From Pontibacter arcticus (lineage in GTDB: Bacteria > Bacteroidota > Bacteroidia > Cytophagales > Hymenobacteraceae): DNA of 64,000 nucleotides. The stretch's first letter is position 1. Every line of letters starts with the position of its first letter. The notes under the pieces are model-generated. The model searched no databases. It was given only the letters and a program-made list of their open reading frames with translations, and was not told the DNA's origin. Of this stretch, positions 1 to 64,000 are shown piece after piece. A program made the position numbers and the translations under genes. The stretch lies in NCBI RefSeq assembly GCF_003284895.1, contig NZ_QMDV01000001.1, positions 895,080-959,079 of the forward strand, given 5' to 3'.

Positions 1-50
1 TGCTGCAATTTATTCTTTCAGGTAAGGCTTTCTTAGATAGACCAAATAAT

Positions 51-90
51 AAAAAAGCCCCGGCAGTTTATACTTGCCGGGGCTTTTTTA
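51..90. terminator. Bidirectional hairpin terminator
   Basis: A 10-bp GC-rich stem (AGCCCCGGCA pairing with TGCCGGGGCT) has a 9-nt loop, and A6 and T6 flanks extend the pairing, so it can work in both directions. It lies 35 nt beyond the stop of the GH3 gene. The loop and stem edge contain a copy of the window-wide heptamer TATACTT. Positions 1-50 hold nothing I can assign; they may be the tail of a gene to the left. Confidence 0.85.
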
Positions 91-124
91 CTTTAACTCG
101 TCACTCAGAACGCTTAACTCAGAA

Positions 125-1645
125 CTAACTCAGTCCGTTTACCTGCATAATTTCTTCGAGGTACTCTCTGGAGTTGCTTAACCTTGGCACTTTGTTCTGC
201 CCGCCCAGCTTGCCTTTGTGGCGCAGCCAGTTTGTAAACGTGCCTGGCTGTGTGGCGTGCACGATCGGCTCCTGCAGGGCAATATCCTGCTGGCGTTTGG
301 CATCATAATCTGAGTTAATCTCCCGTAAGGTTTCATCTAATACCTGTGTGAAACGGGCCAGGTTATCTGGTGCTTTTTCAAACTCGATCAGCCACTCGTG
401 GCCACCGCGTTTGCCGCTTTCCATAAAAACGGGTGCCGCCGTAAAATTAGTGATGATAGCGCCGGTTTGCTGCGAAGCTCTGGTAATAGCCTCTTCGGCA
501 TTCTCAACAATTACTTCTTCGCCAAACGCGTTGATGAAGTGTTTTGTACGTCCGGAAATTTTAATTCTGTAAGGATCTATACTTGTAAACCGGATGGTAT
601 CGCCGATTTTGTAGCGCCACAGGCCCGCATTAGTCGAAATAACCAGTGCATAGTTCTTGCCTACTTCTACCTGGTCCAGTGTCAGGGTTGTGGGTTGCTC
701 GGCTTCAAACTGGTCCATGGGGATAAACTCGTAATAAACGCCATAATCCAGCATCAGCAACATTTCATCTTCTGTATCGCGCTGGTCCTGTATCCCGAAA
801 AAGCCTTCGGAAGCATTGTATACTTCCATATAATGCATTTTATCGGTCGGGATAATTTCTTTGAACAGTTGGCGGTACGGGCCAAAAGCTACAGCGCCGT
901 GCGTGAACAACTCCAGGTTAGGCCATACTTCGGTAATGTCTTTTTTGCCTGTAACTTCCAGAATGCGCTTAAACAAAAGGTAGGTCCAGGTGGGTACGCC
1001 GCTCATGCTGGTTACATTCTCGTTCACGGTTAGCTCCACCATCTTCTCTATCTTCTCATCCCATTTATCCATGAGCGCCACTTTTAGCGGAGGCGTACGC
1101 ATGGCTTCGGCCCAGATAGGCAGGTTCTGCATAATTACTGCCGATACATCGCCACAGGACACTTTTGCATTATACTCGCTGGGGCGATGGCTGCCGCCAA
1201 TAGAAAGGCCTTTGCCCGTAAATAGTTTGGTATCCGGGTAATTATTAACGTAGATCGACAGCATATCTTTGCCGCCTTTGTAATGGCAGTCTTCCAAGGA
1301 CTCGGGGCTTACCGGAATATACTTGCTGCGCGCATTAGTGGTACCTGATGATTTGGCATACCAGTCTATCTTCGTAGGCCAAAGTATGTTTTGCTCCCCT
1401 TTCAGGCCGCGTTCTATGTATGGAAAAAGGTCTTCGTACGTAGAAATGGGCACCCGTTCCTGAAATTCGCGCACAGAAAGGGTATCGCCGTAGCCATACT
1501 TTTTACCCCACTCTGTTCCCTTTGCTGTATGCAGCAGGTTCTGAAAAAGCTCCTGCTGTACATCATGCGGGTATTTGCGAAACAGGTCGATGTCGTGGAT
1601 CCGCTTTTTGATGACCCACGTTACGATTGAGTTTATTATTTCCAA
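125..1645 (-). CDS. GH3 (auxin-responsive promoter) family adenylating enzyme
   Basis: This 506-residue protein belongs to the GH3 branch of the adenylate-forming (ANL) superfamily. Plant members conjugate amino acids to acyl substrates, but the bacterial substrate is unknown. The ATP-binding motif SSGTT is at residues 99-103, the YNASEG motif at about 276-281, and YKIGDTIRF follows near 344, so the catalytic frame looks intact. The only usable start is TTG at 1645, because an in-frame TAG lies just upstream and no early ATG exists. In many Bacteroidota GH3 directly follows lptB; here an unknown gene and short inverted repeats separate them, which may explain the lost ATG. The family is certain, the substrate unknown. 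Confidence 0.85.
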   Translation of the reverse strand: MEIINSIVTWVIKKRIHDIDLFRKYPHDVQQELFQNLLHTAKGTEWGKKYGYGDTLSVREFQERVPISTYEDLFPYIERGLKGEQNILWPTKIDWYAKSSGTTNARSKYIPVSPESLEDCHYKGGKDMLSIYVNNYPDTKLFTGKGLSIGGSHRPSEYNAKVSCGDVSAVIMQNLPIWAEAMRTPPLKVALMDKWDEKIEKMVELTVNENVTSMSGVPTWTYLLFKRILEVTGKKDITEVWPNLELFTHGAVAFGPYRQLFKEIIPTDKMHYMEVYNASEGFFGIQDQRDTEDEMLLMLDYGVYYEFIPMDQFEAEQPTTLTLDQVEVGKNYALVISTNAGLWRYKIGDTIRFTSIDPYRIKISGRTKHFINAFGEEVIVENAEEAITRASQQTGAIITNFTAAPVFMESGKRGGHEWLIEFEKAPDNLARFTQVLDETLREINSDYDAKRQQDIALQEPIVHATQPGTFTNWLRHKGKLGGQNKVPRLSNSREYLEEIMQVNGLS

Positions 1646-1646
1646 T

Positions 1647-1680
1647 TTGATTGTTGGTTGCTAATTGTTGATTGTTTGAG
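1647..1680 (+). repeat. AT-rich short interspersed repeat (ATTGTT-type), left copy
   Basis: The tract is built from TTGATTGTTGGTTGC and TAATTGTTGATTGTTTG and sits directly before the GH3 start. A related tract in inverted orientation lies at 2408-2429, so the pair brackets the unknown gene at 1784-2344. Similar tracts recur at 60193-60275. Confidence 0.5.
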
Positions 1681-1783
1681 ATTAACTCTTCTGGTTATCG
1701 TTCATCAGTTTGATCAGGCTTTTAACCATTTTTAGCAATTTTGTAGTATACAGAGCACTATTAAAAGGAATTATGCATAATTT

Positions 1784-2344
1784 CTATTCCTCTATCAAGT
1801 TGTGAGATTCTATTGTAACAATACCTGCATCTTTGCTTTCTAATTCTTTTATCAAATCCATAAAACATTCAACAGGAGCTGTGCCAAAATCAACAGTAAA
1901 TTTTAGTATGTTTTTCGACTGCTCAGGAATTGATACACTATGAATTGCTCCCGTTAATCCTTCATTATTCATTTTAAAGGTATCCTCTTCGTCAATCCAT
2001 CTCTTTGCCCAATCTTCTATATAACTGTAATCTCCTAATTCGTCTTCTATTGTAAATTGGCAACCATGCCAGAATAATGGATAAAGCTCTACTGTAAGTT
2101 TACCATTCTCAAACACAACAGGTTCATGATTTATATAAGAATCAGGTGATAGTTCTTCAATCTTCCACTCATCATTTACCCTAATTAAGTAGTCCATTCG
2201 TGAGAGGTTAAACAGAAGCCCACTTTCTTCAGTATCAAGTTTTAAAAGAGCCTCCTTAATGCCTTCATCTCTTCCTTCGTAAAATTCTCGTAGTTGTTTA
2301 ATATATACCTCTCTATGCTTCTCTACTATCTCGTTCAATTCCAT
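1784..2344 (-). CDS. Hypothetical protein, acidic, possibly acquired
   Basis: I do not recognise this 186-residue protein. It has no signal peptide or membrane segment, is rich in Glu and Asp, and looks like a soluble cytoplasmic protein with alternating helices and strands; the tryptophans sit in short WKIEE, FWHG and IEDWAKRWI segments. Its DNA is visibly more AT-rich than lptB and GH3 on either side and uses many A/T-ending codons. It separates two genes that usually adjoin, and related short AT-rich repeats in inverted orientation flank it. This is consistent with an inserted cargo gene. An orphan immunity-type protein is conceivable but nothing in the sequence proves it. Confidence 0.6.
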   Translation of the reverse strand: MELNEIVEKHREVYIKQLREFYEGRDEGIKEALLKLDTEESGLLFNLSRMDYLIRVNDEWKIEELSPDSYINHEPVVFENGKLTVELYPLFWHGCQFTIEDELGDYSYIEDWAKRWIDEEDTFKMNNEGLTGAIHSVSIPEQSKNILKFTVDFGTAPVECFMDLIKELESKDAGIVTIESHNLIEE

Positions 2345-2407
2345 TGGTCTTTATTCATTGGTATGAAAGTGTTTTTCCTCATCCGTAAAATCCACCTACG
2401 AGAAAAA

Positions 2408-2429
2408 ACAATCAACAACCAGCAATTAG
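2408..2429 (-). repeat. AT-rich short interspersed repeat, right copy (inverted)
   Basis: The plus strand reads CAATCAACAACCAGCAATTA, whose reverse complement shares the GGTTGTTGATTGTTT pattern with the tract at 1647-1680. It ends just before the stop codon of lptB. Confidence 0.45.
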
Positions 2430-2431
2430 AA

Positions 2432-3163
2432 TCATACTTTGCGTTTGAGCTCAAAATGCTTTCCTAAGTATACGCGGCGTACTTGTTCGTCGGCGGCCAG
2501 TTCTTCAGCAGTACCGGATTTCAGAATTTTACCTTCAAAAAGCAGGTAAGCGCGGTCTGTAATCGAAAGCGTTTCGTTTACGTTGTGGTCTGTTATCAGG
2601 ATGCCGATATTTTTGCTTTTGAGCTTTGCGACGATGCTTTGGATCTCTTCCACGGCAATCGGGTCTACGCCGGCAAAAGGCTCATCCAGAAGTACAAATT
2701 TAGGGTCTACGGCCAGTGCGCGGGCTATTTCGGTACGGCGGCGCTCACCTCCCGATAATACAATTCCCTTGTTTTTACGCACATGCGTTAAAGAGAATTC
2801 TTCGAGCAATTCTTCTACTTTTTCGTGCTGCGCTTTTTTAGGTAACTTGGTCATTTCGAGCACCGAAAGTATGTTTTCCTCTACGGTAAGCTGTCTGAAA
2901 ACCGATGCTTCCTGGGCCAGATACCCTACGCCACGCTTGGCACGCTGGTACATTGGCAGCGCCGTAATATCTTCCGTATCCAGGAAAATTTTACCGCTAT
3001 TTGGTTTTACAAGCCCAACAATCATGTAAAAAGAAGTTGTTTTACCGGCACCATTCGGGCCCAGCAACCCCACTATCTCTCCCTGATTTACTTCCACGCT
3101 CACATCGTTTACCACGGAACGCGCTTTATACTTCTTAAATAAATGTTCTGCTCTTAATATCAT
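2432..3163 (-). CDS. lptB: LptB, LPS export ABC transporter ATPase
   Basis: LptB powers extraction of lipopolysaccharide from the inner membrane in the LptB2FGC complex and acts on the cytoplasmic face. The 243 residues contain Walker A GPNGAGKT (35-42), a Q-loop in YLAQEAS (81-87), the signature LSGGE (136-140), Walker B VLLDEP (D160, E161) and the switch His193. The long [10 protein letters not shown] stretch after the signature and the [11 protein letters not shown] segment are characteristic of LptB rather than of generic ABC ATPases. Length fits the family. lptC lies about 9 kb away at 11851-12387, so the Lpt genes are split but in the same neighbourhood. Confidence 0.95.
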
Positions 3164-3351
3164 CGGGGCTAATTTACATATTTAACCTGCATCCTGCAAT
3201 CACTCGTTTGTGTAGCATTTGTTATGCCAATCAAGTACAATTTTTATATTCTGATAGCATACTTCTACGATTCTGCATAAATGTTGGTAAAAGGCTTGCC
3301 TTGAAAAAATTTAATAACTATTTTGTAACTCATTCAATATAAGTTACGTAT

Positions 3352-4164
3352 ATGGCGCAATTTCTATCTTCTTTTTCACGCGCTTTGGTTTTATGTAGTG
3401 CCGTGTTCACGCTGAGCATAGCAAGTACATCTGTGGTTTCGGCCGGAGGTGCAGGTAATACTCCAAACAATTCTACTGATCTTAAAACAAACACCACAAC
3501 TACCATCAAGGGCATCGATGTATCCAGGTGGCAAAAAGAAGTGGATTGGGCCTTGGTAAAAGAGGCCGAGATCTCGTTTGCTTTTGTAAAAGCTACCCAA
3601 GCCGATTTCAGGCTGGACCCATACTTTGCGCGCAACTGGGAAGAAACAAAACGCCACGGCATTAAACGTGGTGCCTACCATTTTTACAAACCGGAAGCTC
3701 CCATACAAGGCCAGATCGACCTTTTCATCAATACGGTATCATTAGAGCCCGGCGATCTACCTCCTGTACTGGATATCGAAGTATTTGATAAAAACATAAG
3801 CTCCGAGAAAATGCGCCAGGATATTAAGCTTTGGCTTGAAGCCATTACGGCGCATTATGGCGTTAAACCCATCATTTATACGTATCAGAATTATTACCGC
3901 CGCTATTTACAGGGCCACTTCCCGGAGTATCATTTCTGGATAGCGCGTTATAGCCCGGCGCAACCTGAAGTACACCATACTGATAAATGGATGTTCTGGC
4001 AATACACTGACAGAGGAACCATAGCAGGCATTAACTCGGCTGTGGATATTAACTTTTTTGCCGGAGATTTGGATAGCCTAGGCCAGCTTTGCCTGCCGGA
4101 GTTTACTGCTTCTGATGCATTAAGCCCTTTAAAGCAATTAAAGCACATGCATCCTTTGCAATAG
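3352..4164 (+). CDS. GH25 family lysozyme, secreted
   Basis: Glycoside hydrolase family 25 enzymes cleave the MurNAc-GlcNAc bond of peptidoglycan. A signal peptide occupies about residues 1-30 (hydrophobic core LVLCSAVFTLSIAS), followed by an Asn/Thr-rich linker. The GH25 domain starts at KGIDVSRWQ, whose Asp is a catalytic-centre residue, continues through GAYHFYKP and the acidic PPVLDIE motif, and ends with the WQYTD and AVDINFF strand motifs. No cell-wall-binding repeats are present, so it is a single-domain enzyme of 270 residues. It is convergent with recJ and shares the terminator at 4181-4214. It probably acts in the periplasm or outside the cell, on own or foreign wall. Confidence 0.9.
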   Translation: MAQFLSSFSRALVLCSAVFTLSIASTSVVSAGGAGNTPNNSTDLKTNTTTTIKGIDVSRWQKEVDWALVKEAEISFAFVKATQADFRLDPYFARNWEETKRHGIKRGAYHFYKPEAPIQGQIDLFINTVSLEPGDLPPVLDIEVFDKNISSEKMRQDIKLWLEAITAHYGVKPIIYTYQNYYRRYLQGHFPEYHFWIARYSPAQPEVHHTDKWMFWQYTDRGTIAGINSAVDINFFAGDLDSLGQLCLPEFTASDALSPLKQLKHMHPLQ

Positions 4165-4180
4165 AAAGTATACATCCATA

Positions 4181-4214
4181 AAAAAAGAGGCTCCCGGTAA
4201 AGGGGCCTCTTTTT
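4181..4214. terminator. Bidirectional terminator between lysozyme and recJ
   Basis: AAAAAGAGGC pairs with GCCTCTTTTT around a short loop. A and T runs on both sides allow termination of both convergent genes. The T run reaches the recJ stop codon at 4213. Confidence 0.8.
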
Positions 4215-5919
4215 AGTTTATGCGAATATCTTTTATCCGTAACTGGAGCGTTATGTTGCCCCGGTACACGTTTTCTTCAATGGTATAGCACACATCGAAC
4301 GGGATGCCTTTAGAGATCGGTTTATAATAATCACTTAGCCCGAAACCAATCGCATCGATGCTGGAAAAGCCATCCTGTGTCAGCCTGAGTTTAAGATGCG
4401 AATCTCCTACTACGCGCAACGAGCCTGTATCATACACACACTCCGACACAAATACCGGGCGCATGTTGCCTGGGCCGAAAGGCTCCATCTGCCTTACAAT
4501 GTTATAAAAATTACGTGTTATCTGGTTTAGTTCGAGATTGCTGTCGATCTCGATCTGGGGTATTTTTTGTTCTTCCGTAATGGTATTGGTTACGTAACTT
4601 TCGAAGCGCTCCCTGAACAACGGTACATTCTCTATGGGCAGTGTAAGGCCTGCCGCATACATGTGCCCGCCAAATTGCTCCAGCAGGTCAGAGCAACTCT
4701 CGATAGCATTGTGTACGTTAAAGCCATGCACCGAACGGGCAGAGCCCGAGGCTTTCCCATTGGAATGCGTAAGTATAATAGTAGGCCGGTAATACTTTTC
4801 GATGCAGCGCGATGCCACAATCCCGATAACGCCTTTGTGCCAGGTTTCTTTGTATAGTACCGTTGAGTTGGCGTTCCGCAGAAAATCATCTGCCTCGATC
4901 ATCTGCAGCGCTTCCTTGGTAATATCAGAGTCTTTGGTGCGGCGCTCTTTATTTGATTCGTTGATGATATCGGCCATCCGGAAGGCTTCTTCCTTAGTAT
5001 CGGCCAGCAGCATCCCTACCGAGTTTTTCGCATCGCCCATACGCCCTGCAGCGTTAATGCGCGGCGCAAAACCAAACACGATGCTCGAAATATCCATATC
5101 TGTGGTGATGGCTGCCAGTTCGCGTAAGGCCTCCAAACCGGGGCGCATGGGCTGCGGGCTGTTGAGTAAACGCAGGCCATAGTACGCCAGAATGCGGTTT
5201 TCGCCGGTTATCGGTACAATATCAGCTGCTATACTTACCACCACTAAATCGAGCAGTTTGTATACCTCCTCCATATTCAGATCATTCTGAATAGAGAACG
5301 CCTGCGCCAGTTTAAATCCAACACCGCAACCCGACAGCTCTTTAAACGGATACGGACAATCTATTTGTTTCGGATCCAATACAGCTACTGCTTTCGGAAT
5401 ATCTTCGTCTGGTAAGTGGTGGTCGCAGATAATGAAGTCAATGCCTTTGGTGCTGGCGTATGCAATTTTATCCGCTGATTTAATACCACAATCCAGCGCT
5501 ACAATCAAACTAAAGCCATGCTCTGCTGCCCAGTCTATCCCTTGTGTGGAAATACCGTAGCCTTCCTTATACCTGTCCGGAATGTAGTATTCGATGCGCT
5601 CGGTATGTTGCCGCAGAAAGCTATACATTAATGCTACAGAGGTAGTACCGTCTACATCATAATCACCATACACCAATATCTTTTCAGAAGTATGCAGGGC
5701 TTCGTTCAGGCGGTTTACAGCGAGTGCCATGTCCTTCATCAGGAACGGGTCGTGCAGGGCAGTAAGGTCGGGGCGGAAAAAAGCTTTGGCTTCTTCAAAA
5801 TCACAAACGGAGCGCTGGCAAAGGATGCTGGCTAAGGTAGGGCTAATCTTCAGGCTTGTTGCCAACTGCTCTACCACCTCTGCGGGCGGCGGTTCATTAA
5901 TTACCCACCTCTTCTCCAT
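4213..5919 (-). CDS. recJ: RecJ single-stranded-DNA 5'-3' exonuclease
   Basis: RecJ resects 5' ends during RecF-pathway recombination and mismatch repair. The DHH domain shows the metal-binding motifs VYGDYDVDGT, ALDCGIKS and CDHHLPDE. The DHHA1 half carries ASGSARS and FGGHMYAAG, and the C-terminal OB-like region is present. I place the start at the ATG at 5919 (MEKRWVIN, 568 residues). The longer reading from a TTG at 5949 overlaps a TACCTTTG promoter element at 5947-5954, so that TTG would lie upstream of the transcript. A DNA partner of the same repair pathway, recF, is present at 19921. Confidence 0.95.
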   Translation of the reverse strand: MEKRWVINEPPPAEVVEQLATSLKISPTLASILCQRSVCDFEEAKAFFRPDLTALHDPFLMKDMALAVNRLNEALHTSEKILVYGDYDVDGTTSVALMYSFLRQHTERIEYYIPDRYKEGYGISTQGIDWAAEHGFSLIVALDCGIKSADKIAYASTKGIDFIICDHHLPDEDIPKAVAVLDPKQIDCPYPFKELSGCGVGFKLAQAFSIQNDLNMEEVYKLLDLVVVSIAADIVPITGENRILAYYGLRLLNSPQPMRPGLEALRELAAITTDMDISSIVFGFAPRINAAGRMGDAKNSVGMLLADTKEEAFRMADIINESNKERRTKDSDITKEALQMIEADDFLRNANSTVLYKETWHKGVIGIVASRCIEKYYRPTIILTHSNGKASGSARSVHGFNVHNAIESCSDLLEQFGGHMYAAGLTLPIENVPLFRERFESYVTNTITEEQKIPQIEIDSNLELNQITRNFYNIVRQMEPFGPGNMRPVFVSECVYDTGSLRVVGDSHLKLRLTQDGFSSIDAIGFGLSDYYKPISKGIPFDVCYTIEENVYRGNITLQLRIKDIRIN

Positions 5920-5946
5920 ATTGCTGTTTTGTTGTGTTATTACCTG

Positions 5947-5954
5947 CAAAGGTA
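5947..5954 (-). promoter_or_regulatory. Putative -7 element of the recJ promoter
   Basis: On the minus strand this reads TACCTTTG, matching the Bacteroidota -7 consensus TAnnTTTG. A TTTG lies 23 nt upstream and a TTTA 18 nt upstream as possible -33 elements. The expected transcript start is near 5940, which favours the recJ start at 5919. Confidence 0.5.
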
Positions 5955-6048
5955 GCCATTTTAAGAGGACTTTAAATCAAAGCCATACTTGGTGCAGGTT
6001 ATCCTCGGGGTATTTTTGTAATTTTGTAGGGCTACAACACAACTGAGT

Positions 6049-6159
6049 ATGAAACGATTCAGAGAGATTTTTGAAAAGTATAAAAATTATTCTTTAGACC
6101 TGATTATGTACGGGTTCTTCCTCGTATTTATACTTATCCTGTTTATTTTCTTCAGCTGA
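6049..6159 (+). CDS. Small single-pass membrane protein (36 residues)
   Basis: The open frame runs from ATG 6049 to TGA 6157-6159 and encodes 36 residues. The first half is basic and polar (MKRFREIFEKYKNY) and the second is one hydrophobic helix (LIMYGFFLVFILILFIFFS) ending at the C-terminus. This gives a cytoplasmic N-terminus and a single inner-membrane span. A TAATTTTG element at 6019-6026, 22 nt before the start, fits a Bacteroidota -7 box. The gene is divergent from recJ and no neighbour explains its job. I infer that it is real from the amphipathic-plus-TM design and the promoter; conservation has not been tested. Confidence 0.6.
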   Translation: MKRFREIFEKYKNYSLDLIMYGFFLVFILILFIFFS

Positions 6160-6184
6160 TTTAAAAGTATACTTTATACTTGCT

Positions 6185-8002
6185 TTAATTGGCTCCATCG
6201 CCACGTAGCTTCCGGAAACGCTTGCGGGCTTCGGCTGCAAAAATGCTGCCCTGGTGTTTTACCAGCAATTGGTTATAAAGCTCTTTGGCCTTATCGGGGT
6301 TGTTCAGGTTTTCTTCGTAAATAAAAGCTGCTTTGTACAAGGCATCGTCGCTTAAAATATCCTGTTGGGCCTGGATCACTTTCTCAAGCATCGCTACAGC
6401 CTGCGTAAAATCGCCGGTACGTTCATAGACGGTTGCTTTCTGAAAGTATATTTCGTCGGTCAGGCTATGGCTAGGGTATTTCTTCAACATCGCATCAAGG
6501 GCTTGCAACGCTTTTGGCAAATCATTCTGAAAGATCAACAATTCAATGGCAGCATAATCCTCCATAGCCATTGTAGAGGTATCCAGGCCAGTGTTATCGG
6601 TTATCAGTAGGCTCAGGTCCATGGCGTCGTTTGCAATTTCGCGACTGGTAGCCAGTTTCAGTATATCGAGGTGCGCCTGGGCCAGTTCGAAATCTCCTTT
6701 AAAATAGCTAAGGCGTGCATTCCGTAGCTTTGCTTCATACCCAATAGGAGTGTCTTTGTTTGTTTTCTCGACCTGCGCATATAGCAGCGTACTTTCCCAG
6801 GGTTCTTCTTTCAGCAAATAAATATCACCTAAGGTTAATTTACTTTCTGCTACCAGATCAGGGTTGGCGCGTGGCATAGCAATGGCTTCCTGCAACAGCG
6901 TAACAGCCTTTTCTTTATCATTCAGGTAAAAAGCATATAGGTTTGCCATGTGCTGCAGCACTTCCGCCGTTTGCGCCGATCGCCCTACTTCGTTCAGTAA
7001 AGCATCATAATCGGCAATCAGCGTCCTTATTTTGGCTACATCCACCGGAAAAGTATGCTGTACCTGTTCTTCGCGGGCGTTTATCAGGCGTTGGCGGGCA
7101 ATCAGGTAGTATGGCCCTTCGGGATATTCTTTGATGATGTAGTCAAACGCTTCGATAGCGCCCTGGTAATCTTTGTTCTGTGCGCTGATGGTGCCCAGTT
7201 CCATGACGCGCGTGCCGCCGCTTCGGGTACGTTTATCTACAGCACGGGCCTGCAGCAAGGCACTGTAAAAATCAAGCTGCTGCACATATAGCCAGATCAG
7301 AAGTTCGTTATAGGAAAGTTTATCGGGGTTTTGCTGCACACGAAGTATAAGTTCTTTCTCCAGCGCTTTAAAACCGGTCTCGTCGCGCAGGCTGTTCTGC
7401 AGCATATTTTGTACATAGGCCAGTTCCTGTTCATCCTGCTGCAACAGGTTTAAAGCTTCCGGAATAAGGCTGCTGTTTTTCTGGCGATAGGTATAAAGTG
7501 CGATTAAGGGGCGGTTATACTCGAGTGGGTTTTTGGTTAGTTCGCGGCTGCGTAAGTATGTTTTTTCAGCATAATCATAGAGCTGGTGCTGCATAAAAAC
7601 GCTAGCCAGGACAATTGTTTGCTCCGGCTTTAGTTGTACTATCAGTTTATCGAAATGCTTTGCAGCAGCAGCTTCATTGCCGGCAGCCTGGTACACCAAA
7701 CCCAGATCAACTTCATAGGCTACATTACCGGGGTAGCGCTTTATAGTTTTCTTGACTAATTTTTCGGCTTCTTTGTAATTGCGTTGCGCCAGCAGGGTTT
7801 TTAAATACTCGGGGTAAACAGTATCAAACAGCGGTTGCTTCTGTATCAGTTTACCGTAAATATCCTCTGCTTTGCTAAAATCGCCTTTGTTAAAATATTC
7901 TCTGGCCAGCTCCAGGTCCTGGGCCTGGGCCACAGCAACAGGTGCCGCCAAAAGTAGCAGAAGCAGCCAGCATACAGTATAAAAGCGTTTTAACGGCATC
8001 AT
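6185..8002 (-). CDS. Periplasmic tetratricopeptide-repeat protein
   Basis: A signal peptide (residues 1-28, leucine-rich core, cleavage after AQA) precedes about 570 residues of tandem TPR helices, for example ARE-YFNKGDFSKAEDIYGKL, NYKEAEKLVKK and GDFTQAVAMLEKV. No enzymatic motif is visible. Such long exported TPR proteins in Bacteroidota usually act as scaffolds in the periplasm or at the outer membrane. It lies downstream of ppiD in the same orientation, but a strong hairpin (8115-8164) separates the two, so it is probably its own transcript. An AAGTATACTT palindrome lies just upstream of the start. Confidence 0.8.
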   Translation of the reverse strand: MMPLKRFYTVCWLLLLLLAAPVAVAQAQDLELAREYFNKGDFSKAEDIYGKLIQKQPLFDTVYPEYLKTLLAQRNYKEAEKLVKKTIKRYPGNVAYEVDLGLVYQAAGNEAAAAKHFDKLIVQLKPEQTIVLASVFMQHQLYDYAEKTYLRSRELTKNPLEYNRPLIALYTYRQKNSSLIPEALNLLQQDEQELAYVQNMLQNSLRDETGFKALEKELILRVQQNPDKLSYNELLIWLYVQQLDFYSALLQARAVDKRTRSGGTRVMELGTISAQNKDYQGAIEAFDYIIKEYPEGPYYLIARQRLINAREEQVQHTFPVDVAKIRTLIADYDALLNEVGRSAQTAEVLQHMANLYAFYLNDKEKAVTLLQEAIAMPRANPDLVAESKLTLGDIYLLKEEPWESTLLYAQVEKTNKDTPIGYEAKLRNARLSYFKGDFELAQAHLDILKLATSREIANDAMDLSLLITDNTGLDTSTMAMEDYAAIELLIFQNDLPKALQALDAMLKKYPSHSLTDEIYFQKATVYERTGDFTQAVAMLEKVIQAQQDILSDDALYKAAFIYEENLNNPDKAKELYNQLLVKHQGSIFAAEARKRFRKLRGDGAN

Positions 8003-8114
8003 AATTCTTTAACGAAAGTATACTTGATTTTGCTATGAAGGATTGGGCAAATGAGCTAAAGAAAGTTAAGTTATACTTTATACTTGCCCAAGCCATACTT
8101 TACAAAGGTGCCTT

Positions 8115-8164
8115 TATAAACCAGAAGCGCCACTCTGGTTAGGGAGTGGCGCTTCTGGTTTATA
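8115..8164 (-). terminator. Long perfect hairpin downstream of ppiD
   Basis: A 21-bp perfect stem (5' arm 8115-8135, 3' arm 8144-8164) has an 8-nt loop. There is no clear U-run, so it may serve as a transcript 3' end protector as well as a terminator. It lies 16 nt after the ppiD stop. Confidence 0.7.
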
Positions 8165-8179
8165 CGTGGTGAGTTTTAC

Positions 8180-10291
8180 TTAAAAGAACTTCACACGGTT
8201 ATCTTTGATATCAGCTTTTGCTTTGATGGCTTCGAAAGCGTTGTTCTCCGTTTTGGAAGCGCGTGTAGTCAGCATCTGCTCTTTTATACTTTTCAGGTCG
8301 CTGGTTACAGGTGCTTTGTTCAGACTCGTAAGCTCTACAACCGTAACACCGCTCTGTCCTTCGAAAGGTGCCGTGCGTGCTCCTGGCTTTAAACCAAACG
8401 CTTTACCTACTGCAACCGGCTCCATGCCTACACCCGGAATTACGCCTGATGCTAACGTTACGTTATCAGCTGTTCTGATGATCGCATCCGGGCCATACTT
8501 GGCAGCCATCTGCTCTAATGAGCCTGATGCGCCTTTCAGCTTCTGGATGATTTGCTCCGCTTTGATTTCGTTGCGAACAGCAGCTGTCAGTTCTTCTTTG
8601 TTATCCTCTATTGTAGCATAGCCTTTTTCGCGCTTGCCGGTAAGTACCGCAACTACAAACTGATTATCGATCTCGAACACAGGAGATACACTTCCTACGT
8701 CGGTATCTTTTGCATAAGCCCAGCGCACCAGTTCACGGGCGTTGTTCAGGTTATTTACCAGGATGTTGTTTTTGCCAATGTTTTTTGCTTCTTCTTTTGC
8801 AAGTGATTTGTTTTTAGCAACTGCCGCTTTAAACTCTTCCAGGTTACCGCTTGTACCAGAAAGCTCATCTGCTACGCTGTAAGCAGCATCACGCGTTGAT
8901 TCGCTGGCTTCTACGGCACGTTGCACAGCAGCAATCTTATAGCTTTTCTTGGTCTTAGGCGCTGTAATTTTTACGATATGGAAACCATACTCTGTCTCTA
9001 CTAAATTTGGCAATAAACCCGTAGAAGCTGCACCAAAAATTGCTTTATCAAAGGAAGCTACCATCTGGCCTTCTTTGAACCAGCCCAGGTCGCCACCTAC
9101 AGAGGCTGTTCCGTCTGAGCCGTGCTGTGTTGCCAGCTGGGCGAAATCTGCACCGCCTTTAATTTGCGCTAAAATACCTTCTGCTTTCGCTTTGGCAGTG
9201 GCTTTTGCTTCCGGCGTGTCGTTTTCAGGCTTGATCAGGATGTGGCTGGCACGTGCTGCGCTGGCACCATCTTCTTTCACATCAATTACTTTGTATAAAG
9301 CAACTGCGCCGTTTTCGGTATACGGGCCGTATACTTTGCCTTCTTCTAACGGCATCATACCACGAAGCCTCTCCGGCACCTCGCCCGGTGTGCTGTAAGA
9401 ACCGTTATAAGGAGCATCAGAGTTGGCGTTTACAAAAGCAGAATCGTTGGTTGCGCTGGCAAATTGCTTGGCAAGCGTAGCCGTTTCCTGCTGGTAATAG
9501 GTGCTGTCTTCTTTAGAAGCACTTACCGGAATGGTAACATACTCTATTGAGCGGCCTTCTTCTACTTTGTATAGCTCCTTGTTTTTCTCAAGGTAATCTT
9601 TCAGTTGTGCATCCGTTACTTTTATCGCCGAATCAGCAAGAGTAAAGTATGGCACGTATAAAACTTTCATGCTGGCTGTTGCATTTTGCGCATCGTAAAA
9701 GCTCTTTGCCTCAGCAGTAGTTACATAAGTTGATTTGTTGAGCAGGTTCGCATACTTGGATTGTACACGTGCCGTCAGGATGCCTTGCTCAAAGTTAGTC
9801 CACATCGGACGCGCTTCCGGGCCCATCTGGTCTAAGTTCTGCAGGTACTGCAATACCTGGTTACGATCGAACTGGCCAGTTTGCGGGTTAGTGAAAGCCT
9901 GCTGCACGGCCGGGTGGATGTTGTTACCCTGTACCATGTCTGCCAATTCTTCGTCTGTTACTTTTATACCTAAACGGTCATACTCCTTTTGTAAGGCGAT
10001 CTGGATGATCAGCTGGTTCCAGGCCTGCTCCCGGATCATAGCCATTTCGCTTTCGTTGGCGGCACGGCCGATCTGGTTTTCATAATTAGATTTTGCCTGC
10101 TGAAATACAGCATCAAACTCCTGGTAATCTACCTCTTCGCCGGCTATTTCGCCTACTATGTTTGCATCGTTGCCCAGAAGTTTGGAGTTAGGCCCAATCA
10201 AGTCACCGCCTACGATAAATACGCCAAGGCCTATAGCAATAACGCCTACTGCCCAACCAGACTTCTCTCTAATCTTATTAATTAATGCCAT
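8180..10291 (-). CDS. PpiD/SurA-like peptidyl-prolyl isomerase, membrane-anchored foldase
   Basis: The 703-residue protein has a short cytoplasmic N-terminus, one transmembrane helix (GWAVGVIAIGLGVFIVGGDLIG) and a SurA_N-type chaperone region. A parvulin domain near residues 340-450 contains ASHILIKP, DFAQLATQHGSD, GGDLGWF and YGFHIVKI. A long C-terminal periplasmic region follows. This architecture matches PpiD, which helps fold exported outer-membrane proteins. It is the last gene of a minus-strand block beginning with lptC: lptC, the 56-residue membrane protein, the CNNM/CBS protein, then ppiD 63 nt downstream. The shared theme is envelope assembly. Confidence 0.9.
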   Translation of the reverse strand: MALINKIREKSGWAVGVIAIGLGVFIVGGDLIGPNSKLLGNDANIVGEIAGEEVDYQEFDAVFQQAKSNYENQIGRAANESEMAMIREQAWNQLIIQIALQKEYDRLGIKVTDEELADMVQGNNIHPAVQQAFTNPQTGQFDRNQVLQYLQNLDQMGPEARPMWTNFEQGILTARVQSKYANLLNKSTYVTTAEAKSFYDAQNATASMKVLYVPYFTLADSAIKVTDAQLKDYLEKNKELYKVEEGRSIEYVTIPVSASKEDSTYYQQETATLAKQFASATNDSAFVNANSDAPYNGSYSTPGEVPERLRGMMPLEEGKVYGPYTENGAVALYKVIDVKEDGASAARASHILIKPENDTPEAKATAKAKAEGILAQIKGGADFAQLATQHGSDGTASVGGDLGWFKEGQMVASFDKAIFGAASTGLLPNLVETEYGFHIVKITAPKTKKSYKIAAVQRAVEASESTRDAAYSVADELSGTSGNLEEFKAAVAKNKSLAKEEAKNIGKNNILVNNLNNARELVRWAYAKDTDVGSVSPVFEIDNQFVVAVLTGKREKGYATIEDNKEELTAAVRNEIKAEQIIQKLKGASGSLEQMAAKYGPDAIIRTADNVTLASGVIPGVGMEPVAVGKAFGLKPGARTAPFEGQSGVTVVELTSLNKAPVTSDLKSIKEQMLTTRASKTENNAFEAIKAKADIKDNRVKFF

Positions 10292-10354
10292 TCTTCGTTA
10301 AACTTATAAAAGGATTGTGCAAAATACGGTTAATCGCGCAAAAATTCAAAATTT

Positions 10355-11662
10355 TTATATTTCTGTTTTAAGACTGTCATCTACCTGAGAATCTGCCTTT
10401 TTAAGTAATTTTACTGCATCGATGCGGTTTTCATCCATTATGATCACCTCAATAATGTAAGGCGGTACTTCCACCTGGTCGCCGGGAAGCGGAATTTCGC
10501 CGAAAGCCGACAGAAAAAGGCCACCCAAGGTTTCATAATCGCCTTCAGGCAAACCCAGGCCATACTTTGCGTTCAGGTAATCTATTTCGTGGCGGGCACT
10601 AAATAAATAAATGCCTTGCTCAGGAATTACTTTTTCGAGCAACGCCTCGTCCAGATCATACTCATCTTCTATCTCCCCGAAAATTTCTTCTACCACATCT
10701 TCTACCGTTACAATGCCGGATGTGCCGCCAAACTCATCTACCACCACAGCCACGCTCCGGTGCTCCGATACAAATTTCACGAACAGCTCACTGGCCAGCA
10801 TACTTTCGGGCACCAGGCTCACCGGCGATAAGATCTCGTTTATACTTTGCGGCTGCTTAAACATAGCCAACTGGTGGCAGTAGCCAATGATGTTATCAAT
10901 CGAATCCTGATAAACAAGTATTTTAGAGTGGCCTGTTTCGGTGAATGCCGCACGCAGCGAGTCAATGGATTCATGTACTTCCACGGCTTCTACCTCCATG
11001 CGGGGCACCATGCAGTCGCGTACTTTTACAGTCCGGAACTCAAGTACTTTGTTAAATATCAGTTCGTCTACTTCGGGGGTTGCTTCCTGCTCGGGGTGGT
11101 AAAGGCGGTTGTTGAGGCTGGTATCCAGGTCGGCGGCAAGTATGGTTTGGTCGGCAAAATCGAGGCGAAAAACCTTTTGCCCCAGCCATCGGCTGCACTT
11201 CTCTATTAACCACACTACCGGGAAAAGCAGGTAATAAAAAATCAGTATCGGGATGGCAAGCAAGGCCAGCACGCGGTTGGGGTTAATGGCAAAAAAGCTG
11301 CGAGGCAAAAAATCGGCGGTAAAAAGTACGATCAGCCCCGCTATTACCATCTGAATGATTAGGGAAAGCGCATGCGATTGCAGGTATGCGGGCAAGTATA
11401 AACCCAGCAACGTATGAAGCAGGGCGGCTATCCCGAAAACGTATAACACCAAAGCCAAGGTGCGGCCAACAAGTGTGGTACTGAACAGGTGTGCCGGCCG
11501 TTCCAATAAATGACCGATGATCCGGCCTGACAGGATGCCATTTTTCTCGCTCAGCTCTATCTGAATTTTGTTTGCTGCCATAAAGGCCATCTCAATGCCG
11601 GCAAAAAAAACGGACAGCATAAGCCCTGCAAAAAGCAGCAGAAAATGACTGGGGTCTATCAT
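10355..11662 (-). CDS. CNNM/CBS/CorC-HlyC family membrane protein (GldE-like)
   Basis: The protein has an N-terminal CNNM (DUF21) domain with hydrophobic helices in residues 1-150, for example HFLLLFAGLMLSVFFAG. Two CBS domains begin around VRDCMVPRMEVEAV, and a C-terminal CorC/HlyC transporter-associated domain follows (YETLGGLFLSAFGEIP, LPGDQVEV). Relatives are ion (Mg2+/Co2+) efflux proteins, and in gliding Bacteroidota the paralogue GldE has this architecture. No gldD is adjacent, so I do not use the gldE symbol. The FGEIEDEYD acidic patch between CBS and CorC domains is typical. The gene follows the 56-residue membrane protein with an 18-nt gap and is probably cotranscribed with lptC. 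Confidence 0.85.
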   Translation of the reverse strand: MIDPSHFLLLFAGLMLSVFFAGIEMAFMAANKIQIELSEKNGILSGRIIGHLLERPAHLFSTTLVGRTLALVLYVFGIAALLHTLLGLYLPAYLQSHALSLIIQMVIAGLIVLFTADFLPRSFFAINPNRVLALLAIPILIFYYLLFPVVWLIEKCSRWLGQKVFRLDFADQTILAADLDTSLNNRLYHPEQEATPEVDELIFNKVLEFRTVKVRDCMVPRMEVEAVEVHESIDSLRAAFTETGHSKILVYQDSIDNIIGYCHQLAMFKQPQSINEILSPVSLVPESMLASELFVKFVSEHRSVAVVVDEFGGTSGIVTVEDVVEEIFGEIEDEYDLDEALLEKVIPEQGIYLFSARHEIDYLNAKYGLGLPEGDYETLGGLFLSAFGEIPLPGDQVEVPPYIIEVIIMDENRIDAVKLLKKADSQVDDSLKTEI

Positions 11663-11680
11663 TATAAGTAATTGGCCTGT

Positions 11681-11851
11681 TTAAGCATCTTTCTTCTTGC
11701 GGTATTTATAAAGCGCGTATAAAATAACAGCGATCATAAAAATCCAGTAATTACCGGCAATGTCCTGTTCTTCTATACTTCGGTGAATCCCGATGACGAT
11801 TGTAACAAATGCCAGTGATAATAGAATGGTATTGAGAAGCTTATGGTTCAT
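11681..11851 (-). CDS. Small two-helix membrane protein coupled to lptC (56 residues)
   Basis: The ATG (11849-11851) shares one base with the lptC stop codon (TAATG overlap), which suggests translational coupling. The 56-residue product has two hydrophobic segments (LLNTILLSLAFVTIVIG and YWIFMIAVILYALY) separated by a polar loop (HRSIEEQDIAGN), then a basic tail KYRKKKDA. This predicts a hairpin inner-membrane protein with both ends in the cytoplasm. It sits between lptC and the CNNM/CBS gene. I know no function. Position and coupling suggest a part in LPS transport or envelope maintenance, which is inference. Confidence 0.75.
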   Translation of the reverse strand: MNHKLLNTILLSLAFVTIVIGIHRSIEEQDIAGNYWIFMIAVILYALYKYRKKKDA

Positions 11852-12387
11852 TATTCTTTGATGCTGAAGTTACCGGTTACCCTTTTCAAGCTGTATTCCG
11901 AAAAATCCTGTTTGGCGCGCAGCCCTTCGCCGGTTATTACTTCTTCGGGCGTCACTACAGTTACAAACTTATCGGTATAGATCTGTGCTTTGCTTTTATC
12001 CCAGAAAAGCTCTTCGGTTTTAAGGGTTTCTTTTTTCTGGATGTTGCTTACAATCACGTTGCCGCGCACCATATACACATCCTTGTTTCTATCTTGCTTG
12101 CCGTAGTTGGCTTTAATGGTAGTGGTCAGTTGGCCGGGTTCGCCGTAAAACTCCAGGTATAAGCCATCCGGAAAAACACCGTCTCCATTTTCAAATTCCT
12201 GCTGCACGGGGGCCGTCAGCTTTATCTGTAACCTGGCCGAATCGCTGAACAAGGTAAGCGCATCTTTATTTTCGATGATTGGCCCTGTGTAGGCTTCTTC
12301 CTTAGCTGGGTCTTTCAGGTTATCGTTACAGCCAAGAACCATACTTGCACTACTTATTATAAGTCCGAAAAGCCAGAATTTACGCAT
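11851..12387 (-). CDS. lptC: LptC-like LPS export protein (lipoprotein)
   Basis: LptC bridges LptB2FG to the periplasmic LptA filament. The 178-residue protein begins with a lipobox signal (MVLGC, Cys20), then a periplasmic domain with repeated beta strands typical of the OstA-like fold: EFYGEPGQLTTTIKANYGK, VYMVRGNVIVSN and IYTDKFVTVVTPEEVITGEGLRA. That last stretch, a new-basis strand followed by GEGLxA, is the recognisable LptC/OstA signature. Unlike the enterobacterial membrane-anchored form, this copy is predicted to be a lipoprotein, as is common in Bacteroidota. It heads the block lptC, 56-residue protein, CNNM/CBS, ppiD. Confidence 0.85.
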   Translation of the reverse strand: MRKFWLFGLIISSASMVLGCNDNLKDPAKEEAYTGPIIENKDALTLFSDSARLQIKLTAPVQQEFENGDGVFPDGLYLEFYGEPGQLTTTIKANYGKQDRNKDVYMVRGNVIVSNIQKKETLKTEELFWDKSKAQIYTDKFVTVVTPEEVITGEGLRAKQDFSEYSLKRVTGNFSIKE

Positions 12388-12470
12388 GAGCTACTATAAC
12401 TGTGTAAAGTGAAGATACGAATTTATACTTTAATACGGGCAGGCAAGTATACCTGCTGTATGGCGCAATA

Positions 12471-12499
12471 AAAGAGGCCGCTCCAGGAACGGCCTCTTT
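12471..12499 (-). terminator. Hairpin terminator after the outer-membrane protein gene
   Basis: AAAGAGGCCG pairs with CGGCCTCTTT across a 9-nt loop. It lies about 30 nt past the stop of the outer-membrane protein gene and isolates the lptC block from it. Confidence 0.75.
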
Positions 12500-12529
12500 G
12501 TAAAGGTTATTTATACTTTGCAGCTAAGC

Positions 12530-13828
12530 TTAGTCGATTCTGCGTTTCACGAACCAACGGCTGTTTATAGTAAAGCCTATATTAAACTTAAAATAATCTT
12601 CTGCAATCAGGCCGTTATCTGTTGTGCCACGGTGCCCATAACCGATCGAAGCGTTTAACTGGTACAGATCATAAATAGTAGAACGGCCTATCGGGAAGCT
12701 GAAGCCTGCCGTAACGCCTTTATCTTTTATCTGCTCACCGTTTAATTTATAAGGTGTATTGCCCAGGTAAACACCGCCGCGGTACGTTACGCGCTTGAAA
12801 TAGCTATTTACTGAGTTTGCATCCGGCGTCCATTCCGCTCCTACCGATACTTTGTAACTATCAGCCAGCTCGGTTTCGTTGCCTCTGTTAAAGTTCTCGA
12901 ACTTAGACCACTGTTGCATGGCCACATCAGCAGCCACCGTTAAGTTAGAGCCGTTATCCAGACTGATACCTGCCTGCCAGCTTGCCGGTAGCGTTACGTT
13001 TCCTTTCAGCGTATCCGGCATAATGTTCTCATCCTTGATATCGTCGTAAATAGTGCGGCGCTCATAAGAAGAAGTGCGTTTGCCGTTAAGCTCTGTTCCG
13101 AACGTATAAACACCGCCGGCGCTCATGTTCAGTTTTTCTTTCAGCTCTTTTCTATAGTTGATACCAGCCTTAAAAAGCAGATCGCTGTAACGGGTACGCT
13201 CGCTGTAAACAACACGCTCCAGGTTAAGGCCCGAAAGATCTGTATCCTGTACCAGCGATGAAGATTCTTTTGTAATGGTACCAAACAGGTAAGAAGCGCT
13301 TGCCCCTACTGTTAAGCCTGGTGTTATCCTGATACCATGTGCGAAATTAAGCTCTGATATGCCGCCTTCACCCTCATATTGCTTTTGCACGATTACACTG
13401 GGGCGGCCCCCAATAGCGCCATTATCAGTTATCTGGTAATCTACGGCACTGAAAGGGCGCAGCGTAAGACCAGAGCTCCAGCGTTTAGAAACAGGAACTA
13501 CCAGCGTAACATTTGCCAGGTTTGCATCGCCATCGCGTTGCGACTGGTTTGCATTCTTGATCGTTTTTACCTGCCCCCTGATACCAATATCGAAAAGCGT
13601 GATGCTGTTATAGTATAAAAGAGCCGGGTTAGCTGTATTTGCCTGGTAGCTGTTACCTGCACTAATGCCTGCTCCTGCCATTCCTGCATTGCGTATACTT
13701 CCGGTGTTGTCATTTATCTCTCCTAAACCATAACGTGAGTAAGGGGAGTTACCAATATTTTGTGCTGCAGCCTCGTGGGTCAGGCACAGCAGGGCAAAGC
13801 CAATCAGTGCTCGGAATGTTTTATGCAT
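12530..13828 (-). CDS. Outer-membrane beta-barrel protein (FadL-like)
   Basis: A signal peptide of about 22 residues (cleavage after AAAQ) is followed by NSPYSRYGLGEI, an N-terminal motif I know from Bacteroidota outer-membrane proteins of the FadL/PorV-like type. Amphipathic beta-strand patterns run to the end, and the last residues (GFTINSRWFVKRRID) form a barrel-closing strand. The ligand is unknown. The 432-residue length fits a 14-stranded barrel. The 318-nt stretch upstream contains no gene but seven copies of the AAGTATA heptamer. Confidence 0.75.
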   Translation of the reverse strand: MHKTFRALIGFALLCLTHEAAAQNIGNSPYSRYGLGEINDNTGSIRNAGMAGAGISAGNSYQANTANPALLYYNSITLFDIGIRGQVKTIKNANQSQRDGDANLANVTLVVPVSKRWSSGLTLRPFSAVDYQITDNGAIGGRPSVIVQKQYEGEGGISELNFAHGIRITPGLTVGASASYLFGTITKESSSLVQDTDLSGLNLERVVYSERTRYSDLLFKAGINYRKELKEKLNMSAGGVYTFGTELNGKRTSSYERRTIYDDIKDENIMPDTLKGNVTLPASWQAGISLDNGSNLTVAADVAMQQWSKFENFNRGNETELADSYKVSVGAEWTPDANSVNSYFKRVTYRGGVYLGNTPYKLNGEQIKDKGVTAGFSFPIGRSTIYDLYQLNASIGYGHRGTTDNGLIAEDYFKFNIGFTINSRWFVKRRID

Positions 13829-13832
13829 TATA

Positions 13833-14125
13833 AAGTATATTCTATGAAGCCTGATGAAGTATAATTCAGGAAGTACAAAGATGCGTCCTTTTAAGTTACT
13901 TTCAAAAAATACAGCCTTTTCTCGGCAAAGTATACGCCGCAGCCTGTTAAATTTTACACCAAAGTATAAATCACAAACTCTTCAGGCTGATTTTGCACTA
14001 CTAACGTGCTGTTTTCCTCTAAAGTATAAAGCTTTCAAAATCTTATACCCGGGGTTTTATACTTTAATAAAAGGCAAAACCGGTTGCCGCTGCGTTACAC
14101 AGAAACAACCGGTTTTTAAAGTATA
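13833..14125. repeat. Dense cluster of AAGTATA heptamers in a gene-free gap
   Basis: This gap between two genes has copies at 13833, 13857, 13928, 13962, 14022 and 14119 (AAGTATA) and at 14058 (TATACTT). I see no open frame that looks genuine. The right end holds the terminator of the pseudouridine synthase gene. Confidence 0.7.
14076..14117 (-). terminator. Terminator of the pseudouridine synthase gene
   Basis: AAAACCGGTTG pairs with CAACCGGTTTT with a 19-nt loop, 30 nt beyond the stop. Confidence 0.7.
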
Positions 14126-14146
14126 AACTCAGGCATTAACCTACGC

Positions 14147-15967
14147 TTACATAAAGTATTTCAGACGGATAACTTCTTTCTCTGTCAGGTAGCGCCAGTT
14201 GCTGCGTGGCAGATCTTTTTTGGTAAGCGTTGCATACTGTACTCTGTCCAGGCTCACCACATCGTAACCCAGGTGCTCGAAAATACGACGCACAATACGG
14301 TTACGCCCGATGTGGATCTCAATTCCTACAAACTTGTTGGATTCGCCTAAAAGCGCCACGTCATCTACATCCGCTTTGCCATCTTCCAGCTCAAGGCCTT
14401 CGGCAATCTGGCGGAAATGGTCTTTTGTGAGCGGCTTATCCAACTCTACCTGGTATATTTTTTTTACGTTGTTTGATGGGTGCGTCAGCTTCTGGGCCAT
14501 TTCGCCATCATTTGTAAATAATAATAAGCCTGTTGTGTTACGGTCTAAGCGGCCAACCGGGAAAATTCGTTCAGTAGAAGCATTTTCTACCAAACTCATT
14601 ACCGTTTTTCTGCCTTCCGGATCATCTGTTGTCGTGATAAAGTCTTTCGGCTTGTTCAGCAACACATAAACCATTTTCTCGCGGCTTAGTACCTGCTTGC
14701 CATACATTACCGTATCGCCTGGGTTTACTTTGTAACCCATTTCAGTTACTACTTCGCCATTCACTTTTATTTCTCCCGATTCGATCAGCACATCGGCTTC
14801 ACGGCGCGAGCAAACACCTGCATTGGCAATGTAACGGTTCAAACGAAGAGTGCCATCATCTTCTTGTTTGATGTTTGTTTTTTTGATGCGCGGGTTATCG
14901 TTGTAACGGCTCAGGTTATAGTTTGGCGTCTCTGGCTTGTCTGCTCCATCTTTAGAACGACGGTCCGAGTTGCTGAACTTGTTTTCTCTGCGCTCTGGAC
15001 GGAATGTTTTTTTATCGCCAAACTCACGCTTCTCGCCAAAAGATCTGCGCTCGCCACCTTCGCGGTTTTCGCGGTTATACGGGCGGTCGTTGCTTCTTCT
15101 GTCGTCTCTGCGATCTGCGTTAAACGAATTCCGTTCGCCGCTTTCTCTGCGATCTCCGCCAAAAGAGCGTTTTTCGCCTCCTTCGCGTCTATCGGAGTTG
15201 TACGGGCGTTTTCCGCCGCCTTCATTTCTGTCTGAGTTGAAAGAACGGCGTTCACTACCTTCTCTGTTGCGGTCTGAGTTGAAAGAACGGCGTTCGCCGG
15301 TTTCTTCGCGTCGGTCTCCGCCAAATGAGCGGCGCTCACCTGAGTCGCGACGATCCGAATTAAAAGGCTTTCTTTCGCCGTCTTCGCGTCTTGGAGTAAA
15401 GCTGCGTTTTTCGCCACCTTCTCTGCGGTCGCCGTCAAAAGAACGTCTTTCGCCTCCTTCGCGGCGGTCATTTCCGAACGAGCGCTTTTCGCCACCCTCT
15501 CTTCTATCACCACCAAACGATCTGCGCTCACCACCTTCTCTTCTATCGTTTCCGAAAGAGCGTCTTTCACCACCTTCCGTACGGCTTCCGAATGAGCTGC
15601 GGTCGTCGCCTTCTCTGCGATCTCCACCAAATGGCTTGCGGTCGTTGTTAAAGCTGCGTCTTTCTCCGCCTTCGCGTCTGTCTCCACCGAAAGAACGCTT
15701 CTCGCTTCCTTCTCTTCTATCTGAATTATATGGGCGGCGCTCGCCACCTTCTCTGCGGTCTCCGCCAAAGCTGCGTCTTTCGTTGCTGCCTTCACGTCGG
15801 TCACCTCCAAATGAGCGGCGCTCACCTGAATCACCTTTATCTCTTCTGTTAAACACTTTTTTACCGTCGCGGTCTGTGTTTGGTCTGCCAGTATTTCTGT
15901 CAGAATCTCTTCTGCCTTCGCCCGCGTTGCCGCGTGCAGGTCTTTCGTTTTCTATTGCCATTGTCAT
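14147..15967 (-). CDS. RsuA/RluB-family 23S rRNA pseudouridine synthase with giant repeat tail
   Basis: The C-terminal 240 residues are a complete RluB-type enzyme. An S4 RNA-binding domain (RLNRYIANAGVCSRREAD) is followed by the catalytic GRLDRNTTGLLLF motif with its active Asp, HPSNNVKKIYQVELD and GRNRIVRRIFEHLGY. It isomerises uridine in rRNA. The first 360 or so residues are a low-complexity tail of about 25 imperfect copies of a 12-15-residue unit (RREGGERRSFGGD and variants), rich in Arg, Gly, Asp and Ser. It is probably disordered and may bind RNA. Two ATGs (15967 and 15961) are possible. Gene order scpB then rluB is widely conserved, and both follow the DksA-like gene here. Confidence 0.9.
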   Translation of the reverse strand: MTMAIENERPARGNAGEGRRDSDRNTGRPNTDRDGKKVFNRRDKGDSGERRSFGGDRREGSNERRSFGGDRREGGERRPYNSDRREGSEKRSFGGDRREGGERRSFNNDRKPFGGDRREGDDRSSFGSRTEGGERRSFGNDRREGGERRSFGGDRREGGEKRSFGNDRREGGERRSFDGDRREGGEKRSFTPRREDGERKPFNSDRRDSGERRSFGGDRREETGERRSFNSDRNREGSERRSFNSDRNEGGGKRPYNSDRREGGEKRSFGGDRRESGERNSFNADRRDDRRSNDRPYNRENREGGERRSFGEKREFGDKKTFRPERRENKFSNSDRRSKDGADKPETPNYNLSRYNDNPRIKKTNIKQEDDGTLRLNRYIANAGVCSRREADVLIESGEIKVNGEVVTEMGYKVNPGDTVMYGKQVLSREKMVYVLLNKPKDFITTTDDPEGRKTVMSLVENASTERIFPVGRLDRNTTGLLLFTNDGEMAQKLTHPSNNVKKIYQVELDKPLTKDHFRQIAEGLELEDGKADVDDVALLGESNKFVGIEIHIGRNRIVRRIFEHLGYDVVSLDRVQYATLTKKDLPRSNWRYLTEKEVIRLKYFM

Positions 15968-16047
15968 TAATTTAACGATGCAGTATCGCTACTGTACCTA
16001 ACGTGCACTATAAGTGATTTTTATACTTTGAAACCGGCTTGCGCAGG

Positions 16048-16608
16048 TTAATCGGCTATTTCGCCTATCGAATTTTCTTCGGTGGCAAAATCTTTTAGCT
16101 GTGGGAGGTCTTTGATGTGGTTGATGCCGAAATAATCCATAAACTTTTGAGACGTGCCGTACAGTACGGGTCTGCCTATGGTTTCAGCTTTACCTTTTAT
16201 TTCGATCAGTTCTTTTTCTAAAAGTTTGTGGATGGCGTAATCGCAGCCAACCCCGCGTATCTGCTCTACAGCCGATCGGGTGATCGGCTGTTTGTAAGCA
16301 ATAATGGCCAGCGTCTCTAGGGCAGACGCTGATAGTTTTTTCTTTGATTTCTGTTTGAGGTAGGTGCTCACTGTACCCTGGTATTCAGGTTTGGTCAGGA
16401 ACTGGTACCCGCCCCCAATGGCGTATATCTGAAACGAAAAACCCGTTTCGCTTAGCTGGCTGTTTATACTTTCTATACTTTCCAGCACATCACTAACGAG
16501 TACTTCCAGCCCAAGTGCCTCTTGCAGGCACCGCTGTATTTCCTCTATGCTGACAGGCGACTGCGCACAAAATACGAGCGCCTGGATATGGGTATGCAGA
16601 ATATTCAA
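16048..16608 (-). CDS. scpB: ScpB, segregation and condensation protein B
   Basis: ScpB is the winged-helix kite subunit of the Smc-ScpAB condensin. The 186-residue protein starts with the first winged helix (HIQALVFCAQSPVSIEEIQ). It contains YQFLTKPEY and the diagnostic second domain KKKLSASALETLAIIAYKQPITRSAVEQIRGV with VDYAIHKLLEK-like and GRPVLYGTSQKFMDYFGI segments. The ATG follows the DksA-like stop by 13 nt, so the two are probably cotranscribed. ScpA is not in this window. Confidence 0.95.
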   Translation of the reverse strand: MNILHTHIQALVFCAQSPVSIEEIQRCLQEALGLEVLVSDVLESIESINSQLSETGFSFQIYAIGGGYQFLTKPEYQGTVSTYLKQKSKKKLSASALETLAIIAYKQPITRSAVEQIRGVGCDYAIHKLLEKELIEIKGKAETIGRPVLYGTSQKFMDYFGINHIKDLPQLKDFATEENSIGEIAD

Positions 16609-16621
16609 GGAGTAATAAGTA

Positions 16622-17011
16622 CTAGTCTTTGCGCTGCAGTTTTGCTTCGATGGTATGTTGTGTGTGCGGCACGGCGCGTAATCTTTCTTTCGGGATTAGC
16701 TTACCGGTTACAATACAAACACCATAGGTACCGTTTTTAATGCGGATCAGGGCATTTTCCAGCTGCTGGATAAACTTCATCTGGCGTGAGGCCAACTGGT
16801 TCAGGCTTTCTTTTTCAGCAGTATCTGCGCCATCTTCCAATACTTTAGAAGGAGATGCCGTGTTATCGGTACCTGAATCGTTGCGGCGGCTCAGTGTTTC
16901 CTTAATAAACGTTACTTCTTTGCGTGCATTGGTTAGCTTTTCAAGAATGATGTTCTCAAACTCAGCTAATTCTTCCTGTGAGTAACGCTGTCTTTCTTCG
17001 TTTGTGCTCAT
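16622..17011 (-). CDS. DksA/TraR-like protein with degenerate zinc finger
   Basis: The 129 residues form a coiled-coil hairpin (EELAEFENIILEKLTNARKE, KESLNQLASRQMKFIQQLENAL) followed by the DksA C-terminal motif IKNGTYGVCIVTGKLIPKERL. DksA proteins bind RNA polymerase and tune transcription with ppGpp. Classical members have four Cys ligands (CxxC and CxxC). Here only one Cys remains and the rest are Thr, Pro and His, as in the Bacteroidota version, so it probably does not hold zinc in the usual way. The acidic loop tip DGADTAEKE is kept. A TATTTTTG element at 17184-17191 (minus strand) is a possible promoter. The 277-nt gap to ribH has no gene. Confidence 0.85.
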   Translation of the reverse strand: MSTNEERQRYSQEELAEFENIILEKLTNARKEVTFIKETLSRRNDSGTDNTASPSKVLEDGADTAEKESLNQLASRQMKFIQQLENALIRIKNGTYGVCIVTGKLIPKERLRAVPHTQHTIEAKLQRKD

Positions 17012-17288
17012 TTTATAGTTTTAGAACTGTAATAACGCCTGTTTAGGATATTTACCAATGGCTTACCATTCCGTTCTGATGCAGTAACAGTACCAATTGA
17101 TATTAAGTTTATTTAGCGCATTTTTCCTTTAGCTCGGCTCTTGCCTAATAGATTAGGTAGCCTGATTCTGAAGAAAATTTGTGCAAAAATAATAGTAAAA
17201 TTTATACTTTACTATTATGGTTGTTAATTAAAGATTAATTTATACTTGTTCTAACAAGCTTAACTGCCTGATGTTTACTTTGCAACCG

Positions 17289-17765
17289 TTAAAAGCTAAG
17301 CATGTGGATGGCAGCGGCAGCAGCTTCCACACCTTTATTGCCGTGCTTCCCGCCTGCTCTGTCCAGGGCTTGCTGCATATCATTGGTGGTTACAAGCCCA
17401 AAAGAGACAGGCTTGTTATACTTTAACGATACCGTTGTTAAGCCTTGCGCTACGGCATGGTTTATATAATCATCGTGTTTTGTATCGCCTTTTATAACCA
17501 CGCCAATACAGATCACGGCATCTATCTCTTCCTGCTGTGCCAGAAACTGTGCGCCTAAGGTTAGTTCGTAGCTGCCAGGTACGGTGTTGCGGTAAATGTT
17601 TTCTTTTTTAGCGCCATGCTGCAGCAGGGTATCAATAGCGCCCTGGCAAAGCACATCCGTTATTTCGTGGTGCCAGTCGGCTACGATGATGCCAAAATGC
17701 TTTTCAGAGATATCTCCGAAAGTGTCTTTTTTATACTCGTTCAGGTTTTTTAATGCGGTGGCCAT
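17289..17765 (-). CDS. ribH: RibH, 6,7-dimethyl-8-ribityllumazine synthase
   Basis: RibH makes the direct precursor of riboflavin from dihydroxybutanone phosphate and the ribitylamino-pyrimidine. The 158 residues carry VPGSYELTLGA, the GVVIKGDTKHDDYI motif with the catalytic His, and the substrate-binding PVSFGLVTTNDMQQALDRAGG near the C-terminus. Length is normal. No other riboflavin gene is near, and the 150 nt upstream contains no FMN riboswitch that I can recognise, only the terminator of the next gene. Confidence 0.95.
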   Translation of the reverse strand: MATALKNLNEYKKDTFGDISEKHFGIIVADWHHEITDVLCQGAIDTLLQHGAKKENIYRNTVPGSYELTLGAQFLAQQEEIDAVICIGVVIKGDTKHDDYINHAVAQGLTTVSLKYNKPVSFGLVTTNDMQQALDRAGGKHGNKGVEAAAAAIHMLSF

Positions 17766-17857
17766 AGGGTAATGGGCTAATTTTTAAGGTGATCATGTAC
17801 TGCTTAGCAAGCAAACTAGGTATTTAGTGCCTGCAAAGTTCTATCAAACTAAAAAAG

Positions 17858-17888
17858 AAGCGCTTTTACCGGGAAGGCAAAAGCGCTT
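17858..17888 (-). terminator. Terminator of the TPR membrane protein gene
   Basis: AAGCGCTTTT pairs with AAAAGCGCTT across an 11-nt loop, 27 nt past the stop. Confidence 0.65.
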
Positions 17889-17915
17889 TATACGTAACTT
17901 TTGTTAGGTAACTTC

Positions 17916-18629
17916 TTAGTTAGCTGTACCGGCAAGTGATTCGGCACGGGCTTTATACTTCTTGGCATCATTTACTTCGGCAGCGGCAGCGTAATTTTCT
18001 ACAATCCTATTGTATACTTCGGCTGCTGCTTTGTAATCGTTGCTGGCTTCGTAGGCAATACCCGCTTTTAACAGGTACTGTGGCGAGAAGAATTCGTTGG
18101 CGTTATGGTCGGCTGCTTTTACATATTGAGCCGCAGCTTCATTGTTTTTGCCTTGCTCAGATAAAGCATCTCCTACCAGGCTGTAAGCACGCGCCTGTAA
18201 CAGGTAATCATCCGAATCAAATTTCTCGAGACGCGCCTGGGCTTCTGCAAATTTTCCTTCTTTCAGGAGCGCAACGCCAGCGTAGAAGTTAGCCAGATTA
18301 CCTGCTTCTGTTCCCGAGTATTCATCTGCAATCTTCAGCATACCATCATACTGGCCATCGCCGTTAAGAGCTTTGCTCATAGAGTCGGCTTCGAAATGGT
18401 AAACAGCCTGAAACATAGCTTCCTGAGCTTCCTGATTTTGCGTGCTGCGGTAATTATAATATAGGAAAGCACCTACTACCACAGCAGCAATTGCTACAAA
18501 AATACCGATCAGTGTCGTTTTGTTTTTCTTAACAAAGTCTTCTGACCCTGCAAAACGGTCTGCAAGTGCATCCGGGTTTTCAACAAGCTCTTCAAACTCA
18601 CTGTGTTTCTTAACTGTCTCTTTTGCCAT
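17916..18629 (-). CDS. Inner-membrane TPR protein (YfgM-like)
   Basis: The 237-residue protein has a cytoplasmic Lys/Glu-rich N-terminus and one transmembrane helix (TTLIGIFVAIAAVVVGAFLYYNY, about residues 39-61). A periplasmic TPR region follows, with ALLKEGKFAEAQARLEKF, SEQGKNNEAAAQYVKAA and EASNDYKAAAEVYNRIV. This is the design of YfgM/Tol-Pal-type ancillary proteins, which work with the translocon and PpiD in proteobacteria. That link is attractive because a PpiD-like protein is in the same window, but it is inference. It follows pdhA by a 117-nt gap. Confidence 0.75.
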   Translation of the reverse strand: MAKETVKKHSEFEELVENPDALADRFAGSEDFVKKNKTTLIGIFVAIAAVVVGAFLYYNYRSTQNQEAQEAMFQAVYHFEADSMSKALNGDGQYDGMLKIADEYSGTEAGNLANFYAGVALLKEGKFAEAQARLEKFDSDDYLLQARAYSLVGDALSEQGKNNEAAAQYVKAADHNANEFFSPQYLLKAGIAYEASNDYKAAAEVYNRIVENYAAAAEVNDAKKYKARAESLAGTAN

Positions 18630-18746
18630 TAGTTTAATGCGAAGTATAATTTCAAAATTAAAAATTAAAAATGATTCGAGCTAATACTAGCAACCTGTAA
18701 ACAATCAATTTCTAATATTTAATTCCAGATTTCTGATTTTTATGTA

Positions 18747-19793
18747 TTAATCCATTATGTAAGGATAATCTTTCTCTACATAAATATCAGTGTAGAGCTC
18801 AGATGCATCCGGATAAGGGGATTCTTCGGCAAAAGTTACAGATTCGGCTACCTGCTGTTTTATTTTCTCGTCGATTTGCTCCAGTTCTTCTTCTGTAGCC
18901 CAGCCTTGCTTTAAGATCGTAGCTTTTACTGCTTCTATAGAGTCACGGCCTTTGTAATCTTCCAGTTCTTCTTTTGTTCTGTACTTAGCCGGGTCCGACA
19001 TGGAGTGGCCTTTGTAACGGTATGTTCTGAACTCAAGCAAGGTTGGCCCTTCGCCGGCGCGGGCACGCTCAGCGGCTTCTGCCACGGCGTTGTGTACGTT
19101 CTCTACGCTCATTGCCTCTACCGGGAAAGAGGGCATGCTGAAGGCAGCACCCAGCTGGTATAGCTCTGTTACATTAGACGTACGCGTTACTGAAGTACCC
19201 ATCGCATAACCATTGTTCTCGATCACGAAGATAACCGGTAGTTTCCAGGTCATGGCCATGTTCAAGGCCTCATGGAAAGCACCCTGGCGCACAGCACCGT
19301 CGCCCATGTAGCAAATGCACAGGTTACCTGTTTTATTATACTTTTCAGCGAAGGCAATACCAGCACCCATCGGCACTTGTGCTCCTACAATGCCGTGGCC
19401 GCCCATAAAGTTTACTTCTTTATCGAACATGTGCATCGAGCCGCCTTTGCCTTTAGAGCAACCGGTAATCTTTGCAAACATTTCGGCCATGATAGCATTC
19501 GGGCTGGTGCCCAGTGCCAGCGGATGTGCGTGGTCGCGGTAAGCCGTTATCCATTTATCATCTTTGGTAAGCGCAGAAGCAGCTCCGGCCACACAGGCTT
19601 CCTGGCCAATATACAGGTGGCAGAAACCTTTTATTTTTTGCTGTCCGTATAACTGACCTGCTTTCTCCTCAAATCGGCGCATCAGTTTCATCGACTCATA
19701 CCATTGCATGTAGGTTTCCTTTGGAAACGATGGATCAGCCTGTACCTTTGCTTTTGCCGGCTTCGCTTTTGCCTTATCTTTCGTATCAGCCAT
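18747..19793 (-). CDS. pdhA: Pyruvate dehydrogenase E1 component, alpha subunit
   Basis: The alpha subunit of the E1 heterotetramer binds thiamine diphosphate and decarboxylates pyruvate to feed acetyl-CoA. The ThDP motif begins at GDGAVRQGAFHEALNMA and ends with VIENNGYAMGT. The phosphorylation-loop segment YRYKGHSMSDPAKYR is intact, and GHGIVGAQVPMGAG precedes the cofactor site. The 348-residue length fits. An extra Lys/Ala-rich N-terminus (KDKAKAKPAKAKVQ) precedes the core. No E1 beta, E2 or E3 gene is beside it, so the complex is encoded at separate loci. It is divergent from recF, with a 127-nt shared intergenic region. Confidence 0.95.
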   Translation of the reverse strand: MADTKDKAKAKPAKAKVQADPSFPKETYMQWYESMKLMRRFEEKAGQLYGQQKIKGFCHLYIGQEACVAGAASALTKDDKWITAYRDHAHPLALGTSPNAIMAEMFAKITGCSKGKGGSMHMFDKEVNFMGGHGIVGAQVPMGAGIAFAEKYNKTGNLCICYMGDGAVRQGAFHEALNMAMTWKLPVIFVIENNGYAMGTSVTRTSNVTELYQLGAAFSMPSFPVEAMSVENVHNAVAEAAERARAGEGPTLLEFRTYRYKGHSMSDPAKYRTKEELEDYKGRDSIEAVKATILKQGWATEEELEQIDEKIKQQVAESVTFAEESPYPDASELYTDIYVEKDYPYIMD

Positions 19794-19920
19794 GAGTAGT
19801 TAAGTATTCGTTGTTTTATCTGTTATTCGTTCCGGAGAAAATTACCGGCCCGCACGACAGTTCTGGCGCTAACAGATTTAGCTTGCGAAATTAAGCAAAA
19901 AGATAACAAAGTAGAAAAGA

Positions 19921-21027
19921 ATGCTCCTCGAAAATCTAAGTTTACTGTTTTTCAAGAACTACGAAGAAGCTTCGCTCTCTTTTTCGGAGCATATTAATTG
20001 CTTTATCGGCGATAACGGAAGTGGTAAAACAAACCTGCTGGATGCCATCCATTACCTTTCACTGACTAAAAGTGCGTTTCCCGGCACCGACCTGCAAAGT
20101 ATAAAACAGGAGGCCGATTTTTTTATGGTGAAAGGCCGTTTCAGCATCGAAACGGAAAAACATACAGTGCAGGTAAGCTTAAAACAAGGCCAGAAAAAAA
20201 CGGTAACGCACAACAAAGCGCTTTATGATAAAATGAGCGACCACATCGGGCGTTTCCCGGTGGTGCTGATCTCACCTTACGATACCGACCTGATCCGGGA
20301 AGGAAGCGAGGAACGCCGCAAATACTTTGATAGCCTGATCTCGCAGCTTAACCATACTTACCTAGAGCAGCTTATTCAGTATAATTATATCCTGAAGCAA
20401 CGCAACTCGCTGCTAAAGCAATTTGCCGAGCGCCATACATTTGACCGCGACTACCTGCACATCCTGAACGAGCAACTGGTACCACTTGGCGAGCAGCTGG
20501 CGCAGGAACGGCAGGCTTTTCTGGCGGAGTTCGTGCCTGTTTTCCAGAAGCACTACCACCACATTTCCGATAGCTCCGAAACTGTAAGCCTGACCTATAA
20601 AGGGCAGCTGGCAGAAGCCGATTTTGCAAAGCAATTGTTGCAAGCCGAACGAAAAGACCTGGCTTTGCAGCGCACGACGGTAGGGCCGCATAAAGATGAT
20701 TTTATTTTCCTGATGGATGGCAACCCCGTGAAAAACTTCGGCTCGCAGGGGCAACAGAAAAGCTTTGTAATTGCCCTGAAACTGGCGCACTTCGAAGTGA
20801 TGGTAGACCGCCAGCACCACAAACCGCTTTTGCTTTTAGATGATATCTTCGACCGACTGGATGAGAAACGCATTACCAAACTCATGCAAATGGTAGCCGC
20901 TCATACTTTCGGACAGATATTTTTAACTGATACTCATTTGGATAGAACCGATAAAATTCTGGAAGGCCTTTCGGAAAGCATCCATAGGTTTGAAGTAAAA
21001 GAAGGGAATGTGAAAGTGATTGTTTAA
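19921..21027 (+). CDS. recF: RecF, DNA replication and repair protein
   Basis: RecF loads RecA at gapped DNA together with RecO and RecR. It is an SMC-like ATPase: Walker A GDNGSGKTN (residues 30-38), the QGQQKSFVIALKLA signature, and Walker B LLLLDDIFDRLDEKR are all present in 368 residues. In many bacteria recF sits by dnaA-dnaN near the origin. Here it is followed after a cargo gene by a DUF721 gene, a common Bacteroidota pair. Its presence fits the origin-proximal interpretation of this window without proving it. Confidence 0.95.
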   Translation: MLLENLSLLFFKNYEEASLSFSEHINCFIGDNGSGKTNLLDAIHYLSLTKSAFPGTDLQSIKQEADFFMVKGRFSIETEKHTVQVSLKQGQKKTVTHNKALYDKMSDHIGRFPVVLISPYDTDLIREGSEERRKYFDSLISQLNHTYLEQLIQYNYILKQRNSLLKQFAERHTFDRDYLHILNEQLVPLGEQLAQERQAFLAEFVPVFQKHYHHISDSSETVSLTYKGQLAEADFAKQLLQAERKDLALQRTTVGPHKDDFIFLMDGNPVKNFGSQGQQKSFVIALKLAHFEVMVDRQHHKPLLLLDDIFDRLDEKRITKLMQMVAAHTFGQIFLTDTHLDRTDKILEGLSESIHRFEVKEGNVKVIV

Positions 21028-21071
21028 GGTCCAACTACGTTAATATTTTCTCACAGTCAGCAGTGATAACT

Positions 21072-21847
21072 ATGAAAATCACATTCAAAGAAGAATTTGC
21101 AAAATTCCTCACAGAGCCTACAAGAGATAAATTCAAAAACGTTTTGAATGAAAATTTTGGAGAACAAAATAACTTTGACTTTAAGCAGGATTGGATTGAA
21201 GACTCTAAACTGAGTAAACATATACTCGCTATAGCTAATTCAGGTGGAGGGGCCATTATAATAGGGATTACTGAATCAAACGATGGTCTGCTTCCTACTG
21301 GCATATCTGAAATTTTAGATAAAGCTATTATTCACAAAAGGCTTCACAAGTATTTACCAGATGAATTAGAGTATGAAATAATTGATTTTCAATATAAAGG
21401 AAATGAATTTGGCATAATCGACAGAAAAAAATTCAAGTTATAATTGTGAATCAACAGGATAATTTTTTACCGTTCATCTCTAAAAAAGAAGGAAGTTCAT
21501 TAAGGAAAAACGCAATATATTGCCGTCAAGGGACAAATAGTGAAGAAGCGTCTTACTATGAGTTACAGAAAATTATCAATAGAAGAATTAAAACCGAGTT
21601 TAACAATACTTCTGCTATTGAGTTATCAGAACACATTAGTCAACTAAAAGCTTTGTATGGTCAGCTATCGGAGCATCATTTTATAAACAGTCCTTTTGCA
21701 GGCTTAGCAGCAAGCTCAGGCATTGCAACTAATTTGATGGGCACAAAAGTACCTAACCCAAATTACCCTAAAGAGGGCTTTGAACCATTCATTTTAAAAA
21801 TGATTGAAGAGAAGAAAACTATTATTGAAAGAGAATTAAAGAAATGA
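21072..21847 (+). pseudogene. Frameshifted AlbA_2 (Schlafen-type) ATP-binding protein
   Basis: Two abutting frames encode one AlbA_2-domain protein. The first (ATG 21072 to TAA 21441-21443) has NFDFKQDWIED and ILAIANSGGGAIIIGITE, the domain core. The second, in the -1 frame, continues with VIIVNQQDNFLPFISKKEG and LRKNAIYCRQGTNSEEA, the expected next motifs. The break lies at a run of seven A (21425-21431) read as AGA AAA AAA. One extra A would restore a 258-residue protein; alternatively A_AAA_AAA is a classical -1 ribosomal slippery heptamer. The DNA is much more AT-rich than recF and DUF721 on either side, so it is probably acquired. Relatives are often linked to mobile DNA or defence. A sequencing error in the A-run is also possible. 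Confidence 0.75.
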
Positions 21848-21918
21848 CATTGCCATTTATGTGAAGCTATTCTACTGAAATTGATTCATAATTTACCATC
21901 ATTTACAACAACCCACTC

Positions 21919-22242
21919 GTGCGCTATTACAAAAAGAAAGAGGAGATTGATAAACGCAAGGCGGCGATGCAGCCGATCGGGGATAGTATAAAAGCGCTGA
22001 TCAAAGCGTACCGGCTCGAGGGCAAGTTAAGCGAAGTACACATCACCGAAAGCTGGGCCAAGATCATGGGCAAACCCATCGCCATGAAAACACAGGAATT
22101 ATACTTTCGCGACCATAAACTGTTTGTACGCCTCACCTCTGCTCCGCTTAAACACGAACTAAACATGTCGAAAAGTAAAGTAATAGAGCTGCTTAACCGC
22201 GAAGTAGGCAACGAAGCCGTGCTGGATGTAGTGTTTTTGTAA
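21919..22242 (+). CDS. DUF721 (DciA-like) protein
   Basis: The 107-residue protein starts at a GTG (MRYYKKKEEIDKRK). It contains the DUF721 pattern IGDSIKALIKAYRLEGKLSEV, ITESWAKIMGKPIA, LYFRDHKLFVRLTSAPLKHELNMSKSKVIELLN and ends AVLDVVFL. DUF721 resembles DciA, the ancestral loader or regulator of the replicative helicase DnaB, and related proteins often neighbour recF. The role in Bacteroidota is not settled. A palindrome directly follows the stop. Confidence 0.85.
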   Translation: MRYYKKKEEIDKRKAAMQPIGDSIKALIKAYRLEGKLSEVHITESWAKIMGKPIAMKTQELYFRDHKLFVRLTSAPLKHELNMSKSKVIELLNREVGNEAVLDVVFL

Positions 22243-22266
22243 CGTATAAACCTGCTTTTATACGTT
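22241..22266. terminator. Palindrome immediately after DUF721
   Basis: AACGTATAAA pairs perfectly with TTTATACGTT around a 6-nt loop and overlaps the stop codon by two bases. It lacks a GC-rich stem, so it may be a weak terminator or a protein-binding palindrome. Confidence 0.4.
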
Positions 22267-22352
22267 AACATTCAGCATTCTAAATAATTTTCTCAAAAAT
22301 AAGAAGCCGGCTATTTAGCTTGTGTTGCGTATACTTGCCAAAACTATATTGT

Positions 22353-22907
22353 ATGGCAACTATTAACTTCCGACCTGTCTCTTATTCCCGCGTTACCCTC
22401 ACCGAGCTGATGATCCCGAGTTATGCCAACTTTGGCGGTAAGATACACGGTGGCATTCTACTTTCTTTGATGGATAAAGTGGCGTATGCCTGCGCCTCGA
22501 AGCATGCCGGCAATTACTGCGTTACGGTAACAGTGGATGGCGTACATTTTCTGCAACCCGTGGAGGTAGGCGATCTGGTTTCGCTACTGGCTTCTGTAAA
22601 TTATGTGGGCAATACATCGCTGCTGGTGGGCATAAAAGTAATTGCCGAAAACGTAAAAACCGGCACCGTAAAGCATACCAACACGTCCTACTTTACCATG
22701 GTAGCCAAAGGAGACGACGAAAAACCCACCCAGGTACCCGGCCTCACGTTAGAAACCCGCGAAGATGCCCGCCGTTTCCTGGAAGCAATCCGGCGGCGCG
22801 ACTTATCCAGACGTTACCAAGCCGAAATGGAAAACTCGAAAACCATACTTCAGGTAGAAGACGAATTATACTTACTGCAAAACGAACGCTGCCAGCTGGC
22901 TTTTTAA
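22353..22907 (+). CDS. Acyl-CoA thioesterase (hotdog fold)
   Basis: Hotdog-fold thioesterases of the YciA/ACOT type hydrolyse acyl-CoA. The motifs are NFGGKIHGGILLSLMDKVAYACASKHAG (the Gly-rich turn and catalytic Asp), VTVTVDGVHFLQPVEVGDLV, VNYVGNTSLLVGIKVIAE and HTNTSYFTMVA. I use the ATG at 22353 (184 residues), since the extra residues from a TTG at 22320 do not resemble the family. A TATACTT heptamer sits just upstream at 22330. The substrate is unknown. Confidence 0.9.
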   Translation: MATINFRPVSYSRVTLTELMIPSYANFGGKIHGGILLSLMDKVAYACASKHAGNYCVTVTVDGVHFLQPVEVGDLVSLLASVNYVGNTSLLVGIKVIAENVKTGTVKHTNTSYFTMVAKGDDEKPTQVPGLTLETREDARRFLEAIRRRDLSRRYQAEMENSKTILQVEDELYLLQNERCQLAF

Positions 22908-23008
22908 CAGCACCGGCAAGTATAAATTTCTATCTCTGAGATGGAGCATAATGATTTTTAAGCGCTAGTGCTTATCTTACTCTCTCAACGCTATTCACCC
23001 TAACAAAC

Positions 23009-24391
23009 ATGACGCTAAATTTCCGCTTTCCCCGTTTCTTTAAACTGCTGTTCGTAGCCGGGGCTTTCTTAAGTATAAACACGCCAAGTATAGCCCAGGA
23101 AGCCATTCCGCAGAATGATGAGATCAGCAAAATGGTAAAGGAAGTATCCGCTAAAAACCTGGAAAGCCTGGTTAAAAAGATGGAAACCTTCGGCACGCGC
23201 CACTCGCTAAGCACCACTACCAGCAAAAAAGAAGGCATAGGCGCCGCCCGCGAATGGGTAAAGGCTGAATTTGAACAATATGCCAAAGCCTCCGGTGGCC
23301 GCATGACCGTAGAGATGGACCGCTACATTGTAAAAGCAGATGGCCGCCGCATACCGCAGGATACCGAAATGGCAAACCCGATGGCCATTCTGAAAGGCTC
23401 TGACCCCACCGACGACCGCGTTATTATTGTGGCAGGCCACCTCGACTCGCGCGTTACCGATGTAATGGATTTTAAAAGCAAAGCGCCGGGGGCGAACGAT
23501 GATGCCTCCGGTGTTGCTATTGTCATGGAAATGGCCCGTATCATGGCCTCGCGGCAGTTTCCGGCTACCTTGGTGTTTGTCGCTTTCCAGGGCGAGGAAC
23601 AAGGTTTGAAAGGCTCTACGCACTTAGCCGAGCGCGCCAAAAAGGAAAACTGGAACATTGTAGCTGTACTTAACAACGATATAATCGGCAATTCTTATTC
23701 TGCCGAAACCGGCCTGCACGACAATACCCGCGTTCGTGTTTTCAGCGAAGCCACACCATCCAACGAAACCGAAGCAGAAGCACGCCTGCGCCGCACTTTA
23801 GGCTCAGAAAACGATGGCCCCAGCCGCAACCTGGCCCGCTACCTGAAAATGGCCGGCGAAAAGTATGTAGACCAGATACAAGTGATGCTGGAGTACCGCC
23901 CTGACCGTTTCCTTCGTGGCGGCGACCACACACCGTTTAACCAGCAAGGCTACGCGGCTGTGCGCATGAGCGAGATGAACGAAGATTTTGACCACCAGCA
24001 CCAGGACCTCCGCAAAGAAAACGGCAAACAGTATGGCGACCTGAGCGAGTTCATGGATTTTGAATACCTGCGCAAAAACACAGCCGTTAACCTGGCAACC
24101 ATGGCAAGTCTGGGCCTGGCTCCGGCTGCCCCGCAAAAAGTAGCGGTACTTACCTCCGACCTTACCAACAAAACAGACCTGCAATGGGAAGCGCCTGCAA
24201 AAGGTAAAAAACCGGCTGGTTATCTTGTACTGATGCGCGAAACCAGCAGCCCGGTCTGGGAAAAGAAATTCTACGTAACAGATACAAAGGCTACACTTAA
24301 CTACTCCAAAGACAATTACTTTTTTGCAGTGCAAAGTGTAGATGCCGGCGGGCACGCGAGCTTGCCTGTATTGCCAGTTCCTAAACGCTAA
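23009..24391 (+). CDS. M28-family zinc aminopeptidase, exported
   Basis: A signal peptide (FKLLFVAGAFLSINTPSIAQ) precedes a two-zinc M28 peptidase domain. Zinc ligands appear in order in GHLDS, GANDDASG, GEEQGLKGS (the catalytic Glu-Glu), NNDIIGN and GGDHTPF. A C-terminal fibronectin-like segment (LTNKTDLQWEAPAKGKKPAGYLVLMRE) follows. It probably trims peptides in the periplasm or outside the cell. The beta-lactamase gene begins 14 nt after its stop, so both are likely on one transcript. Length 460 residues is normal for this two-domain type. Confidence 0.9.
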   Translation: MTLNFRFPRFFKLLFVAGAFLSINTPSIAQEAIPQNDEISKMVKEVSAKNLESLVKKMETFGTRHSLSTTTSKKEGIGAAREWVKAEFEQYAKASGGRMTVEMDRYIVKADGRRIPQDTEMANPMAILKGSDPTDDRVIIVAGHLDSRVTDVMDFKSKAPGANDDASGVAIVMEMARIMASRQFPATLVFVAFQGEEQGLKGSTHLAERAKKENWNIVAVLNNDIIGNSYSAETGLHDNTRVRVFSEATPSNETEAEARLRRTLGSENDGPSRNLARYLKMAGEKYVDQIQVMLEYRPDRFLRGGDHTPFNQQGYAAVRMSEMNEDFDHQHQDLRKENGKQYGDLSEFMDFEYLRKNTAVNLATMASLGLAPAAPQKVAVLTSDLTNKTDLQWEAPAKGKKPAGYLVLMRETSSPVWEKKFYVTDTKATLNYSKDNYFFAVQSVDAGGHASLPVLPVPKR

Positions 24392-24405
24392 TTTATACTT
24401 TGATT

Positions 24406-25131
24406 ATGCCGTTCCGCCTGCTTTTTATACTTGGTCTGATATTCGGGTTTGCACAGCTTGTGCAGGCGCAGGAAGCGCGTATACAAGTAACCAAGGTAAA
24501 GCCCGACCTCTACGTTTATACTTCGTACGGCACATTTAACGGCGAAAAGGTACCAGCCAACGGCCTGATCATCAGCACAACCGATAGCGTGGTGCTGATA
24601 GATACACCCTGGGACGATCCGCAGACAGAACAGGTACTGACCTGGGTTGCAAAAAACCTGAAAAAGCCTGTTACACACTGCATTGTTACGCACGCGCACC
24701 AGGACAGAATGGGTGGCATTGCAGCTTTGCAAAAACAAAAAGTAAAAGTATGGAGTACTGCGCTAACTTCTAAAAAAGCATTTGAGCAAGGTCTGGGCAA
24801 CCCAAGCCCTGTTTTACCTCCTACTGATACAACTTTTACGATTGGCAGAACCGAAATAGAAGTATACTTTCCGGGAGCAGGCCATGTACCGGATAACCTG
24901 GTGGTATGGCTGCCCGAAACAAAGTTGCTTGCAGGGGGTTGCCTGGTAAAAGCAGAAGATGCCAAAAACCTGGGAAATGTAGCAGAAGCCAACCTTACGG
25001 CCTGGCCAGAAGCGATCAGGCATGTGCTATTCAGGTACCCTGATGCCGCCGTTGTGGTACCCGGCCACGGACCGTTAAGCGATAACAAAGCCCTGCATCA
25101 TACTTTAAAATTACTCTTGCAGCGGAAGTAA
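24406..25131 (+). CDS. Subclass B1 metallo-beta-lactamase
   Basis: The 241-residue exported protein (signal peptide to about AQA, residue 22) keeps every B1 zinc ligand: His96, His98 and Asp100 in HAHQDR, His160 in GHVPDN, Cys179 in GGCLVK, and His221 in VPGHGPL. Lys182 and the LGN segment (189-191) are substrate-contact positions in B1 enzymes. Known B1 enzymes hydrolyse penicillins, cephalosporins and carbapenems in the periplasm. This one resembles the chromosomal Flavobacteriia types (BlaB/IND) in the GGCLVKAEDAKNLGN block. The ATG at 24406 is preferred over TTG 24400. Resistance itself is inferred, not shown. Confidence 0.85.
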   Translation: MPFRLLFILGLIFGFAQLVQAQEARIQVTKVKPDLYVYTSYGTFNGEKVPANGLIISTTDSVVLIDTPWDDPQTEQVLTWVAKNLKKPVTHCIVTHAHQDRMGGIAALQKQKVKVWSTALTSKKAFEQGLGNPSPVLPPTDTTFTIGRTEIEVYFPGAGHVPDNLVVWLPETKLLAGGCLVKAEDAKNLGNVAEANLTAWPEAIRHVLFRYPDAAVVVPGHGPLSDNKALHHTLKLLLQRK

Positions 25132-25145
25132 CTTAACTGCCTAAG

Positions 25146-25186
25146 CACAAAAAAAGCACAGCCTTCAGGAGCTGTGCTTTTTTGTG
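25146..25186. terminator. Bidirectional terminator
   Basis: AAAAAAGCACAGC pairs with GCTGTGCTTTTTT across an 8-nt loop. It serves the convergent beta-lactamase and head-GIN genes. Confidence 0.85.
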
Positions 25187-25199
25187 GAATAAGTTTGTA

Positions 25200-25925
25200 C
25201 TAGTTCATTTTAGAAATTTTAGCAGCCGCTGATGTTTCGGCATCTATTTTCGGGCTGCCTTTGTACGCTACATTCGATGCGCCGGAAGCATTAATATCCA
25301 GGTTTTCTTTTGCAAACACTTTTATCTTGCTGCCGCCGCTTGCTTCTATCTTTACATTTTTGGCTTCCAGTTCGGAGGCTTCTACTTTGCTGGCACCGCT
25401 CATATCCACTGTTACCTCATTTGCACGACCCGTTAAGGTTACATTGCTGCCTCCGCTCAGGTCGGCTTTCAGAGTTTGTACTTGCAGGGCAAGTATAACT
25501 TTAGAACCGCCACTCATATCCAGATCAAATGTTCCGGTTTTAAAAGTGGATTTACCGGTTACTTTCACGCCGCCGCTAATGTCGATATTATTCAGTTCTT
25601 TAACGGTCACAAACGCTTTCATGGGCTTGCTCGAGTTCAGGCTCTTATCGTTGTAAATGTGCAGCACGCCGTTTCTAACGTCTGTTTTAATATTGCTGAG
25701 CAGGTTTTCTTCCGCCTCCAGCACAACGCCCTCCTTGTTGCCCAATATAACTTCTACTGCAAATCCGCCACTTACATCAATACCTTTAAAGTTGCTCACC
25801 GTTCTGCTCTCGGTTTTTACATTCCCGTTACCTCTTAAAGTTTGGCTAAAGGCCGGGATGTGTGCAAAGAAAAAAGCCATGGTAGCTAGCATAATCAGCG
25901 ATGCGGCGTGTGTTGAGATCTTCAT
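25200..25925 (-). CDS. Head-GIN domain (DUF2807) protein, exported
   Basis: A signal peptide (about 28 residues) precedes the putative auto-transporter adhesin head GIN domain. It is recognised by the repeated DISGGxKVTGKS, DMSGGSKVIL, DLSGGSNVTLTG, DMSGASKVEAS and EASGGSKIKV units of a right-handed beta helix. Such proteins are abundant in Bacteroidota and sit at the cell surface or in the periplasm, with no enzymatic role known. Length 241 is typical. It is convergent with the beta-lactamase gene, and no regulator lies near it. Confidence 0.85.
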   Translation of the reverse strand: MKISTHAASLIMLATMAFFFAHIPAFSQTLRGNGNVKTESRTVSNFKGIDVSGGFAVEVILGNKEGVVLEAEENLLSNIKTDVRNGVLHIYNDKSLNSSKPMKAFVTVKELNNIDISGGVKVTGKSTFKTGTFDLDMSGGSKVILALQVQTLKADLSGGSNVTLTGRANEVTVDMSGASKVEASELEAKNVKIEASGGSKIKVFAKENLDINASGASNVAYKGSPKIDAETSAAAKISKMN

Positions 25926-26570
25926 AGTTTTATTTTGTTTTATAGTGTTTACTTAGAGAATGAATCCTGAAAACCGGAATTTAACTAACAGATGCAGTAG
26001 CGAACAGAAAGGTTGCTTCTGAAGTATAATATTTTTTCGAAAAGTTATCACACTGGTTATTTTAACCTTTAGCAAGAAATTTACCTTAAGGCCTAAACTT
26101 CAACAAGCGCATCCGCCAAAGTATAAACCTTCCCGTTCAGGGGCATTCTACATTTCAGTTCAGCGGTCAGGCAGGAATTTACGGCTGGTGCACCTGGCAA
26201 TAACGAACACGCGAGAAGCAAACCGCGGCTAGTTTTGGTCTGTTAAGTTTAAGAGTTGGAGTATGCTTCTTTGTGAGGAAGCGTTTCAAGACTGTTTACC
26301 CTAGCGCAGACGTTAGTTGGAAGTGCAAGGTAGTTTCAGCAACATATGAACCAGGTAGAAAACAAGAGACGCACTTTATACTTACTGCCCTGGTTTTTAA
26401 AAATTTTGCCGAAATTTCAGTTTTATACTTTTAAGATCAGTTTCAGAGGCAGTTTATTTCAGATTTAAGCGCACGTATATAAAGTATAAACGTCTGAATA
26501 TCAGCAGATCACAAATCAAAAAATAAGCTTAAAAAAAATGTGCAAAAATTTAAAAAAAACATTGCTGTTT
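25926..26570. other. Gene-free stretch upstream of the 6S-like RNA
   Basis: About 645 nt contain no convincing open frame on either strand. Six AAGTATA/TATACTT heptamers are present, and a small hairpin (GCTTC/GAAGC, near 26268-26285) is visible. The middle part has a base composition like coding DNA, so it could be a decayed gene or contain a further RNA gene, but I cannot name it. Confidence 0.5.
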
Positions 26571-26572
26571 TC

Positions 26573-26604
26573 TTTGGGATTAGAAAACTAAAAATGTAAT
26601 TTTG
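26573..26604 (+). promoter_or_regulatory. Strong Bacteroidota-type promoter
   Basis: TTTG at 26573-26576 and TAATTTTG at 26597-26604 are separated by 20 nt, close to the TTTG-N19-TAnnTTTG consensus of the Bacteroidota primary sigma factor. The predicted transcript starts at about 26608-26611 and enters no open frame. Confidence 0.7.
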
Positions 26605-26607
26605 CAC

Positions 26608-26740
26608 CCGCAATAAGGGAGGGAATAGTTGGAAATGCTAAAATAGAAAACGCATAATTCATATGCAAATTTCTGTATTATTTTTTTCAGCAAAAAATTA
26701 GTCCGCTCTATTTCAGATTGCTTATTGCCCGTATAAAAAA
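26608..26740 (+). ncRNA. Candidate 6S-like regulatory RNA
   Basis: Directly after the promoter, complementary segments form a long rod. GCAATAAG (26610-26617) pairs with CTTATTGC (26721-26728), GGAATAG (26622-26628) with CTATTTC (26708-26714), and TGCT (26636-26639) with AGCA (26689-26692). A terminal stem is built from AATAGAAA and TTTCTGTATT, capped by GCATA/TATGC. Between the second and third stems lies an asymmetric bubble. A rod of about 120 nt with a central bubble is the architecture of 6S RNA, which traps RNA polymerase by imitating an open promoter. The Rfam 6S-Flavo family from Bacteroidota has this size. I see structure and promoter; the family assignment is inference. Confidence 0.45.
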
Positions 26741-26814
26741 GAGACGACTTGCCTGTTAAGGCATTAATATAAAGTTAGTTAGAAATTAGATTAGTTTAGT
26801 TTGTTTTAAGGTGA

Positions 26815-26848
26815 GAGAAGGCCCAGCTATTTTAGCCGGGCTTTTCTC
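26815..26848. terminator. Hairpin between the RNA locus and the NTF2-like gene
   Basis: GAGAAGGCCC and AGCTA pair with TAGC and GGGCTTTTCTC around a 3-nt loop with one mismatch. It can end the minus-strand gene at 26868, and may also end the plus-strand RNA. Confidence 0.65.
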
Positions 26849-26867
26849 ATTTATAGCCTTTATACTT

Positions 26868-27380
26868 TTATTTCAGGTATTTCTTCGGAATCGGATTCTT
26901 GGGTGTTTCCGGTGTAAAGACAAGGCTTGCTACCCACCAGCGCCCTTTATCAAATACCAGTTGGTAAATATTAACGCCACGGTCCTGTACTTTTCCAGCA
27001 GAGCTGCCCAACCGGGTTTCGTAGGTTTGGAAAGCCGTGGCAATGTTGCCGAACTGCTCTACACGCAGTGCCAGTTGATTTTCGTAGAAGCCCATTTCTG
27101 CGTAGGCTGGCCCGTTACGGTCAGCAAATTGCTCTACCGTGGTTAAGCGCACAAAGCTGCTGTCGTTTTTAAAGAACACGCCTCCCATTTGGGCATTTGG
27201 CAGGAACAGCGCTTTAAACTTCTCCATGTCGCGCGGCTGCCCTTTTGGCCCGGAAATTATACTTAGTGCCGTTTTAGCAAGTGCTTCTACGGTAGCTACT
27301 TCCTGTGGCGGCATAGTGGCCTGCGCAAACAGAGTATGGCTAAGCGCAAAAGTGAAACAGATGAGTAACAGCTTTTTCAT
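26868..27380 (-). CDS. Exported NTF2-like (SnoaL-type) protein
   Basis: The 170-residue protein has a signal peptide (MKKLLLICFTFALSHTLFAQ). It then has a domain with NTF2-like traits: a helical start with a DMEKFKALFLPNAQM segment, then strands ending in FQTYETRLGSSAGKVQDRGVNIYQLVFDKGRWWVASLVFTPE. The FDKGRWWVASLVFTPE ending is common in the DUF4440/SnoaL-like family, but no catalytic residues can be assigned. The gene ends 14 nt downstream of the TonB-like gene stop, so the two are probably one transcript. Function unknown. Confidence 0.65.
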   Translation of the reverse strand: MKKLLLICFTFALSHTLFAQATMPPQEVATVEALAKTALSIISGPKGQPRDMEKFKALFLPNAQMGGVFFKNDSSFVRLTTVEQFADRNGPAYAEMGFYENQLALRVEQFGNIATAFQTYETRLGSSAGKVQDRGVNIYQLVFDKGRWWVASLVFTPETPKNPIPKKYLK

Positions 27381-27394
27381 AAGTGAAGGTTAAG

Positions 27395-28240
27395 TTAGCG
27401 TAACGTGAATTTGAACGGCATGTGGTATAAAACAGCAACTTTTTCGCCTTCCATTTCGCCGGGCTTCCATTTTGGCATTTTATGGGCAACCCGGAGCGCC
27501 TCGTTATCCAGGCCTTTGCTTATACTTTGTGAAACATTAAATTTATCGATACTGCCATCCGCCTTCACTATAAAACTAACGATTACAGTGCCGCTCTCTT
27601 TCTGGTGCTGGCTTTTAGCCAAGTAGCGCACGTTCTGCGCAATAAAAGCTCCTATTGCCTGCTCGCCTCCCGGAAACTGGGGAAGTACCCGGAACGGAAC
27701 AAACGCTATTTCTTTACCATCTTCTGCATAACATTTACCGGATACTTGTTTCCCTGCCGCATACATTTCTTCGCGCTTTAGGGCACCACTTGGGTAATAA
27801 GATTTTAATTCTCCGTCTGGCTTACCGTTTGTATACGCTATACTATGTTTCAACTTCTTGTTCTCATACCATTCCATATCGAGTAGCAGCTGCCCATTGT
27901 CGTATGATTTAATTGTACGCTTGTTACCTTGCCGGAAGTAGGAGACCAATTGCCCATGTGCTTTGCGCGGATGAAAAACAGAAGTATAAGTGCCTTCTTT
28001 CAGCAGAATAAAATCACCGGAATCCGGAGGCATCTCATAATAACGAATTGTACCTGCCTGCGCTTCGTCGGTCTGGCGTTCTATTATCTCTATAAATTTT
28101 GCTGCGCGCTTATCATCCGTTTCAATTTCATGGGCATCGAAATATTGTACATGCTTTATCTGCGCTTCGGCGGTGTGGCAAAAGCAGGCAGTTAAGTTTA
28201 GTGTAAGAAGAACCAAAGCACTTTTAAGAATTGATTTCAT
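27395..28240 (-). CDS. TonB C-terminal domain protein with MORN-type repeats
   Basis: The 281-residue protein begins with an export signal ending LNLTACFCHTAEAQ, which may be a lipobox. MORN/toxin-WK repeat-like strands follow (KAHGQLVSYFRQGNKRTIKSYDNGQLLLDMEWYENKKLKHSIAYTNGKPDGELKSYYPSGALKREEMY, in separate units). The end is a TonB C-terminal domain: FPGGEQAIGAFIAQNVRY, GTVIVSFIVKADGSI, MPKWKPGEMEGEKVAVLYHMPFKFTLR. Such proteins are frequent in Bacteroidota and are annotated as energy transducers, although this one lacks an N-terminal membrane anchor to ExbBD, so energy transduction is doubtful. Confidence 0.8.
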   Translation of the reverse strand: MKSILKSALVLLTLNLTACFCHTAEAQIKHVQYFDAHEIETDDKRAAKFIEIIERQTDEAQAGTIRYYEMPPDSGDFILLKEGTYTSVFHPRKAHGQLVSYFRQGNKRTIKSYDNGQLLLDMEWYENKKLKHSIAYTNGKPDGELKSYYPSGALKREEMYAAGKQVSGKCYAEDGKEIAFVPFRVLPQFPGGEQAIGAFIAQNVRYLAKSQHQKESGTVIVSFIVKADGSIDKFNVSQSISKGLDNEALRVAHKMPKWKPGEMEGEKVAVLYHMPFKFTLR

Positions 28241-28385
28241 TCTGTTATGTGTTTATACTTTAAGGAGATGGAATAAATCAAATATAAGGCAGCAGCTATA
28301 TCATTTACAACATAGGCACTGAATTAGAAAGACCCGTGGCTATACTTTAAAACATAATCCTGAGCCGGCTGTATACTTCTCTATC

Positions 28386-30239
28386 ATGAAAGAAGCTAAA
28401 AAAGGAACACGCTCCGCAATACAGAACCCCAACGATAAAAAAAGCTTTAAAGAGCAAGTAGGCGCACTCAAAAACCTGCCTAAATTTTTCAGGCTGATCT
28501 GGCATACCAGCAAAAGCATGACCATCGGCAACATGCTGTTGCGCCTCGTAAAATCGGCTATTCCGCTGGCGATGTTGTATGTGGGCAAGCTGATTATTGA
28601 TGAAGTGATCCGGCAATACGGGCTGAACGGCGAACGCGAACTAACTTATTTATGGGAACTCGTAGCGCTGGAACTTGGACTGGCAGTACTTTCCGACCTC
28701 ATTAACCGCGGCATTACGCTGCTCGATAGCCTGCTCGGCGATCTGTTCTCCAACAAAACCTCTGTCACCTTAATAGAACATGCCGCTACGCTGGACCTAG
28801 CCCAGTTCGAAGATGCTACTTTTTACGATAAACTGGAGCGGGCACGTAGGCAAACGGTAACGCGAGTGGTGCTGATGTCGCAGGTACTCTCGCAGGTGCA
28901 GGATATGGTTACGATTGCTTTCCTGGCCGTTGGCCTTATCGCTTTTAACCCGTGGCTGATCGTTATACTTTTGATTGCGGTAATTCCGTCTTTCCTCGGC
29001 GAATCGCATTTTAACGAACGCACCTACTCCTTATCCCGCTCCTGGACGCCCGAACGCCGCGAACTCGATTACCTGCGCTACATTGGTGCCTCCGACGAAA
29101 CAGCCAAAGAGATCAAAACCTTTAACCTTTCCGGTTTCCTGGCAGATCGTTTCCGGGCACTTTCGGATAGGTATTATAACCTGAACAAGAACCTGATTGT
29201 GCGGCGCGCTGTGTGGGGAAGTATACTTTCGGGTATTGGTACGCTGGCGTATTATGGGGCTTACGTGTTTATACTTTTCAGGGCGGTTTCAGGTGCTATT
29301 TCTATTGGTGATCTCACGTTTCTGGCGGGTTCCTTTAACAACATGCGCGGGCTGCTGCAGGGCATCATGACACGTTTTTCGCAAATCGCTGAGAGCGCTT
29401 TATACTTGCAGGACCTGTTCGATTTCCTGGAATTGAAACCAAACATTACACCTCCGGTTAACCCGCATCTTATTCCGAGGCCGATACAGAAAGGCTTTAC
29501 CTTTGAGAACGTCGGGTTTAAATACCATAACAGCGAGCGCTGGGCCGTGCGGCACCTCTCTTTCCATCTGCAGGCCGGCGAAAAACTGGCGTTGGTTGGT
29601 GAGAACGGCGCTGGCAAAACTACCTTGGTTAAGCTCTTAGCACGCCTTTACGAACCCACAGAAGGCCGCATACTTTTAGATGGAAAAGACCTGCGGGATT
29701 ATGATCTGAACGATCTGCGGCACCAGGTGGGCATTATTTTCCAGGATTTTGTGCGGTTCCAGATGTCGGCTTCCGATAACATTGCCATTGGCCAGATCAG
29801 CAATATTTTAGATAAAGACCGCATCCAAACATCCGCCCATAAAAGTTTAGCCGATCAGGTTATTCAGAAACTACCAGACAAGTATGAGCAGGTGTTAGGC
29901 AAGCGCTTTAACAAAGGTGTGGAGCTATCGGGTGGCGAGTGGCAGAAAGTAGCGCTGGCCCGTGCTTACATGCGCGATGCACAGTTGCTTATTTTAGATG
30001 AGCCAACCTCAGCTTTGGATGCGCGCGCCGAACACGAGGTTTTCCTTCGTTTCTCTGAACTGATTGCCGGTAAAACTGCCGTGCTTATCTCCCACCGCTT
30101 TTCTACGGTACGCATGGCCGATCGGATCTTGTTTCTGGAGAATGGCCAGTTGAAAGAGCTAGGTTCGCATGAAGAGCTTCTGGCGCAAAACGGGAAGTAT
30201 GCCGAGTTGTTTACACTTCAGGCTAAAGGTTACTTATAG
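28386..30239 (+). CDS. ABC exporter, fused permease and ATPase
   Basis: The 617-residue half-transporter has about six transmembrane helices in residues 45-330 and a C-terminal ATPase. The ATPase has Walker A GENGAGKTTL, a Q-loop in GIIFQDFVRF, signature LSGGEWQKVALARA, Walker B LLILDEPTSALDA and H-loop LISHRFSTVR, all intact. Homodimers of this type export peptides, lipids or drugs. Unusual is the soluble basic N-terminus of about 40 residues (KEAKKGTRSAIQNPNDKK). No peptidase C39 domain and no precursor peptide gene is adjacent. The substrate is unknown. Several Ile-Leu pairs are written ATA CTT (28965, 29223, 29271). Confidence 0.9.
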   Translation: MKEAKKGTRSAIQNPNDKKSFKEQVGALKNLPKFFRLIWHTSKSMTIGNMLLRLVKSAIPLAMLYVGKLIIDEVIRQYGLNGERELTYLWELVALELGLAVLSDLINRGITLLDSLLGDLFSNKTSVTLIEHAATLDLAQFEDATFYDKLERARRQTVTRVVLMSQVLSQVQDMVTIAFLAVGLIAFNPWLIVILLIAVIPSFLGESHFNERTYSLSRSWTPERRELDYLRYIGASDETAKEIKTFNLSGFLADRFRALSDRYYNLNKNLIVRRAVWGSILSGIGTLAYYGAYVFILFRAVSGAISIGDLTFLAGSFNNMRGLLQGIMTRFSQIAESALYLQDLFDFLELKPNITPPVNPHLIPRPIQKGFTFENVGFKYHNSERWAVRHLSFHLQAGEKLALVGENGAGKTTLVKLLARLYEPTEGRILLDGKDLRDYDLNDLRHQVGIIFQDFVRFQMSASDNIAIGQISNILDKDRIQTSAHKSLADQVIQKLPDKYEQVLGKRFNKGVELSGGEWQKVALARAYMRDAQLLILDEPTSALDARAEHEVFLRFSELIAGKTAVLISHRFSTVRMADRILFLENGQLKELGSHEELLAQNGKYAELFTLQAKGYL

Positions 30240-30261
30240 AGATGTTCCACGTGTGGCAAAC

Positions 30262-30720
30262 CTAAATGGCCAGTACATTATCAAGCCCATGAATAACGCC
30301 GTTTTTCGCTTTGCTATCGGCTTGTAAGATGCGCACACCATTTACCAGTGTCTGGTCTTTTTTACGGAAGATACTTAGTTTACTGCCAGCTAAGGTGGGT
30401 ATAGAACTGCCTTCTTTCAGGTCGCTTTGCAAGTAATTTCCTTTCAGGATGTGGGCGGCCAATGTAGCGCGCACCTCTCCTGCTGATGCAGCCTGCAAGG
30501 CACGTAAAGCACTTTCCGGTGGAGCAAGGATGGTATAGGTGTTATCGCAGGAAAGCAGTGGCGCATACCCGGCCTTCGTTAAAAGTTCTGCTAGGATGGG
30601 CCTTTCCCGCATTACCTGTTCCAGTAAACAAACAGGTTGCTGCCTGGCCGAAGCATTAAATGAGAGAGCCAGTAAAAGTATAAATAGAGAATATTTCAGG
30701 ATGATTGGGCTGGTGCGCAT
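30262..30720 (-). CDS. Fasciclin-domain protein, exported
   Basis: A signal peptide (ILKYSLFILLLALSFNASA) is followed by one fasciclin (FAS1) domain of about 120 residues. Its H1/H2 box elements are visible as TILAPPESALRAL, AHILKGNYLQSD, GSKLSIFRKKDQTLVNGVRIL and GVIHGLDNVLAI. FAS1 domains mediate adhesion or matrix contacts. A single-domain secreted form is common in Bacteroidota. The 22-nt gap to the convergent ABC exporter gene contains a half parS-like sequence at 30243-30258. Confidence 0.85.
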   Translation of the reverse strand: MRTSPIILKYSLFILLLALSFNASARQQPVCLLEQVMRERPILAELLTKAGYAPLLSCDNTYTILAPPESALRALQAASAGEVRATLAAHILKGNYLQSDLKEGSSIPTLAGSKLSIFRKKDQTLVNGVRILQADSKAKNGVIHGLDNVLAI

Positions 30721-30805
30721 GGTGTAGGAGCTTATGTAACTCCTTATACGTAGCCTGCTTACAAACAGCCGGTTAGCCTTATGCTGCTTCTGAGTTTATA
30801 CTTCT

Positions 30806-31432
30806 TTAAAAAGGCAGACGCCAGTTGCTGATCTGCTGGAAGAAGTTTGGCAGTGCTTGTGGTACAAAAGCAATGCTCAGTACAAACCCGTAAACAGCGC
30901 CGTAAAAGTGAGCGTCGTGGTTAATGTTATCACCCATGCGCTTGCCCTGGTAATAAGAGTAGATTAGATACAGCACACCAAGTATAAAACCCGGAATGCA
31001 AAGTATAGCATACAGGCAAATATCCTGTGTAGGATAAAAAAGTATACTTGAGAACACAACAGCGGCCACACCACCTGATGCGCCCAATGCGCGGTAACCC
31101 GGATCGTTGCGGTGTTTCAGGTAAGTCGGAATATCTGCTACAATAACGCCGCCCAAATAAATCAGCAAATAAATCAGGATGCCGGTTGTACCTCCGAAAA
31201 AGGCACCAAACGTCTGCTCCACGGCATTGCCAAAGAAGAACAGCGTAAACATGTTAAAAAGCAGGTGCGTGAAATCGGCGTGCAGAAACCCGGAGGTCAA
31301 AAAGCGGTGCCACGAATTATCGCGCTGAATACGGTATGGTTCAAAGATCCAACCAGCCATTAAGCTGTGGTTCTTCCAAGCGTACCACGAAATCCCAACG
31401 GTAAGTATAATTAATATAAGAGTAATGCTCAT
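30806..31432 (-). CDS. Rhomboid family intramembrane serine protease
   Basis: The 208-residue polytopic protein carries the rhomboid signature: HADFTHLLFNM (51-61) in the second helix, GASGGVAAV with catalytic Ser119, and the catalytic His175 in NHDAHFYGAVYGF. The dyad is therefore complete. Rhomboids cut transmembrane helices of client proteins. It is monocistronic, and its upstream 490-nt gap holds only repeats. Clients are unknown; sortase-like processing of surface proteins is one known bacterial role. Confidence 0.9.
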   Translation of the reverse strand: MSITLILIILTVGISWYAWKNHSLMAGWIFEPYRIQRDNSWHRFLTSGFLHADFTHLLFNMFTLFFFGNAVEQTFGAFFGGTTGILIYLLIYLGGVIVADIPTYLKHRNDPGYRALGASGGVAAVVFSSILFYPTQDICLYAILCIPGFILGVLYLIYSYYQGKRMGDNINHDAHFYGAVYGFVLSIAFVPQALPNFFQQISNWRLPF

Positions 31433-31923
31433 TTTAGGTAACGTGCTGATGTATTAAATTTCTTAATGTGGTAATGTTAATGGCTAAATTGTTGCTTGTT
31501 AAGTTGCATGAAAATTTTACTGCCGCGAGTTTGAGCGAAGCGGTAACTTGTGGTAAAGTATGGATAGAAGTTTTCAACTTCTTTGCTTTGCAAAAGCAAG
31601 GACTGCAATGGGTTATACTTTGGTAAAGGCTTTAGAAGTATGAGATCGGCCTTTCCCGTTCTGTCGTCCTGTTAAGGGTCTTATGAATTACTTGCGACTC
31701 ATTACCAGGATTCTTTACAGGATGACAAATAAGCTAACTGTTTCTGTAAGTGTAATTTTTCTGCTGTCGCAGAAAGTAAGTTACAAACTTACATCATGCA
31801 AAACCACAAGTTACGCTGCGCTAAACTTGCGGTAGAAGCTATTTTATACTTCAACCATTCAACAATCAAAATCCTGCAATTCCGTTGGCATCCCGAAAAT
31901 CCTGATTCAGACAATAACGCAAC
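31433..31923. other. Gene-free gap containing inverted repeats
   Basis: The gap has no convincing open frame. A pair of imperfect inverted repeats (31523-31553 and 31804-31832) brackets about 250 nt. Inside are two small hairpins at about 31757-31797 (TTTCTGC/GCAGAAA and GTAAGT/ACTTAC). The right part has short fragments (AATCCTGATTCAGACAA) that I have the impression recur between genes in Bacteroidota genomes. Two TATACTT heptamers are present. Confidence 0.5.
31523..31832. repeat. Imperfect inverted-repeat element (possible MITE)
   Basis: The left arm 31523-31553 and the right arm 31804-31832 match as reverse complements over about 29-31 nt with a few differences (CCGCGAGTTT against AAACTTGCGG; TAACTTGTGG against CCACAAGTTA). 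No transposase is encoded between them, so it could be a non-autonomous element or a palindromic intergenic repeat. Confidence 0.5.
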
Positions 31924-32898
31924 CTAAGCCTCTCGCTCCATTAGTTGCAGGGCAAGGTTGCGTAAGTCGGTTTTCTGATTTTCTGCCACCTCCACAGCGT
32001 CTAAATGCTGCATGGCTTTCTGGAAGTATACTTCTATCTGCTGCTCGGTTTGCTGTTTTATCTGGAGTTGGTCATACACTTCTGTTACAGCTTTTACTTT
32101 TTCAGCAGTTATACTTTCGTCGGTTTTGTGGCGCCAGGCTTTTATACTTTGGAGTTGCGATTCGTCAGCTTGTTCGAGCGCGGTCAGCATCAAAAACGTT
32201 TTCTTATCCGATAGTATATCGCCGCCTACCTGCTTGCCAAATTTCGCTTTATCGCCATACACATCCAACAAATCATCGCGCAGCTGGAAAGCAATACCAA
32301 TGTTAATACCGAATGCCTGCAGATGTGCCGAATCCGCTTCGGGTGCGCCCTGCAATAGAGCGCCCATCTCTAAACTGAAACCAAGCAGCACTGCTGTCTT
32401 CAGGGTGATCATGTGGATGTACTCGGGTATGCTTACCTGCTGGCGTTGCTCAAAATTCATGTCGAGTTGCTGGCCTTCGCATACTTCAGCAGCGGCTTTA
32501 CTAAACAATTGCAACACCTTTGGAAGTATGGCCGGCTCAATACCCAGTAACAGTTCGTACGCACGCACCAGCATCACATCCCCGGAAAGTATGGCCGTGT
32601 TGGCGTTCCACTTTTCGTGTACGGTTTGCTGCCCACGGCGTAGTGGTGCCTTGTCCATGATGTCGTCGTGGAGGAGGGTAAAGTTGTGGAAAACCTCTAC
32701 TGCCGCAGCTGGCAAAAGTAGGTTTTCCACATCGTCTTTATACATATTTGCGGCCAGCAGCGCCAATAAAGGCCTTATCCGTTTTCCGCCCAACGCCATA
32801 ATATACCGGATAGGCTCGTAAAGTTCCGGTGGGTTTTCGCCATAGCGAAGGCTGCTTAATGTGTTATTCAGTTTTTCGGAAAGGGTGCTGCTATCCAC
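31924..32898 (-). CDS. Polyprenyl (trans-isoprenyl) diphosphate synthase
   Basis: The 324-residue enzyme condenses isopentenyl diphosphate with allylic diphosphates. Both Asp-rich motifs are intact: LLHDDIMDKAPLRRG (first) and FQLRDDLLDVYGD (second), with GGKRIRP near the N-terminus and GQQLDMNFE between. Chain length cannot be fixed reliably; the bulkier residues upstream of the first motif (FHNFTLLHDD) suggest a short-to-medium product. It supplies quinone tails, undecaprenyl precursors or carotenoids. It starts 5 nt after the stop of RNase R, so the two are cotranscribed. Confidence 0.9.
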   Translation of the reverse strand: MDSSTLSEKLNNTLSSLRYGENPPELYEPIRYIMALGGKRIRPLLALLAANMYKDDVENLLLPAAAVEVFHNFTLLHDDIMDKAPLRRGQQTVHEKWNANTAILSGDVMLVRAYELLLGIEPAILPKVLQLFSKAAAEVCEGQQLDMNFEQRQQVSIPEYIHMITLKTAVLLGFSLEMGALLQGAPEADSAHLQAFGINIGIAFQLRDDLLDVYGDKAKFGKQVGGDILSDKKTFLMLTALEQADESQLQSIKAWRHKTDESITAEKVKAVTEVYDQLQIKQQTEQQIEVYFQKAMQHLDAVEVAENQKTDLRNLALQLMEREA

Positions 32899-32903
32899 AG
32901 TTT

Positions 32904-35300
32904 TTAATGTTGTTTCAGGGTCTCTACTAATTCCAGATCGATGGTGCGTTCGGCCAAGTTGGCGCCGGTTACTTCGACCATCACCTCATCGCCAAACGAA
33001 ATAATACGCTTGTTCTGGCGGCCTATTACACGGTAGTTATCGGCATCCAGTTCGTAATAATCGTCGTTGAGGCTGGAGAGGCGAACCATGCCTTCGCATT
33101 TGTTTTCTTCGATCTCCACAAAGATACCCCATTCTGTTACACCAGACACAATCCCTTTGTACTGGTTGCCGATGGTATCTTTCATGAACTCCACCTGCTT
33201 GTACTTGATAGAGGCACGCTCGGCATCTGCAGCGCGTTTCTCCATGTCAGAAGAATGCTGGCAACGCTTTTCGAATTCTTCTTTGTCTTCGTTTTTGCCA
33301 CCATCTAAATAGAACTGCAACAGGCGATGCGCCATCATATCGGGGTAACGACGGATGGGCGATGTAAAGTGAGAATAGTGTGCGAATGCCAGACCAAAGT
33401 GGCCTTCGGGCTCGGTGCTATACTTGGCTTTTGCCATCGTGCGTATCGCCAGGTTCTGCAGTACGTTCTGCTCCGGTTTGCCTTCGGTATCTTCTGCCAG
33501 CCTGTTTAGCTCATTCGAAATATTTCCTTCCGGATCTACTTTATAGCCAAATTTACGCGCGAAAATAGAGAAGGTGCTCAGTCTGTCCGGGTCCGGGGCG
33601 CCGTGGGTACGGTACACCATGGTCGGGCGTTTTTTATCTTTGCCCAGGTTATACACATATTCGGCTACTTTGCGGTTAGCCAGCAACATGAATTCCTCGA
33701 TCAGTTTATGGGCATCTTTCCGCTCTTTTACATAAATGTATAGCGGCTTGCCGTTCTCATCGAGCTTAAATTTAACTTCGGTTGTTTCGAAACTGATAGC
33801 GCCGTTCTTAAAGCGTTTGTCTTTCAGCTTTTTGGCAATCTCGTTTAGCGTGTTGATTTCCTCGGCAAAGTCACCTTCGCCGGTTTCGATGCGCTCCTGT
33901 GCTTCTTCGTAGGCAAACCTGCGGTCAGAATAAATAACGGTGCGGCCATACCAGGTATCGTATAACCTGCCGGTATCGTCCAGCTCAAATACAACCGAGA
34001 AGGTTAGCTTTTCTTCTTCAGGGCGCAGCGAGCAAAGGCCATTCGAGAGGCGCTCAGGCAACATTGGAATTGTTCTGTCTACTAAGTATACCGACGTAGC
34101 TCTGTGGAAGGCTTCTTTCTCGAGGGTGGTGCGCGGCGTTACATAATGCGTTACATCGGCAATATGCACTCCTATTTCCCAGTGGCCGTTCTCTAATTTC
34201 TGAATCGAAAGGGCATCGTCAAAATCTTTTGCGTCGGCAGGGTCAATGGTAAAAGTGGTTACGTTGCGGAAGTCGCGGCGCTTGGCAATTTCTTCTTTTG
34301 TGATTTCCTCTGATATCGTTTCTGCTTCTTCTTCCACAGACTCCGGAAACTCGAACGGCAACCCGAACTCCGCCATAATAGAATGGATCTCGGCTTCGTG
34401 CTCGCCTGCCGGGCCAAACACACGGATTACTTCGCCAATCGGGTTTTTATCTGGTTTGGTGGGCCACTCTACTATTTTAACCAATACCTTATCGCGTGCC
34501 TGTGCGCCGTTAAGCCCACGTTCGCCTACAAAAATATCGAAGTATAACTTTTTAGAATCCGGCACTACAAACCCAAAATTTTTGGAAAGCTCCATGATAC
34601 CTACCAGTTCGGTACGCTTGCGCTCCACCACCTCTACTACAATGCCTTCGGCGCGGCCACCGCTGCGGGTTGGCAGTACTTCTACTTTTACGATGTCGCC
34701 ATCCATGGCATACTTCAGGTGTTCGCGGTATACCCGTACATCGTCTTCCAATTCTTCTGATACGATGTAGGCATACTTGTTATTAGCCAGATCTACGCGG
34801 CCTGTAATAATATCAACACGCAGGTTTAACGTATATTTGCCTTCTGATAGTAGCAGTTTTTTATCCTCTACCAGTAAGTTCAGCATTTCCGAAACCATTT
34901 CGCGGCCTTTCTTATCAGTTACACCCATGCGGCGGAACACCTGCTGAATGGTAAAAGGAGTATCGGGGCTATTAGAGAACGACTCCAGCACAATGCTTTT
35001 GGCGGCTCTTCGCTCACCATTGCGGCGGTTATCCTGCTTTCTTAAGTATGAATCTTTTCCGGATGGCTGGCCTTTATCAGAAAAACCTCTGCTGGAAGAT
35101 GACCTGCCTTTGGAGTTACTGTTTCTGCCTGAGGAGGAAGATTTGCCTCTTGCACTTCCAGCTGCTCCTCTTTCTGAAGATGACTTACTTCTTGCACTTG
35201 CACCATCTCTTGCGGCTGAAGAACCGTCTTCGGAGCGTGATTTTCTTTTATCGGGGCGGCCGGTATTATCTCTGCCGCCTTTGTCTTGTTTGCTTCTCAT
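32904..35300 (-). CDS. rnr: RNase R, 3'-5' exoribonuclease
   Basis: RNase R degrades structured RNA. Domains in order: a disordered basic Ser/Arg/Gly-rich N-terminus of about 105 residues, a winged-helix segment (FTIQQVFRRMGVTDKKGREMV), two cold-shock domains, the RNB catalytic domain with TIDPADAKDFDDALSI (metal-binding Asp cluster) and the S1 domain near the C-terminus (GIVSGVTEWGIFVEI). Total 798 residues. The SSSSRGFSDKG-type tail is on the N-terminus here, whereas E. coli RNase R has its basic extension at the C-terminus. Cotranscribed with the polyprenyl synthase gene. Confidence 0.95.
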   Translation of the reverse strand: MRSKQDKGGRDNTGRPDKRKSRSEDGSSAARDGASARSKSSSERGAAGSARGKSSSSGRNSNSKGRSSSSRGFSDKGQPSGKDSYLRKQDNRRNGERRAAKSIVLESFSNSPDTPFTIQQVFRRMGVTDKKGREMVSEMLNLLVEDKKLLLSEGKYTLNLRVDIITGRVDLANNKYAYIVSEELEDDVRVYREHLKYAMDGDIVKVEVLPTRSGGRAEGIVVEVVERKRTELVGIMELSKNFGFVVPDSKKLYFDIFVGERGLNGAQARDKVLVKIVEWPTKPDKNPIGEVIRVFGPAGEHEAEIHSIMAEFGLPFEFPESVEEEAETISEEITKEEIAKRRDFRNVTTFTIDPADAKDFDDALSIQKLENGHWEIGVHIADVTHYVTPRTTLEKEAFHRATSVYLVDRTIPMLPERLSNGLCSLRPEEEKLTFSVVFELDDTGRLYDTWYGRTVIYSDRRFAYEEAQERIETGEGDFAEEINTLNEIAKKLKDKRFKNGAISFETTEVKFKLDENGKPLYIYVKERKDAHKLIEEFMLLANRKVAEYVYNLGKDKKRPTMVYRTHGAPDPDRLSTFSIFARKFGYKVDPEGNISNELNRLAEDTEGKPEQNVLQNLAIRTMAKAKYSTEPEGHFGLAFAHYSHFTSPIRRYPDMMAHRLLQFYLDGGKNEDKEEFEKRCQHSSDMEKRAADAERASIKYKQVEFMKDTIGNQYKGIVSGVTEWGIFVEIEENKCEGMVRLSSLNDDYYELDADNYRVIGRQNKRIISFGDEVMVEVTGANLAERTIDLELVETLKQH

Positions 35301-35580
35301 GTATCAATAATATCTTTCAATGGGCTATCCAATCGATAGCTGTCAGAGCCATTCGTTAGCTCTACATAATTTTATGCTATACGCCATAGCAGCCGCTTTG
35401 GCTGTTATGTAATCTTAATTTCAGGTGAATTTATAGAGAATGTTCTATATAGAGGCTATCCTGACCGGAATAATAAAGTATAAACTCTGTTAGCAGCACA
35501 AAGTTCAGGTATATGAATCTTTCGAAATGAACAAAAGTATGGCATCTACTTTAGCTTGAAGCCGACTTTATACTTTGTTT

Positions 35581-37383
35581 CTAGACTGAACCTGCTTTCA
35601 TAAGGTCACGTTTCTGTTGGGCTTTTATAATATCTTCGGGTTCGCCCTTCGGGATGGCGTTGATCAGGACGCGGGTATAGTCCTGCTGCGGGTTTAAGTA
35701 TAACTGGTCGGGGGTGCCGCTTTCTATGATCTGGCCTTTGCTCATTACCAGAATCCGGTCCGACATATACTTGGCAACTGACAGATCGTGGGTAATGAAA
35801 ATGTAGGTAATCCCGAACTCCTGCTTTAGTTTGTTGAGTAAATTAAGTACCTGCGCCTGCACCGACACATCCAGCGCTGAAACAGATTCATCACAAATTA
35901 TACATTTTGGTTGTAATGCTAAAGCCCGTGCTATACAGATCCGTTGCCGCTGCCCACCCGAAAACTCATGTGGATAACGCTGGAAATGCTCTCTGGTAAG
36001 TCCTACTTTTTCAAGTAGTTGCATGGTGACTTCTTTTCTTTCCTGGTTGCTGTTGTAAAGTTTATGCACATGCATCGGCTCCATAATGGCTTCGCCTACG
36101 GTGTGCATCGGGTTAAGCGAAGCATAAGGGTCCTGGAAAATCATCTGAAAATCCCGGCGGCTTTTACGGAGTTCTTCTGCGCTCAGCTTTGCAATATCTA
36201 CACCATCAAAAAGTATGCTGCCATCTGTTGGCTCTACCAGCCTGAGCAAGGAACGGCCCAGCGTTGTTTTGCCGCAACCAGATTCGCCTACAAGGCCAAT
36301 GGTTTCGCCGGGCTGTACCGTGAAGCTGACATTATCTACTGCCTTTACATAATCTGTGGTCCGCGCGAAAAAGCCTTTCTTGATCGGGAAGTATACTTTC
36401 AGGTTCCTGACTTCGAGTAACGGCTCTGTAGTTTCCTTTAGCTTTATACTTGCTGGCGCAGGCTGTTCCAGTTCTTCAAGTATACTTGACTTCTTTCTCT
36501 CGGTGATGTTGCCCTGCGCATCTTCCACCATAAAATCAGACACAGTCGGAAGTATGGATTGGGCTTTGGCCGTTAATTTAGGGCGACAGGCCAGCAACCC
36601 TTTTGTGTAGGGGTGTTGCGGGTTGGTGAAAATATCCAACACGCGGCCTTGCTCTACCAGTTTGCCTTTATACATTACCAGAATGCGGTCGGCAATTTCG
36701 GCAACAACTCCCAGGTCGTGGGTAATAAACAGAACGGCCGTATTTTCTTTTACTCTGAGTTCATCAATCAACTCCAGCATACGAGCCTGCACCGTTACAT
36801 CCAAAGCAGTTGTTGGTTCGTCGGCAATCAGTATACTTGGTTCGCAGGCCATAGCCATTGCAATCATGACGCGTTGCTTTTGTCCGCCTGAAATCTCATG
36901 TGGATAAGCGTCATAAATTTTCTCTGGTCGAGGTAGTTTTGCTTTCTCAAAAAGGGAAATCGTGCGGTTTCTGGCTTCTTCTTTCGATAAATTAGTATGC
37001 AGCAGCAGTACTTCAGCAACTTGTTTTCCACAGGTATAAACCGGGTTCAAAGACGACATCGGCTCCTGGAAAATCATACTTATCTCGTTGCCCCGTACCT
37101 GCTGCATCTGCTTTTCAGGTAAGGTAAACAGGTCTACTTCGCCAAACCGCTCCGACTGAAAAATAGCAGTTCCGCCAGCTATTCGGCCCGGCGGCGTATT
37201 GATCAGGCGCATCACAGAAAGCGACGTTACCGACTTCCCTGAACCCGACTCTCCTACTATGGCCACTGTCTCGCCTGGGTATACTTCAAACGATACCTTG
37301 TCCACGGCTTTGGTAGTGCCGCGGTGCGTCGAGAAAACGGTTTCCAGATCGGTTACTTTAAGGATGGGTTTGGTTGCAGGCAA
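35581..37383 (-). CDS. Fused dipeptide/oligopeptide ABC transporter ATPase (DppD-DppF)
   Basis: Two complete ATPase domains lie in one 600-residue chain. The first has [23 protein letters not shown] and [11 protein letters not shown]; the second has [24 protein letters not shown] and [11 protein letters not shown]. Each ends in the oligopeptide/dipeptide C-terminal extension ([11 protein letters not shown] and [11 protein letters not shown]). Such fusions energise peptide or nickel import with separate permease subunits and a binding protein. None of those genes is next to it, so it is an orphan ATPase locus. The second Walker B has Ser in place of the usual Pro after Asp-Glu, a normal variant in DppF. 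Confidence 0.9.
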
Positions 37384-37434
37384 GGTAATTTGGGTTTAGG
37401 CTTCAGGTAAAAATAAGAGTTTTTGCTGTAATCG

Positions 37435-38199
37435 CTACTCAACTGTTATAGATAAGTTCTTCCCTCTAAAAGTATAGGCATGTATAATTCCTACTCCTTC
37501 GCTAATATAAATCCCCTGTACAAAGTCAATCGGGTATTTTTCTGACCTGGGTTCATGCGCTTCCAGGTAAGGTTGTTTGAGGTACAGATGGTATACATTT
37601 TTGTGCGTTACACCACCAACAGTTACCTCTGGCAAAAATTCCTGCTTATAGGTTATTCCATCTAACGTGGTAGTTGCTGCATCCGAAAGTATAAAGGTGC
37701 GCCTGCTTGTAAAGTTTGTAATTGTGGTTGTTCCGTAAGGCACCGGTTCAGGATAGATATTGGCGTAACCAACTTCAAATTCTACTACATCGTTTACTTC
37801 TTCTTTATCATGGATGGCGTTATAACGATCCGGGTCAGCGTCTTTCCTATACTTTGTTTTGATGCTGAAATGCTTTTCACCTGTTATTTGGCTGGTAAAC
37901 ACCTTTTCTTCTGATGTATAATAATTTTTACAGGAATTAGGGTCGAATTTGCCTGTGTAATTGTTCTTTCCGGCCGGTATCACAAGTGTGGCATTTTTAG
38001 CTGGCATCTCATACTTCAGTTGCAGCTTGCCACTTTCTGTTGTGGCGTAATAGCTTGCTACGGATGTGGGCTGGGCAGGCAGAAAAGAAACAAGCTCATT
38101 TGTAAATTCCAGTTTCCCCAGGTTTACATCTTCGCACTTTTCACAGGCACTTAAGCCAGCAGCTAAAACAAGAACGGCTAATAGTTTAGGTAATTTCAT
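37435..38199 (-). CDS. Hypothetical lipoprotein
   Basis: The 254-residue protein has a lipoprotein signal (VLVLAAGLSAC, Cys19). The rest is beta-rich and has three further Cys (C22, and one in the DPNSCKNYYTSEE region). I do not recognise a named family. A central region rich in Tyr and Asp (EVGYANIYPEPVPYGTTTITNF) and the C-terminal GVGIIHAYTFRGKNLSITVE suggest an extracellular beta domain. It lies downstream of lspA in a different transcription unit, separated by the lspA terminator. Confidence 0.7.
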   Translation of the reverse strand: MKLPKLLAVLVLAAGLSACEKCEDVNLGKLEFTNELVSFLPAQPTSVASYYATTESGKLQLKYEMPAKNATLVIPAGKNNYTGKFDPNSCKNYYTSEEKVFTSQITGEKHFSIKTKYRKDADPDRYNAIHDKEEVNDVVEFEVGYANIYPEPVPYGTTTITNFTSRRTFILSDAATTTLDGITYKQEFLPEVTVGGVTHKNVYHLYLKQPYLEAHEPRSEKYPIDFVQGIYISEGVGIIHAYTFRGKNLSITVE

Positions 38200-38312
38200 G
38201 TGCTAATAAAAGCTTATAATATAGTTACAGGTAAAAGGCACAAAATATAACCCTATGATTTCTGATTACCATCCTGCTTACAGGCTTATATTTTTGAAAA
38301 CTGATACCCCTA

Positions 38313-38353
38313 AACAAAAGCGGCTGTTCCTTAATGGAACAGCCGCTTTTGTT
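38313..38353 (-). terminator. Terminator of lspA
   Basis: An 18-bp perfect stem (AACAAAAGCGGCTGTTCC and its complement) has a 5-nt loop and a U-rich 3' side. It lies 18 nt after the lspA stop. Confidence 0.85.
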
Positions 38354-38370
38354 ATACTTTATACATTAGC

Positions 38371-39000
38371 TTATAAGCTCTGCTGCAAACCTACCGATTC
38401 GGGGTTGTTGCTTTTCTCTTCTTCGTGCTCCCCGAAAAAACGCTTCTGGTTAAACAGAATCAGCAATACGCCAATAAAAATCGCAGAATCGGCTACGTTA
38501 AAGATCGGCCACAGCGACATTGGTTTTCCGCCTAACAAGGGCACCCAGTTTGGTACAATACCTTCCCAGATATCCAAATAAAACATATCGATTACCTGCC
38601 CATGAAACCACGGCGTTGACGAACCATACGGAGCATTATCAAACCAAACACCATAAAAGGTGCTATCAATTAAGTTACCGATAGCACCGCCCAGTATAAG
38701 CGCAATGCACCATATTAACCCAGTAGGGGCATGATGCTTCACTAAGTAATACAGATAGTAACTGATACCAAACATGGCTACCAACCGGAACAGCGTTAAA
38801 ATAAGCTTACCATATTCGGAGCCCAACTCCACGCCAAAAGCCATACCCGGGTTTAGCGTATAGTGCAGCTTAGCCCAATCGCCGATCAGGTGAATTTCGC
38901 CGGGCATGCCCATTTCCATGTTGTAATGCACGATCAGCTTCACAGCCTGGTCTATCAGGATAATAATAAAGGCCGCCAGGTAATATTTCCAGTATTTCAT
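38371..39000 (-). CDS. lspA: LspA, lipoprotein signal peptidase II
   Basis: LspA removes signal peptides from prolipoproteins after diacylglyceryl transfer, and several such lipoproteins are encoded in this window. Four transmembrane helices are visible. The family motifs are DQAVKLIV near the N-terminus, GGAIGNLID (Asp112), QVID (Asp138) and FNVADSAIF (Asp171). Asp138 and Asp171 are the probable catalytic dyad. At 209 residues it is longer than the E. coli enzyme, with an extra loop before Asp138 and a polar tail, as usual in Bacteroidota. It lies downstream of ileS, the classical ileS-lspA pairing, but a terminator stands between them here. Confidence 0.95.
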   Translation of the reverse strand: MKYWKYYLAAFIIILIDQAVKLIVHYNMEMGMPGEIHLIGDWAKLHYTLNPGMAFGVELGSEYGKLILTLFRLVAMFGISYYLYYLVKHHAPTGLIWCIALILGGAIGNLIDSTFYGVWFDNAPYGSSTPWFHGQVIDMFYLDIWEGIVPNWVPLLGGKPMSLWPIFNVADSAIFIGVLLILFNQKRFFGEHEEEKSNNPESVGLQQSL

Positions 39001-39060
39001 GTTTGCAGTTTAAGCAGTTGCCAGTCAGTAATGGATGGCTGCTGCACGTATAGAAAGTAT

Positions 39061-39098
39061 AAAAGCACCGGCCGCTTATACAGCAACCGGTGCTTTTT
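39061..39098 (-). terminator. Terminator of ileS
   Basis: AAAAGCACCGG pairs with CCGGTGCTTTTT, 3 nt beyond the ileS stop. The loop contains CTTATAC. Confidence 0.8.
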
Positions 39099-39101
39099 GG
39101 T

Positions 39102-42100
39102 TTAAATAGTTGTAACTACTTCGGTTTGGATGCTGATGTACACCTGGAACTCATCCATCTCCAGCAAGGTACCGCCAGCCAGGTTCTCCACCACCGTAAG
39201 CGATAACGCCTGCGTTTCGGTGCAGATGGCTTCGCGGAAATTCTCGACAGCTGCGTTTACTTCCGGCGCGGCCTGTTGCATGGTAATATGGATCTTGTCC
39301 TGTACTTCGAGGTTAGAATCCTTGCGCAGGTTTTGGATGCGGTTTACCAGGTCACGGGCGATGCCTTCCTGCTTCAGTTCTTCGGTGATGGTTACATCGA
39401 GCGCAACCGTCAGTTTGCCTTCGTTCGCTACGAGCCAGCCTGGGATATCTTCCGAAGAAATTTCCACATCATCCGGCGTAAGCACTGCACTTTCATCATC
39501 GGCTATCACTACTTCAAAAGCACCTTCACGCTCCAGGGTAGCAATGTTATCCTGGTTCATTTGCTGCACTGCGGCAGCTACCAGTTTCATCTTTGGCCCG
39601 AATACCTGACCAAGCTTTTTAAAGTTAGGCTTGATCTTTTTCACCAGGATACCAGATGTATCATCAATGTACTCGATGTGCTTGATGTTTACTTCCGACA
39701 TGATCAGGTCTTCTACGGCCTGTATCTGCTGGCGTGTATGCGCGTTCAGTACCGGAATAAGGATGCGCTGCAACGGCTGTCGTACTTTGATAAAGTGCTT
39801 TTTGCGGAGTGAGTGTACCAGCGACGAAATAGTCTGAGCCAGTTCCATGCGCTCTTCCAGTTCCTTATCCACGGCTGCAGTTACTAATTCCGGGTAATTA
39901 GCCAGGTGCACCGATTCTACCTGGTTTCTGCCGCTTACGTTATTCAGGTCACGGAACAGTTGTTCGGTGTAGAATGGCGCAATCGGAGAAGCAAGCTTAG
40001 CAATAGTTTCCAAACAAGTATAAAGTGTCTGGTAAGCGGCAATCTTGTCTTCGTTGTACTCCCCTTTCCAGAAACGTTTGCGGTTCAGGCGCACATACCA
40101 GTTACTCATGTCATCCACCACAAAATCCTGAATAGCACGGGCAGCTTTGGTTGGATCGTAATCAGCCAGATAACCATCCACATCCTGCACCAGCGTATTC
40201 AGCTTCGAGATAATCCAACGGTCGCTTTCTGTTCTGCGCTCCAACGGTACATCGGCTTCAGCATACGTGAAGTTATCCAGGTTGGTATACAGCGCGAAGA
40301 AAGAATACGTGTTCTGCAGCGTTCCGAAGAAACGGCGCTGGGTTTCTACAACACCATCGGCGTTGAATTTCAGGTTATCCCAAGGCGGTGCATTTGCGAT
40401 CATATACCAACGCACGGCATCCGGACCATACTGGCCAATCATTTCGAACGGGTCGATAGCGTTGCCGAGGCGCTTGCTCATCTTGTTTCCGTTCTTATCC
40501 AGCACCAGGCCGTTCGCAATTACGTTCTTATAAGCCACGCTATCTTCCAGCATTACAGCCAGCGCATGCAGTGTAAAGAACCAACCACGCGTTTGGTCTA
40601 CCCCTTCGGCAATATAATCTGCCGGGAAGTTCTGCTCGAATATTTCTTTGTTCTCCAACGGGTAATGCCACTGTGCATAAGGCATCGCACCAGAATCAAA
40701 CCAAACATCGATAAGGTCTGGCTCTCTGTACATTGGCTTACCAGATGGGCTTGCCAAAATGATGTTATCCACGTAAGGGCGGTGCAGGTCGTGTATCTCA
40801 ACTGCTGCATCCATGAAGCCTTTTTCCACAGCCACATCTATCTGCTCGCTCAGTTCGGCAATAGAACCGATGCAACGTTCTTCTTCACCATCTTCGGTTC
40901 GCCAGATAGGTAATGGCGTTCCCCAGTAGCGCGAGCGCGACAGGTTCCAGTCCACTAAATTCTCGAGCCAGTTACCAAAACGACCAGAGCCCGTAGATTC
41001 CGGTTTCCAGTTAATGGTTTTGTTCAGCTCGATCATTCTGTCTTTTACCGCAGTCGTTCTGATGAACCAGCTATCCAATGGGTAGTATAAAACAGGCTTA
41101 TCGGTTCGCCAGCAATGCGGGTAGGTGTGCTCATACTTTTCAACCTTAAACGCCTTGCCTTCTTCTTTCAGTTTGATGGCAATAAGTACGTCGGTTGGTT
41201 TGTAGTCTGCAGCAGATTCGTCCTGGCCATCGTAGTTTTTCACGTACATGCCGGCAAAGTCTGTAATCTCTTTTACAAAGCGGCCCTGCTTATCTACGAT
41301 CGGCATTGGTTTGCCATTTTCGTCGGTTACCAGCAAGGCAGGTATATCGTTCTGAGCAGCTACTCTAAAGTCGTCGGCACCAAATGTTGGCGAAATATGC
41401 ACGATACCGGTACCATCTTCTGTTGTCACGAAATCACCGATCACCACTCTGAAAGCTGGCTTGTCCGGCTGCACATATGGCATCAACTGGTGATACTCTA
41501 CACCATTCAGGTCTGCACCATTAAATTCTTCTACTATTTTAAACGGCACTAGTTTATCGCCTGGGTTATATGCTTCCAGGGCAATGTCCTTGGCTTTCTC
41601 GTTAAAGTAGCGGCTCACCAGATCTTTGGCAAGTATAACTGAGATCGGCGCGTAAGTGTAAGGGTTGTACGTTTTAACTTTTACATACTTGATGCCTTTA
41701 CCCACTGCCAGACCCGTATTGGCCGGAAGCGTCCAGGGCGTTGTAGTCCAGGCCAGGAAGTATACTTGCTCCGCTTCGCTCTCGAACAGGAACATGTTGC
41801 GGGTAATCTTCTTGATCTCGAACTGGGCTGCAATGGTGGTATCTTTCACCATTTTGTAGCAACCTGGCTGGTTCAGTTCGTGCGAGCTAAGGCCTGTTCC
41901 GGCACCCGGCGAGTAAGGCTGTATGCTGTAGCCTTTGTACAGATAGCCTTTATCATACAACCTGCGCAGCAAGGCCCAGCAAGATTCTATGTAGTCGTTC
42001 TCGAATGTGATGTATGGGTTATCCAGGTCTACCCAGTAGCCCATTTTCTCGGTCAGGTCGTCCCATTGGCTTTTGAAACGCATAACTGTTTCGCGGCAAC

Positions 42101-42458
42101 GCTGGTTATACTCTTCTACCGTTATCTTTTTGCCGATGTCTTCTTTGGTAATGCCCAGTTCTTTTTCTACCTGCAATTCTACCGGAAGCCCGTGTGTATC
42201 CCAGCCGCCTTTGCGGTTTACCTGGAAGCCTTTAAGCGTTTTGTAACGGCAGAAAATATCTTTTACCGCACGCGCCATTACGTGGTGAATACCGGGCACA
42301 CCGTTCGCAGACGGCGGGCCTTCGTAAAACACGAACTGCTTGTTTCCTTCTCTTGTCGCTACTGATTTCCCGAAGATGTTATTTGCCTTCCAGAACGCCA
42401 GTACGTCTTCGCCAACCTTGGCGTAATTCAGATTTTTGTACTCGTTATACTTTGCCAT
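39102..42458 (-). CDS. ileS: Isoleucyl-tRNA synthetase
   Basis: IleRS charges tRNA-Ile and edits mischarged valine. The 1118-residue class I enzyme has the HIGH-type motif in GPPSANGVPGIHHVMAR, the editing domain (TGIVHISPTFGADD), WFDSGAMPYAQWHYP and the KMSKS motif NKMSKRLGNAIDP. The C-terminal end lacks a zinc-finger Cys cluster, and the sequence pattern fits the eukaryote-like branch (type 2), whose members are often naturally insensitive to mupirocin; that is inference. I choose the ATG at 42458 (MAKYNEYKNL). A longer reading to 42560 adds 34 residues unlike IleRS and overlaps the promoter at 42558-42588. Confidence 0.95.
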   Translation of the reverse strand: MAKYNEYKNLNYAKVGEDVLAFWKANNIFGKSVATREGNKQFVFYEGPPSANGVPGIHHVMARAVKDIFCRYKTLKGFQVNRKGGWDTHGLPVELQVEKELGITKEDIGKKITVEEYNQRCRETVMRFKSQWDDLTEKMGYWVDLDNPYITFENDYIESCWALLRRLYDKGYLYKGYSIQPYSPGAGTGLSSHELNQPGCYKMVKDTTIAAQFEIKKITRNMFLFESEAEQVYFLAWTTTPWTLPANTGLAVGKGIKYVKVKTYNPYTYAPISVILAKDLVSRYFNEKAKDIALEAYNPGDKLVPFKIVEEFNGADLNGVEYHQLMPYVQPDKPAFRVVIGDFVTTEDGTGIVHISPTFGADDFRVAAQNDIPALLVTDENGKPMPIVDKQGRFVKEITDFAGMYVKNYDGQDESAADYKPTDVLIAIKLKEEGKAFKVEKYEHTYPHCWRTDKPVLYYPLDSWFIRTTAVKDRMIELNKTINWKPESTGSGRFGNWLENLVDWNLSRSRYWGTPLPIWRTEDGEEERCIGSIAELSEQIDVAVEKGFMDAAVEIHDLHRPYVDNIILASPSGKPMYREPDLIDVWFDSGAMPYAQWHYPLENKEIFEQNFPADYIAEGVDQTRGWFFTLHALAVMLEDSVAYKNVIANGLVLDKNGNKMSKRLGNAIDPFEMIGQYGPDAVRWYMIANAPPWDNLKFNADGVVETQRRFFGTLQNTYSFFALYTNLDNFTYAEADVPLERRTESDRWIISKLNTLVQDVDGYLADYDPTKAARAIQDFVVDDMSNWYVRLNRKRFWKGEYNEDKIAAYQTLYTCLETIAKLASPIAPFYTEQLFRDLNNVSGRNQVESVHLANYPELVTAAVDKELEERMELAQTISSLVHSLRKKHFIKVRQPLQRILIPVLNAHTRQQIQAVEDLIMSEVNIKHIEYIDDTSGILVKKIKPNFKKLGQVFGPKMKLVAAAVQQMNQDNIATLEREGAFEVVIADDESAVLTPDDVEISSEDIPGWLVANEGKLTVALDVTITEELKQEGIARDLVNRIQNLRKDSNLEVQDKIHITMQQAAPEVNAAVENFREAICTETQALSLTVVENLAGGTLLEMDEFQVYISIQTEVVTTI

Positions 42459-42557
42459 TACCGGGTTTATACTTTTACTTCCACTGAAACAAGGCTGCAA
42501 CAGTAGTGCGCTTGTTTTACAGTTTATAGTTAATTTCTTAGTTCTGCAATAATCTGG

Positions 42558-42588
42558 CAAAGTTAGGCATTTTGCGTCTTCTAATAAA
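42558..42588 (-). promoter_or_regulatory. Putative ileS promoter
   Basis: On the minus strand TAACTTTG (42558-42565) matches TAnnTTTG, and TTTA (42585-42588) lies 19 nt upstream as a near-consensus -33 box. The predicted leader of about 93 nt shows no T-box that I can recognise. Confidence 0.5.
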
Positions 42589-42641
42589 GTGTAAGCTGCT
42601 GCATTAAGCGCTTCATTTTACAAAGTATAAGGTTCTTATAA

Positions 42642-42668
42642 AAAAAGCCCCGTTTAGTGGGGCTTTTT
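42642..42668 (-). terminator. Terminator after the 54-residue gene
   Basis: AAAAAGCCCC pairs with GGGGCTTTTT around a 7-nt loop, 18 nt beyond the stop. Confidence 0.8.
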
Positions 42669-42686
42669 AATGTTGGGTTTCAGGGT

Positions 42687-42851
42687 TCAGCTTTTCTTTT
42701 TTGAGCCTGCTTTATCAGAAGATTTTGCTTCCGGTACACAATTCGGTACCTGTTTTCCATCTTTATCCTTCATGCCTATCTGCTCATATCCTTTCCAGCA
42801 AGGGTCTTTTTCTGATGCTTTTCCTTTTGATGATGTTGCCATAGCTTTCAT
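42687..42851 (-). CDS. Small protein with DPCWKGYEQIGMK motif (54 residues)
   Basis: The frame from ATG 42851 (or ATG 42842) to TGA 42687-42689 encodes 54 residues. The centre reads CWKGYEQIGMK and VPNCVPE, with two Cys 20 residues apart, flanked by Lys/Ser-rich ends. I have seen this CxxGYExxG(M/T)Kxxx(G)KxVPNCVP pattern in small proteins and in phage or structural protein tails, always without known function. The gene has its own terminator and lies alone between ileS and glyS. It is highly basic, so nucleic-acid binding is possible but unproven. Confidence 0.7.
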   Translation of the reverse strand: MKAMATSSKGKASEKDPCWKGYEQIGMKDKDGKQVPNCVPEAKSSDKAGSKKKS

Positions 42852-43155
42852 AGTTTAGTGTACTTATCTATACGCTGCAACATTTTATACTTTGGGAGGA
42901 ATGAGTGATTATTACTGGCGTTTTTTTATACTTTGAAGTATAGATATTGTTGAAAACCTTACGAAAAATGCGTTTATACTTAATTCAAGCTGATTTTTAA
43001 TTCAGAATTTCCACAGATGCGTGTAGGATTTTTCTTCAGAATTTTATTTACGAACTTAACATAAGTATTACACTTCAATACCTACAAGTACTTTATAAAA
43101 GCAAAAAGCCGAAGGTTTATATCCTTCGGCTTTTTACGTTAATTATACTTTATAC
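42852..43155. other. Intergenic stretch upstream of the 54-residue gene
   Basis: About 300 nt with no gene. It contains four AAGTATA/TATACTT heptamers at 42885-42980 and the glyS terminator at 43103-43135. Confidence 0.6.
43103..43135 (-). terminator. Terminator of glyS
   Basis: AAAAAGCCGAAGG pairs with CCTTCGGCTTTTT around a 7-nt loop (TTTATAT). Confidence 0.85.
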
Positions 43156-44655
43156 TTAGGCCAGCTTTTCTAAAATGCTTCTGAAGTTAACGGCTTTATC
43201 AATGTAAGTTCTGAGTTCTGAAATCGGCATGCGTACCTGCTCACGGCTGTCGCGGTCTCTTACAGTTACGGTATTATCTTCCAGTGTTTGGTGGTCTACG
43301 GCGATACAGAACGGCGTTCCGATCAGGTCCTGGCGGGTGTAACGCTTGCCAATGCTGTCGCGCTCTTCGTAGATCATATTGAAATCAAACTTCAGATCGT
43401 TGAAGATCTCAGTTGCTTTTTCCGGCAGGCCATCTTTTTTGGTAAGCGGAAGTATGGCAGCTTTAACCGGGGCAAGTGCCGGATGGAATTTCAGGAACGT
43501 ACGCGTTTTTACAGCATCGCCTTCTGTAATTTCCTCTTCCTGGTAGGCATTGCAAAGCGTCATCAAAAACAAGCGATCCGCGCCGGCAGATGTTTCGATT
43601 ACATAAGGAATGTAGTTTCCGTATGGTTTGCCTTCTTCGTTCAGGTCGTTATCAAAGTACTGCTGTTTCTTTTTGCTGAGTTCCTGGTGCTGGGTTAAGT
43701 CGAAATCCGTGCGCGAATGGATGCCTTCAATTTCCTTGAAACCAAATGGGAACTGGTACTCGATATCTACAGCGGCGTTGGCGTAATGGGCCAGCTTTTC
43801 GTGGTCGTGGTAACGTAGTTTAGCAGCCGGAATGCCAATGGCTTCGTGCCATACTTTGCGGGTTTCTTTCCATTTGTTATACCACTCCATTTCGGTGCCA
43901 GGGCGTACAAAGAACTGCATCTCCATTTGCTCAAACTCACGCATCCTGAAAATAAACTGGCGCGCCACAATCTCGTTACGGAACGCTTTACCAATCTGTG
44001 CAATACCGAAAGGCACTTTCATGCGGCCGGTTTTCTGCACGTTCAGGAAGTTCACGAATATACCCTGCGCCGTTTCCGGGCGTAAATAAATAGTGCTTGT
44101 ATCTTCTGCCACAGAACCAACCTGCGTCGAGAACATCAAATTAAACTGGCGTACTTCGGTCCAGTTAGTTGTACCTGAAACCGGGCATTTAATATCTTCA
44201 CGGATTATCAGCTCACGTACGCCATCCAGGTCTTCAGCTTCCAGCAGGCGGCCCATTTCAGCCAGCAGCGCATCGCAGGCTTCTTTATTTCCTTCGTTTT
44301 CGAGTCTGGCAGCTTTTTCTTCGATCAGTACATCGGCACGGTAACGCTTCTTCGAGTCTTTGTTATCGATCATCGGATCGTTAAAGCTATCGATGTGGCC
44401 CGATGCTTTCCAGGTAAGCGGGTGCATAAAGATGGCAGCATCCAGGCCAACTACGTTCTGGTTCAGCTGGGTCATGCATTTCCACCAAAGCTGCTTGATG
44501 TTGTTTTTCAGTTCTACGCCCATCTGGCCGTAGTCGTAAACGGCCTGCATGCCGTCATAAATTTCGCTCGACGGAAATACGAAGCCATACTCCTTCGCAT
44601 GCGAAACGATATCTTTCAGTTGTGTATTTTCGAGGGTTTTATCTTGTGTCGCCAT
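43156..44655 (-). CDS. glyS: Glycyl-tRNA synthetase (homodimeric type)
   Basis: This class II enzyme of the alpha-2 type charges tRNA-Gly. The 499 residues contain the N-terminal YGFVFPSSEIYDG, a motif-1 region, CPVSGTTNWTEVRQFNLMF, motif 2 in YLRPETAQGIFVNF with FRNEI, QMEMQFFV, and motif 3 near TSAGADRLFLMTL. An anticodon-binding domain ends the chain (GTPFCIAVDHQTLEDNTVTVRDRD). On the minus strand TATCTTTG at 44660-44667 is a -7 match so close to the ATG that the message would have almost no leader. Confidence 0.95.
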   Translation of the reverse strand: MATQDKTLENTQLKDIVSHAKEYGFVFPSSEIYDGMQAVYDYGQMGVELKNNIKQLWWKCMTQLNQNVVGLDAAIFMHPLTWKASGHIDSFNDPMIDNKDSKKRYRADVLIEEKAARLENEGNKEACDALLAEMGRLLEAEDLDGVRELIIREDIKCPVSGTTNWTEVRQFNLMFSTQVGSVAEDTSTIYLRPETAQGIFVNFLNVQKTGRMKVPFGIAQIGKAFRNEIVARQFIFRMREFEQMEMQFFVRPGTEMEWYNKWKETRKVWHEAIGIPAAKLRYHDHEKLAHYANAAVDIEYQFPFGFKEIEGIHSRTDFDLTQHQELSKKKQQYFDNDLNEEGKPYGNYIPYVIETSAGADRLFLMTLCNAYQEEEITEGDAVKTRTFLKFHPALAPVKAAILPLTKKDGLPEKATEIFNDLKFDFNMIYEERDSIGKRYTRQDLIGTPFCIAVDHQTLEDNTVTVRDRDSREQVRMPISELRTYIDKAVNFRSILEKLA

Positions 44656-44659
44656 AAAG

Positions 44660-44667
44660 CAAAGATA
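44660..44667 (-). promoter_or_regulatory. Putative -7 element of the glyS promoter
   Basis: TATCTTTG on the minus strand matches TAnnTTTG, but no clear TTTG lies at -33. Its position predicts a nearly leaderless glyS mRNA. Confidence 0.35.
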
Positions 44668-44862
44668 GCTTTTTAGAGTTTTAGTATGTTAAATCTGCAT
44701 TACAGTTTTTAGAACTGTGTTATTTTAAATCTTTTTAGAGGATTTTTTAAAGGATTTCCGGAAATTAAAATCGCTTAACCACTGAATTTCTTAACATAGC
44801 GTACCTACTACTTTCTATTTTGCGCTAACTTGCAGCGTTTTTAATTTTCATGACCAGCTAAA

Positions 44863-46002
44863 ATGGCCAAAAACAAAAAGAAGAAAGCACATCATGTAGT
44901 GCCCGTTCAGCCGCACAAGTTCACAAAAAGAACTAACCTGATTGATAGTGTCTTTCAGAAAGAAAAGAAGTTTTTATACTTCATCGCGATCTCCCTTATA
45001 CTTGCCGGCGCTTTATATCCTTATCCGGCTATTGCCATGTGGGTAGGTTTTGCGTTTGCTGGTTACTCGGCCATCGCAAACGACAGTATCCAGACCATCG
45101 GTACTTTTATCGGCTCCAACGAAGATAAGAAATGGTACTGGCAATGGCTCTTCATGGGCCTGATCTTCGTTTTTACAGTAAGTTACAGCTGGGTTGTTTT
45201 TGATGGCGATGTATCTTATCAAAGGTTGGCAACGCCTGGTTTAGATAAAACACCAACCAGCTTTGTATACCTGCAACTGGCCTCCCCGATCATACTTTTG
45301 CTGCTTACCAGGTTCCGGATACCGGTTTCTACTACGTTTATGCTCCTGAGCGTTTTTACAGCTACCTCGGGCACTATTCTAAGTATGATCAATAAGAGCT
45401 TAACTGGTTATGTAGTGGCGTTTATATCTGCTCTGATTATTTACCTGCTCTTAACCAAGGTAATCAAGCGCTTTATTAAAGGCGAAGCCCATATCCTCTG
45501 GACAGTTGCACAATGGGTGATCAGCGGCTTTTTGTGGTACATCTGGCTGGCTCAGGATCTGGCAAATATTGCCGTTTACCTGCCACGCCAACTTAATGTG
45601 GTAGAATTTACCGTCTTCACACTCTTTATTTTCTTAGGGTTGGGCGTCCTGTTTTACATGAAAGGTGATAAAATCCAGAACATCATCAATGAGAAATCTG
45701 ATGTGCGCGATGTAAGAAGTGCCACCATCATTGACCTGGTTTACGCACTCATACTTTATTACTTCAAAGAGTTGAACAACGTACCAATGAGTACGACCTG
45801 GGTTTTTGTAGGTTTGCTGGCAGGCCGCGAACTGGGTATGCGTATTCGTGCGCAGGATAGCAGCGATAAATTTGCGAAAACCTTGCGCCTGATCGGTAAA
45901 GATGTGCTGTCTGTTGCGCTTGGCCTTATCATATCTGTTATACTTGCTATTGCTATTAACCCGGTTATACAGGAAGAATTGAAGAACTTCTTATTTAAAT
46001 AA
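44863..46002 (+). CDS. PiT-like permease (distant inorganic phosphate transporter family)
   Basis: The 379-residue protein has about ten transmembrane helices. Two internally related signatures resemble the PiT family. GYSAIANDSIQTIGTFIGSN stands where PiT has GANDxANxxGTxVG. The paired PVSTTFMLLSVFTA and VPMSTTWVFVGLLAGREL stand where PiT has VSTTHA. Together they suggest an inverted-repeat Na+/phosphate or sulfate permease. The usual long cytoplasmic loop is short and charged (KGDKIQNIINEKSDVRD). The basic N-terminus (KNKKKKAHH) is cytoplasmic. Substrate is inferred, and it may be only a structural relative. No phoU-like DUF47 gene is adjacent. Confidence 0.65.
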   Translation: MAKNKKKKAHHVVPVQPHKFTKRTNLIDSVFQKEKKFLYFIAISLILAGALYPYPAIAMWVGFAFAGYSAIANDSIQTIGTFIGSNEDKKWYWQWLFMGLIFVFTVSYSWVVFDGDVSYQRLATPGLDKTPTSFVYLQLASPIILLLLTRFRIPVSTTFMLLSVFTATSGTILSMINKSLTGYVVAFISALIIYLLLTKVIKRFIKGEAHILWTVAQWVISGFLWYIWLAQDLANIAVYLPRQLNVVEFTVFTLFIFLGLGVLFYMKGDKIQNIINEKSDVRDVRSATIIDLVYALILYYFKELNNVPMSTTWVFVGLLAGRELGMRIRAQDSSDKFAKTLRLIGKDVLSVALGLIISVILAIAINPVIQEELKNFLFK

Positions 46003-46040
46003 GCTGCCGTTTATACGTTAGATTTACGGAAGTATAAAAA

Positions 46041-46083
46041 CAAAAAATCCCCGCTAACTGCAGAGCTAGCGGGGATTTTTTTG
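46041..46083. terminator. Bidirectional terminator
   Basis: AAAAAATCCCCGCTA pairs with TAGCGGGGATTTTTT around a 10-nt loop between convergent genes. Confidence 0.85.
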
Positions 46084-46095
46084 TGGAAGGTGTTT

Positions 46096-46563
46096 CTACT
46101 TTTTATCTGGCCAAACTACTTCTAGGTTATCGTTAATAAAAACGCCGAAGTTTACAGCAATCAGTTGGTCTTCATCAAAGTATAAATCGATCATGTGCTT
46201 TTCGTAAGAGATGCGGGTTTCGCCTTCTTCCATCTCTTCCTCCTCCATACCGGTAATGTCGTTATCAGCGAAAAGCTGTTTTACCTGCGCCTGGCTCATT
46301 TCAAAAATGCGCTCGCCCCACAGCTGTACTTCGCGGTTGGCAGTTTCGATGCAGCTCAGGCGGTAGTCGTCTTCCTTATCAAAGTATAACGAGTAGCCTT
46401 CTTCCCAGTAATTCCAGGCCTGGTGCTCAAACTCATCGTCTTCATCAGACTCTTCTACTTCTTCGGGCTCGCCAATTAGTTTTTCAACTTCGTCTCTTGT
46501 CAGGCCAAACTGAATTTTACCCAGTCCGCGGCCCAGTTTTATGTCTTTGTTAATCATATGCAA
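46096..46563 (-). CDS. Hypothetical acidic protein
   Basis: The 155-residue protein (or 153 residues from the second ATG at 46557, which I find as likely) has no signal peptide or membrane segment. It opens with KLGRGLGKIQFGLTRDEVEKLIGEPEEV, a segment seen in some BamE-like and immunity-like folds, where a strand and helix precede a GxP turn. It is then strongly acidic (EESDEDDEFEH and MEEEEMEEGE). I do not know the family and propose no function. It is convergent with the permease gene across a shared terminator. Confidence 0.65.
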   Translation of the reverse strand: MHMINKDIKLGRGLGKIQFGLTRDEVEKLIGEPEEVEESDEDDEFEHQAWNYWEEGYSLYFDKEDDYRLSCIETANREVQLWGERIFEMSQAQVKQLFADNDITGMEEEEMEEGETRISYEKHMIDLYFDEDQLIAVNFGVFINDNLEVVWPDKK

Positions 46564-46636
46564 ATTGATTTTCTTTCTACAAATATATAAGATTTAACTA
46601 ATCTGTAAAGACCGTATAGTTTTCTTATTTAATTTT

Positions 46637-47152
46637 TTAATCTACTGAGGTCCCGTAGGTTTCCTTGAAGGCGGCCATCTGCTTTACGTATGTTTCGTTC
46701 TCTTTTGCCAGGTACCATTTCTCTTTAAAAATAGCGGCAGCTTCAGCTTTTACCGGGTCCATTTCGCGGGGCAATTGCGCTCTGCCATGTGCGCCGCTTT
46801 GCCCTTTTTTATCGTCTGGCACAGGCCCGTCATACTTTTTCCCGGACTTGTGGTTAGCATAACGCCTGGCACGTGTATAGCCCATCTGCAAAAATTTGCG
46901 CGCCATATCTGCCCCTACAAAATCGTTTGCTGCTACATACTCCAGAAACAACTCATATATTTTCTTTGATGATTCTTTTGCTATCTCGAGCGTGCGGAAG
47001 CGCCAGTGCGGTAGTATTTCTGACTTATAGGGCTCTACCAGCAAAACACCCTGCTCGCCTTTGCCCACGCGGTAAAGCTCCGGATTTTTACGGAAGTCGG
47101 TTTTGCTAAAGTCTAGGTCGTAGTTAAAACTCTTCCCCTTTTTCTTCGTCAT
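46637..47152 (-). CDS. DUF4385 protein
   Basis: The 171 residues match the DUF4385 pattern: FNYDLDFSKTDFRKNPELYRVGKGEQGVLLVEPYKSEILPHWRF in consecutive segments, then FVGADMARKFLQMGYTRARRYANH. The family is small and cytosolic, scattered in bacteria and some eukaryotes, with no known function. The RARRYANHKSGKKYDG stretch is basic. Its start overlaps the 3' end of the antiporter gene by 29 nt, so the two are cotranscribed and perhaps coupled. Confidence 0.85.
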   Translation of the reverse strand: MTKKKGKSFNYDLDFSKTDFRKNPELYRVGKGEQGVLLVEPYKSEILPHWRFRTLEIAKESSKKIYELFLEYVAANDFVGADMARKFLQMGYTRARRYANHKSGKKYDGPVPDDKKGQSGAHGRAQLPREMDPVKAEAAAIFKEKWYLAKENETYVKQMAAFKETYGTSVD

Positions 47153-49199
47153 AGGCTTTCGCTACAGGTTTAATGGGCACAGTCTGGTACTGCGGATATT
47201 GCTCCGGATAAATAATAATAAAGCTATTATTGCCATAATTTTTAGACAGTTCGCGGGGTATCAGGTCCATGTTATGGTTATAAGATAAAGTACCTTTTCT
47301 GGCTGATATTACGACAACCATGTCATCCGGATTCAGATCAGACTGCATGCCACCAAAATCCTGAATCTTATCAAAAGGCACATAGACCGCATCAATTGCT
47401 GGTTTTGAATTGTTAACAACAGGTTTCAGTTTATTTAGCGTACGCTGGCGGCCCCTGAAAACCACTTTTGCACCCAGTTGCTGCGCCAATAGTTTCACTG
47501 ACCTGATCCAGCGTAAATAGCCACGTTCCAGTTCGGCATTCAGAGGTACTGCTACTACAATTCTGGCTGTAGTATTTAACGGCTGTATGATTTTACATAC
47601 TAGAATCATCTGTTCTGTATTATCAAGCAGGTTATCGAGTACGGTTCCGAAAATACGATCGCGGGTGGTTATTTTTGCGTTCCAGCCCAGCACCACTTCC
47701 GTGATCATCAACTCTTTTATACCTCGTAGTATACCACTGGCCACGTTTACATCTATCTTCGAAACCAGCTGTACGTCATTGTCGGTTGCCGAAGCGTGCT
47801 TGATGGCTTCCTGTAGCATTTTATGTTTCTTGTAGATTTCTTCCTCGGCATGTTCGTTATCGATTACAACCGCCAACGGGTAAATAGGCTGGTGGTGCTC
47901 CGGATTCTGCAACATGATCGAGAGGTCGAGCAGGCTTTCTATTGTTTTCGGGTTTCCGATCGGTACAAGTATGCGGTCTGGTTTATCGCTTAGATTTGGC
48001 TTGCGGCGGCTTTCTATAATGGCCATCTTCTTTCCAATTTTTTCGGTAGTGAAAGAGCTTATGATACTCGAAACAAGGATCAGGGCCACAGCACCGTTCA
48101 GTTCGCTCTCTCCAAGCAAACCTATTTCATAGCCTGCCAATACCACAGCCAGCGTAGCTGCTGCGTGTGCACTACTTAAACCAAACATTAAATAGCGTTG
48201 CGCAATAGTAAATTTAAACAGCTTTTGGCTAATGAAGGCTGCTATATACTTTGTTGCCGGCGATAGTATTACAATACCAATGGCTACCAGTATGGCTGTC
48301 TGGTCTGTAAACAAAACTGTCAAATCTACCAGCATACCTGTACTGATCAGGAAGAAAGGGATAAAGATGTTATTTCCTACAAAATCTATCCGGTTCATGA
48401 GCGGCGATGCATGCGGAATGAGCGGGTTAAGGGCCAAACCTGCCAGGAATGCTCCTATTATCGCCTCCATGCCTGCCAGCTCCGATAAAAATGCCGCTGC
48501 GAAAACAACTGTTAACACAAATATATACTGCGCACCTTTCTCACTTTCCAGCTGCTTGAACATCCATTTCGCCATTTTCGGGAACAGCCAGATCACAACA
48601 ATTACAAACAGTATCATTTCGATTACCATTTGTATCCAGAACCCGACGCTTGTTTCGCCCTGCGTTGAATTAATAATAATCGCCAGTACAAACAATACAG
48701 CTGTGTCAGTTACAAGTGTGCCGCCTATCGTTACTGTTACTGCTTCGTTTTTTGTAAGACCCAACCTGCTGATGATCGGATAAGCTAACAAGGTATGAGG
48801 TGCAAACATGCTGGCCAGCAATATGGCAGGCTTCACATCATACCCATATAAATAATAAAAAACGGTTGTACCAATTATACTTGGTATCAGAAAGGTAAGG
48901 GCTCCAAATATCAGGCTTCGGGTTTTATACTTCTTGAAATCGATCATATCGATCTCCAGGCCTGCCAGGAACATGATATATAACAAGCCCACTGTGCCGA
49001 ATAATATTATACTTGCATCGCGCTGTAGTATATTCAATCCATTTGGCCCCACAATCACACCTGCTACAATCAGACCCACTATACCGGGTATCTTAAATCT
49101 CCCTAAAATTACCGGGGCGGCAAGTATAATCAGGAGTACGAATGTAAAAATCAAAACCGGATCCTCGAACGGCAGCGCCAGCGACATTAATAATTTCAT
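47124..49199 (-). CDS. CPA2-family cation:proton antiporter with C-terminal Usp-like region
   Basis: The first 400 residues are a 12-13-helix Na+(K+)/H+ exchanger of the CPA2 type. Recognisable are GLIVAGVIVGPNGL, LAGLEIDMIDFKK and the transport-site region ELAGMEAIIGAFLAGLALNPL. About 290 cytoplasmic residues follow, with a universal-stress-protein-like pattern (ILVPIGNPKTIESLLDLSIML, TEVVLGWNAKITTRDRIFGTVLD). This long tail probably senses nucleotides or salt. It exchanges Na+ or K+ for protons across the inner membrane. It is the last gene on the low-coordinate side of the candidate origin gap. Confidence 0.9.
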   Translation of the reverse strand: MKLLMSLALPFEDPVLIFTFVLLIILAAPVILGRFKIPGIVGLIVAGVIVGPNGLNILQRDASIILFGTVGLLYIMFLAGLEIDMIDFKKYKTRSLIFGALTFLIPSIIGTTVFYYLYGYDVKPAILLASMFAPHTLLAYPIISRLGLTKNEAVTVTIGGTLVTDTAVLFVLAIIINSTQGETSVGFWIQMVIEMILFVIVVIWLFPKMAKWMFKQLESEKGAQYIFVLTVVFAAAFLSELAGMEAIIGAFLAGLALNPLIPHASPLMNRIDFVGNNIFIPFFLISTGMLVDLTVLFTDQTAILVAIGIVILSPATKYIAAFISQKLFKFTIAQRYLMFGLSSAHAAATLAVVLAGYEIGLLGESELNGAVALILVSSIISSFTTEKIGKKMAIIESRRKPNLSDKPDRILVPIGNPKTIESLLDLSIMLQNPEHHQPIYPLAVVIDNEHAEEEIYKKHKMLQEAIKHASATDNDVQLVSKIDVNVASGILRGIKELMITEVVLGWNAKITTRDRIFGTVLDNLLDNTEQMILVCKIIQPLNTTARIVVAVPLNAELERGYLRWIRSVKLLAQQLGAKVVFRGRQRTLNKLKPVVNNSKPAIDAVYVPFDKIQDFGGMQSDLNPDDMVVVISARKGTLSYNHNMDLIPRELSKNYGNNSFIIIYPEQYPQYQTVPIKPVAKAYDEEKGEEF

Positions 49200-49301
49200 A
49201 GATTTCTTCTGGTATTTTTTATGCGATATGCCCTAAGATACTTATTTTATTTTTTTCTATTCCTGCTTATTCCCTTTGGCTTTTTACTCAATTCTGTTCC
49301 T

Positions 49302-49696
49302 TTATCCACTTTCCCACATTCTTTAATATTTAATTATTTTTTTTAAAGAATTTCTTAAATCAATTTATCTCCCATTATTAAGCCTGTTCATAAGTTGATA
49401 AGTCTACGCTTATATGTGTACTGTTTACAAAATGGTTACACATTGCTGTTTATCACCACGTATTCCACAGTTATACTTTTTATATGAATCTGAAATGTAA
49501 ATAGTTAACCACATTTTCCACTTTTTACATTTGAGTGTGTATTTCTTTCATCTTAGTTACACACAATGTGGGAAAGCCATATTCCCGGATCAATTTATAC
49601 ACCGCTATCCACTTTTTACACTTTTTGTGTAGTGTAAAGCCAGTGTGTAAATGGTGGTGTGTAATAGTTATCCTTATTTACCCACGCTTGTCCACA
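49302..49696. other. oriC: Candidate chromosome replication origin (oriC)
   Basis: DnaA-box-like 9-mers (consensus TTATCCACA) cluster here: TTATCCACT (49302-49310), TTAACCACA (49505-49513) and TTGTCCACA (49688-49696) each match 8 of 9. TATTCCACA, CTATCCACT, TTTTCCACT, TTACCCACG and TTTCCCACA (with TGTGGGAAA on the other strand at 49567-49575) match 7 of 9. A 13-bp repeat TCCACTTTTTACA occurs at 49517 and 49608. An AT-rich tract at 49319-49370 could be the unwinding element. mnmG and a parS palindrome lie 3-5 kb to the right. The same strand of genes continues on both sides, which is not the usual divergent layout. dnaA itself is absent. Confidence 0.5.
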
Positions 49697-50069
49697 GTTA
49701 TACCCATTGCTTTGTTAATTAATGCCAAAGGATTTAATTACGTAGCTTAAGGTAAGTTTAGCTGGATGATTGTTGTATAAACTGGTTTAACCTTTACCAA
49801 TTTTTGGGAGAATCGGATGGAAATGGGTTTCTGGGAAGGCAGTTTGATTTTGTAAACGACCGCTAAGTTTTATACTTGGTTGTGTATTCTGAAGTGTAGA
49901 GTCTCAGATATTCAACGAAGCTATATGTATAACCAAGGCTAACGAATACACAACCGAACTTTATCGCTTAATAACAAGCGTTGCGGTTTTGTTAGGCGAC
50001 AGGTAACGCTTTGGATTTATACTGCCTACTTGTTTTTATACTTTGGATTATAAAATTTTGTGCATAAAA

Positions 50070-50093
50070 AAAGGGAAGCCGAAGCTTCCCTTT
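50070..50093 (-). terminator. Terminator of the Ig-like lipoprotein gene
   Basis: AAAGGGAAGC pairs with GCTTCCCTTT across a 4-nt CGAA loop, 19 nt beyond the stop. Confidence 0.75.
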
Positions 50094-50112
50094 CTATACT
50101 AGAGATTATAAT

Positions 50113-51729
50113 CTAGAATTCTAATTTGTTATCCTGGATTTCCCAGTTGGCTCTTACATCTAATACTTTCTCGAAAATGTAAACACGCTCTGCTAGCCTT
50201 TCCAGTTTCGGGTCCGGGCCATCCCAGATGCCATTGTTATTTTCATCTACTAATACCCTGATCTTATACTGGCCAGGCGCCACATTTCTGAAGTTAAATC
50301 GTTTCAGATTTTTTTCAGAACGTACGGGTACATTCTTATCATTTAGCAGCTGAATTATATAAGAAGATGAATTTGTAGTTACGATACCACTCACTGATCC
50401 TGTTCCTCCGTTTGTGGCCAGCTTAAAGGGTAGCTCCCTAAACTGCAGGTTTTTTCCTTCCAGCGGAAGTATGGCTGTACTGTCAAGTATAAATCCGAAC
50501 TCCTGCGCTTTGCTATTTAGCTTTGGCAATGTAAAGCTGATCTCGGTGGCTGTTGTATCAAGTTTTATATCTTCCGGAAATCTCAGTTCTGCTTCGGTTA
50601 TACTATCTGCCATAATCTTAACCGGATTTGCTTTTGAAATCCTGACCGGCGTTTCAAGCTCCAGCGTTATATTCTGGCCTGTGTAAAACGTATTATCATC
50701 TTGCTTACCTGTGTTGGTAACTTTTACCTGAGCGCCCTGTACACGTTGCCCGCGCTGGCCTGAAAAGGCTATCTGAATAGTATCTATGGCACTATTACCT
50801 GCAGAATCAACTGCTGTAAATATTGTTTTTCCACCGCTGAATCTAGAAGTTTTAAACAACTCTCCTGTTTTGCCATCCGCTAATAATTTAATTGGCAATG
50901 TATCTTTTTTAGCCTCGATAGAAGTAACTGTCAGCTTCGAAATGCCCTCGCTGTAGTTTGCCGTAAACCTATCAGAATTAGTTGTCCTGCGTGATAAGAT
51001 TGGTCGCTTTGTATCAATCCTTACAGTTTGCAATAAGACTGAATCCGTCTGATATGTTACCTGTATCGGGTTAGCGAGGTAGCCTATTTTTTCTTCTTCA
51101 GTATCGTAGATAGCGTTCTTGTTCTTATCTAATAAAGCAAAGATGCGGTAGCTGCCTTCTTTGATGTTCTCTAATGTAAAGTTGCCGCTGCCATCTGCCT
51201 GTGTTTGGTAATAAGGTCTGTTCTTGCGGATCGTTAATGTATCGTTCGCCTCATATAAAGCAACTATCACATCTTTTTCAGGGCTTTTTGTAAGCAAATC
51301 AATTACGCTTCCTGATACCCTACTCGAATCTATAAAAGAACCGGTACTAAACGAAAGCTTTAGATTTTCGGCTTTATTCGGCTTGGTTATATCTTCTATG
51401 CCTCCTCTAAAGTTTAACGTATAGGTTGTATTCTTTTCCAGTTCCTTTTCAAACTCAAGCGTAAGACTATTCTTTTTGGTTTGTACTTTATATTTGTTGT
51501 TAGTATTGGGCGTGATCAACAATTCTGTTGTCAGGTTCTTTGGCTGGATCTCTTCATCGAATGTTAACGTGATATTTTTAGTTGTAACATTTAAGGCCTG
51601 GTCGGCTGGCGTACTGCTGATGAGTTTAGGTGGTGTCAGATCTTCGGGGCCACCTTCTGGGTTATTAACAGTTGCACAACCGTAAATACCTGCAAGTATG
51701 ACCGTGAAAACGAGGTGTCGCAATTTCAT
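50113..51729 (-). CDS. Ig-like (SbsA/Big_5) domain lipoprotein
   Basis: The 538-residue protein has a lipobox (AGIYGC, Cys18) and begins with a Big_5 domain (PPKLISSTPADQALNVTTKNITLTFDEEI, TLNFRGGIEDITKPN). It then carries carboxypeptidase-regulatory-like segments (GSGNFTLENIKEGSYRIFALLDKNKN and FRNVAPGQYKIRVLVDENNNGIWDGPDP), which bear Ca-binding-like DxNxxxxD turns. It is a surface or periplasmic lipoprotein, recurring downstream of mnmG in Bacteroidota. Function unknown; the context suggests the wall or outer-membrane maintenance but no proof exists. Confidence 0.8.
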   Translation of the reverse strand: MKLRHLVFTVILAGIYGCATVNNPEGGPEDLTPPKLISSTPADQALNVTTKNITLTFDEEIQPKNLTTELLITPNTNNKYKVQTKKNSLTLEFEKELEKNTTYTLNFRGGIEDITKPNKAENLKLSFSTGSFIDSSRVSGSVIDLLTKSPEKDVIVALYEANDTLTIRKNRPYYQTQADGSGNFTLENIKEGSYRIFALLDKNKNAIYDTEEEKIGYLANPIQVTYQTDSVLLQTVRIDTKRPILSRRTTNSDRFTANYSEGISKLTVTSIEAKKDTLPIKLLADGKTGELFKTSRFSGGKTIFTAVDSAGNSAIDTIQIAFSGQRGQRVQGAQVKVTNTGKQDDNTFYTGQNITLELETPVRISKANPVKIMADSITEAELRFPEDIKLDTTATEISFTLPKLNSKAQEFGFILDSTAILPLEGKNLQFRELPFKLATNGGTGSVSGIVTTNSSSYIIQLLNDKNVPVRSEKNLKRFNFRNVAPGQYKIRVLVDENNNGIWDGPDPKLERLAERVYIFEKVLDVRANWEIQDNKLEF

Positions 51730-51800
51730 GTTTAGGTTAGTTTATAAAGTAAAATAGGCAAACTTTCGCTTGCCTTTTACCATTTCAAGTATCTATTTAT

Positions 51801-52688
51801 CTACTTCCGCTTTGCCACAAATATCAGGCTGGAGTAATCGTTGCCATGTTTGGCTGCATAGCTGTTAGACTTGTATCCATTCAGTACACTCGTTAACATA
51901 TTGCCTTTGCCATCTTTTTGTTTTTCGCTTAACAGACTCACATAATAAGCATCAAACTTCATTGGTAACGCTTCTTCTAGTTTCATCTTGTGTTTCTTCA
52001 GAAACCGTTTCATGGTTGCCTGCGTGAAATGATACAGATGACGCGGTACATCGTAAGCAGCCCAGTTCTCTTTGTACTGTTGCGCGTCATGCGAATCAGC
52101 GTTTGGCACCGCTATAATCAACGTGCCATCTTCCTGCAGTAAAGAAATTAACTCTTCGATCGTCTCATTCAACGTATGGATATGTTCCAGTACATGCCAG
52201 AGCGTTATCACTTCAAATTTTTCGCCTTGTATATCTTGCAGGTCTGTAGCTATAATTTCTCCCGTTTCAGAAGAGGCAATGGCTTTCGCTTTTGCGTTTG
52301 GCTCCACACCTCTTATTTCCCAGCCATCTTTTTTACAAGCCGCTAAGAATTTTCCGGTACCACATCCATAATCTAGTATACTTCCTTTCGCAAGCGAATA
52401 CCTGTTGATAAGTTCGACTTTCTGCTTTGTCGTGATAGACCGAACAACATGGTATGCTTTGTTGATAATCCCGTTTGTTGTATTGCTATGCGAAACGTAA
52501 TCAGCAGACTCGTAGTAGTTTCCTATACTTGCTGAATCGGGTCGCGGGTTTGTGAATTTGAACGTACAGTTCTCACATTCCACAATTACAAAGCTCTCTT
52601 TCGATACTGTATTATCTGTTACTACAAGAAAATTCCTGAACTCAGTTTTGTTGCAAACCGGGCAATTTTCTAATCTTTCGTAGCTCAT
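51801..52688 (-). CDS. Class I SAM-dependent methyltransferase with N-terminal zinc ribbon
   Basis: The protein starts with a Cys4 zinc-ribbon (CPVC and CENC) and then a Rossmann methyltransferase fold. Motif I is ILDYGCGTGKFLAACKK, motif II-III ITLWHVLEHIHTLNETI, and IAVPNADSHDAQQYKENWAAYDVPRHLYHFT follows. The HVLEH plus VPRHLYHFT pair is typical of the Methyltransf_23 type, many of which act on sugar or lipid-linked substrates. The substrate is unknown. It adjoins mnmG directly (stop and start are contiguous), so it is cotranscribed, a conserved arrangement in Bacteroidota. Confidence 0.9.
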   Translation of the reverse strand: MSYERLENCPVCNKTEFRNFLVVTDNTVSKESFVIVECENCTFKFTNPRPDSASIGNYYESADYVSHSNTTNGIINKAYHVVRSITTKQKVELINRYSLAKGSILDYGCGTGKFLAACKKDGWEIRGVEPNAKAKAIASSETGEIIATDLQDIQGEKFEVITLWHVLEHIHTLNETIEELISLLQEDGTLIIAVPNADSHDAQQYKENWAAYDVPRHLYHFTQATMKRFLKKHKMKLEEALPMKFDAYYVSLLSEKQKDGKGNMLTSVLNGYKSNSYAAKHGNDYSSLIFVAKRK

Positions 52689-54551
52689 TTATTTTCCGAG
52701 GTATACCATTAAAACTGAAATATCAGCTGGCGTTACACCACTGATGCGCGATGCCTGGCCTATTGTTTCCGGATTAACTTTTAAAAGTTTTTCCTTCGCT
52801 TCAGCTGACAATGCAGGGATATTCTTGTAATCGATTCGCTCCTTGATAATATAATTCTCCAGTTCGCTCATACGAGTAGCCATATTATTTTCTTTCTCAA
52901 TATAGCTTTCATACTTGATAGCGATCTCTGCCTGCTCTACACTATCCGGCATAAACTTGCTTAAGTATTCTTTTACGGAAGGAACAGCCGCTGCAATATG
53001 CTTAATCTCGATATTCGGCCTCCTGACAAGTTGTGCAGCACGTTGCTTTTCACCAATAGGAGCTGATCCCAGTTCTTCTAATTTACTGTTGATATCTCCT
53101 GCCTCAATAGGTTTATTAGTTAAATAAGCGATGATTTCAGCTGATTCAGTGATCTTCTTTTCCACAGCCTTCAAACGGCTTTCATCAGCTAACCCTAGGT
53201 CATATCCTTTTCTTGTTAACCTGATATCGGCGTTATCCTGGCGTAAAAGGATGCGGTGCTCTGCACGCGATGTAAACATACGGTATGGCTCTTCTGTACC
53301 TTTGTTTACAAGGTCATCAATTAAAACACCAATGTATGCTTCTGATCTTTTAAGTATAAATGGCTCTTTGTTGTTAATCTTGTTGTGCGCATTTATACCA
53401 GCCATTAATCCCTGGCAAGCGGCTTCTTCGTAACCGGTTGTACCGTTAATCTGGCCAGCAAAGTATAAATTCTGAACAGGTTTTGTTTCCAGCGTCAGGT
53501 TTAGCTGTGTTGGTGGGAAGAAGTCATACTCGATGGCATATCCTGGTCTGAACATTTTCGCGTTCTCAAAGCCTACTATTTTACGAAGTGCCTTTAACTG
53601 CACATCTTCTGGCAATGAGCTTGAGAAACCATTTACATATACTTCTACTGTATCCCATCCTTCCGGCTCTACAAAAATCTGATGACGGTCTTTATCAGCA
53701 AAGCGGTTTATTTTATCTTCTATACTTGGGCAGTAACGTGGACCTAATCCCTGTATCCGTCCCTGGAACATAGGAGACTTCTCGAAACCGGTTTTAAGAA
53801 TTTCGTGAACTTCCGGATTAGTATAAGTTATAAAGCAGTTGCGTTGTTTGGCTAACGGTTTGGTATCTGTGTAAGAAAACTTAGATGGATTCTCATCACC
53901 AAACTGTTCTTCCATTACTTCATAGTTCAGGCTGCGGCCATCTACACGTGGCGGTGTTCCGGTCTTCATGCGTCCGGCTTCGAAACCCAATTCTACGAGT
54001 TGCTCAGTTAATCCTTTTGCTGATTTTTCAGCAGCCCGACCGCCCCCTAACTGGCGTTCGCCGATGTGGATAATACCATTCAAAAACGTACCATTAGTAA
54101 GTATAACGGCCTTTGCACGTATAGTTATCCCCAGGCTTGTTACTACTCCAACTGCTTTTCCGTTCTCTACTTCGATGCCCGACACCATCTCTTGCCAGAA
54201 ATCAATGTTAGCGGTTTGCTCTAAAGTTAAGCGCCAGGCTTCCGCGAAACGCATGCGATCGCTTTGTGCTCGTGGGCTCCACATAGCAGGACCTTTTGAT
54301 TTGTTCAGCATCCGGAACTGAATCATGGTCTGGTCTGTAATTATCCCGCTCATGCCGCCCAGTGCATCTACTTCCCGTACGATCTGCCCTTTTGCTACGC
54401 CACCCATTGCAGGGTTGCACGACATTTGTGCAATCGTGTTCATGTTCATGGTTGCAAGCAACACTTTTGAACCCATCTTCGCGGCAGCGGCAGCAGCCTC
54501 ACAGCCTGCGTGCCCTGCACCTACTACTATTATATCGTATTCTGGAAACAT
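52689..54551 (-). CDS. mnmG: MnmG (GidA), tRNA uridine 5-carboxymethylaminomethyl modification enzyme
   Basis: MnmG with MnmE modifies the wobble uridine U34 of several tRNAs and uses FAD and NADH. The FAD motif [10 protein letters not shown] and the substrate-loop [21 protein letters not shown] are intact, followed by FNRRKGP-like and [11 protein letters not shown] segments. I use the ATG at 54551 ([13 protein letters not shown], 620 residues). An upstream ATG at 54587 would add 12 residues that are read from the parS palindrome itself, so I reject it. mnmG is a classical origin-proximal gene. It is downstream of ybeY. Confidence 0.95.
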
Positions 54552-54568
54552 GTACTTTGAGAATTTCG

Positions 54569-54588
54569 GATGTTTCACGTGAAACATC
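54569..54588. other. parS centromere-like site (ParB binding palindrome)
   Basis: The perfect 20-bp palindrome GATGTTTCACGTGAAACATC contains the 16-bp consensus TGTTTCACGTGAAACA of bacterial parS at 54571-54586. It lies 18 nt upstream of the preferred mnmG ATG. ParB proteins load on parS and organise the origin region. The match is complete, so chance is unlikely. parA/parB are not in the window. Confidence 0.85.
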
Positions 54589-54615
54589 TAAGAAGGGTTG
54601 GTAATTCCTTTTGCG

Positions 54616-55044
54616 TTAAAATTTACGCAAAGATAAACAAGATTCTTCTTGTTTTCGCATAGCAGCCTCTTGTTCAGGAGATTTATCCTTGAAGCCTAGT
54701 AAATGCAAAACACCATGTATCAGTACACGGTGTAGTTCGTCATCAAAAGAAGTGTTATGATCAATAGCATTATCACGGACGCGATCGATGCTAATAAAAA
54801 TATCACCTTCTATAACGCCTTCTTCATCGGCATTATCAAAGGTGATAATATCTGTTAGGGTATCGTGGTCTAGGTATTCTATATTTATTTGATGCAGGTA
54901 TTCATCAGAGCAGAAAACATAAGTGAGAGCGCTAAGCTCCCACTTATGTTGTTCGATAATATCAGCGATCCACGCGGCTACTTTTTCAGAACTTTTTAAC
55001 TCAAATTCGATGTCTTCTGCAAAGAACTCAATTGGATGTTCCAT
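54616..55044 (-). CDS. ybeY: YbeY, rRNA maturation endoribonuclease
   Basis: YbeY is a metal-dependent RNase for 16S rRNA 3' maturation and ribosome quality control. The 142 residues end with the motif HRVLIHGVLHLLGFKDKSPEQ. Two His ligands are in HGVLH, but the third ligand is not the usual GYDH His; Lys-Asp stands there, as in other Bacteroidota members. The NIEYLDHDTLTDIITF segment upstream is canonical. It overlaps the HATPase gene by 17 nt. A TATCTTTG element (54628-54635, minus strand) within its end may drive mnmG. Confidence 0.9.
   Translation of the reverse strand: MEHPIEFFAEDIEFELKSSEKVAAWIADIIEQHKWELSALTYVFCSDEYLHQINIEYLDHDTLTDIITFDNADEEGVIEGDIFISIDRVRDNAIDHNTSFDDELHRVLIHGVLHLLGFKDKSPEQEAAMRKQEESCLSLRKF
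54628..54635 (-). promoter_or_regulatory. Putative internal promoter for mnmG
   Basis: TATCTTTG on the minus strand fits TAnnTTTG; no clear -33 box is seen. The predicted transcript start lies near 54621, and the parS palindrome then falls in the 5' leader of mnmG. Confidence 0.3.
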
Positions 55045-55453
55045 TCTGTAAATTAATCACCGTAAAAATCATCTGAACTTTCTTTCCTTCATTTAGGAAA
55101 TTAACTTCATCACAGAGGTTGCGCATTAAAAAGATGCCACGGCCTCCAGGGTTTTCAAGATTTTCTGGAGCGGTCGGGTCTGGCAGGTTGCCATAGTCAA
55201 AGCCCGGGCCCTCGTCTTCTACTTCGAAAAGTAGTTTGTTGTCTTCAACCTGAAGAGTAAGGTAAACATTCTTGTCTTTGTCGAACTTGTTGCCATGTCG
55301 GATCGCATTGTTCACCGACTCGGTAACGGCAACCATGATGTTGCCATAGATATCGTCTTCAAACTCGAATTCTTCCTTCGAGTTATCTATAAAGCTTTCA
55401 ATTACCCTGATGTTTTCGATTAAGGAAGGAATCTGAATTTTAACCTGATTCAT
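55028..55453 (-). CDS. HATPase_c anti-sigma/serine-kinase-like protein
   Basis: The 141-residue protein is a stand-alone RsbW/SpoIIAB-type GHKL ATPase. N box VAVTESVNNAIRHGNK, G1 box DEGPGFDYGN and G2 region NPGGRGIFLMRNLCDEV are present. Anti-sigma kinases of this fold phosphorylate STAS antagonists and hold sigma factors. Neither partner is nearby. This unit is cotranscribed with ybeY, overlapping it by 17 nt, and the pair is conserved in Bacteroidota, so its role may be ribosome- or stress-related. Partner unknown. Confidence 0.85.
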   Translation of the reverse strand: MNQVKIQIPSLIENIRVIESFIDNSKEEFEFEDDIYGNIMVAVTESVNNAIRHGNKFDKDKNVYLTLQVEDNKLLFEVEDEGPGFDYGNLPDPTAPENLENPGGRGIFLMRNLCDEVNFLNEGKKVQMIFTVINLQNGTSN

Positions 55454-55486
55454 ACTTAGTTTAATATATGTAGCTTAGGTGCCTGA

Positions 55487-58400
55487 TTAGTTATTATTGC
55501 TGCTATTCTGAAAATACGCATTCACTTTTTGTTTGTAATATGGTGTAAGTGAAGGAGGTACGGTTTTCAAAATATCAGTTTGCTTTTGTTTTGCTTTAAT
55601 ATACTTATCGAATGCGGGAGGTACTTTACGCGCAATATCCTGAGCTGTTTTTGCCTCGCGCTTATTATCCAGTTCACGCTCCTTCATTGATCTCTCTGCT
55701 TCCAGTAACCTGGTCAGGATTTCGCGTTGCCGCATAATAGTTTGTTCAGTCAAACGCTTATTAACGAGATCAGTTTCGGTTTGTTCCATCATCCTGCTAA
55801 TATTTCCCAGCTGTCCATTACCCCCTGTTTCACCGGGTTTCTGGCCTAGCTGTTTGCTCATTTCTTTCAGCGCGTTCCGGAGAGCCTCCTGCTCAGCAGC
55901 CAATTTAGCTAATTCCTGAGAAAGTGCCTTACCTGACTTGCCTCCTTTTTGCAATTCTTCGATTTTTTTATTCAAAGCGTCCTGCATTTGCCCCATATTT
56001 CCGGGTTTAGGCTTATTTCCCTTCTGTTTTCCGGCCATACTTCCCTGCTGCATTTTTTGCATGGCTTCCTGCATCTGTTTTAAAACGTCGTTCAGCATCA
56101 ACGCCAGGTTATTCATACTTGTCATGGCGAGTTGTTGCTGGCCGGTTGCTTTGCGCGTCTGGCGATCGCGTATCGCTTGCATGCTGTTATCCATACGCTG
56201 GTTCATTTCGGCTACTTCGCGGGTAACAAATGCCTGTATTTGGAATACCTTTGTAGACAACGCAACTAAGCTGTCTTCAATAACTTTGGCGTTATCGCGC
56301 AGGTTTAACTGCTGTTGCGAAAGGGAAATAAACCGTGGGTCGCTTTGGTTTACGCTCCTGAAATCCTTCATCAGTTTTTCCTGGTCAAACGAAAGCTTGA
56401 TCAGGTTTTCCAGAATGTCACGCAGGTTATCCAGGTTCAGCTGCATACTTTCCATGCCCATGCTGCTTTGCATTTCCTCCATCTTTTTAGCGAGTTGCTT
56501 CATTTGCTGGCTGGCTTTCTGCTGGCTTTCGCTGGCTTTCTGGTTCTGCTCTTTCTGCAGCTGTTCCATACTTTGCTGCATCTGCTGTTCTATACTTTTC
56601 TGGTCTTGTTGCTGCTCATCCAACTGGTTTGGGTTTTCCAGTTTATCATTCAACTCTTTTAACTGGTCCATTTCCTCTTTCAGGGCATCAAAGTCTTTGT
56701 TAAGCTGCTTTTGTTCTTCTGTAAGCGCCGCATTGTTTTCCTGTTTCTGAGCGGTTTTATCTGCCAGTTGCTGTTGTTCTTTGGCAGTTTCTTCGAGTTG
56801 GTTGGCAATGTTATCCAGCTTTTGCTCGAACTGTAGTTGCTTAAATAACTCCAGGGCACGCTCCAGTTCACGTTCCATGTTGCGCTCTTTGTTATCGAGC
56901 TTGCTTAAAAGCTGTTGCAATTCGGGGTCGTTCTGCTGTTTTTCCTGGAGCAGCTTTTCGAGTTCTTCATACAGCTTTTTCGTTTCCGGGTCCAGGATAT
57001 CGTTCATCAGCTTCTGCAGTTGCTGTGCTTTTTCGGCCAGTTGCTTGTCTTGCTCGCTCAGCATGTTTTGCTTTTTGTTGAGCTCGTTATACATTTCCTT
57101 CATAGCTTCGATGTCCTGCTCCAGCTGCTTTTTCTTCTGCACCATCTCTTCGAACTGCTTTTTATCCTGCCAGGTAAGGTCACGCTTCGTCTTCATCTTG
57201 TCTTCAGACTTAGTCAGTTCTTCGTTCAGCTTCGATGATTTCTGGATGGATTTGCTTAGCTGGCTGGCAATAGACTGGACGTTGCTATTGAGTTCTTTCT
57301 GCAGATCCTGTTTATCGGGTACCTTTAGCTCAAACGTAGAAGTGCGGGCGCTCTTTGGTCCTCTGATGCCATCGTTGTCCCATACCTGTATAAAATACTC
57401 CAGCTTATCGCCGGGCTGCAAATTATAAGCGGCCGTATTCCATTGGTGATAATACGTCTGGCTGGCCTGTTGCCTGGTAACTGGGAAATTAATAGCCTTA
57501 AAAGCTGCTGCAGGCTTTTTATCGTTGCTGATGCGGTAATGGAGCGCTAACCTGGATAAGCCGTAATCATCGGAAACATTGCCGCCTAACACCATAAAGC
57601 TGTACAAGGCCGTATCCTGAAACTGCTCCAATGTTATCTGAGGCGCGCGGTCCGGGATGGTGGTAAGCTGGTAATTGATCTGGTCTTTGTTAGCGCTATA
57701 CTTGTTCTGGAGCTGGATGCTGTAGTTTTGGCTCTGGCTTATCTTTTTACTTACGCTGAAATCGTTTTCATCTTTTGTAGCAAGTATAGTCTGGGCCGGC
57801 TCATCAAAAGCTAATTTTATACTTTCGGTTTCGGATGTAATGAATTGCCAGGTAACCGTGCTGCCTTCCGGAATGGTGGCGCTGCCGGTGTTCTGAATGG
57901 TTTCTGATTTGCGGTTTAGGTAAGCCGGGAACTGTACCTGCATTTCGAAATCCTTTAGGTTAGGCCGAGAGAGCAATTCCAAAGTATAAGCATCCGAAAA
58001 AAAGCCCGAACCCTCCAACTGAAAATCAACAGATTCCTGGGGTTGCTTGAAAGTATAGGTATAGCCGTTGCCTTGTTTGGTTAGCTTTTGCCTGCGGCCG
58101 TTGTAGTTTATGTATACTTCGTTGGGTATCGCTTTGCCTTCCAGATTCACTTTCAACGTATAATCTTCGCCTTTAAAAGTTTGCAACTTATCATCCGGAA
58201 GTATAAACGCGAAAGGCGGCGTAGGCGCATAGTAAGTTTTGTAATTGATGATGCGCTCGGTGCCCTGCACAAATATAGTTGGGTAAACCAAAGCTATCAG
58301 TAACGCCACTACAGCCGGAAAAGCAAAGTATTTAAGTAGCGGTTTGTTTTCGCGGTACGCAACGGCATCGCTGAAACGGAAATGCAACAGTTGCCCCGAA

Positions 58401-58801
58401 CGCTGTTCTATACTTGCCGCAATCAGGTCGTTGGTGCGGTCGAAGTTTTTAAGTTGGATGGCGTTAAGCAGTTTGTCCCGAATCTCGGGGTAATGCCCTC
58501 CTACCCTTGCAGCGGCCTGCTCATCAGATAAAGCCTGACTCAGATTAGTAAGCGCCCTCACCGGAAGTATGATCCAGCGGGTAAAAGCATACAGCACAAA
58601 CGCCACAAACGAAAAAAGCAGGAATGCTCGTACGTAATTAGGGAAGTAGAAAACGTACTCGAGCAGGATGTAAATAATGTAAACAGAAAGCAGCAGCCCT
58701 GCGGTAAATATACTGCCACGCAACAACAGGTTCAGGTAGAATTTCTTCTTGAACGCTTGTAGTTGCAGCAGCAGTTTATCAAGGGCAGAGTGCTGGTTCA
58801 T
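55487..58801 (-). CDS. DUF4175 family membrane protein with long coiled coil
   Basis: The 1104-residue protein has N-terminal transmembrane helices (about residues 28-75 and near 160), then a periplasmic beta-rich region with Ig-like segments (PAYLNRKSE, VSDDYGLSRLALHYRIS). About 450 residues of Gln/Lys/Glu-rich coiled coil follow (QQLADKTAQKQENNAALTEEQK and MQQSMEQLQKEQNQK). The C-terminal part is MKERELDNKREAKTA followed by YIKAKQKQTDILKTVP. DUF4175 has no assigned function. The extended coiled coil suggests a scaffold reaching across the periplasm. It heads the block DUF4175, HATPase, ybeY, mnmG, methyltransferase, Ig lipoprotein. Confidence 0.85.
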   Translation of the reverse strand: MNQHSALDKLLLQLQAFKKKFYLNLLLRGSIFTAGLLLSVYIIYILLEYVFYFPNYVRAFLLFSFVAFVLYAFTRWIILPVRALTNLSQALSDEQAAARVGGHYPEIRDKLLNAIQLKNFDRTNDLIAASIEQRSGQLLHFRFSDAVAYRENKPLLKYFAFPAVVALLIALVYPTIFVQGTERIINYKTYYAPTPPFAFILPDDKLQTFKGEDYTLKVNLEGKAIPNEVYINYNGRRQKLTKQGNGYTYTFKQPQESVDFQLEGSGFFSDAYTLELLSRPNLKDFEMQVQFPAYLNRKSETIQNTGSATIPEGSTVTWQFITSETESIKLAFDEPAQTILATKDENDFSVSKKISQSQNYSIQLQNKYSANKDQINYQLTTIPDRAPQITLEQFQDTALYSFMVLGGNVSDDYGLSRLALHYRISNDKKPAAAFKAINFPVTRQQASQTYYHQWNTAAYNLQPGDKLEYFIQVWDNDGIRGPKSARTSTFELKVPDKQDLQKELNSNVQSIASQLSKSIQKSSKLNEELTKSEDKMKTKRDLTWQDKKQFEEMVQKKKQLEQDIEAMKEMYNELNKKQNMLSEQDKQLAEKAQQLQKLMNDILDPETKKLYEELEKLLQEKQQNDPELQQLLSKLDNKERNMERELERALELFKQLQFEQKLDNIANQLEETAKEQQQLADKTAQKQENNAALTEEQKQLNKDFDALKEEMDQLKELNDKLENPNQLDEQQQDQKSIEQQMQQSMEQLQKEQNQKASESQQKASQQMKQLAKKMEEMQSSMGMESMQLNLDNLRDILENLIKLSFDQEKLMKDFRSVNQSDPRFISLSQQQLNLRDNAKVIEDSLVALSTKVFQIQAFVTREVAEMNQRMDNSMQAIRDRQTRKATGQQQLAMTSMNNLALMLNDVLKQMQEAMQKMQQGSMAGKQKGNKPKPGNMGQMQDALNKKIEELQKGGKSGKALSQELAKLAAEQEALRNALKEMSKQLGQKPGETGGNGQLGNISRMMEQTETDLVNKRLTEQTIMRQREILTRLLEAERSMKERELDNKREAKTAQDIARKVPPAFDKYIKAKQKQTDILKTVPPSLTPYYKQKVNAYFQNSSNNN

Positions 58802-58948
58802 GCTTCTGTTTTAACATTTATACTTGTATGCGGAGAGTGATCATAAGCTTTATACTTATAATCCTGATGTATAGTATACTTAACGAGCAGAATTAAATCG
58901 AGGTATAAACGCGCACCAGCTTCATATGTACAGCAACGCGGGAATCAC

Positions 58949-59710
58949 TTAATCAATCTCCAGCAAAACCGGGCAATGGTCTGAGTGTTTAGCTTCGGTA
59001 AGTATGGCAGAGCGTTTTAAGCGGCTTTGTAAGTTTTGTGTAGCCATGTTATAATCAATACGCCAGCCTAGGTTTTTAGCCCGGGCACCGGCACGGTAGC
59101 TCCACCAGGTATAGTTATGTGGCTCTGTGTTAAAATGCCGGAATGTATCTACAAAACCGCTTTCGATAAACTTGCCCATCCAGGTGCGCTCTTCCGGCAA
59201 AAAGCCTGAACTTTTGGCGTTCGACTTTGGATTATGAATGTCGATGGGCTGATGGCAGATGTTATAGTCGCCGCTGATAACCAAACCGGGTAAGGTTTGT
59301 TTCAGATCGCCGATGTAGCCTTCGAAATCATCCATCCACTTAAACTTAAAGCCCTGCCGCTCTTCGCCGCTCGAGCCCGATGGCATATACACGCTCATCA
59401 CCGAAAAATCGTTGTAATCAGCCCGTATCACGCGGCCTTCGTTGTCGTAGCACGAAATACCGCAGCCAACTTCTACGTGGTTTGGTTTATCTTTGGTAAG
59501 TATGGCTACGCCGCTGTACCCTTTCTTTACGGCTGGGTGCAGGTATACGTGGTAGCCCATATCTTCAAAAATGGCACGGTCAAATTTGACTTCGCAAGCT
59601 TTTATTTCCTGTAGGCACAGCACATCAGGGTTAGCCGCTTTCAACCAATCCTGAAATCCTTTGGAAATAGCAGCACGAATGCCGTTTACATTATAGGTGA
59701 TGATCTTCAT
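58949..59710 (-). CDS. xth: Exodeoxyribonuclease III (AP endonuclease)
   Basis: This 253-residue EEP-family enzyme repairs abasic sites and trims 3' ends. Motifs: ITYNVNGIRAA, CLQEIKAC with the metal-binding Glu, VISGDYNICHQPIDIHNPKSN, and the terminal KHSDHCPVLLEID with catalytic Asp and His. All family residues seem intact. It is monocistronic. The upstream gap has short pyrimidine-rich direct repeats (ATCACGTATCTCGTATCA and GATACTTGATACGTGCTACGTG) of uncertain use. Confidence 0.95.
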   Translation of the reverse strand: MKIITYNVNGIRAAISKGFQDWLKAANPDVLCLQEIKACEVKFDRAIFEDMGYHVYLHPAVKKGYSGVAILTKDKPNHVEVGCGISCYDNEGRVIRADYNDFSVMSVYMPSGSSGEERQGFKFKWMDDFEGYIGDLKQTLPGLVISGDYNICHQPIDIHNPKSNAKSSGFLPEERTWMGKFIESGFVDTFRHFNTEPHNYTWWSYRAGARAKNLGWRIDYNMATQNLQSRLKRSAILTEAKHSDHCPVLLEID

Positions 59711-59843
59711 TTCTTCTTATCGTATCACGTATCTCGTATCAGGTAGCACGACTTTTAAATGTTATCATACAAAACAGCTTACTTTAGCTGTATTCATAAG
59801 GCAATCGTGATACTTGATACGTGCTACGTGTGTCGCTTTAAAA

Positions 59844-60188
59844 TTAATCCAGTTGGTTGAAATACTCCAGAATGTGCCAGCGCAGCATTTTTTCCTGTTC
59901 TTTCAGGTTAGTGAAGGGCAAGGGCTTTACTGACTGGTAATGTGGCCAGCCTTCTTCATCTACATGCATGAGCTCGTAATACCCGGATAAACTGAAAACC
60001 TTGCAGGTGGCAATATGCATCAGGTCCTGCTTTTCTTCTTTTGTAAACTCCGTTATGCCTTTGCCTAGTTCCTGAATTCCGATTAAAAAAAGTATGGCGT
60101 TCAGGTCGGGCTTCTTTCCGAACTGCTTCATCAGGAAAGCCCGGAGCTGGGTCCAGCGGTGTTCGAAGTTATCTGATTCTTCTATCAT
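59844..60188 (-). CDS. Hypothetical protein, conserved-looking
   Basis: From the ATG at 60188 the protein has 114 residues (IEESDNFEHRWTQLRAFLMKQFGKKPDLNAIL in segments). It is soluble and alpha-helical with Trp- and Tyr-containing patches (GYYELMHVDEEGWPHY) and ends LRWHILEYFNQLD. A longer reading to 60266 begins in an AT-rich interspersed repeat and is rejected. I do not recognise a family with known function. It follows the AhpD-like gene on the same strand across an 85-nt repeat-bearing gap and may be cotranscribed. Confidence 0.65.
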   Translation of the reverse strand: MIEESDNFEHRWTQLRAFLMKQFGKKPDLNAILFLIGIQELGKGITEFTKEEKQDLMHIATCKVFSLSGYYELMHVDEEGWPHYQSVKPLPFTNLKEQEKMLRWHILEYFNQLD

Positions 60189-60192
60189 CTTA

Positions 60193-60275
60193 CTTGCTGA
60201 TTGTTTGTTGCTAATTGTTAATTGTGCTTCTATTTCCTTTTTCAGAAAACAATCATCAACCAACAATTAACAACT
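60193..60275. repeat. AT-rich interspersed repeats (inverted pair)
   Basis: GCTGATTGTTTGTTGCTAATT on the left and, in the opposite orientation, GAAAACAATCATCAACCAAC followed by AATTAACAA on the right share the ATTGTT/AACAAT pattern of the copies at 1647 and 2408. They fill the gap between the unknown gene and the AhpD-like gene. Confidence 0.5.
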
Positions 60276-60627
60276 ATTTGGCGCTTCCGCGTTCTTTCAG
60301 TTCTTCCCAATACTCCACTGCTCTCCTGAAATGCGGGATTACAATAGAACCACCTACCAGGTTGGCAATAGAGAATACTTCCATTATTTCTTCATCAGTT
60401 AAGCCCTCGTCGTAGCATTTGCCTACGTGGTACTTAATGCAATCGTCGCAACGCAACACCATACTGGCTACCAGGCCCAGCATTTCCTTGGTTTTTACAT
60501 CGAGTGCGCCGGCTGCATATGTATTGGTATCGAGGTTAAAAAAGCGCTTTATTACTTTATTGTCGTAGGTCATGATGCGCTCGTTCATGCGCAGACGATA
60601 GTCGTTGAATTCTTCTACTAAGCTCAT
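60274..60627 (-). CDS. Carboxymuconolactone decarboxylase/AhpD-like protein
   Basis: The 117-residue helical protein has the AhpD-family redox motif CDDCIKYHV (two Cys two residues apart, His three residues after the second Cys), within LRCDDCIKYHVGKCYDEG. AhpD-like members reduce peroxiredoxins or act as gamma-carboxymuconolactone decarboxylases; the Cys pair favours the redox role here. The DEEIMEVFSIANLVGGSIVIPHFRRAVEY tail is typical. It lies upstream of the unknown 114-residue gene on the same strand. Confidence 0.85.
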   Translation of the reverse strand: MSLVEEFNDYRLRMNERIMTYDNKVIKRFFNLDTNTYAAGALDVKTKEMLGLVASMVLRCDDCIKYHVGKCYDEGLTDEEIMEVFSIANLVGGSIVIPHFRRAVEYWEELKERGSAK

Positions 60628-60721
60628 TGTTGTGTTGTTTTGCTATCGGTTTAGCTTTAAAATTTATACTATAAAGTTAAGAGAAATTAACTACAATTCC
60701 TTAAACCAACGGTACTTGCCA

Positions 60722-61408
60722 ATGTTCGAAGACCTGCTTGCTTTATTGTTCCCGGAAACTTGTTATGGCTGCGACAAAGCGCTGGGCAAAGGCGAAAAAT
60801 GTATCTGTACCGATTGTAGTATAAAGCTGCCTTACACCAATTTCCATCAAAACGACTTGCACGAACTTAACCCGCTGGAGCGCAGGTTCTGGGGGAAAGT
60901 GCCCGTAAAGTATGCGTTCTCTTATCTGCATTTTGAATCGAAGGGGCGTGTGCAGCGCTTGTTGCACCGGCTAAAGTATAAAGGTGCGCAGGATCTGGGA
61001 GAGCACATCGGCAAACAGTATGGCTACCAGTTAGCCGAACACAAGTATAATTTGCAGTTTGATCTGATCGTGCCGGTACCGCTACACAAAATTAAGTTAC
61101 GCAAACGCGGTTATAACCAATCCGATTGTTTCGCTACGGGCCTTGCCGAGGCTATGCAACTCCCCTGGAATGCTAAAGCGCTAGCCCGCACAACTTATAC
61201 CAGCACGCAAACTAGCAAAACCCGCTTCGACCGCTGGCAAAACGTGGAACAGGTGTTCATGGTAAACCTGCCGGATGAGGTAAAAGACAAGCGTGTACTT
61301 TTGGTGGATGATGTGCTAACGACCGGTGCTACACTAGAAGCTTGCGCTGTTGCTTTGCTGGATGCAGGTGCGGCAGAGGTAAGTATAGCTACGATTGCAG
61401 CGGCTTAA
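60722..61408 (+). CDS. ComF family phosphoribosyltransferase-like protein
   Basis: The 228-residue protein starts with a zinc-ribbon (CYGCDKALG and CICTDC) and continues with a phosphoribosyltransferase fold. The PRPP-loop is VLLVDDVLTTGATL, and KLRKRGYNQSD precedes it. ComF/GntX relatives take part in DNA uptake in naturally competent bacteria, probably in single-strand import or nucleotide scavenging. I choose the ATG at 60722; a longer frame starting at 60605 adds 39 residues unlike ComF. The presence of ComF is worth noting next to the over-represented AAGTATA heptamer, because uptake sequences are one explanation for such a motif. Confidence 0.9.
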   Translation: MFEDLLALLFPETCYGCDKALGKGEKCICTDCSIKLPYTNFHQNDLHELNPLERRFWGKVPVKYAFSYLHFESKGRVQRLLHRLKYKGAQDLGEHIGKQYGYQLAEHKYNLQFDLIVPVPLHKIKLRKRGYNQSDCFATGLAEAMQLPWNAKALARTTYTSTQTSKTRFDRWQNVEQVFMVNLPDEVKDKRVLLVDDVLTTGATLEACAVALLDAGAAEVSIATIAAA

Positions 61409-61450
61409 CCAGAATCTCATATGACTGGTTTAAAAGTATAAACCAATAAT

Positions 61451-61973
61451 CTAAGAAGTATAAACGGATTTAGTAATTCTCCAATAGATCATTTTCTTAT
61501 CTCTTGAGATTTCGTTTAAGCCAAGTTTTCTCAGGATTTTGGCAGACGCTATATTATCTATAAGGCATTTCGCTGTTACATCATGTACGCTTTCCTGAGC
61601 CATAGCCCAGTTTAGCAGACCCTTCGCTGCTTCAAAACCATAGCCCTTTCCTTGCTTCTTTTCGATTATCGCATACCCAATATCAATAGTATTTCCTGTA
61701 GGTTTGCCTTTAAAACCTGCATCTCCGATCACGTACATGCTTTCCCGTTGCACAACCATCCAAGATTCAAATCCTGTTGGCCTGCCTGCCTACTTCTAAA
61801 TTTAGTATGATTTTTGGCAAGGTTTCCAGTGCCTCTGTATCAGGCCAATCCTCAGAAAGATTCAGGTTAAAGCTTTTGAGGATATCCAAGTTTCCTTTTA
61901 AAAGTGAAGTAGCAAGCTCAAGTGTAAAAGGAATGAGAAGGAGCCTATCCGTGATAATATTATCTACAGCCAT
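61451..61973 (-). pseudogene. Frameshifted GNAT acetyltransferase
   Basis: Two adjacent frames form one GNAT (RimJ/RimL-like) protein. The first part (from 61973) has the N-terminal TDRLLLIPFTLELA, and the second part has YVIGDAGFKGKP, the acetyl-CoA motif KKQGKGYGFEAAKGLL and NIASAKILRKLGL. The switch is at a GCCT x3 tract (61780-61791). Removing one GCCT copy would restore 172 uninterrupted residues, reading VGRPTGFESWMVV across the joint. This is either a slipped-strand mutation, a phase-variable tract or an assembly artefact. The residue pattern elsewhere shows no decay. Confidence 0.75.
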
Positions 61974-62064
61974 TATTGGTTTGAAGTATTAAGGTTAAGC
62001 TTATACTTTGTGGTATTATCTATTTATAATGTAAGCCAAGTATAAATCACAATCAGCCTAAAAC

Positions 62065-62096
62065 AAAAAAGCCCGGAATCTCTTCCGGGCTTTTTT
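62065..62096 (-). terminator. Terminator of gldJ
   Basis: AAAAAAGCCCGGAA pairs with TTCCGGGCTTTTTT around a 4-nt loop. A TATACTT heptamer follows directly. Confidence 0.85.
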
Positions 62097-62115
62097 ATAC
62101 TTCAAAAAGTAATGT

Positions 62116-63357
62116 CTATTTGTTAGATCCGGCGTTGATCATAGCGCAACGGAAACCGATTGTAGCAGTAGAAGAATCCTGTGCCATGAAACGGCGTGTA
62201 CCAGGAGATAACCAGTAAGCTACATCTTTCCAGGAGCCACCTTTAAATACGCGAACTTCGTCGTTAATTAAAGAGTGGTAACCTTCGCTTGAGTCGTAGT
62301 TAGCAGAATCATCTAAGAAACCATCTCTACGGAAAGGGTTTAAGTCTTCCACATCTTCGTAAGAAAGCGGACGGTAAAGATCCTGTACCCATTCGTTTAC
62401 GTTACCAGCCATGTTATACAAACCAAAGTCGTTTGGAGGGTAGCTGTAGATATAATCCGTGATCATGGCACCATCGTTTAATGAACCGGCAATACCGGCA
62501 TAGTCACCACGGCCACGCTTGAAGTTAGCCATAAACTTACCCATTTCACGACCGTACGGGTTACGTACCTGGTGGCCATCCCAAGGGTAAAGTCTTCTGT
62601 TGTTCTGGTTTTCGTCGTCAGAATATTGTGTACCGATCATTGCCTGAGCAGCATACTCCCATTCTGCTTCTGTTGGGAGACGATAGTTTGGTAATACGTA
62701 ACCAGATTCGATCGTTGGCTTGCTTGCTTCAGCAGTAGGTTCGCTGCCACCTTTTCTGCGGCCAAATAAACCTCTTCTTCCACCGCCGTTTCCGTCTCCG
62801 GCTTCTAAAGCAAGGTTTTCGTTTACCTTAGCTGTACGCCAAACGCAGAAATCGTTTGCCTGTAACCAGCTTACACCCACCACCGGGAAAAAGCGGAAAC
62901 CAGGGTAACGCAGGTAATAAGAAATATATGGGTCGTTGAATGATAACTGGCGGGACCAAACAGTTGTATCCGGTAAAGCGGCTGTGTATACTTCCGGAAG
63001 AGAATCTTTCTTTAGGTAATGCAGGTACTCCAGCCAGGTAATATTCGATACTTCGGTTTCATCCATGTAGAAAGAAGCCACTGTAACGGTACGCTCAATA
63101 TTGTCACGGGTCATGGCAACATCTTCTTCCATAGAACCCAGCACTGTACGGCCACCTTCAATAAACACTAAACCCGGGCCTTGCGGAAACTCAGCGTAAT
63201 CATTTACCTGAAATGATCCTTCTTCTTCGTTGTAAGCTATGCCTGTAGCCGCACTTACATCGCCTGGGTTTGTGCTGGTTGGCTGGCCTCCCCTGTTACA
63301 GGAAGTCATCAGGAATCCGCCTACAACTGCAACCGATAAATACTTAATTAATCTCAT
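62116..63357 (-). CDS. gldJ: GldJ-type gliding/T9SS lipoprotein (SUMF1 fold)
   Basis: From the ATG at 63357 the protein has 413 residues. A lipobox (MTSC, Cys20) is followed by a formylglycine-generating-enzyme-like (SUMF1/EgtB) domain. Recognisable are FIEGGRTVLGS, SFYMDETEVSN, YYLRYPGFRFFPVVGVSWLQAND, YRLPTEAEWEYAA, NMAGNVNEWVQDLY and VRVFKGGSWKDVAYWLSPGTRRF. The PVVGVSW and DETEVSN arrangement resembles GldJ more than GldK. GldJ and GldK are outer-membrane-associated parts of the gliding/T9SS machinery. A Gly/Arg-rich insert (GDGNGGGRRGLFGRRKGG) interrupts the fold. It follows a PorP/SprF gene, but gldL, gldM and gldN are not next to it. Confidence 0.7.
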   Translation of the reverse strand: MRLIKYLSVAVVGGFLMTSCNRGGQPTSTNPGDVSAATGIAYNEEEGSFQVNDYAEFPQGPGLVFIEGGRTVLGSMEEDVAMTRDNIERTVTVASFYMDETEVSNITWLEYLHYLKKDSLPEVYTAALPDTTVWSRQLSFNDPYISYYLRYPGFRFFPVVGVSWLQANDFCVWRTAKVNENLALEAGDGNGGGRRGLFGRRKGGSEPTAEASKPTIESGYVLPNYRLPTEAEWEYAAQAMIGTQYSDDENQNNRRLYPWDGHQVRNPYGREMGKFMANFKRGRGDYAGIAGSLNDGAMITDYIYSYPPNDFGLYNMAGNVNEWVQDLYRPLSYEDVEDLNPFRRDGFLDDSANYDSSEGYHSLINDEVRVFKGGSWKDVAYWLSPGTRRFMAQDSSTATIGFRCAMINAGSNK

Positions 63358-63421
63358 AAAAGTAGCACCCAATTTTGATAAGGTTCTTGTAACGTAATTT
63401 AATGTGCAATTATAACTAAAA

Positions 63422-64000
63422 TTAGAACGCCGGACAAAAAATGTTCCGTTTAATTTTGTGTCCTAAGTTGTTTTCGAAAAATTTTGTCAGAGACAGTTGT
63501 TCAAAAACCAGTGAAATTTCTGTTGCGCCACCCACCTGCTTGCTAAACCCCTTTAAACCAACGTCGTGGCTAAAACCGATCCTGAACTGAGAAAGTTGCA
63601 CACCGGCCATTAAAGCAAGCGTTTGGTCCTGGTTAGCATCGCCGGTAACCGGAACGCCTTTATATATTATGCCTAACGAAACAGGTGTGTAATTAGTGCT
63701 AAATCCTACATCAAATCTGTTAAAATTTTGTTGGTGGTGGTACGTAAGTGTTGGCGTAAAGCTAACTTCAAACAATTTGCCCCGCCGCTCATAGGCTTTC
63801 GCGTAAAATTTATACCCCGCAATAGCCGTATAATGGATAGAGAGCCTTGATTCTTGTTCAAATCCAGTGGATGGCATATTAAGATGCGCGGCGCTTAAAC
63901 CTGCCCAGAAACGGTTGGTATAAAGAAGTGTACCAACTTTAAAAGTAAGGTAATTGCTTGGTGTAAAGTTATTTACTTCGGCTGATGTGAGTGAGTGTTG
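63422..64000 (-). CDS. PorP/SprF-type outer-membrane protein (partial at window edge)
   Basis: The frame is open to the end of the window, so only the C-terminal 192 residues are seen. Segments such as FWAGLSAAHLNMP, SIHYTAIAGYKF, NRFDVGFSTNYTPVSLGIIYKG, GVQLSQFRIGFSHDVGLKGFS and TEISLVFEQL are beta-barrel strands matching the PorP/SprF family. Members of this family pair with T9SS cargo adhesins or attach PorKN rings to the outer membrane. The gldJ-type gene follows 64 nt downstream and may share its transcript. Confidence 0.8.
   Translation of the reverse strand, partial: QHSLTSAEVNNFTPSNYLTFKVGTLLYTNRFWAGLSAAHLNMPSTGFEQESRLSIHYTAIAGYKFYAKAYERRGKLFEVSFTPTLTYHHQQNFNRFDVGFSTNYTPVSLGIIYKGVPVTGDANQDQTLALMAGVQLSQFRIGFSHDVGLKGFSKQVGGATEISLVFEQLSLTKFFENNLGHKIKRNIFCPAF

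What the first reader, a model, noticed from the sequence alone, without database searches (positions are those of the whole stretch)
1..64000. The heptamer AAGTATA/TATACTT is massively over-represented across the whole window
By hand I count about 160 copies on either strand (expect roughly 10% counting error). A random sequence of this length would have about 8, or about 13 when the AT bias is included. Copies occur in coding and intergenic DNA, in both orientations, inside terminator loops and near gene ends. The flanks often extend it to AAGTATAAA or to the palindrome AAGTATACTT (for example 6163, 8016, 24861, 29219, 31031, 32027, 36389, 36480, 41758), and AAGTATGG is also frequent. No listed feature explains it. 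Explanations include a DNA-uptake sequence (a ComF gene is present), a nucleoid or segregation protein site, a repair hotspot like Chi, or a long-term mutational bias such as HIP1 in cyanobacteria.
Basis: seen in the sequence. Interest (0 to 1): 0.8.

Follow-up and report, generated by a model that had tools for sequence, protein, structure and literature searches.

The report
Species-specific DNA tags in Pontibacter genomes
Bacteria of the genus Pontibacter carry thousands of copies of one short DNA word, the word differs between groups of species the way dialects do, and it most resembles the tags that some other bacteria use to recognise and take up DNA of their own kind.

Summary
The window holds 165 AAGTATA/TATACTT (third-order Markov 30.7). 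Its genome, a Pontibacter, has 3,679 TTTATACTT against 42 for the reversed word.

Of 50 Pontibacter genomes typed, 20 use AAGTATA, 12 AGGTATAG (2,823-5,222 copies each), 5 AACTATAG (6,288-8,208), 3 are mixed and 10 have little or none. AGG and AAC+mixed each form one clade; the word is missing in four places on the tree.

Sites are better conserved than surrounding sequence and switch dialect in place. They lie in all reading frames and both orientations, are four-fold denser outside genes, and are scarce on plasmids and in islands.

This matches DNA uptake sequences of Neisseriaceae and Pasteurellaceae. I found no convincing type IV pilus ATPase, and ComEC and helix-hairpin-helix proteins are in every genome, so the reader protein is unknown. 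No uptake experiment could be run.

Best reading: an uptake-sequence-like self-tag read by a pilus-independent machine (0.5). Main rival: a HIP1-like methylation or repair motif (0.2). No gene tested tracks the word.

The parts
1..64000. 165 dispersed copies of the AAG-dialect word: 66 AAGTATA on + and 99 TATACTT (word on -); every start position is printed
   Evidence: whole genome
6165..6174 (.). palindromic double copy AAGTATACTT
8016..8025 (.). palindromic double copy AAGTATACTT
24860..24869 (.). palindromic double copy AAGTATACTT
29219..29228 (.). palindromic double copy AAGTATACTT
31040..31049 (.). palindromic double copy AAGTATACTT
32024..32033 (.). palindromic double copy AAGTATACTT
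36389..36398 (.). palindromic double copy AAGTATACTT
36478..36487 (.). palindromic double copy AAGTATACTT
41758..41767 (.). palindromic double copy AAGTATACTT
60605..61408 (+).
32904..35300 (-). RNase R gene, the anchor used to fetch orthologous regions; not part of the mechanism

Best explanation
AAGTATA(A) and its dialects AGGTATA(G) and AACTATA(G) are self-recognition tags that work like DNA uptake sequences. A surface or periplasmic DNA-binding protein of unknown identity prefers fragments that carry the word, so DNA from dead kin enters more often than foreign DNA. Recombination of such fragments spreads and preserves the word (molecular drive and/or selection). When the reader protein changes its preference by a base or two, sites are converted one by one, which gives dialect clades and mixed intermediates. 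Shown here: abundance, dispersion, orientation no more skewed than composition, conservation above the surroundings, in-place dialect change, absence in four places on the tree, and depletion on plasmids and in islands.
For: Thousands of copies on both strands with compositional orientation only. Clade-consistent dialects with three mixed species inside the AAC clade. AAGTATA sites of AAG species are identical in 45.7% of comparisons with other AAG species (permuted words mean 15.8%), 7.4% with motif-less species; in AGG species they read AGGTATA in 16.6% against 5.9% in motif-less species. Synonymous third positions inside the word 0.70 against 0.565 in flanks within the AAG dialect, 0.36 against 0.53 to motif-less species. 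L010 against L013 at 82% nucleotide identity: 84% of 43 sites identical, background heptamers 28.5%. Denser outside genes, 7.15 against 1.78 per kb. Plasmids 27, 9 and 18 per 50 kb where chromosome samples predict about 63, 88 and 100; contig C6 17 in 40 kb. These are hallmarks reported for neisserial DUS (PMC2397512, passages; PMC3630211, abstract). ComEC in 50 of 50 genomes and helix-hairpin-helix proteins in 50 of 50; in Riemerella, also Bacteroidota, ComEC, ComF and a helix-hairpin-helix protein are needed for transformation (PMC8459023, abstract and two sections), and R. columbina is reported to prefer its own DNA (PMC7965970, passages).
Against: No uptake, transformation or binding data exist for Pontibacter. 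No gene I tested tracks the word: ComEC and helix-hairpin-helix proteins are also in the 10 motif-less genomes; the hydrolase lead failed. Known readers are type IV minor pilins, and I found no convincing type IV pilus ATPase (in 3 of 50 genomes a match of about 60 of 370 positions at 25.0-25.9 bits passes the curated cut-off of 24.9). No even spacing. No phased AT-rich flanks as in USS. The P. actiniarum plasmid still has 3.7 times its own compositional expectation (27 against 7.3). Two of 70 permuted control words that do not overlap the word are better conserved than it. Unshared sites are not always one substitution away (23-88%), and indels at sites (0-8%) exceed background (0.2-2.8%).
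Confidence: 0.5

Rival explanations
1. HIP1-like motif: a DNA methyltransferase and/or a motif-directed mismatch repair system creates and keeps the word; dialects follow changes of the enzyme's specificity. No DNA uptake is involved.
For: In cyanobacteria alternate HIP words replace HIP1 in some lineages and track methyltransferases (PMC4390886, abstract). Sister genera show frequent words, some palindromic: ACCTAGGT, GGGGCCCC. I could not list all methyltransferases: 46% of the own genome was held.
Against: HIP words are GC-rich palindromes (PMC4390886, abstract); the Pontibacter word is AT-rich and not palindromic, with the palindrome a minor form. No one-mismatch neighbour is singled out for depletion as a directed repair would do. 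In the held 46% a sequence-motif scan plus Pfam found a type I and a type III-like methyltransferase, in a low-density island and on low-density contig C6; the scan is crude.
Confidence: 0.2
2. Binding site of a nucleoid, chromosome-organising or other house-keeping DNA-binding protein that co-evolves with its site.
For: Chromosomal, dispersed, about one per 400 bases, symmetric, denser between genes; dialect change could follow any binding protein.
Against: Missing in four separate places on the tree in species that otherwise look normal; I know of no nucleoid protein with such a sharp word in thousands of copies (recall). Not tested directly.
Confidence: 0.17
3. Chi-like recombination hotspot or a replication-polar site.
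For: Over-represented short words can be Chi (recall). AddAB/RecBCD was not searched.
Against: Orientation along the G-rich strand 648:527, composition predicts 636:539; overall 556:619 in 23 samples. Known Chi words are G-rich and skewed (recall).
Confidence: 0.06
4. Neutral context-dependent mutation or codon bias alone.
For: Copies sit preferentially where constraint is weak, outside genes.
Against: A 21- to 50-fold excess over a second-order Markov model at one word per dialect group with other neighbours mostly near background; conservation above surroundings; in-place switching; low density on plasmids of the same genus; all six frame-orientation classes used.
Confidence: 0.05

Closest known systems
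Neisseriaceae DNA uptake sequence (DUS) and its dialects
   Same: Short non-palindromic word in thousands of copies, both strands; dialects that differ by few bases and follow the phylogeny around a fixed core (CTG there, A..TATA here); conserved above surroundings; rare in recently acquired DNA (PMC3630211 abstract; PMC12616744 and PMC2397512 passages).
   Different: Unrelated word; no demonstrated uptake; no convincing type IV pilus ATPase found, whereas the DUS reader ComP is a type IV minor pilin; three dialects inside one genus and motif-less species among them.
Pasteurellaceae uptake signal sequence (USS), Hin and Apl types
   Same: About 9-base word, thousands of copies, two clade-specific types (PMC1626085, abstract); sense copies lean to gene ends and antisense copies to gene starts as reported there (PMC2346458, part 1 of 3 read; here).
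   Different: No AT-rich phased flanks; unrelated word; no excess of one orientation inside genes (1,292 sense, 1,320 antisense).
HIP1 and alternate HIPs of cyanobacteria
   Same: Very frequent words, absent or replaced in some related lineages (PMC4390886, abstract).
   Different: HIPs are GC-rich palindromes tied to methyltransferases; here AT-rich and non-palindromic, link to methylation untested.
Natural transformation machinery of Riemerella (Bacteroidota)
   Same: Pontibacter has ComEC and, in 49 of 50 genomes listed, a 304-346-residue protein with helix-hairpin-helix motifs, and a ComF-like gene in the window; R. columbina is reported to prefer its own DNA (PMC7965970, passages).
   Different: No frequent word comparable to this one in the passages I saw: that study lists low-complexity 10-mers and 0.5/kb words with function left open. 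The Riemerella surface proteins have no counterpart here that I could show to track the word.

Membership tests
DNA uptake sequence (DUS/USS) | Short word greatly over-represented genome-wide, dispersed, both strands | tested here: met
DNA uptake sequence (DUS/USS) | Clade-consistent dialects around a conserved core | tested here: met
DNA uptake sequence (DUS/USS) | Word better conserved than its surroundings | tested here: met
   with exceptions among control words told in Tried and rejected
DNA uptake sequence (DUS/USS) | Depleted in recently acquired DNA | tested here: met
   first 50 kb of three plasmids, 40 kb of contig C6, islands; one plasmid keeps a 3.7-fold excess over its composition
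DNA uptake sequence (DUS/USS) | Sites arise by mutation, not insertion | tested here: inconclusive
   gapless in 92-100% of sites, but indels exceed background and only part of unshared sites are one substitution away; one search used gapless codon alignments only
DNA uptake sequence (DUS/USS) | Word increases DNA uptake or transformation | not testable with these tools
   needs an experiment
DNA uptake sequence (DUS/USS) | Reader is a type IV minor pilin on a type IV pilus (true of the known or predicted readers; not part of the functional definition) | tested here: not met
   PF00437 ATPase: only partial matches, 3 of 50 genomes at 25.0-25.9 bits over a cut-off of 24.9 and covering about 60 of 370 positions; pilins and secretin not searched
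Pasteurellaceae-type USS | Flanking AT-rich tracts | tested here: not met
   1,182 aligned sites show no such tracts
HIP1-type iterated palindrome | GC-rich palindromic octamer | tested here: not met
HIP1-type iterated palindrome | Cognate methyltransferase present where the word is frequent | not tested
   only 46% of one genome scanned, crudely
Chi site | Orientation skew along the replication axis | tested here: not met
   648:527 observed, 636:539 from composition, using local GC skew as proxy
Chi site | Recognised by AddAB/RecBCD | not tested
   no search run

The most novel reading that the evidence does not exclude
A third, independently evolved sequence-specific DNA uptake system, the first in Bacteroidota and without a type IV pilus, whose specificity switched at least twice within one genus and was lost repeatedly, with unrelated words doing the same in sister genera of Hymenobacteraceae.
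Probability: 0.4. Interest if true: 0.95.

Novelty: new variant of a known kind. Interest (0 to 1): 0.8.

Why it matters
[quoted passage not shown] A genus with three dialects, intermediates and repeated absence is a natural experiment on how such a code changes. If the cause is not uptake, the same set would be a clean case for working out what drives HIP1-like words.

Tried and rejected
Partner-gene leads. (1) ComEC: 50 of 50 genomes, not discriminating. (3) DUF5689, by analogy with Riemerella: 22 of 50. Ten hits are in 1,099-1,299-residue frames, four of them in motif-less genomes. Twelve are in 413-450-residue frames, all in word-bearing genomes (12 of 40 against 0 of 10), but these lie beside different neighbours in at least two kinds of locus, so I set them aside as not one gene; by-eye judgement. 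(4) An alpha/beta hydrolase beside the helix-hairpin-helix gene fitted a first comparison (own genome and three word-bearing loci with it, four motif-less loci without). Genus-wide it is in 5 of 10 motif-less genomes and missing from 3 of 40 word-bearing ones: rejected.

Terminator or paired-site role: apart from the overlapping palindrome no inverted pair within 20 bases stands out. Directed-repair signature: no neighbour singled out. Even spacing: not found, 5-kb bins are over-dispersed (mean 12.6, variance 21.0). Phased flanks: a weak hint in the window did not hold with 1,182 sites. Genome size: motif-less genomes are larger (mean 5.79 against 4.60 Mb, rounded sizes, Mann-Whitney p 3e-6), but on well-supported branches there are only three independent pairs; depending on the size threshold 1.8 to 2.8 of 3 go that way on average, median sign-test p 0.25-0.5: a lead only.

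Limits of the counts. Dialect typing was by word density in one region of 16-22 kb per genome (64 kb for the own genome), by my own thresholds; P. harenae (G007) and G002 are borderline, and G036 counted as motif-less keeps 751 AGGTATAG against 158 reversed. L036 is named Botryobacter ruber in its record; the genome collection puts it in this genus. In one search species pairs are not independent. There 70 of 105 permuted words had enough data; two that do not overlap the word (ATGAAAT, TGAAATA) were better conserved than it, probably through protein constraint. In one search one of seven permuted controls (AAGATAT) reached 0.577 inside the word, against 0.702 for AAGTATA, and AAG sites compared with AAC species stay above flanks (0.593 against 0.527). 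In one search (13 genomes) candidate words did not replicate in H. sediminis and were weak in strain BT770, R. immobilis and H. properus.
Full report
1. Observation. The window contains 66 AAGTATA and 99 TATACTT. Expectation is 12.7 from composition and 30.7 from a third-order Markov model trained on the same window, motif included. The 100 permutations of the letters that are neither the word nor one of four overlapping ones average 12.7, maximum 38. The strand split matches composition (4.8:7.8 expected).

2. Whose genome. The best orthologues of the window's RNase R in named genome contigs are Pontibacter (Hymenobacteraceae, Bacteroidota). The own genome (3.77 Mb, window = C1:895080-959079) has 3,679 TTTATACTT against 42 for the reversed word. 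Of 200 genomes of the family searched, 50 are this genus and 150 belong to five other genera. In those 150 the largest count is 260, with a reversed control of 137. Of 22 genomes of other families of the order the largest ratio to the reversed control is about 1.3.

3. Dialects. De novo counting of 7- and 8-mers gave AAGTATA in 20, AGGTATAG in 12, AACTATAG in 5, both AAG and AAC in 3, and no clear word in 10. Whole-genome counts confirm it. TTTATACTT: 1,270-4,337 in 19 of the 20 AAG genomes and 572 in P. harenae. AGGTATAG: 2,823-5,222 in the 12, at most 833 elsewhere. AACTATAG: 6,288-8,208 in the 5; 907, 2,002 and 2,617 in the 3 mixed; at most 476 elsewhere. A seven-protein tree puts AGG in one clade (support 100) and AAC plus mixed in another (100); the label 'none' needs four changes, all forced by well-supported branches. 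P. ruber (AAG) is sister to the AGG clade and P. vulgaris (mixed) is sister to the rest of the AAC clade, so AAG as ancestor is the simplest reading (inference). Several motif-less genomes keep a residue: G025 317 and G141 285 TTTATACTT against 87 and 95 reversed; G026, G028 and G151 keep little, 99, 139 and 128 against 70, 77 and 82.

4. Anatomy. In a 464-kb sample (1,182 aligned sites) the word is (A)AAGTATA followed mostly by A, with no further flanking signal and no phased tracts. Position 7 tolerates G and position 8 tolerates C and G but hardly T; the other dialects tolerate slightly different bases; other one-mismatch words are mostly near expectation. In 1.70 Mb of the own genome (contig C6 left out) density is 2.52/kb: 1.78 in genes of at least 100 codons and 7.15 outside; 994 of 1,366 genes have a copy. 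All six frame-orientation classes are used, 1,292 sense and 1,320 antisense. Sense copies lean to gene ends and antisense copies to gene starts (chi-square p 5e-8), the direction described for Pasteurellaceae USS; my ORF starts are crude, so this is a hint. Orientation along the locally G-rich strand is 648:527, and composition predicts 636:539 (p 0.48).

5. Evolution of sites. In gapless codon alignments, AAGTATA sites of AAG species are identical in 45.7% of comparisons with other AAG species (permuted words: mean 15.8%), 7.4% with motif-less species and 2.5% with other genera. In AGG species they read AGGTATA in 16.6% and AAGTATA in 8.9%; in motif-less species AGGTATA is 5.9%. AGG sites read AAGTATA in 20.8% of comparisons with AAG species. 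Synonymous third positions inside the word beat flanks within a dialect (0.702/0.565 AAG, 0.763/0.653 AGG, 0.813/0.674 AAC) and fall below flanks towards motif-less species (0.363/0.528, 0.418/0.530, 0.290/0.528). In 11 comparisons of related loci of one dialect, 64-85% of sites are identical where 28-64% of background heptamers are; AAC against mixed (L103/L097) shows 42% against 34%; two motif-less pairs have only 4 and 3 sites. Unshared sites are one substitution away in 23-88% (over half in 6 of 12 comparisons); indels touch 0-8% of sites against 0.2-2.8% of background. So substitution is one source, and recombination, as reported for Neisseria, or small indels may be others.

6. Mobile DNA. 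The first 50 kb of plasmids of P. actiniarum, P. akesuensis and P. kalidii have 27, 9 and 18 copies. Contig C6 has 17 in 40 kb (composition 9.3, chromosome rate about 100) and carries a resolvase and type III-like restriction genes. Low-density chromosomal bins include a stretch that looks like sugar transferases by eye (not searched) and a type I restriction island.

7. Machinery. ComEC (PF03772) is in 50 of 50 genomes, its frame interrupted in G009 and G022. Helix-hairpin-helix proteins (PF12836) are in 50 of 50. The type II/IV secretion ATPase family gave only partial matches of about 60 of 370 positions, over the curated cut-off in 3 of 50 genomes by about one bit or less, which I judge not to be a pilus ATPase; pilins and secretins were not searched. 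In Riemerella, transformation needs ComEC, DprA, ComF, RecA, a helix-hairpin-helix protein and further proteins of unknown function, some predicted at the surface (PMC8459023, abstract and sections 19 and 21). A pilus-independent route is therefore plausible in this phylum. No gene I tested tracks the word.

8. Mechanism and judgement. The genomic hallmarks of an uptake sequence that I could test are met, except that origin by mutation is only partly shown and the pilus is not found. The functional hallmark cannot be tested here. I therefore say it works like an uptake sequence and do not file it as one. The HIP1-like rival is alive because I could not profile methyltransferases and because sister genera show palindromic frequent words.

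9. Wider family. In the RNase R loci of 50 genomes of other genera of the family some have their own dispersed words. H. fodinae has 4,554 CTAGGCCA genome-wide against 72 reversed. Of 13 genomes tested in fresh regions, words replicated in nine (H. fodinae on under 10 kb, H. cavernae, H. crusticola, H. latericoloratus, H. citatus, H. nivis, H. coccineus, A. terrigena, R. ruber) and not or only weakly in four.

10. Print. Searches for the word itself (82 papers hold the string, 20 listed, none on this by title), for Pontibacter with natural transformation (one paper, on LexA), and for uptake sequences with Bacteroidetes, Bacteroidota or Hymenobacter (none; 20 of 1,975 and 15 of 314 listed) showed no report of this motif. 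The library holds openly licensed papers only.

11. Papers, and what I saw: PMC8459023 abstract and sections 19, 21; PMC7965970, PMC12616744 and PMC2397512 passages; PMC4390886, PMC3630211 and PMC1626085 abstract and outline; PMC2346458 part 1 of 3. Statements about Chi and nucleoid proteins are recall.

Noticed in passing
L082 and genome G222 (Hymenobacter fodinae); also L041, L045, L053-L056, L071, L072, L074: Other genera of Hymenobacteraceae have their own very frequent words, e.g. CTAGGCCA 4,554 copies in H. fodinae against 72 reversed; ACCTAGGT, CTACCCC, GGGGCCCC, AACGCTAT, AAAACAG elsewhere.
   Followed up: partly
50 Pontibacter genomes: Motif-less genomes are larger (mean 5.79 against 4.60 Mb), which would fit loss of a recombination-based genome-cleaning process, but only three independent pairs exist.
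   Followed up: partly
G022 C1:2771217-2771876 and C1:2078296-2078647; G009 C76:160505-161305: ComEC frame interrupted in G022 and G009, and the helix-hairpin-helix protein in short frames in G022, although both genomes carry the word; real decay or assembly errors.
   Followed up: no
G020 C1:1944098-1946633: About 40 AGGTATAG in one orientation spaced about 66 bases apart, looks like a CRISPR array whose repeat contains that word; it inflates the forward count of this AAG-dialect genome.
   Followed up: no
G036 (Pontibacter sp. E15-1), G007 (P. harenae), G002: Low-level excess of more than one dialect word at once (e.g. G036 AGGTATAG 751 against 158 reversed and TTTATACTT 211 against 42), perhaps decaying or relaxed specificity.
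   Followed up: no
own genome, 1.74 Mb held: Head-to-tail copies exactly 7 bases apart recur (22 ++ and 21 -- pairs), and -- pairs peak again at 12 and 14 bases (17 and 25).
   Followed up: no
L128:2046-4292 (own contig C6): A helicase-like protein with a TBP-TOTE domain (PF22721) on the low-density contig C6, near restriction-type helicases.
   Followed up: no
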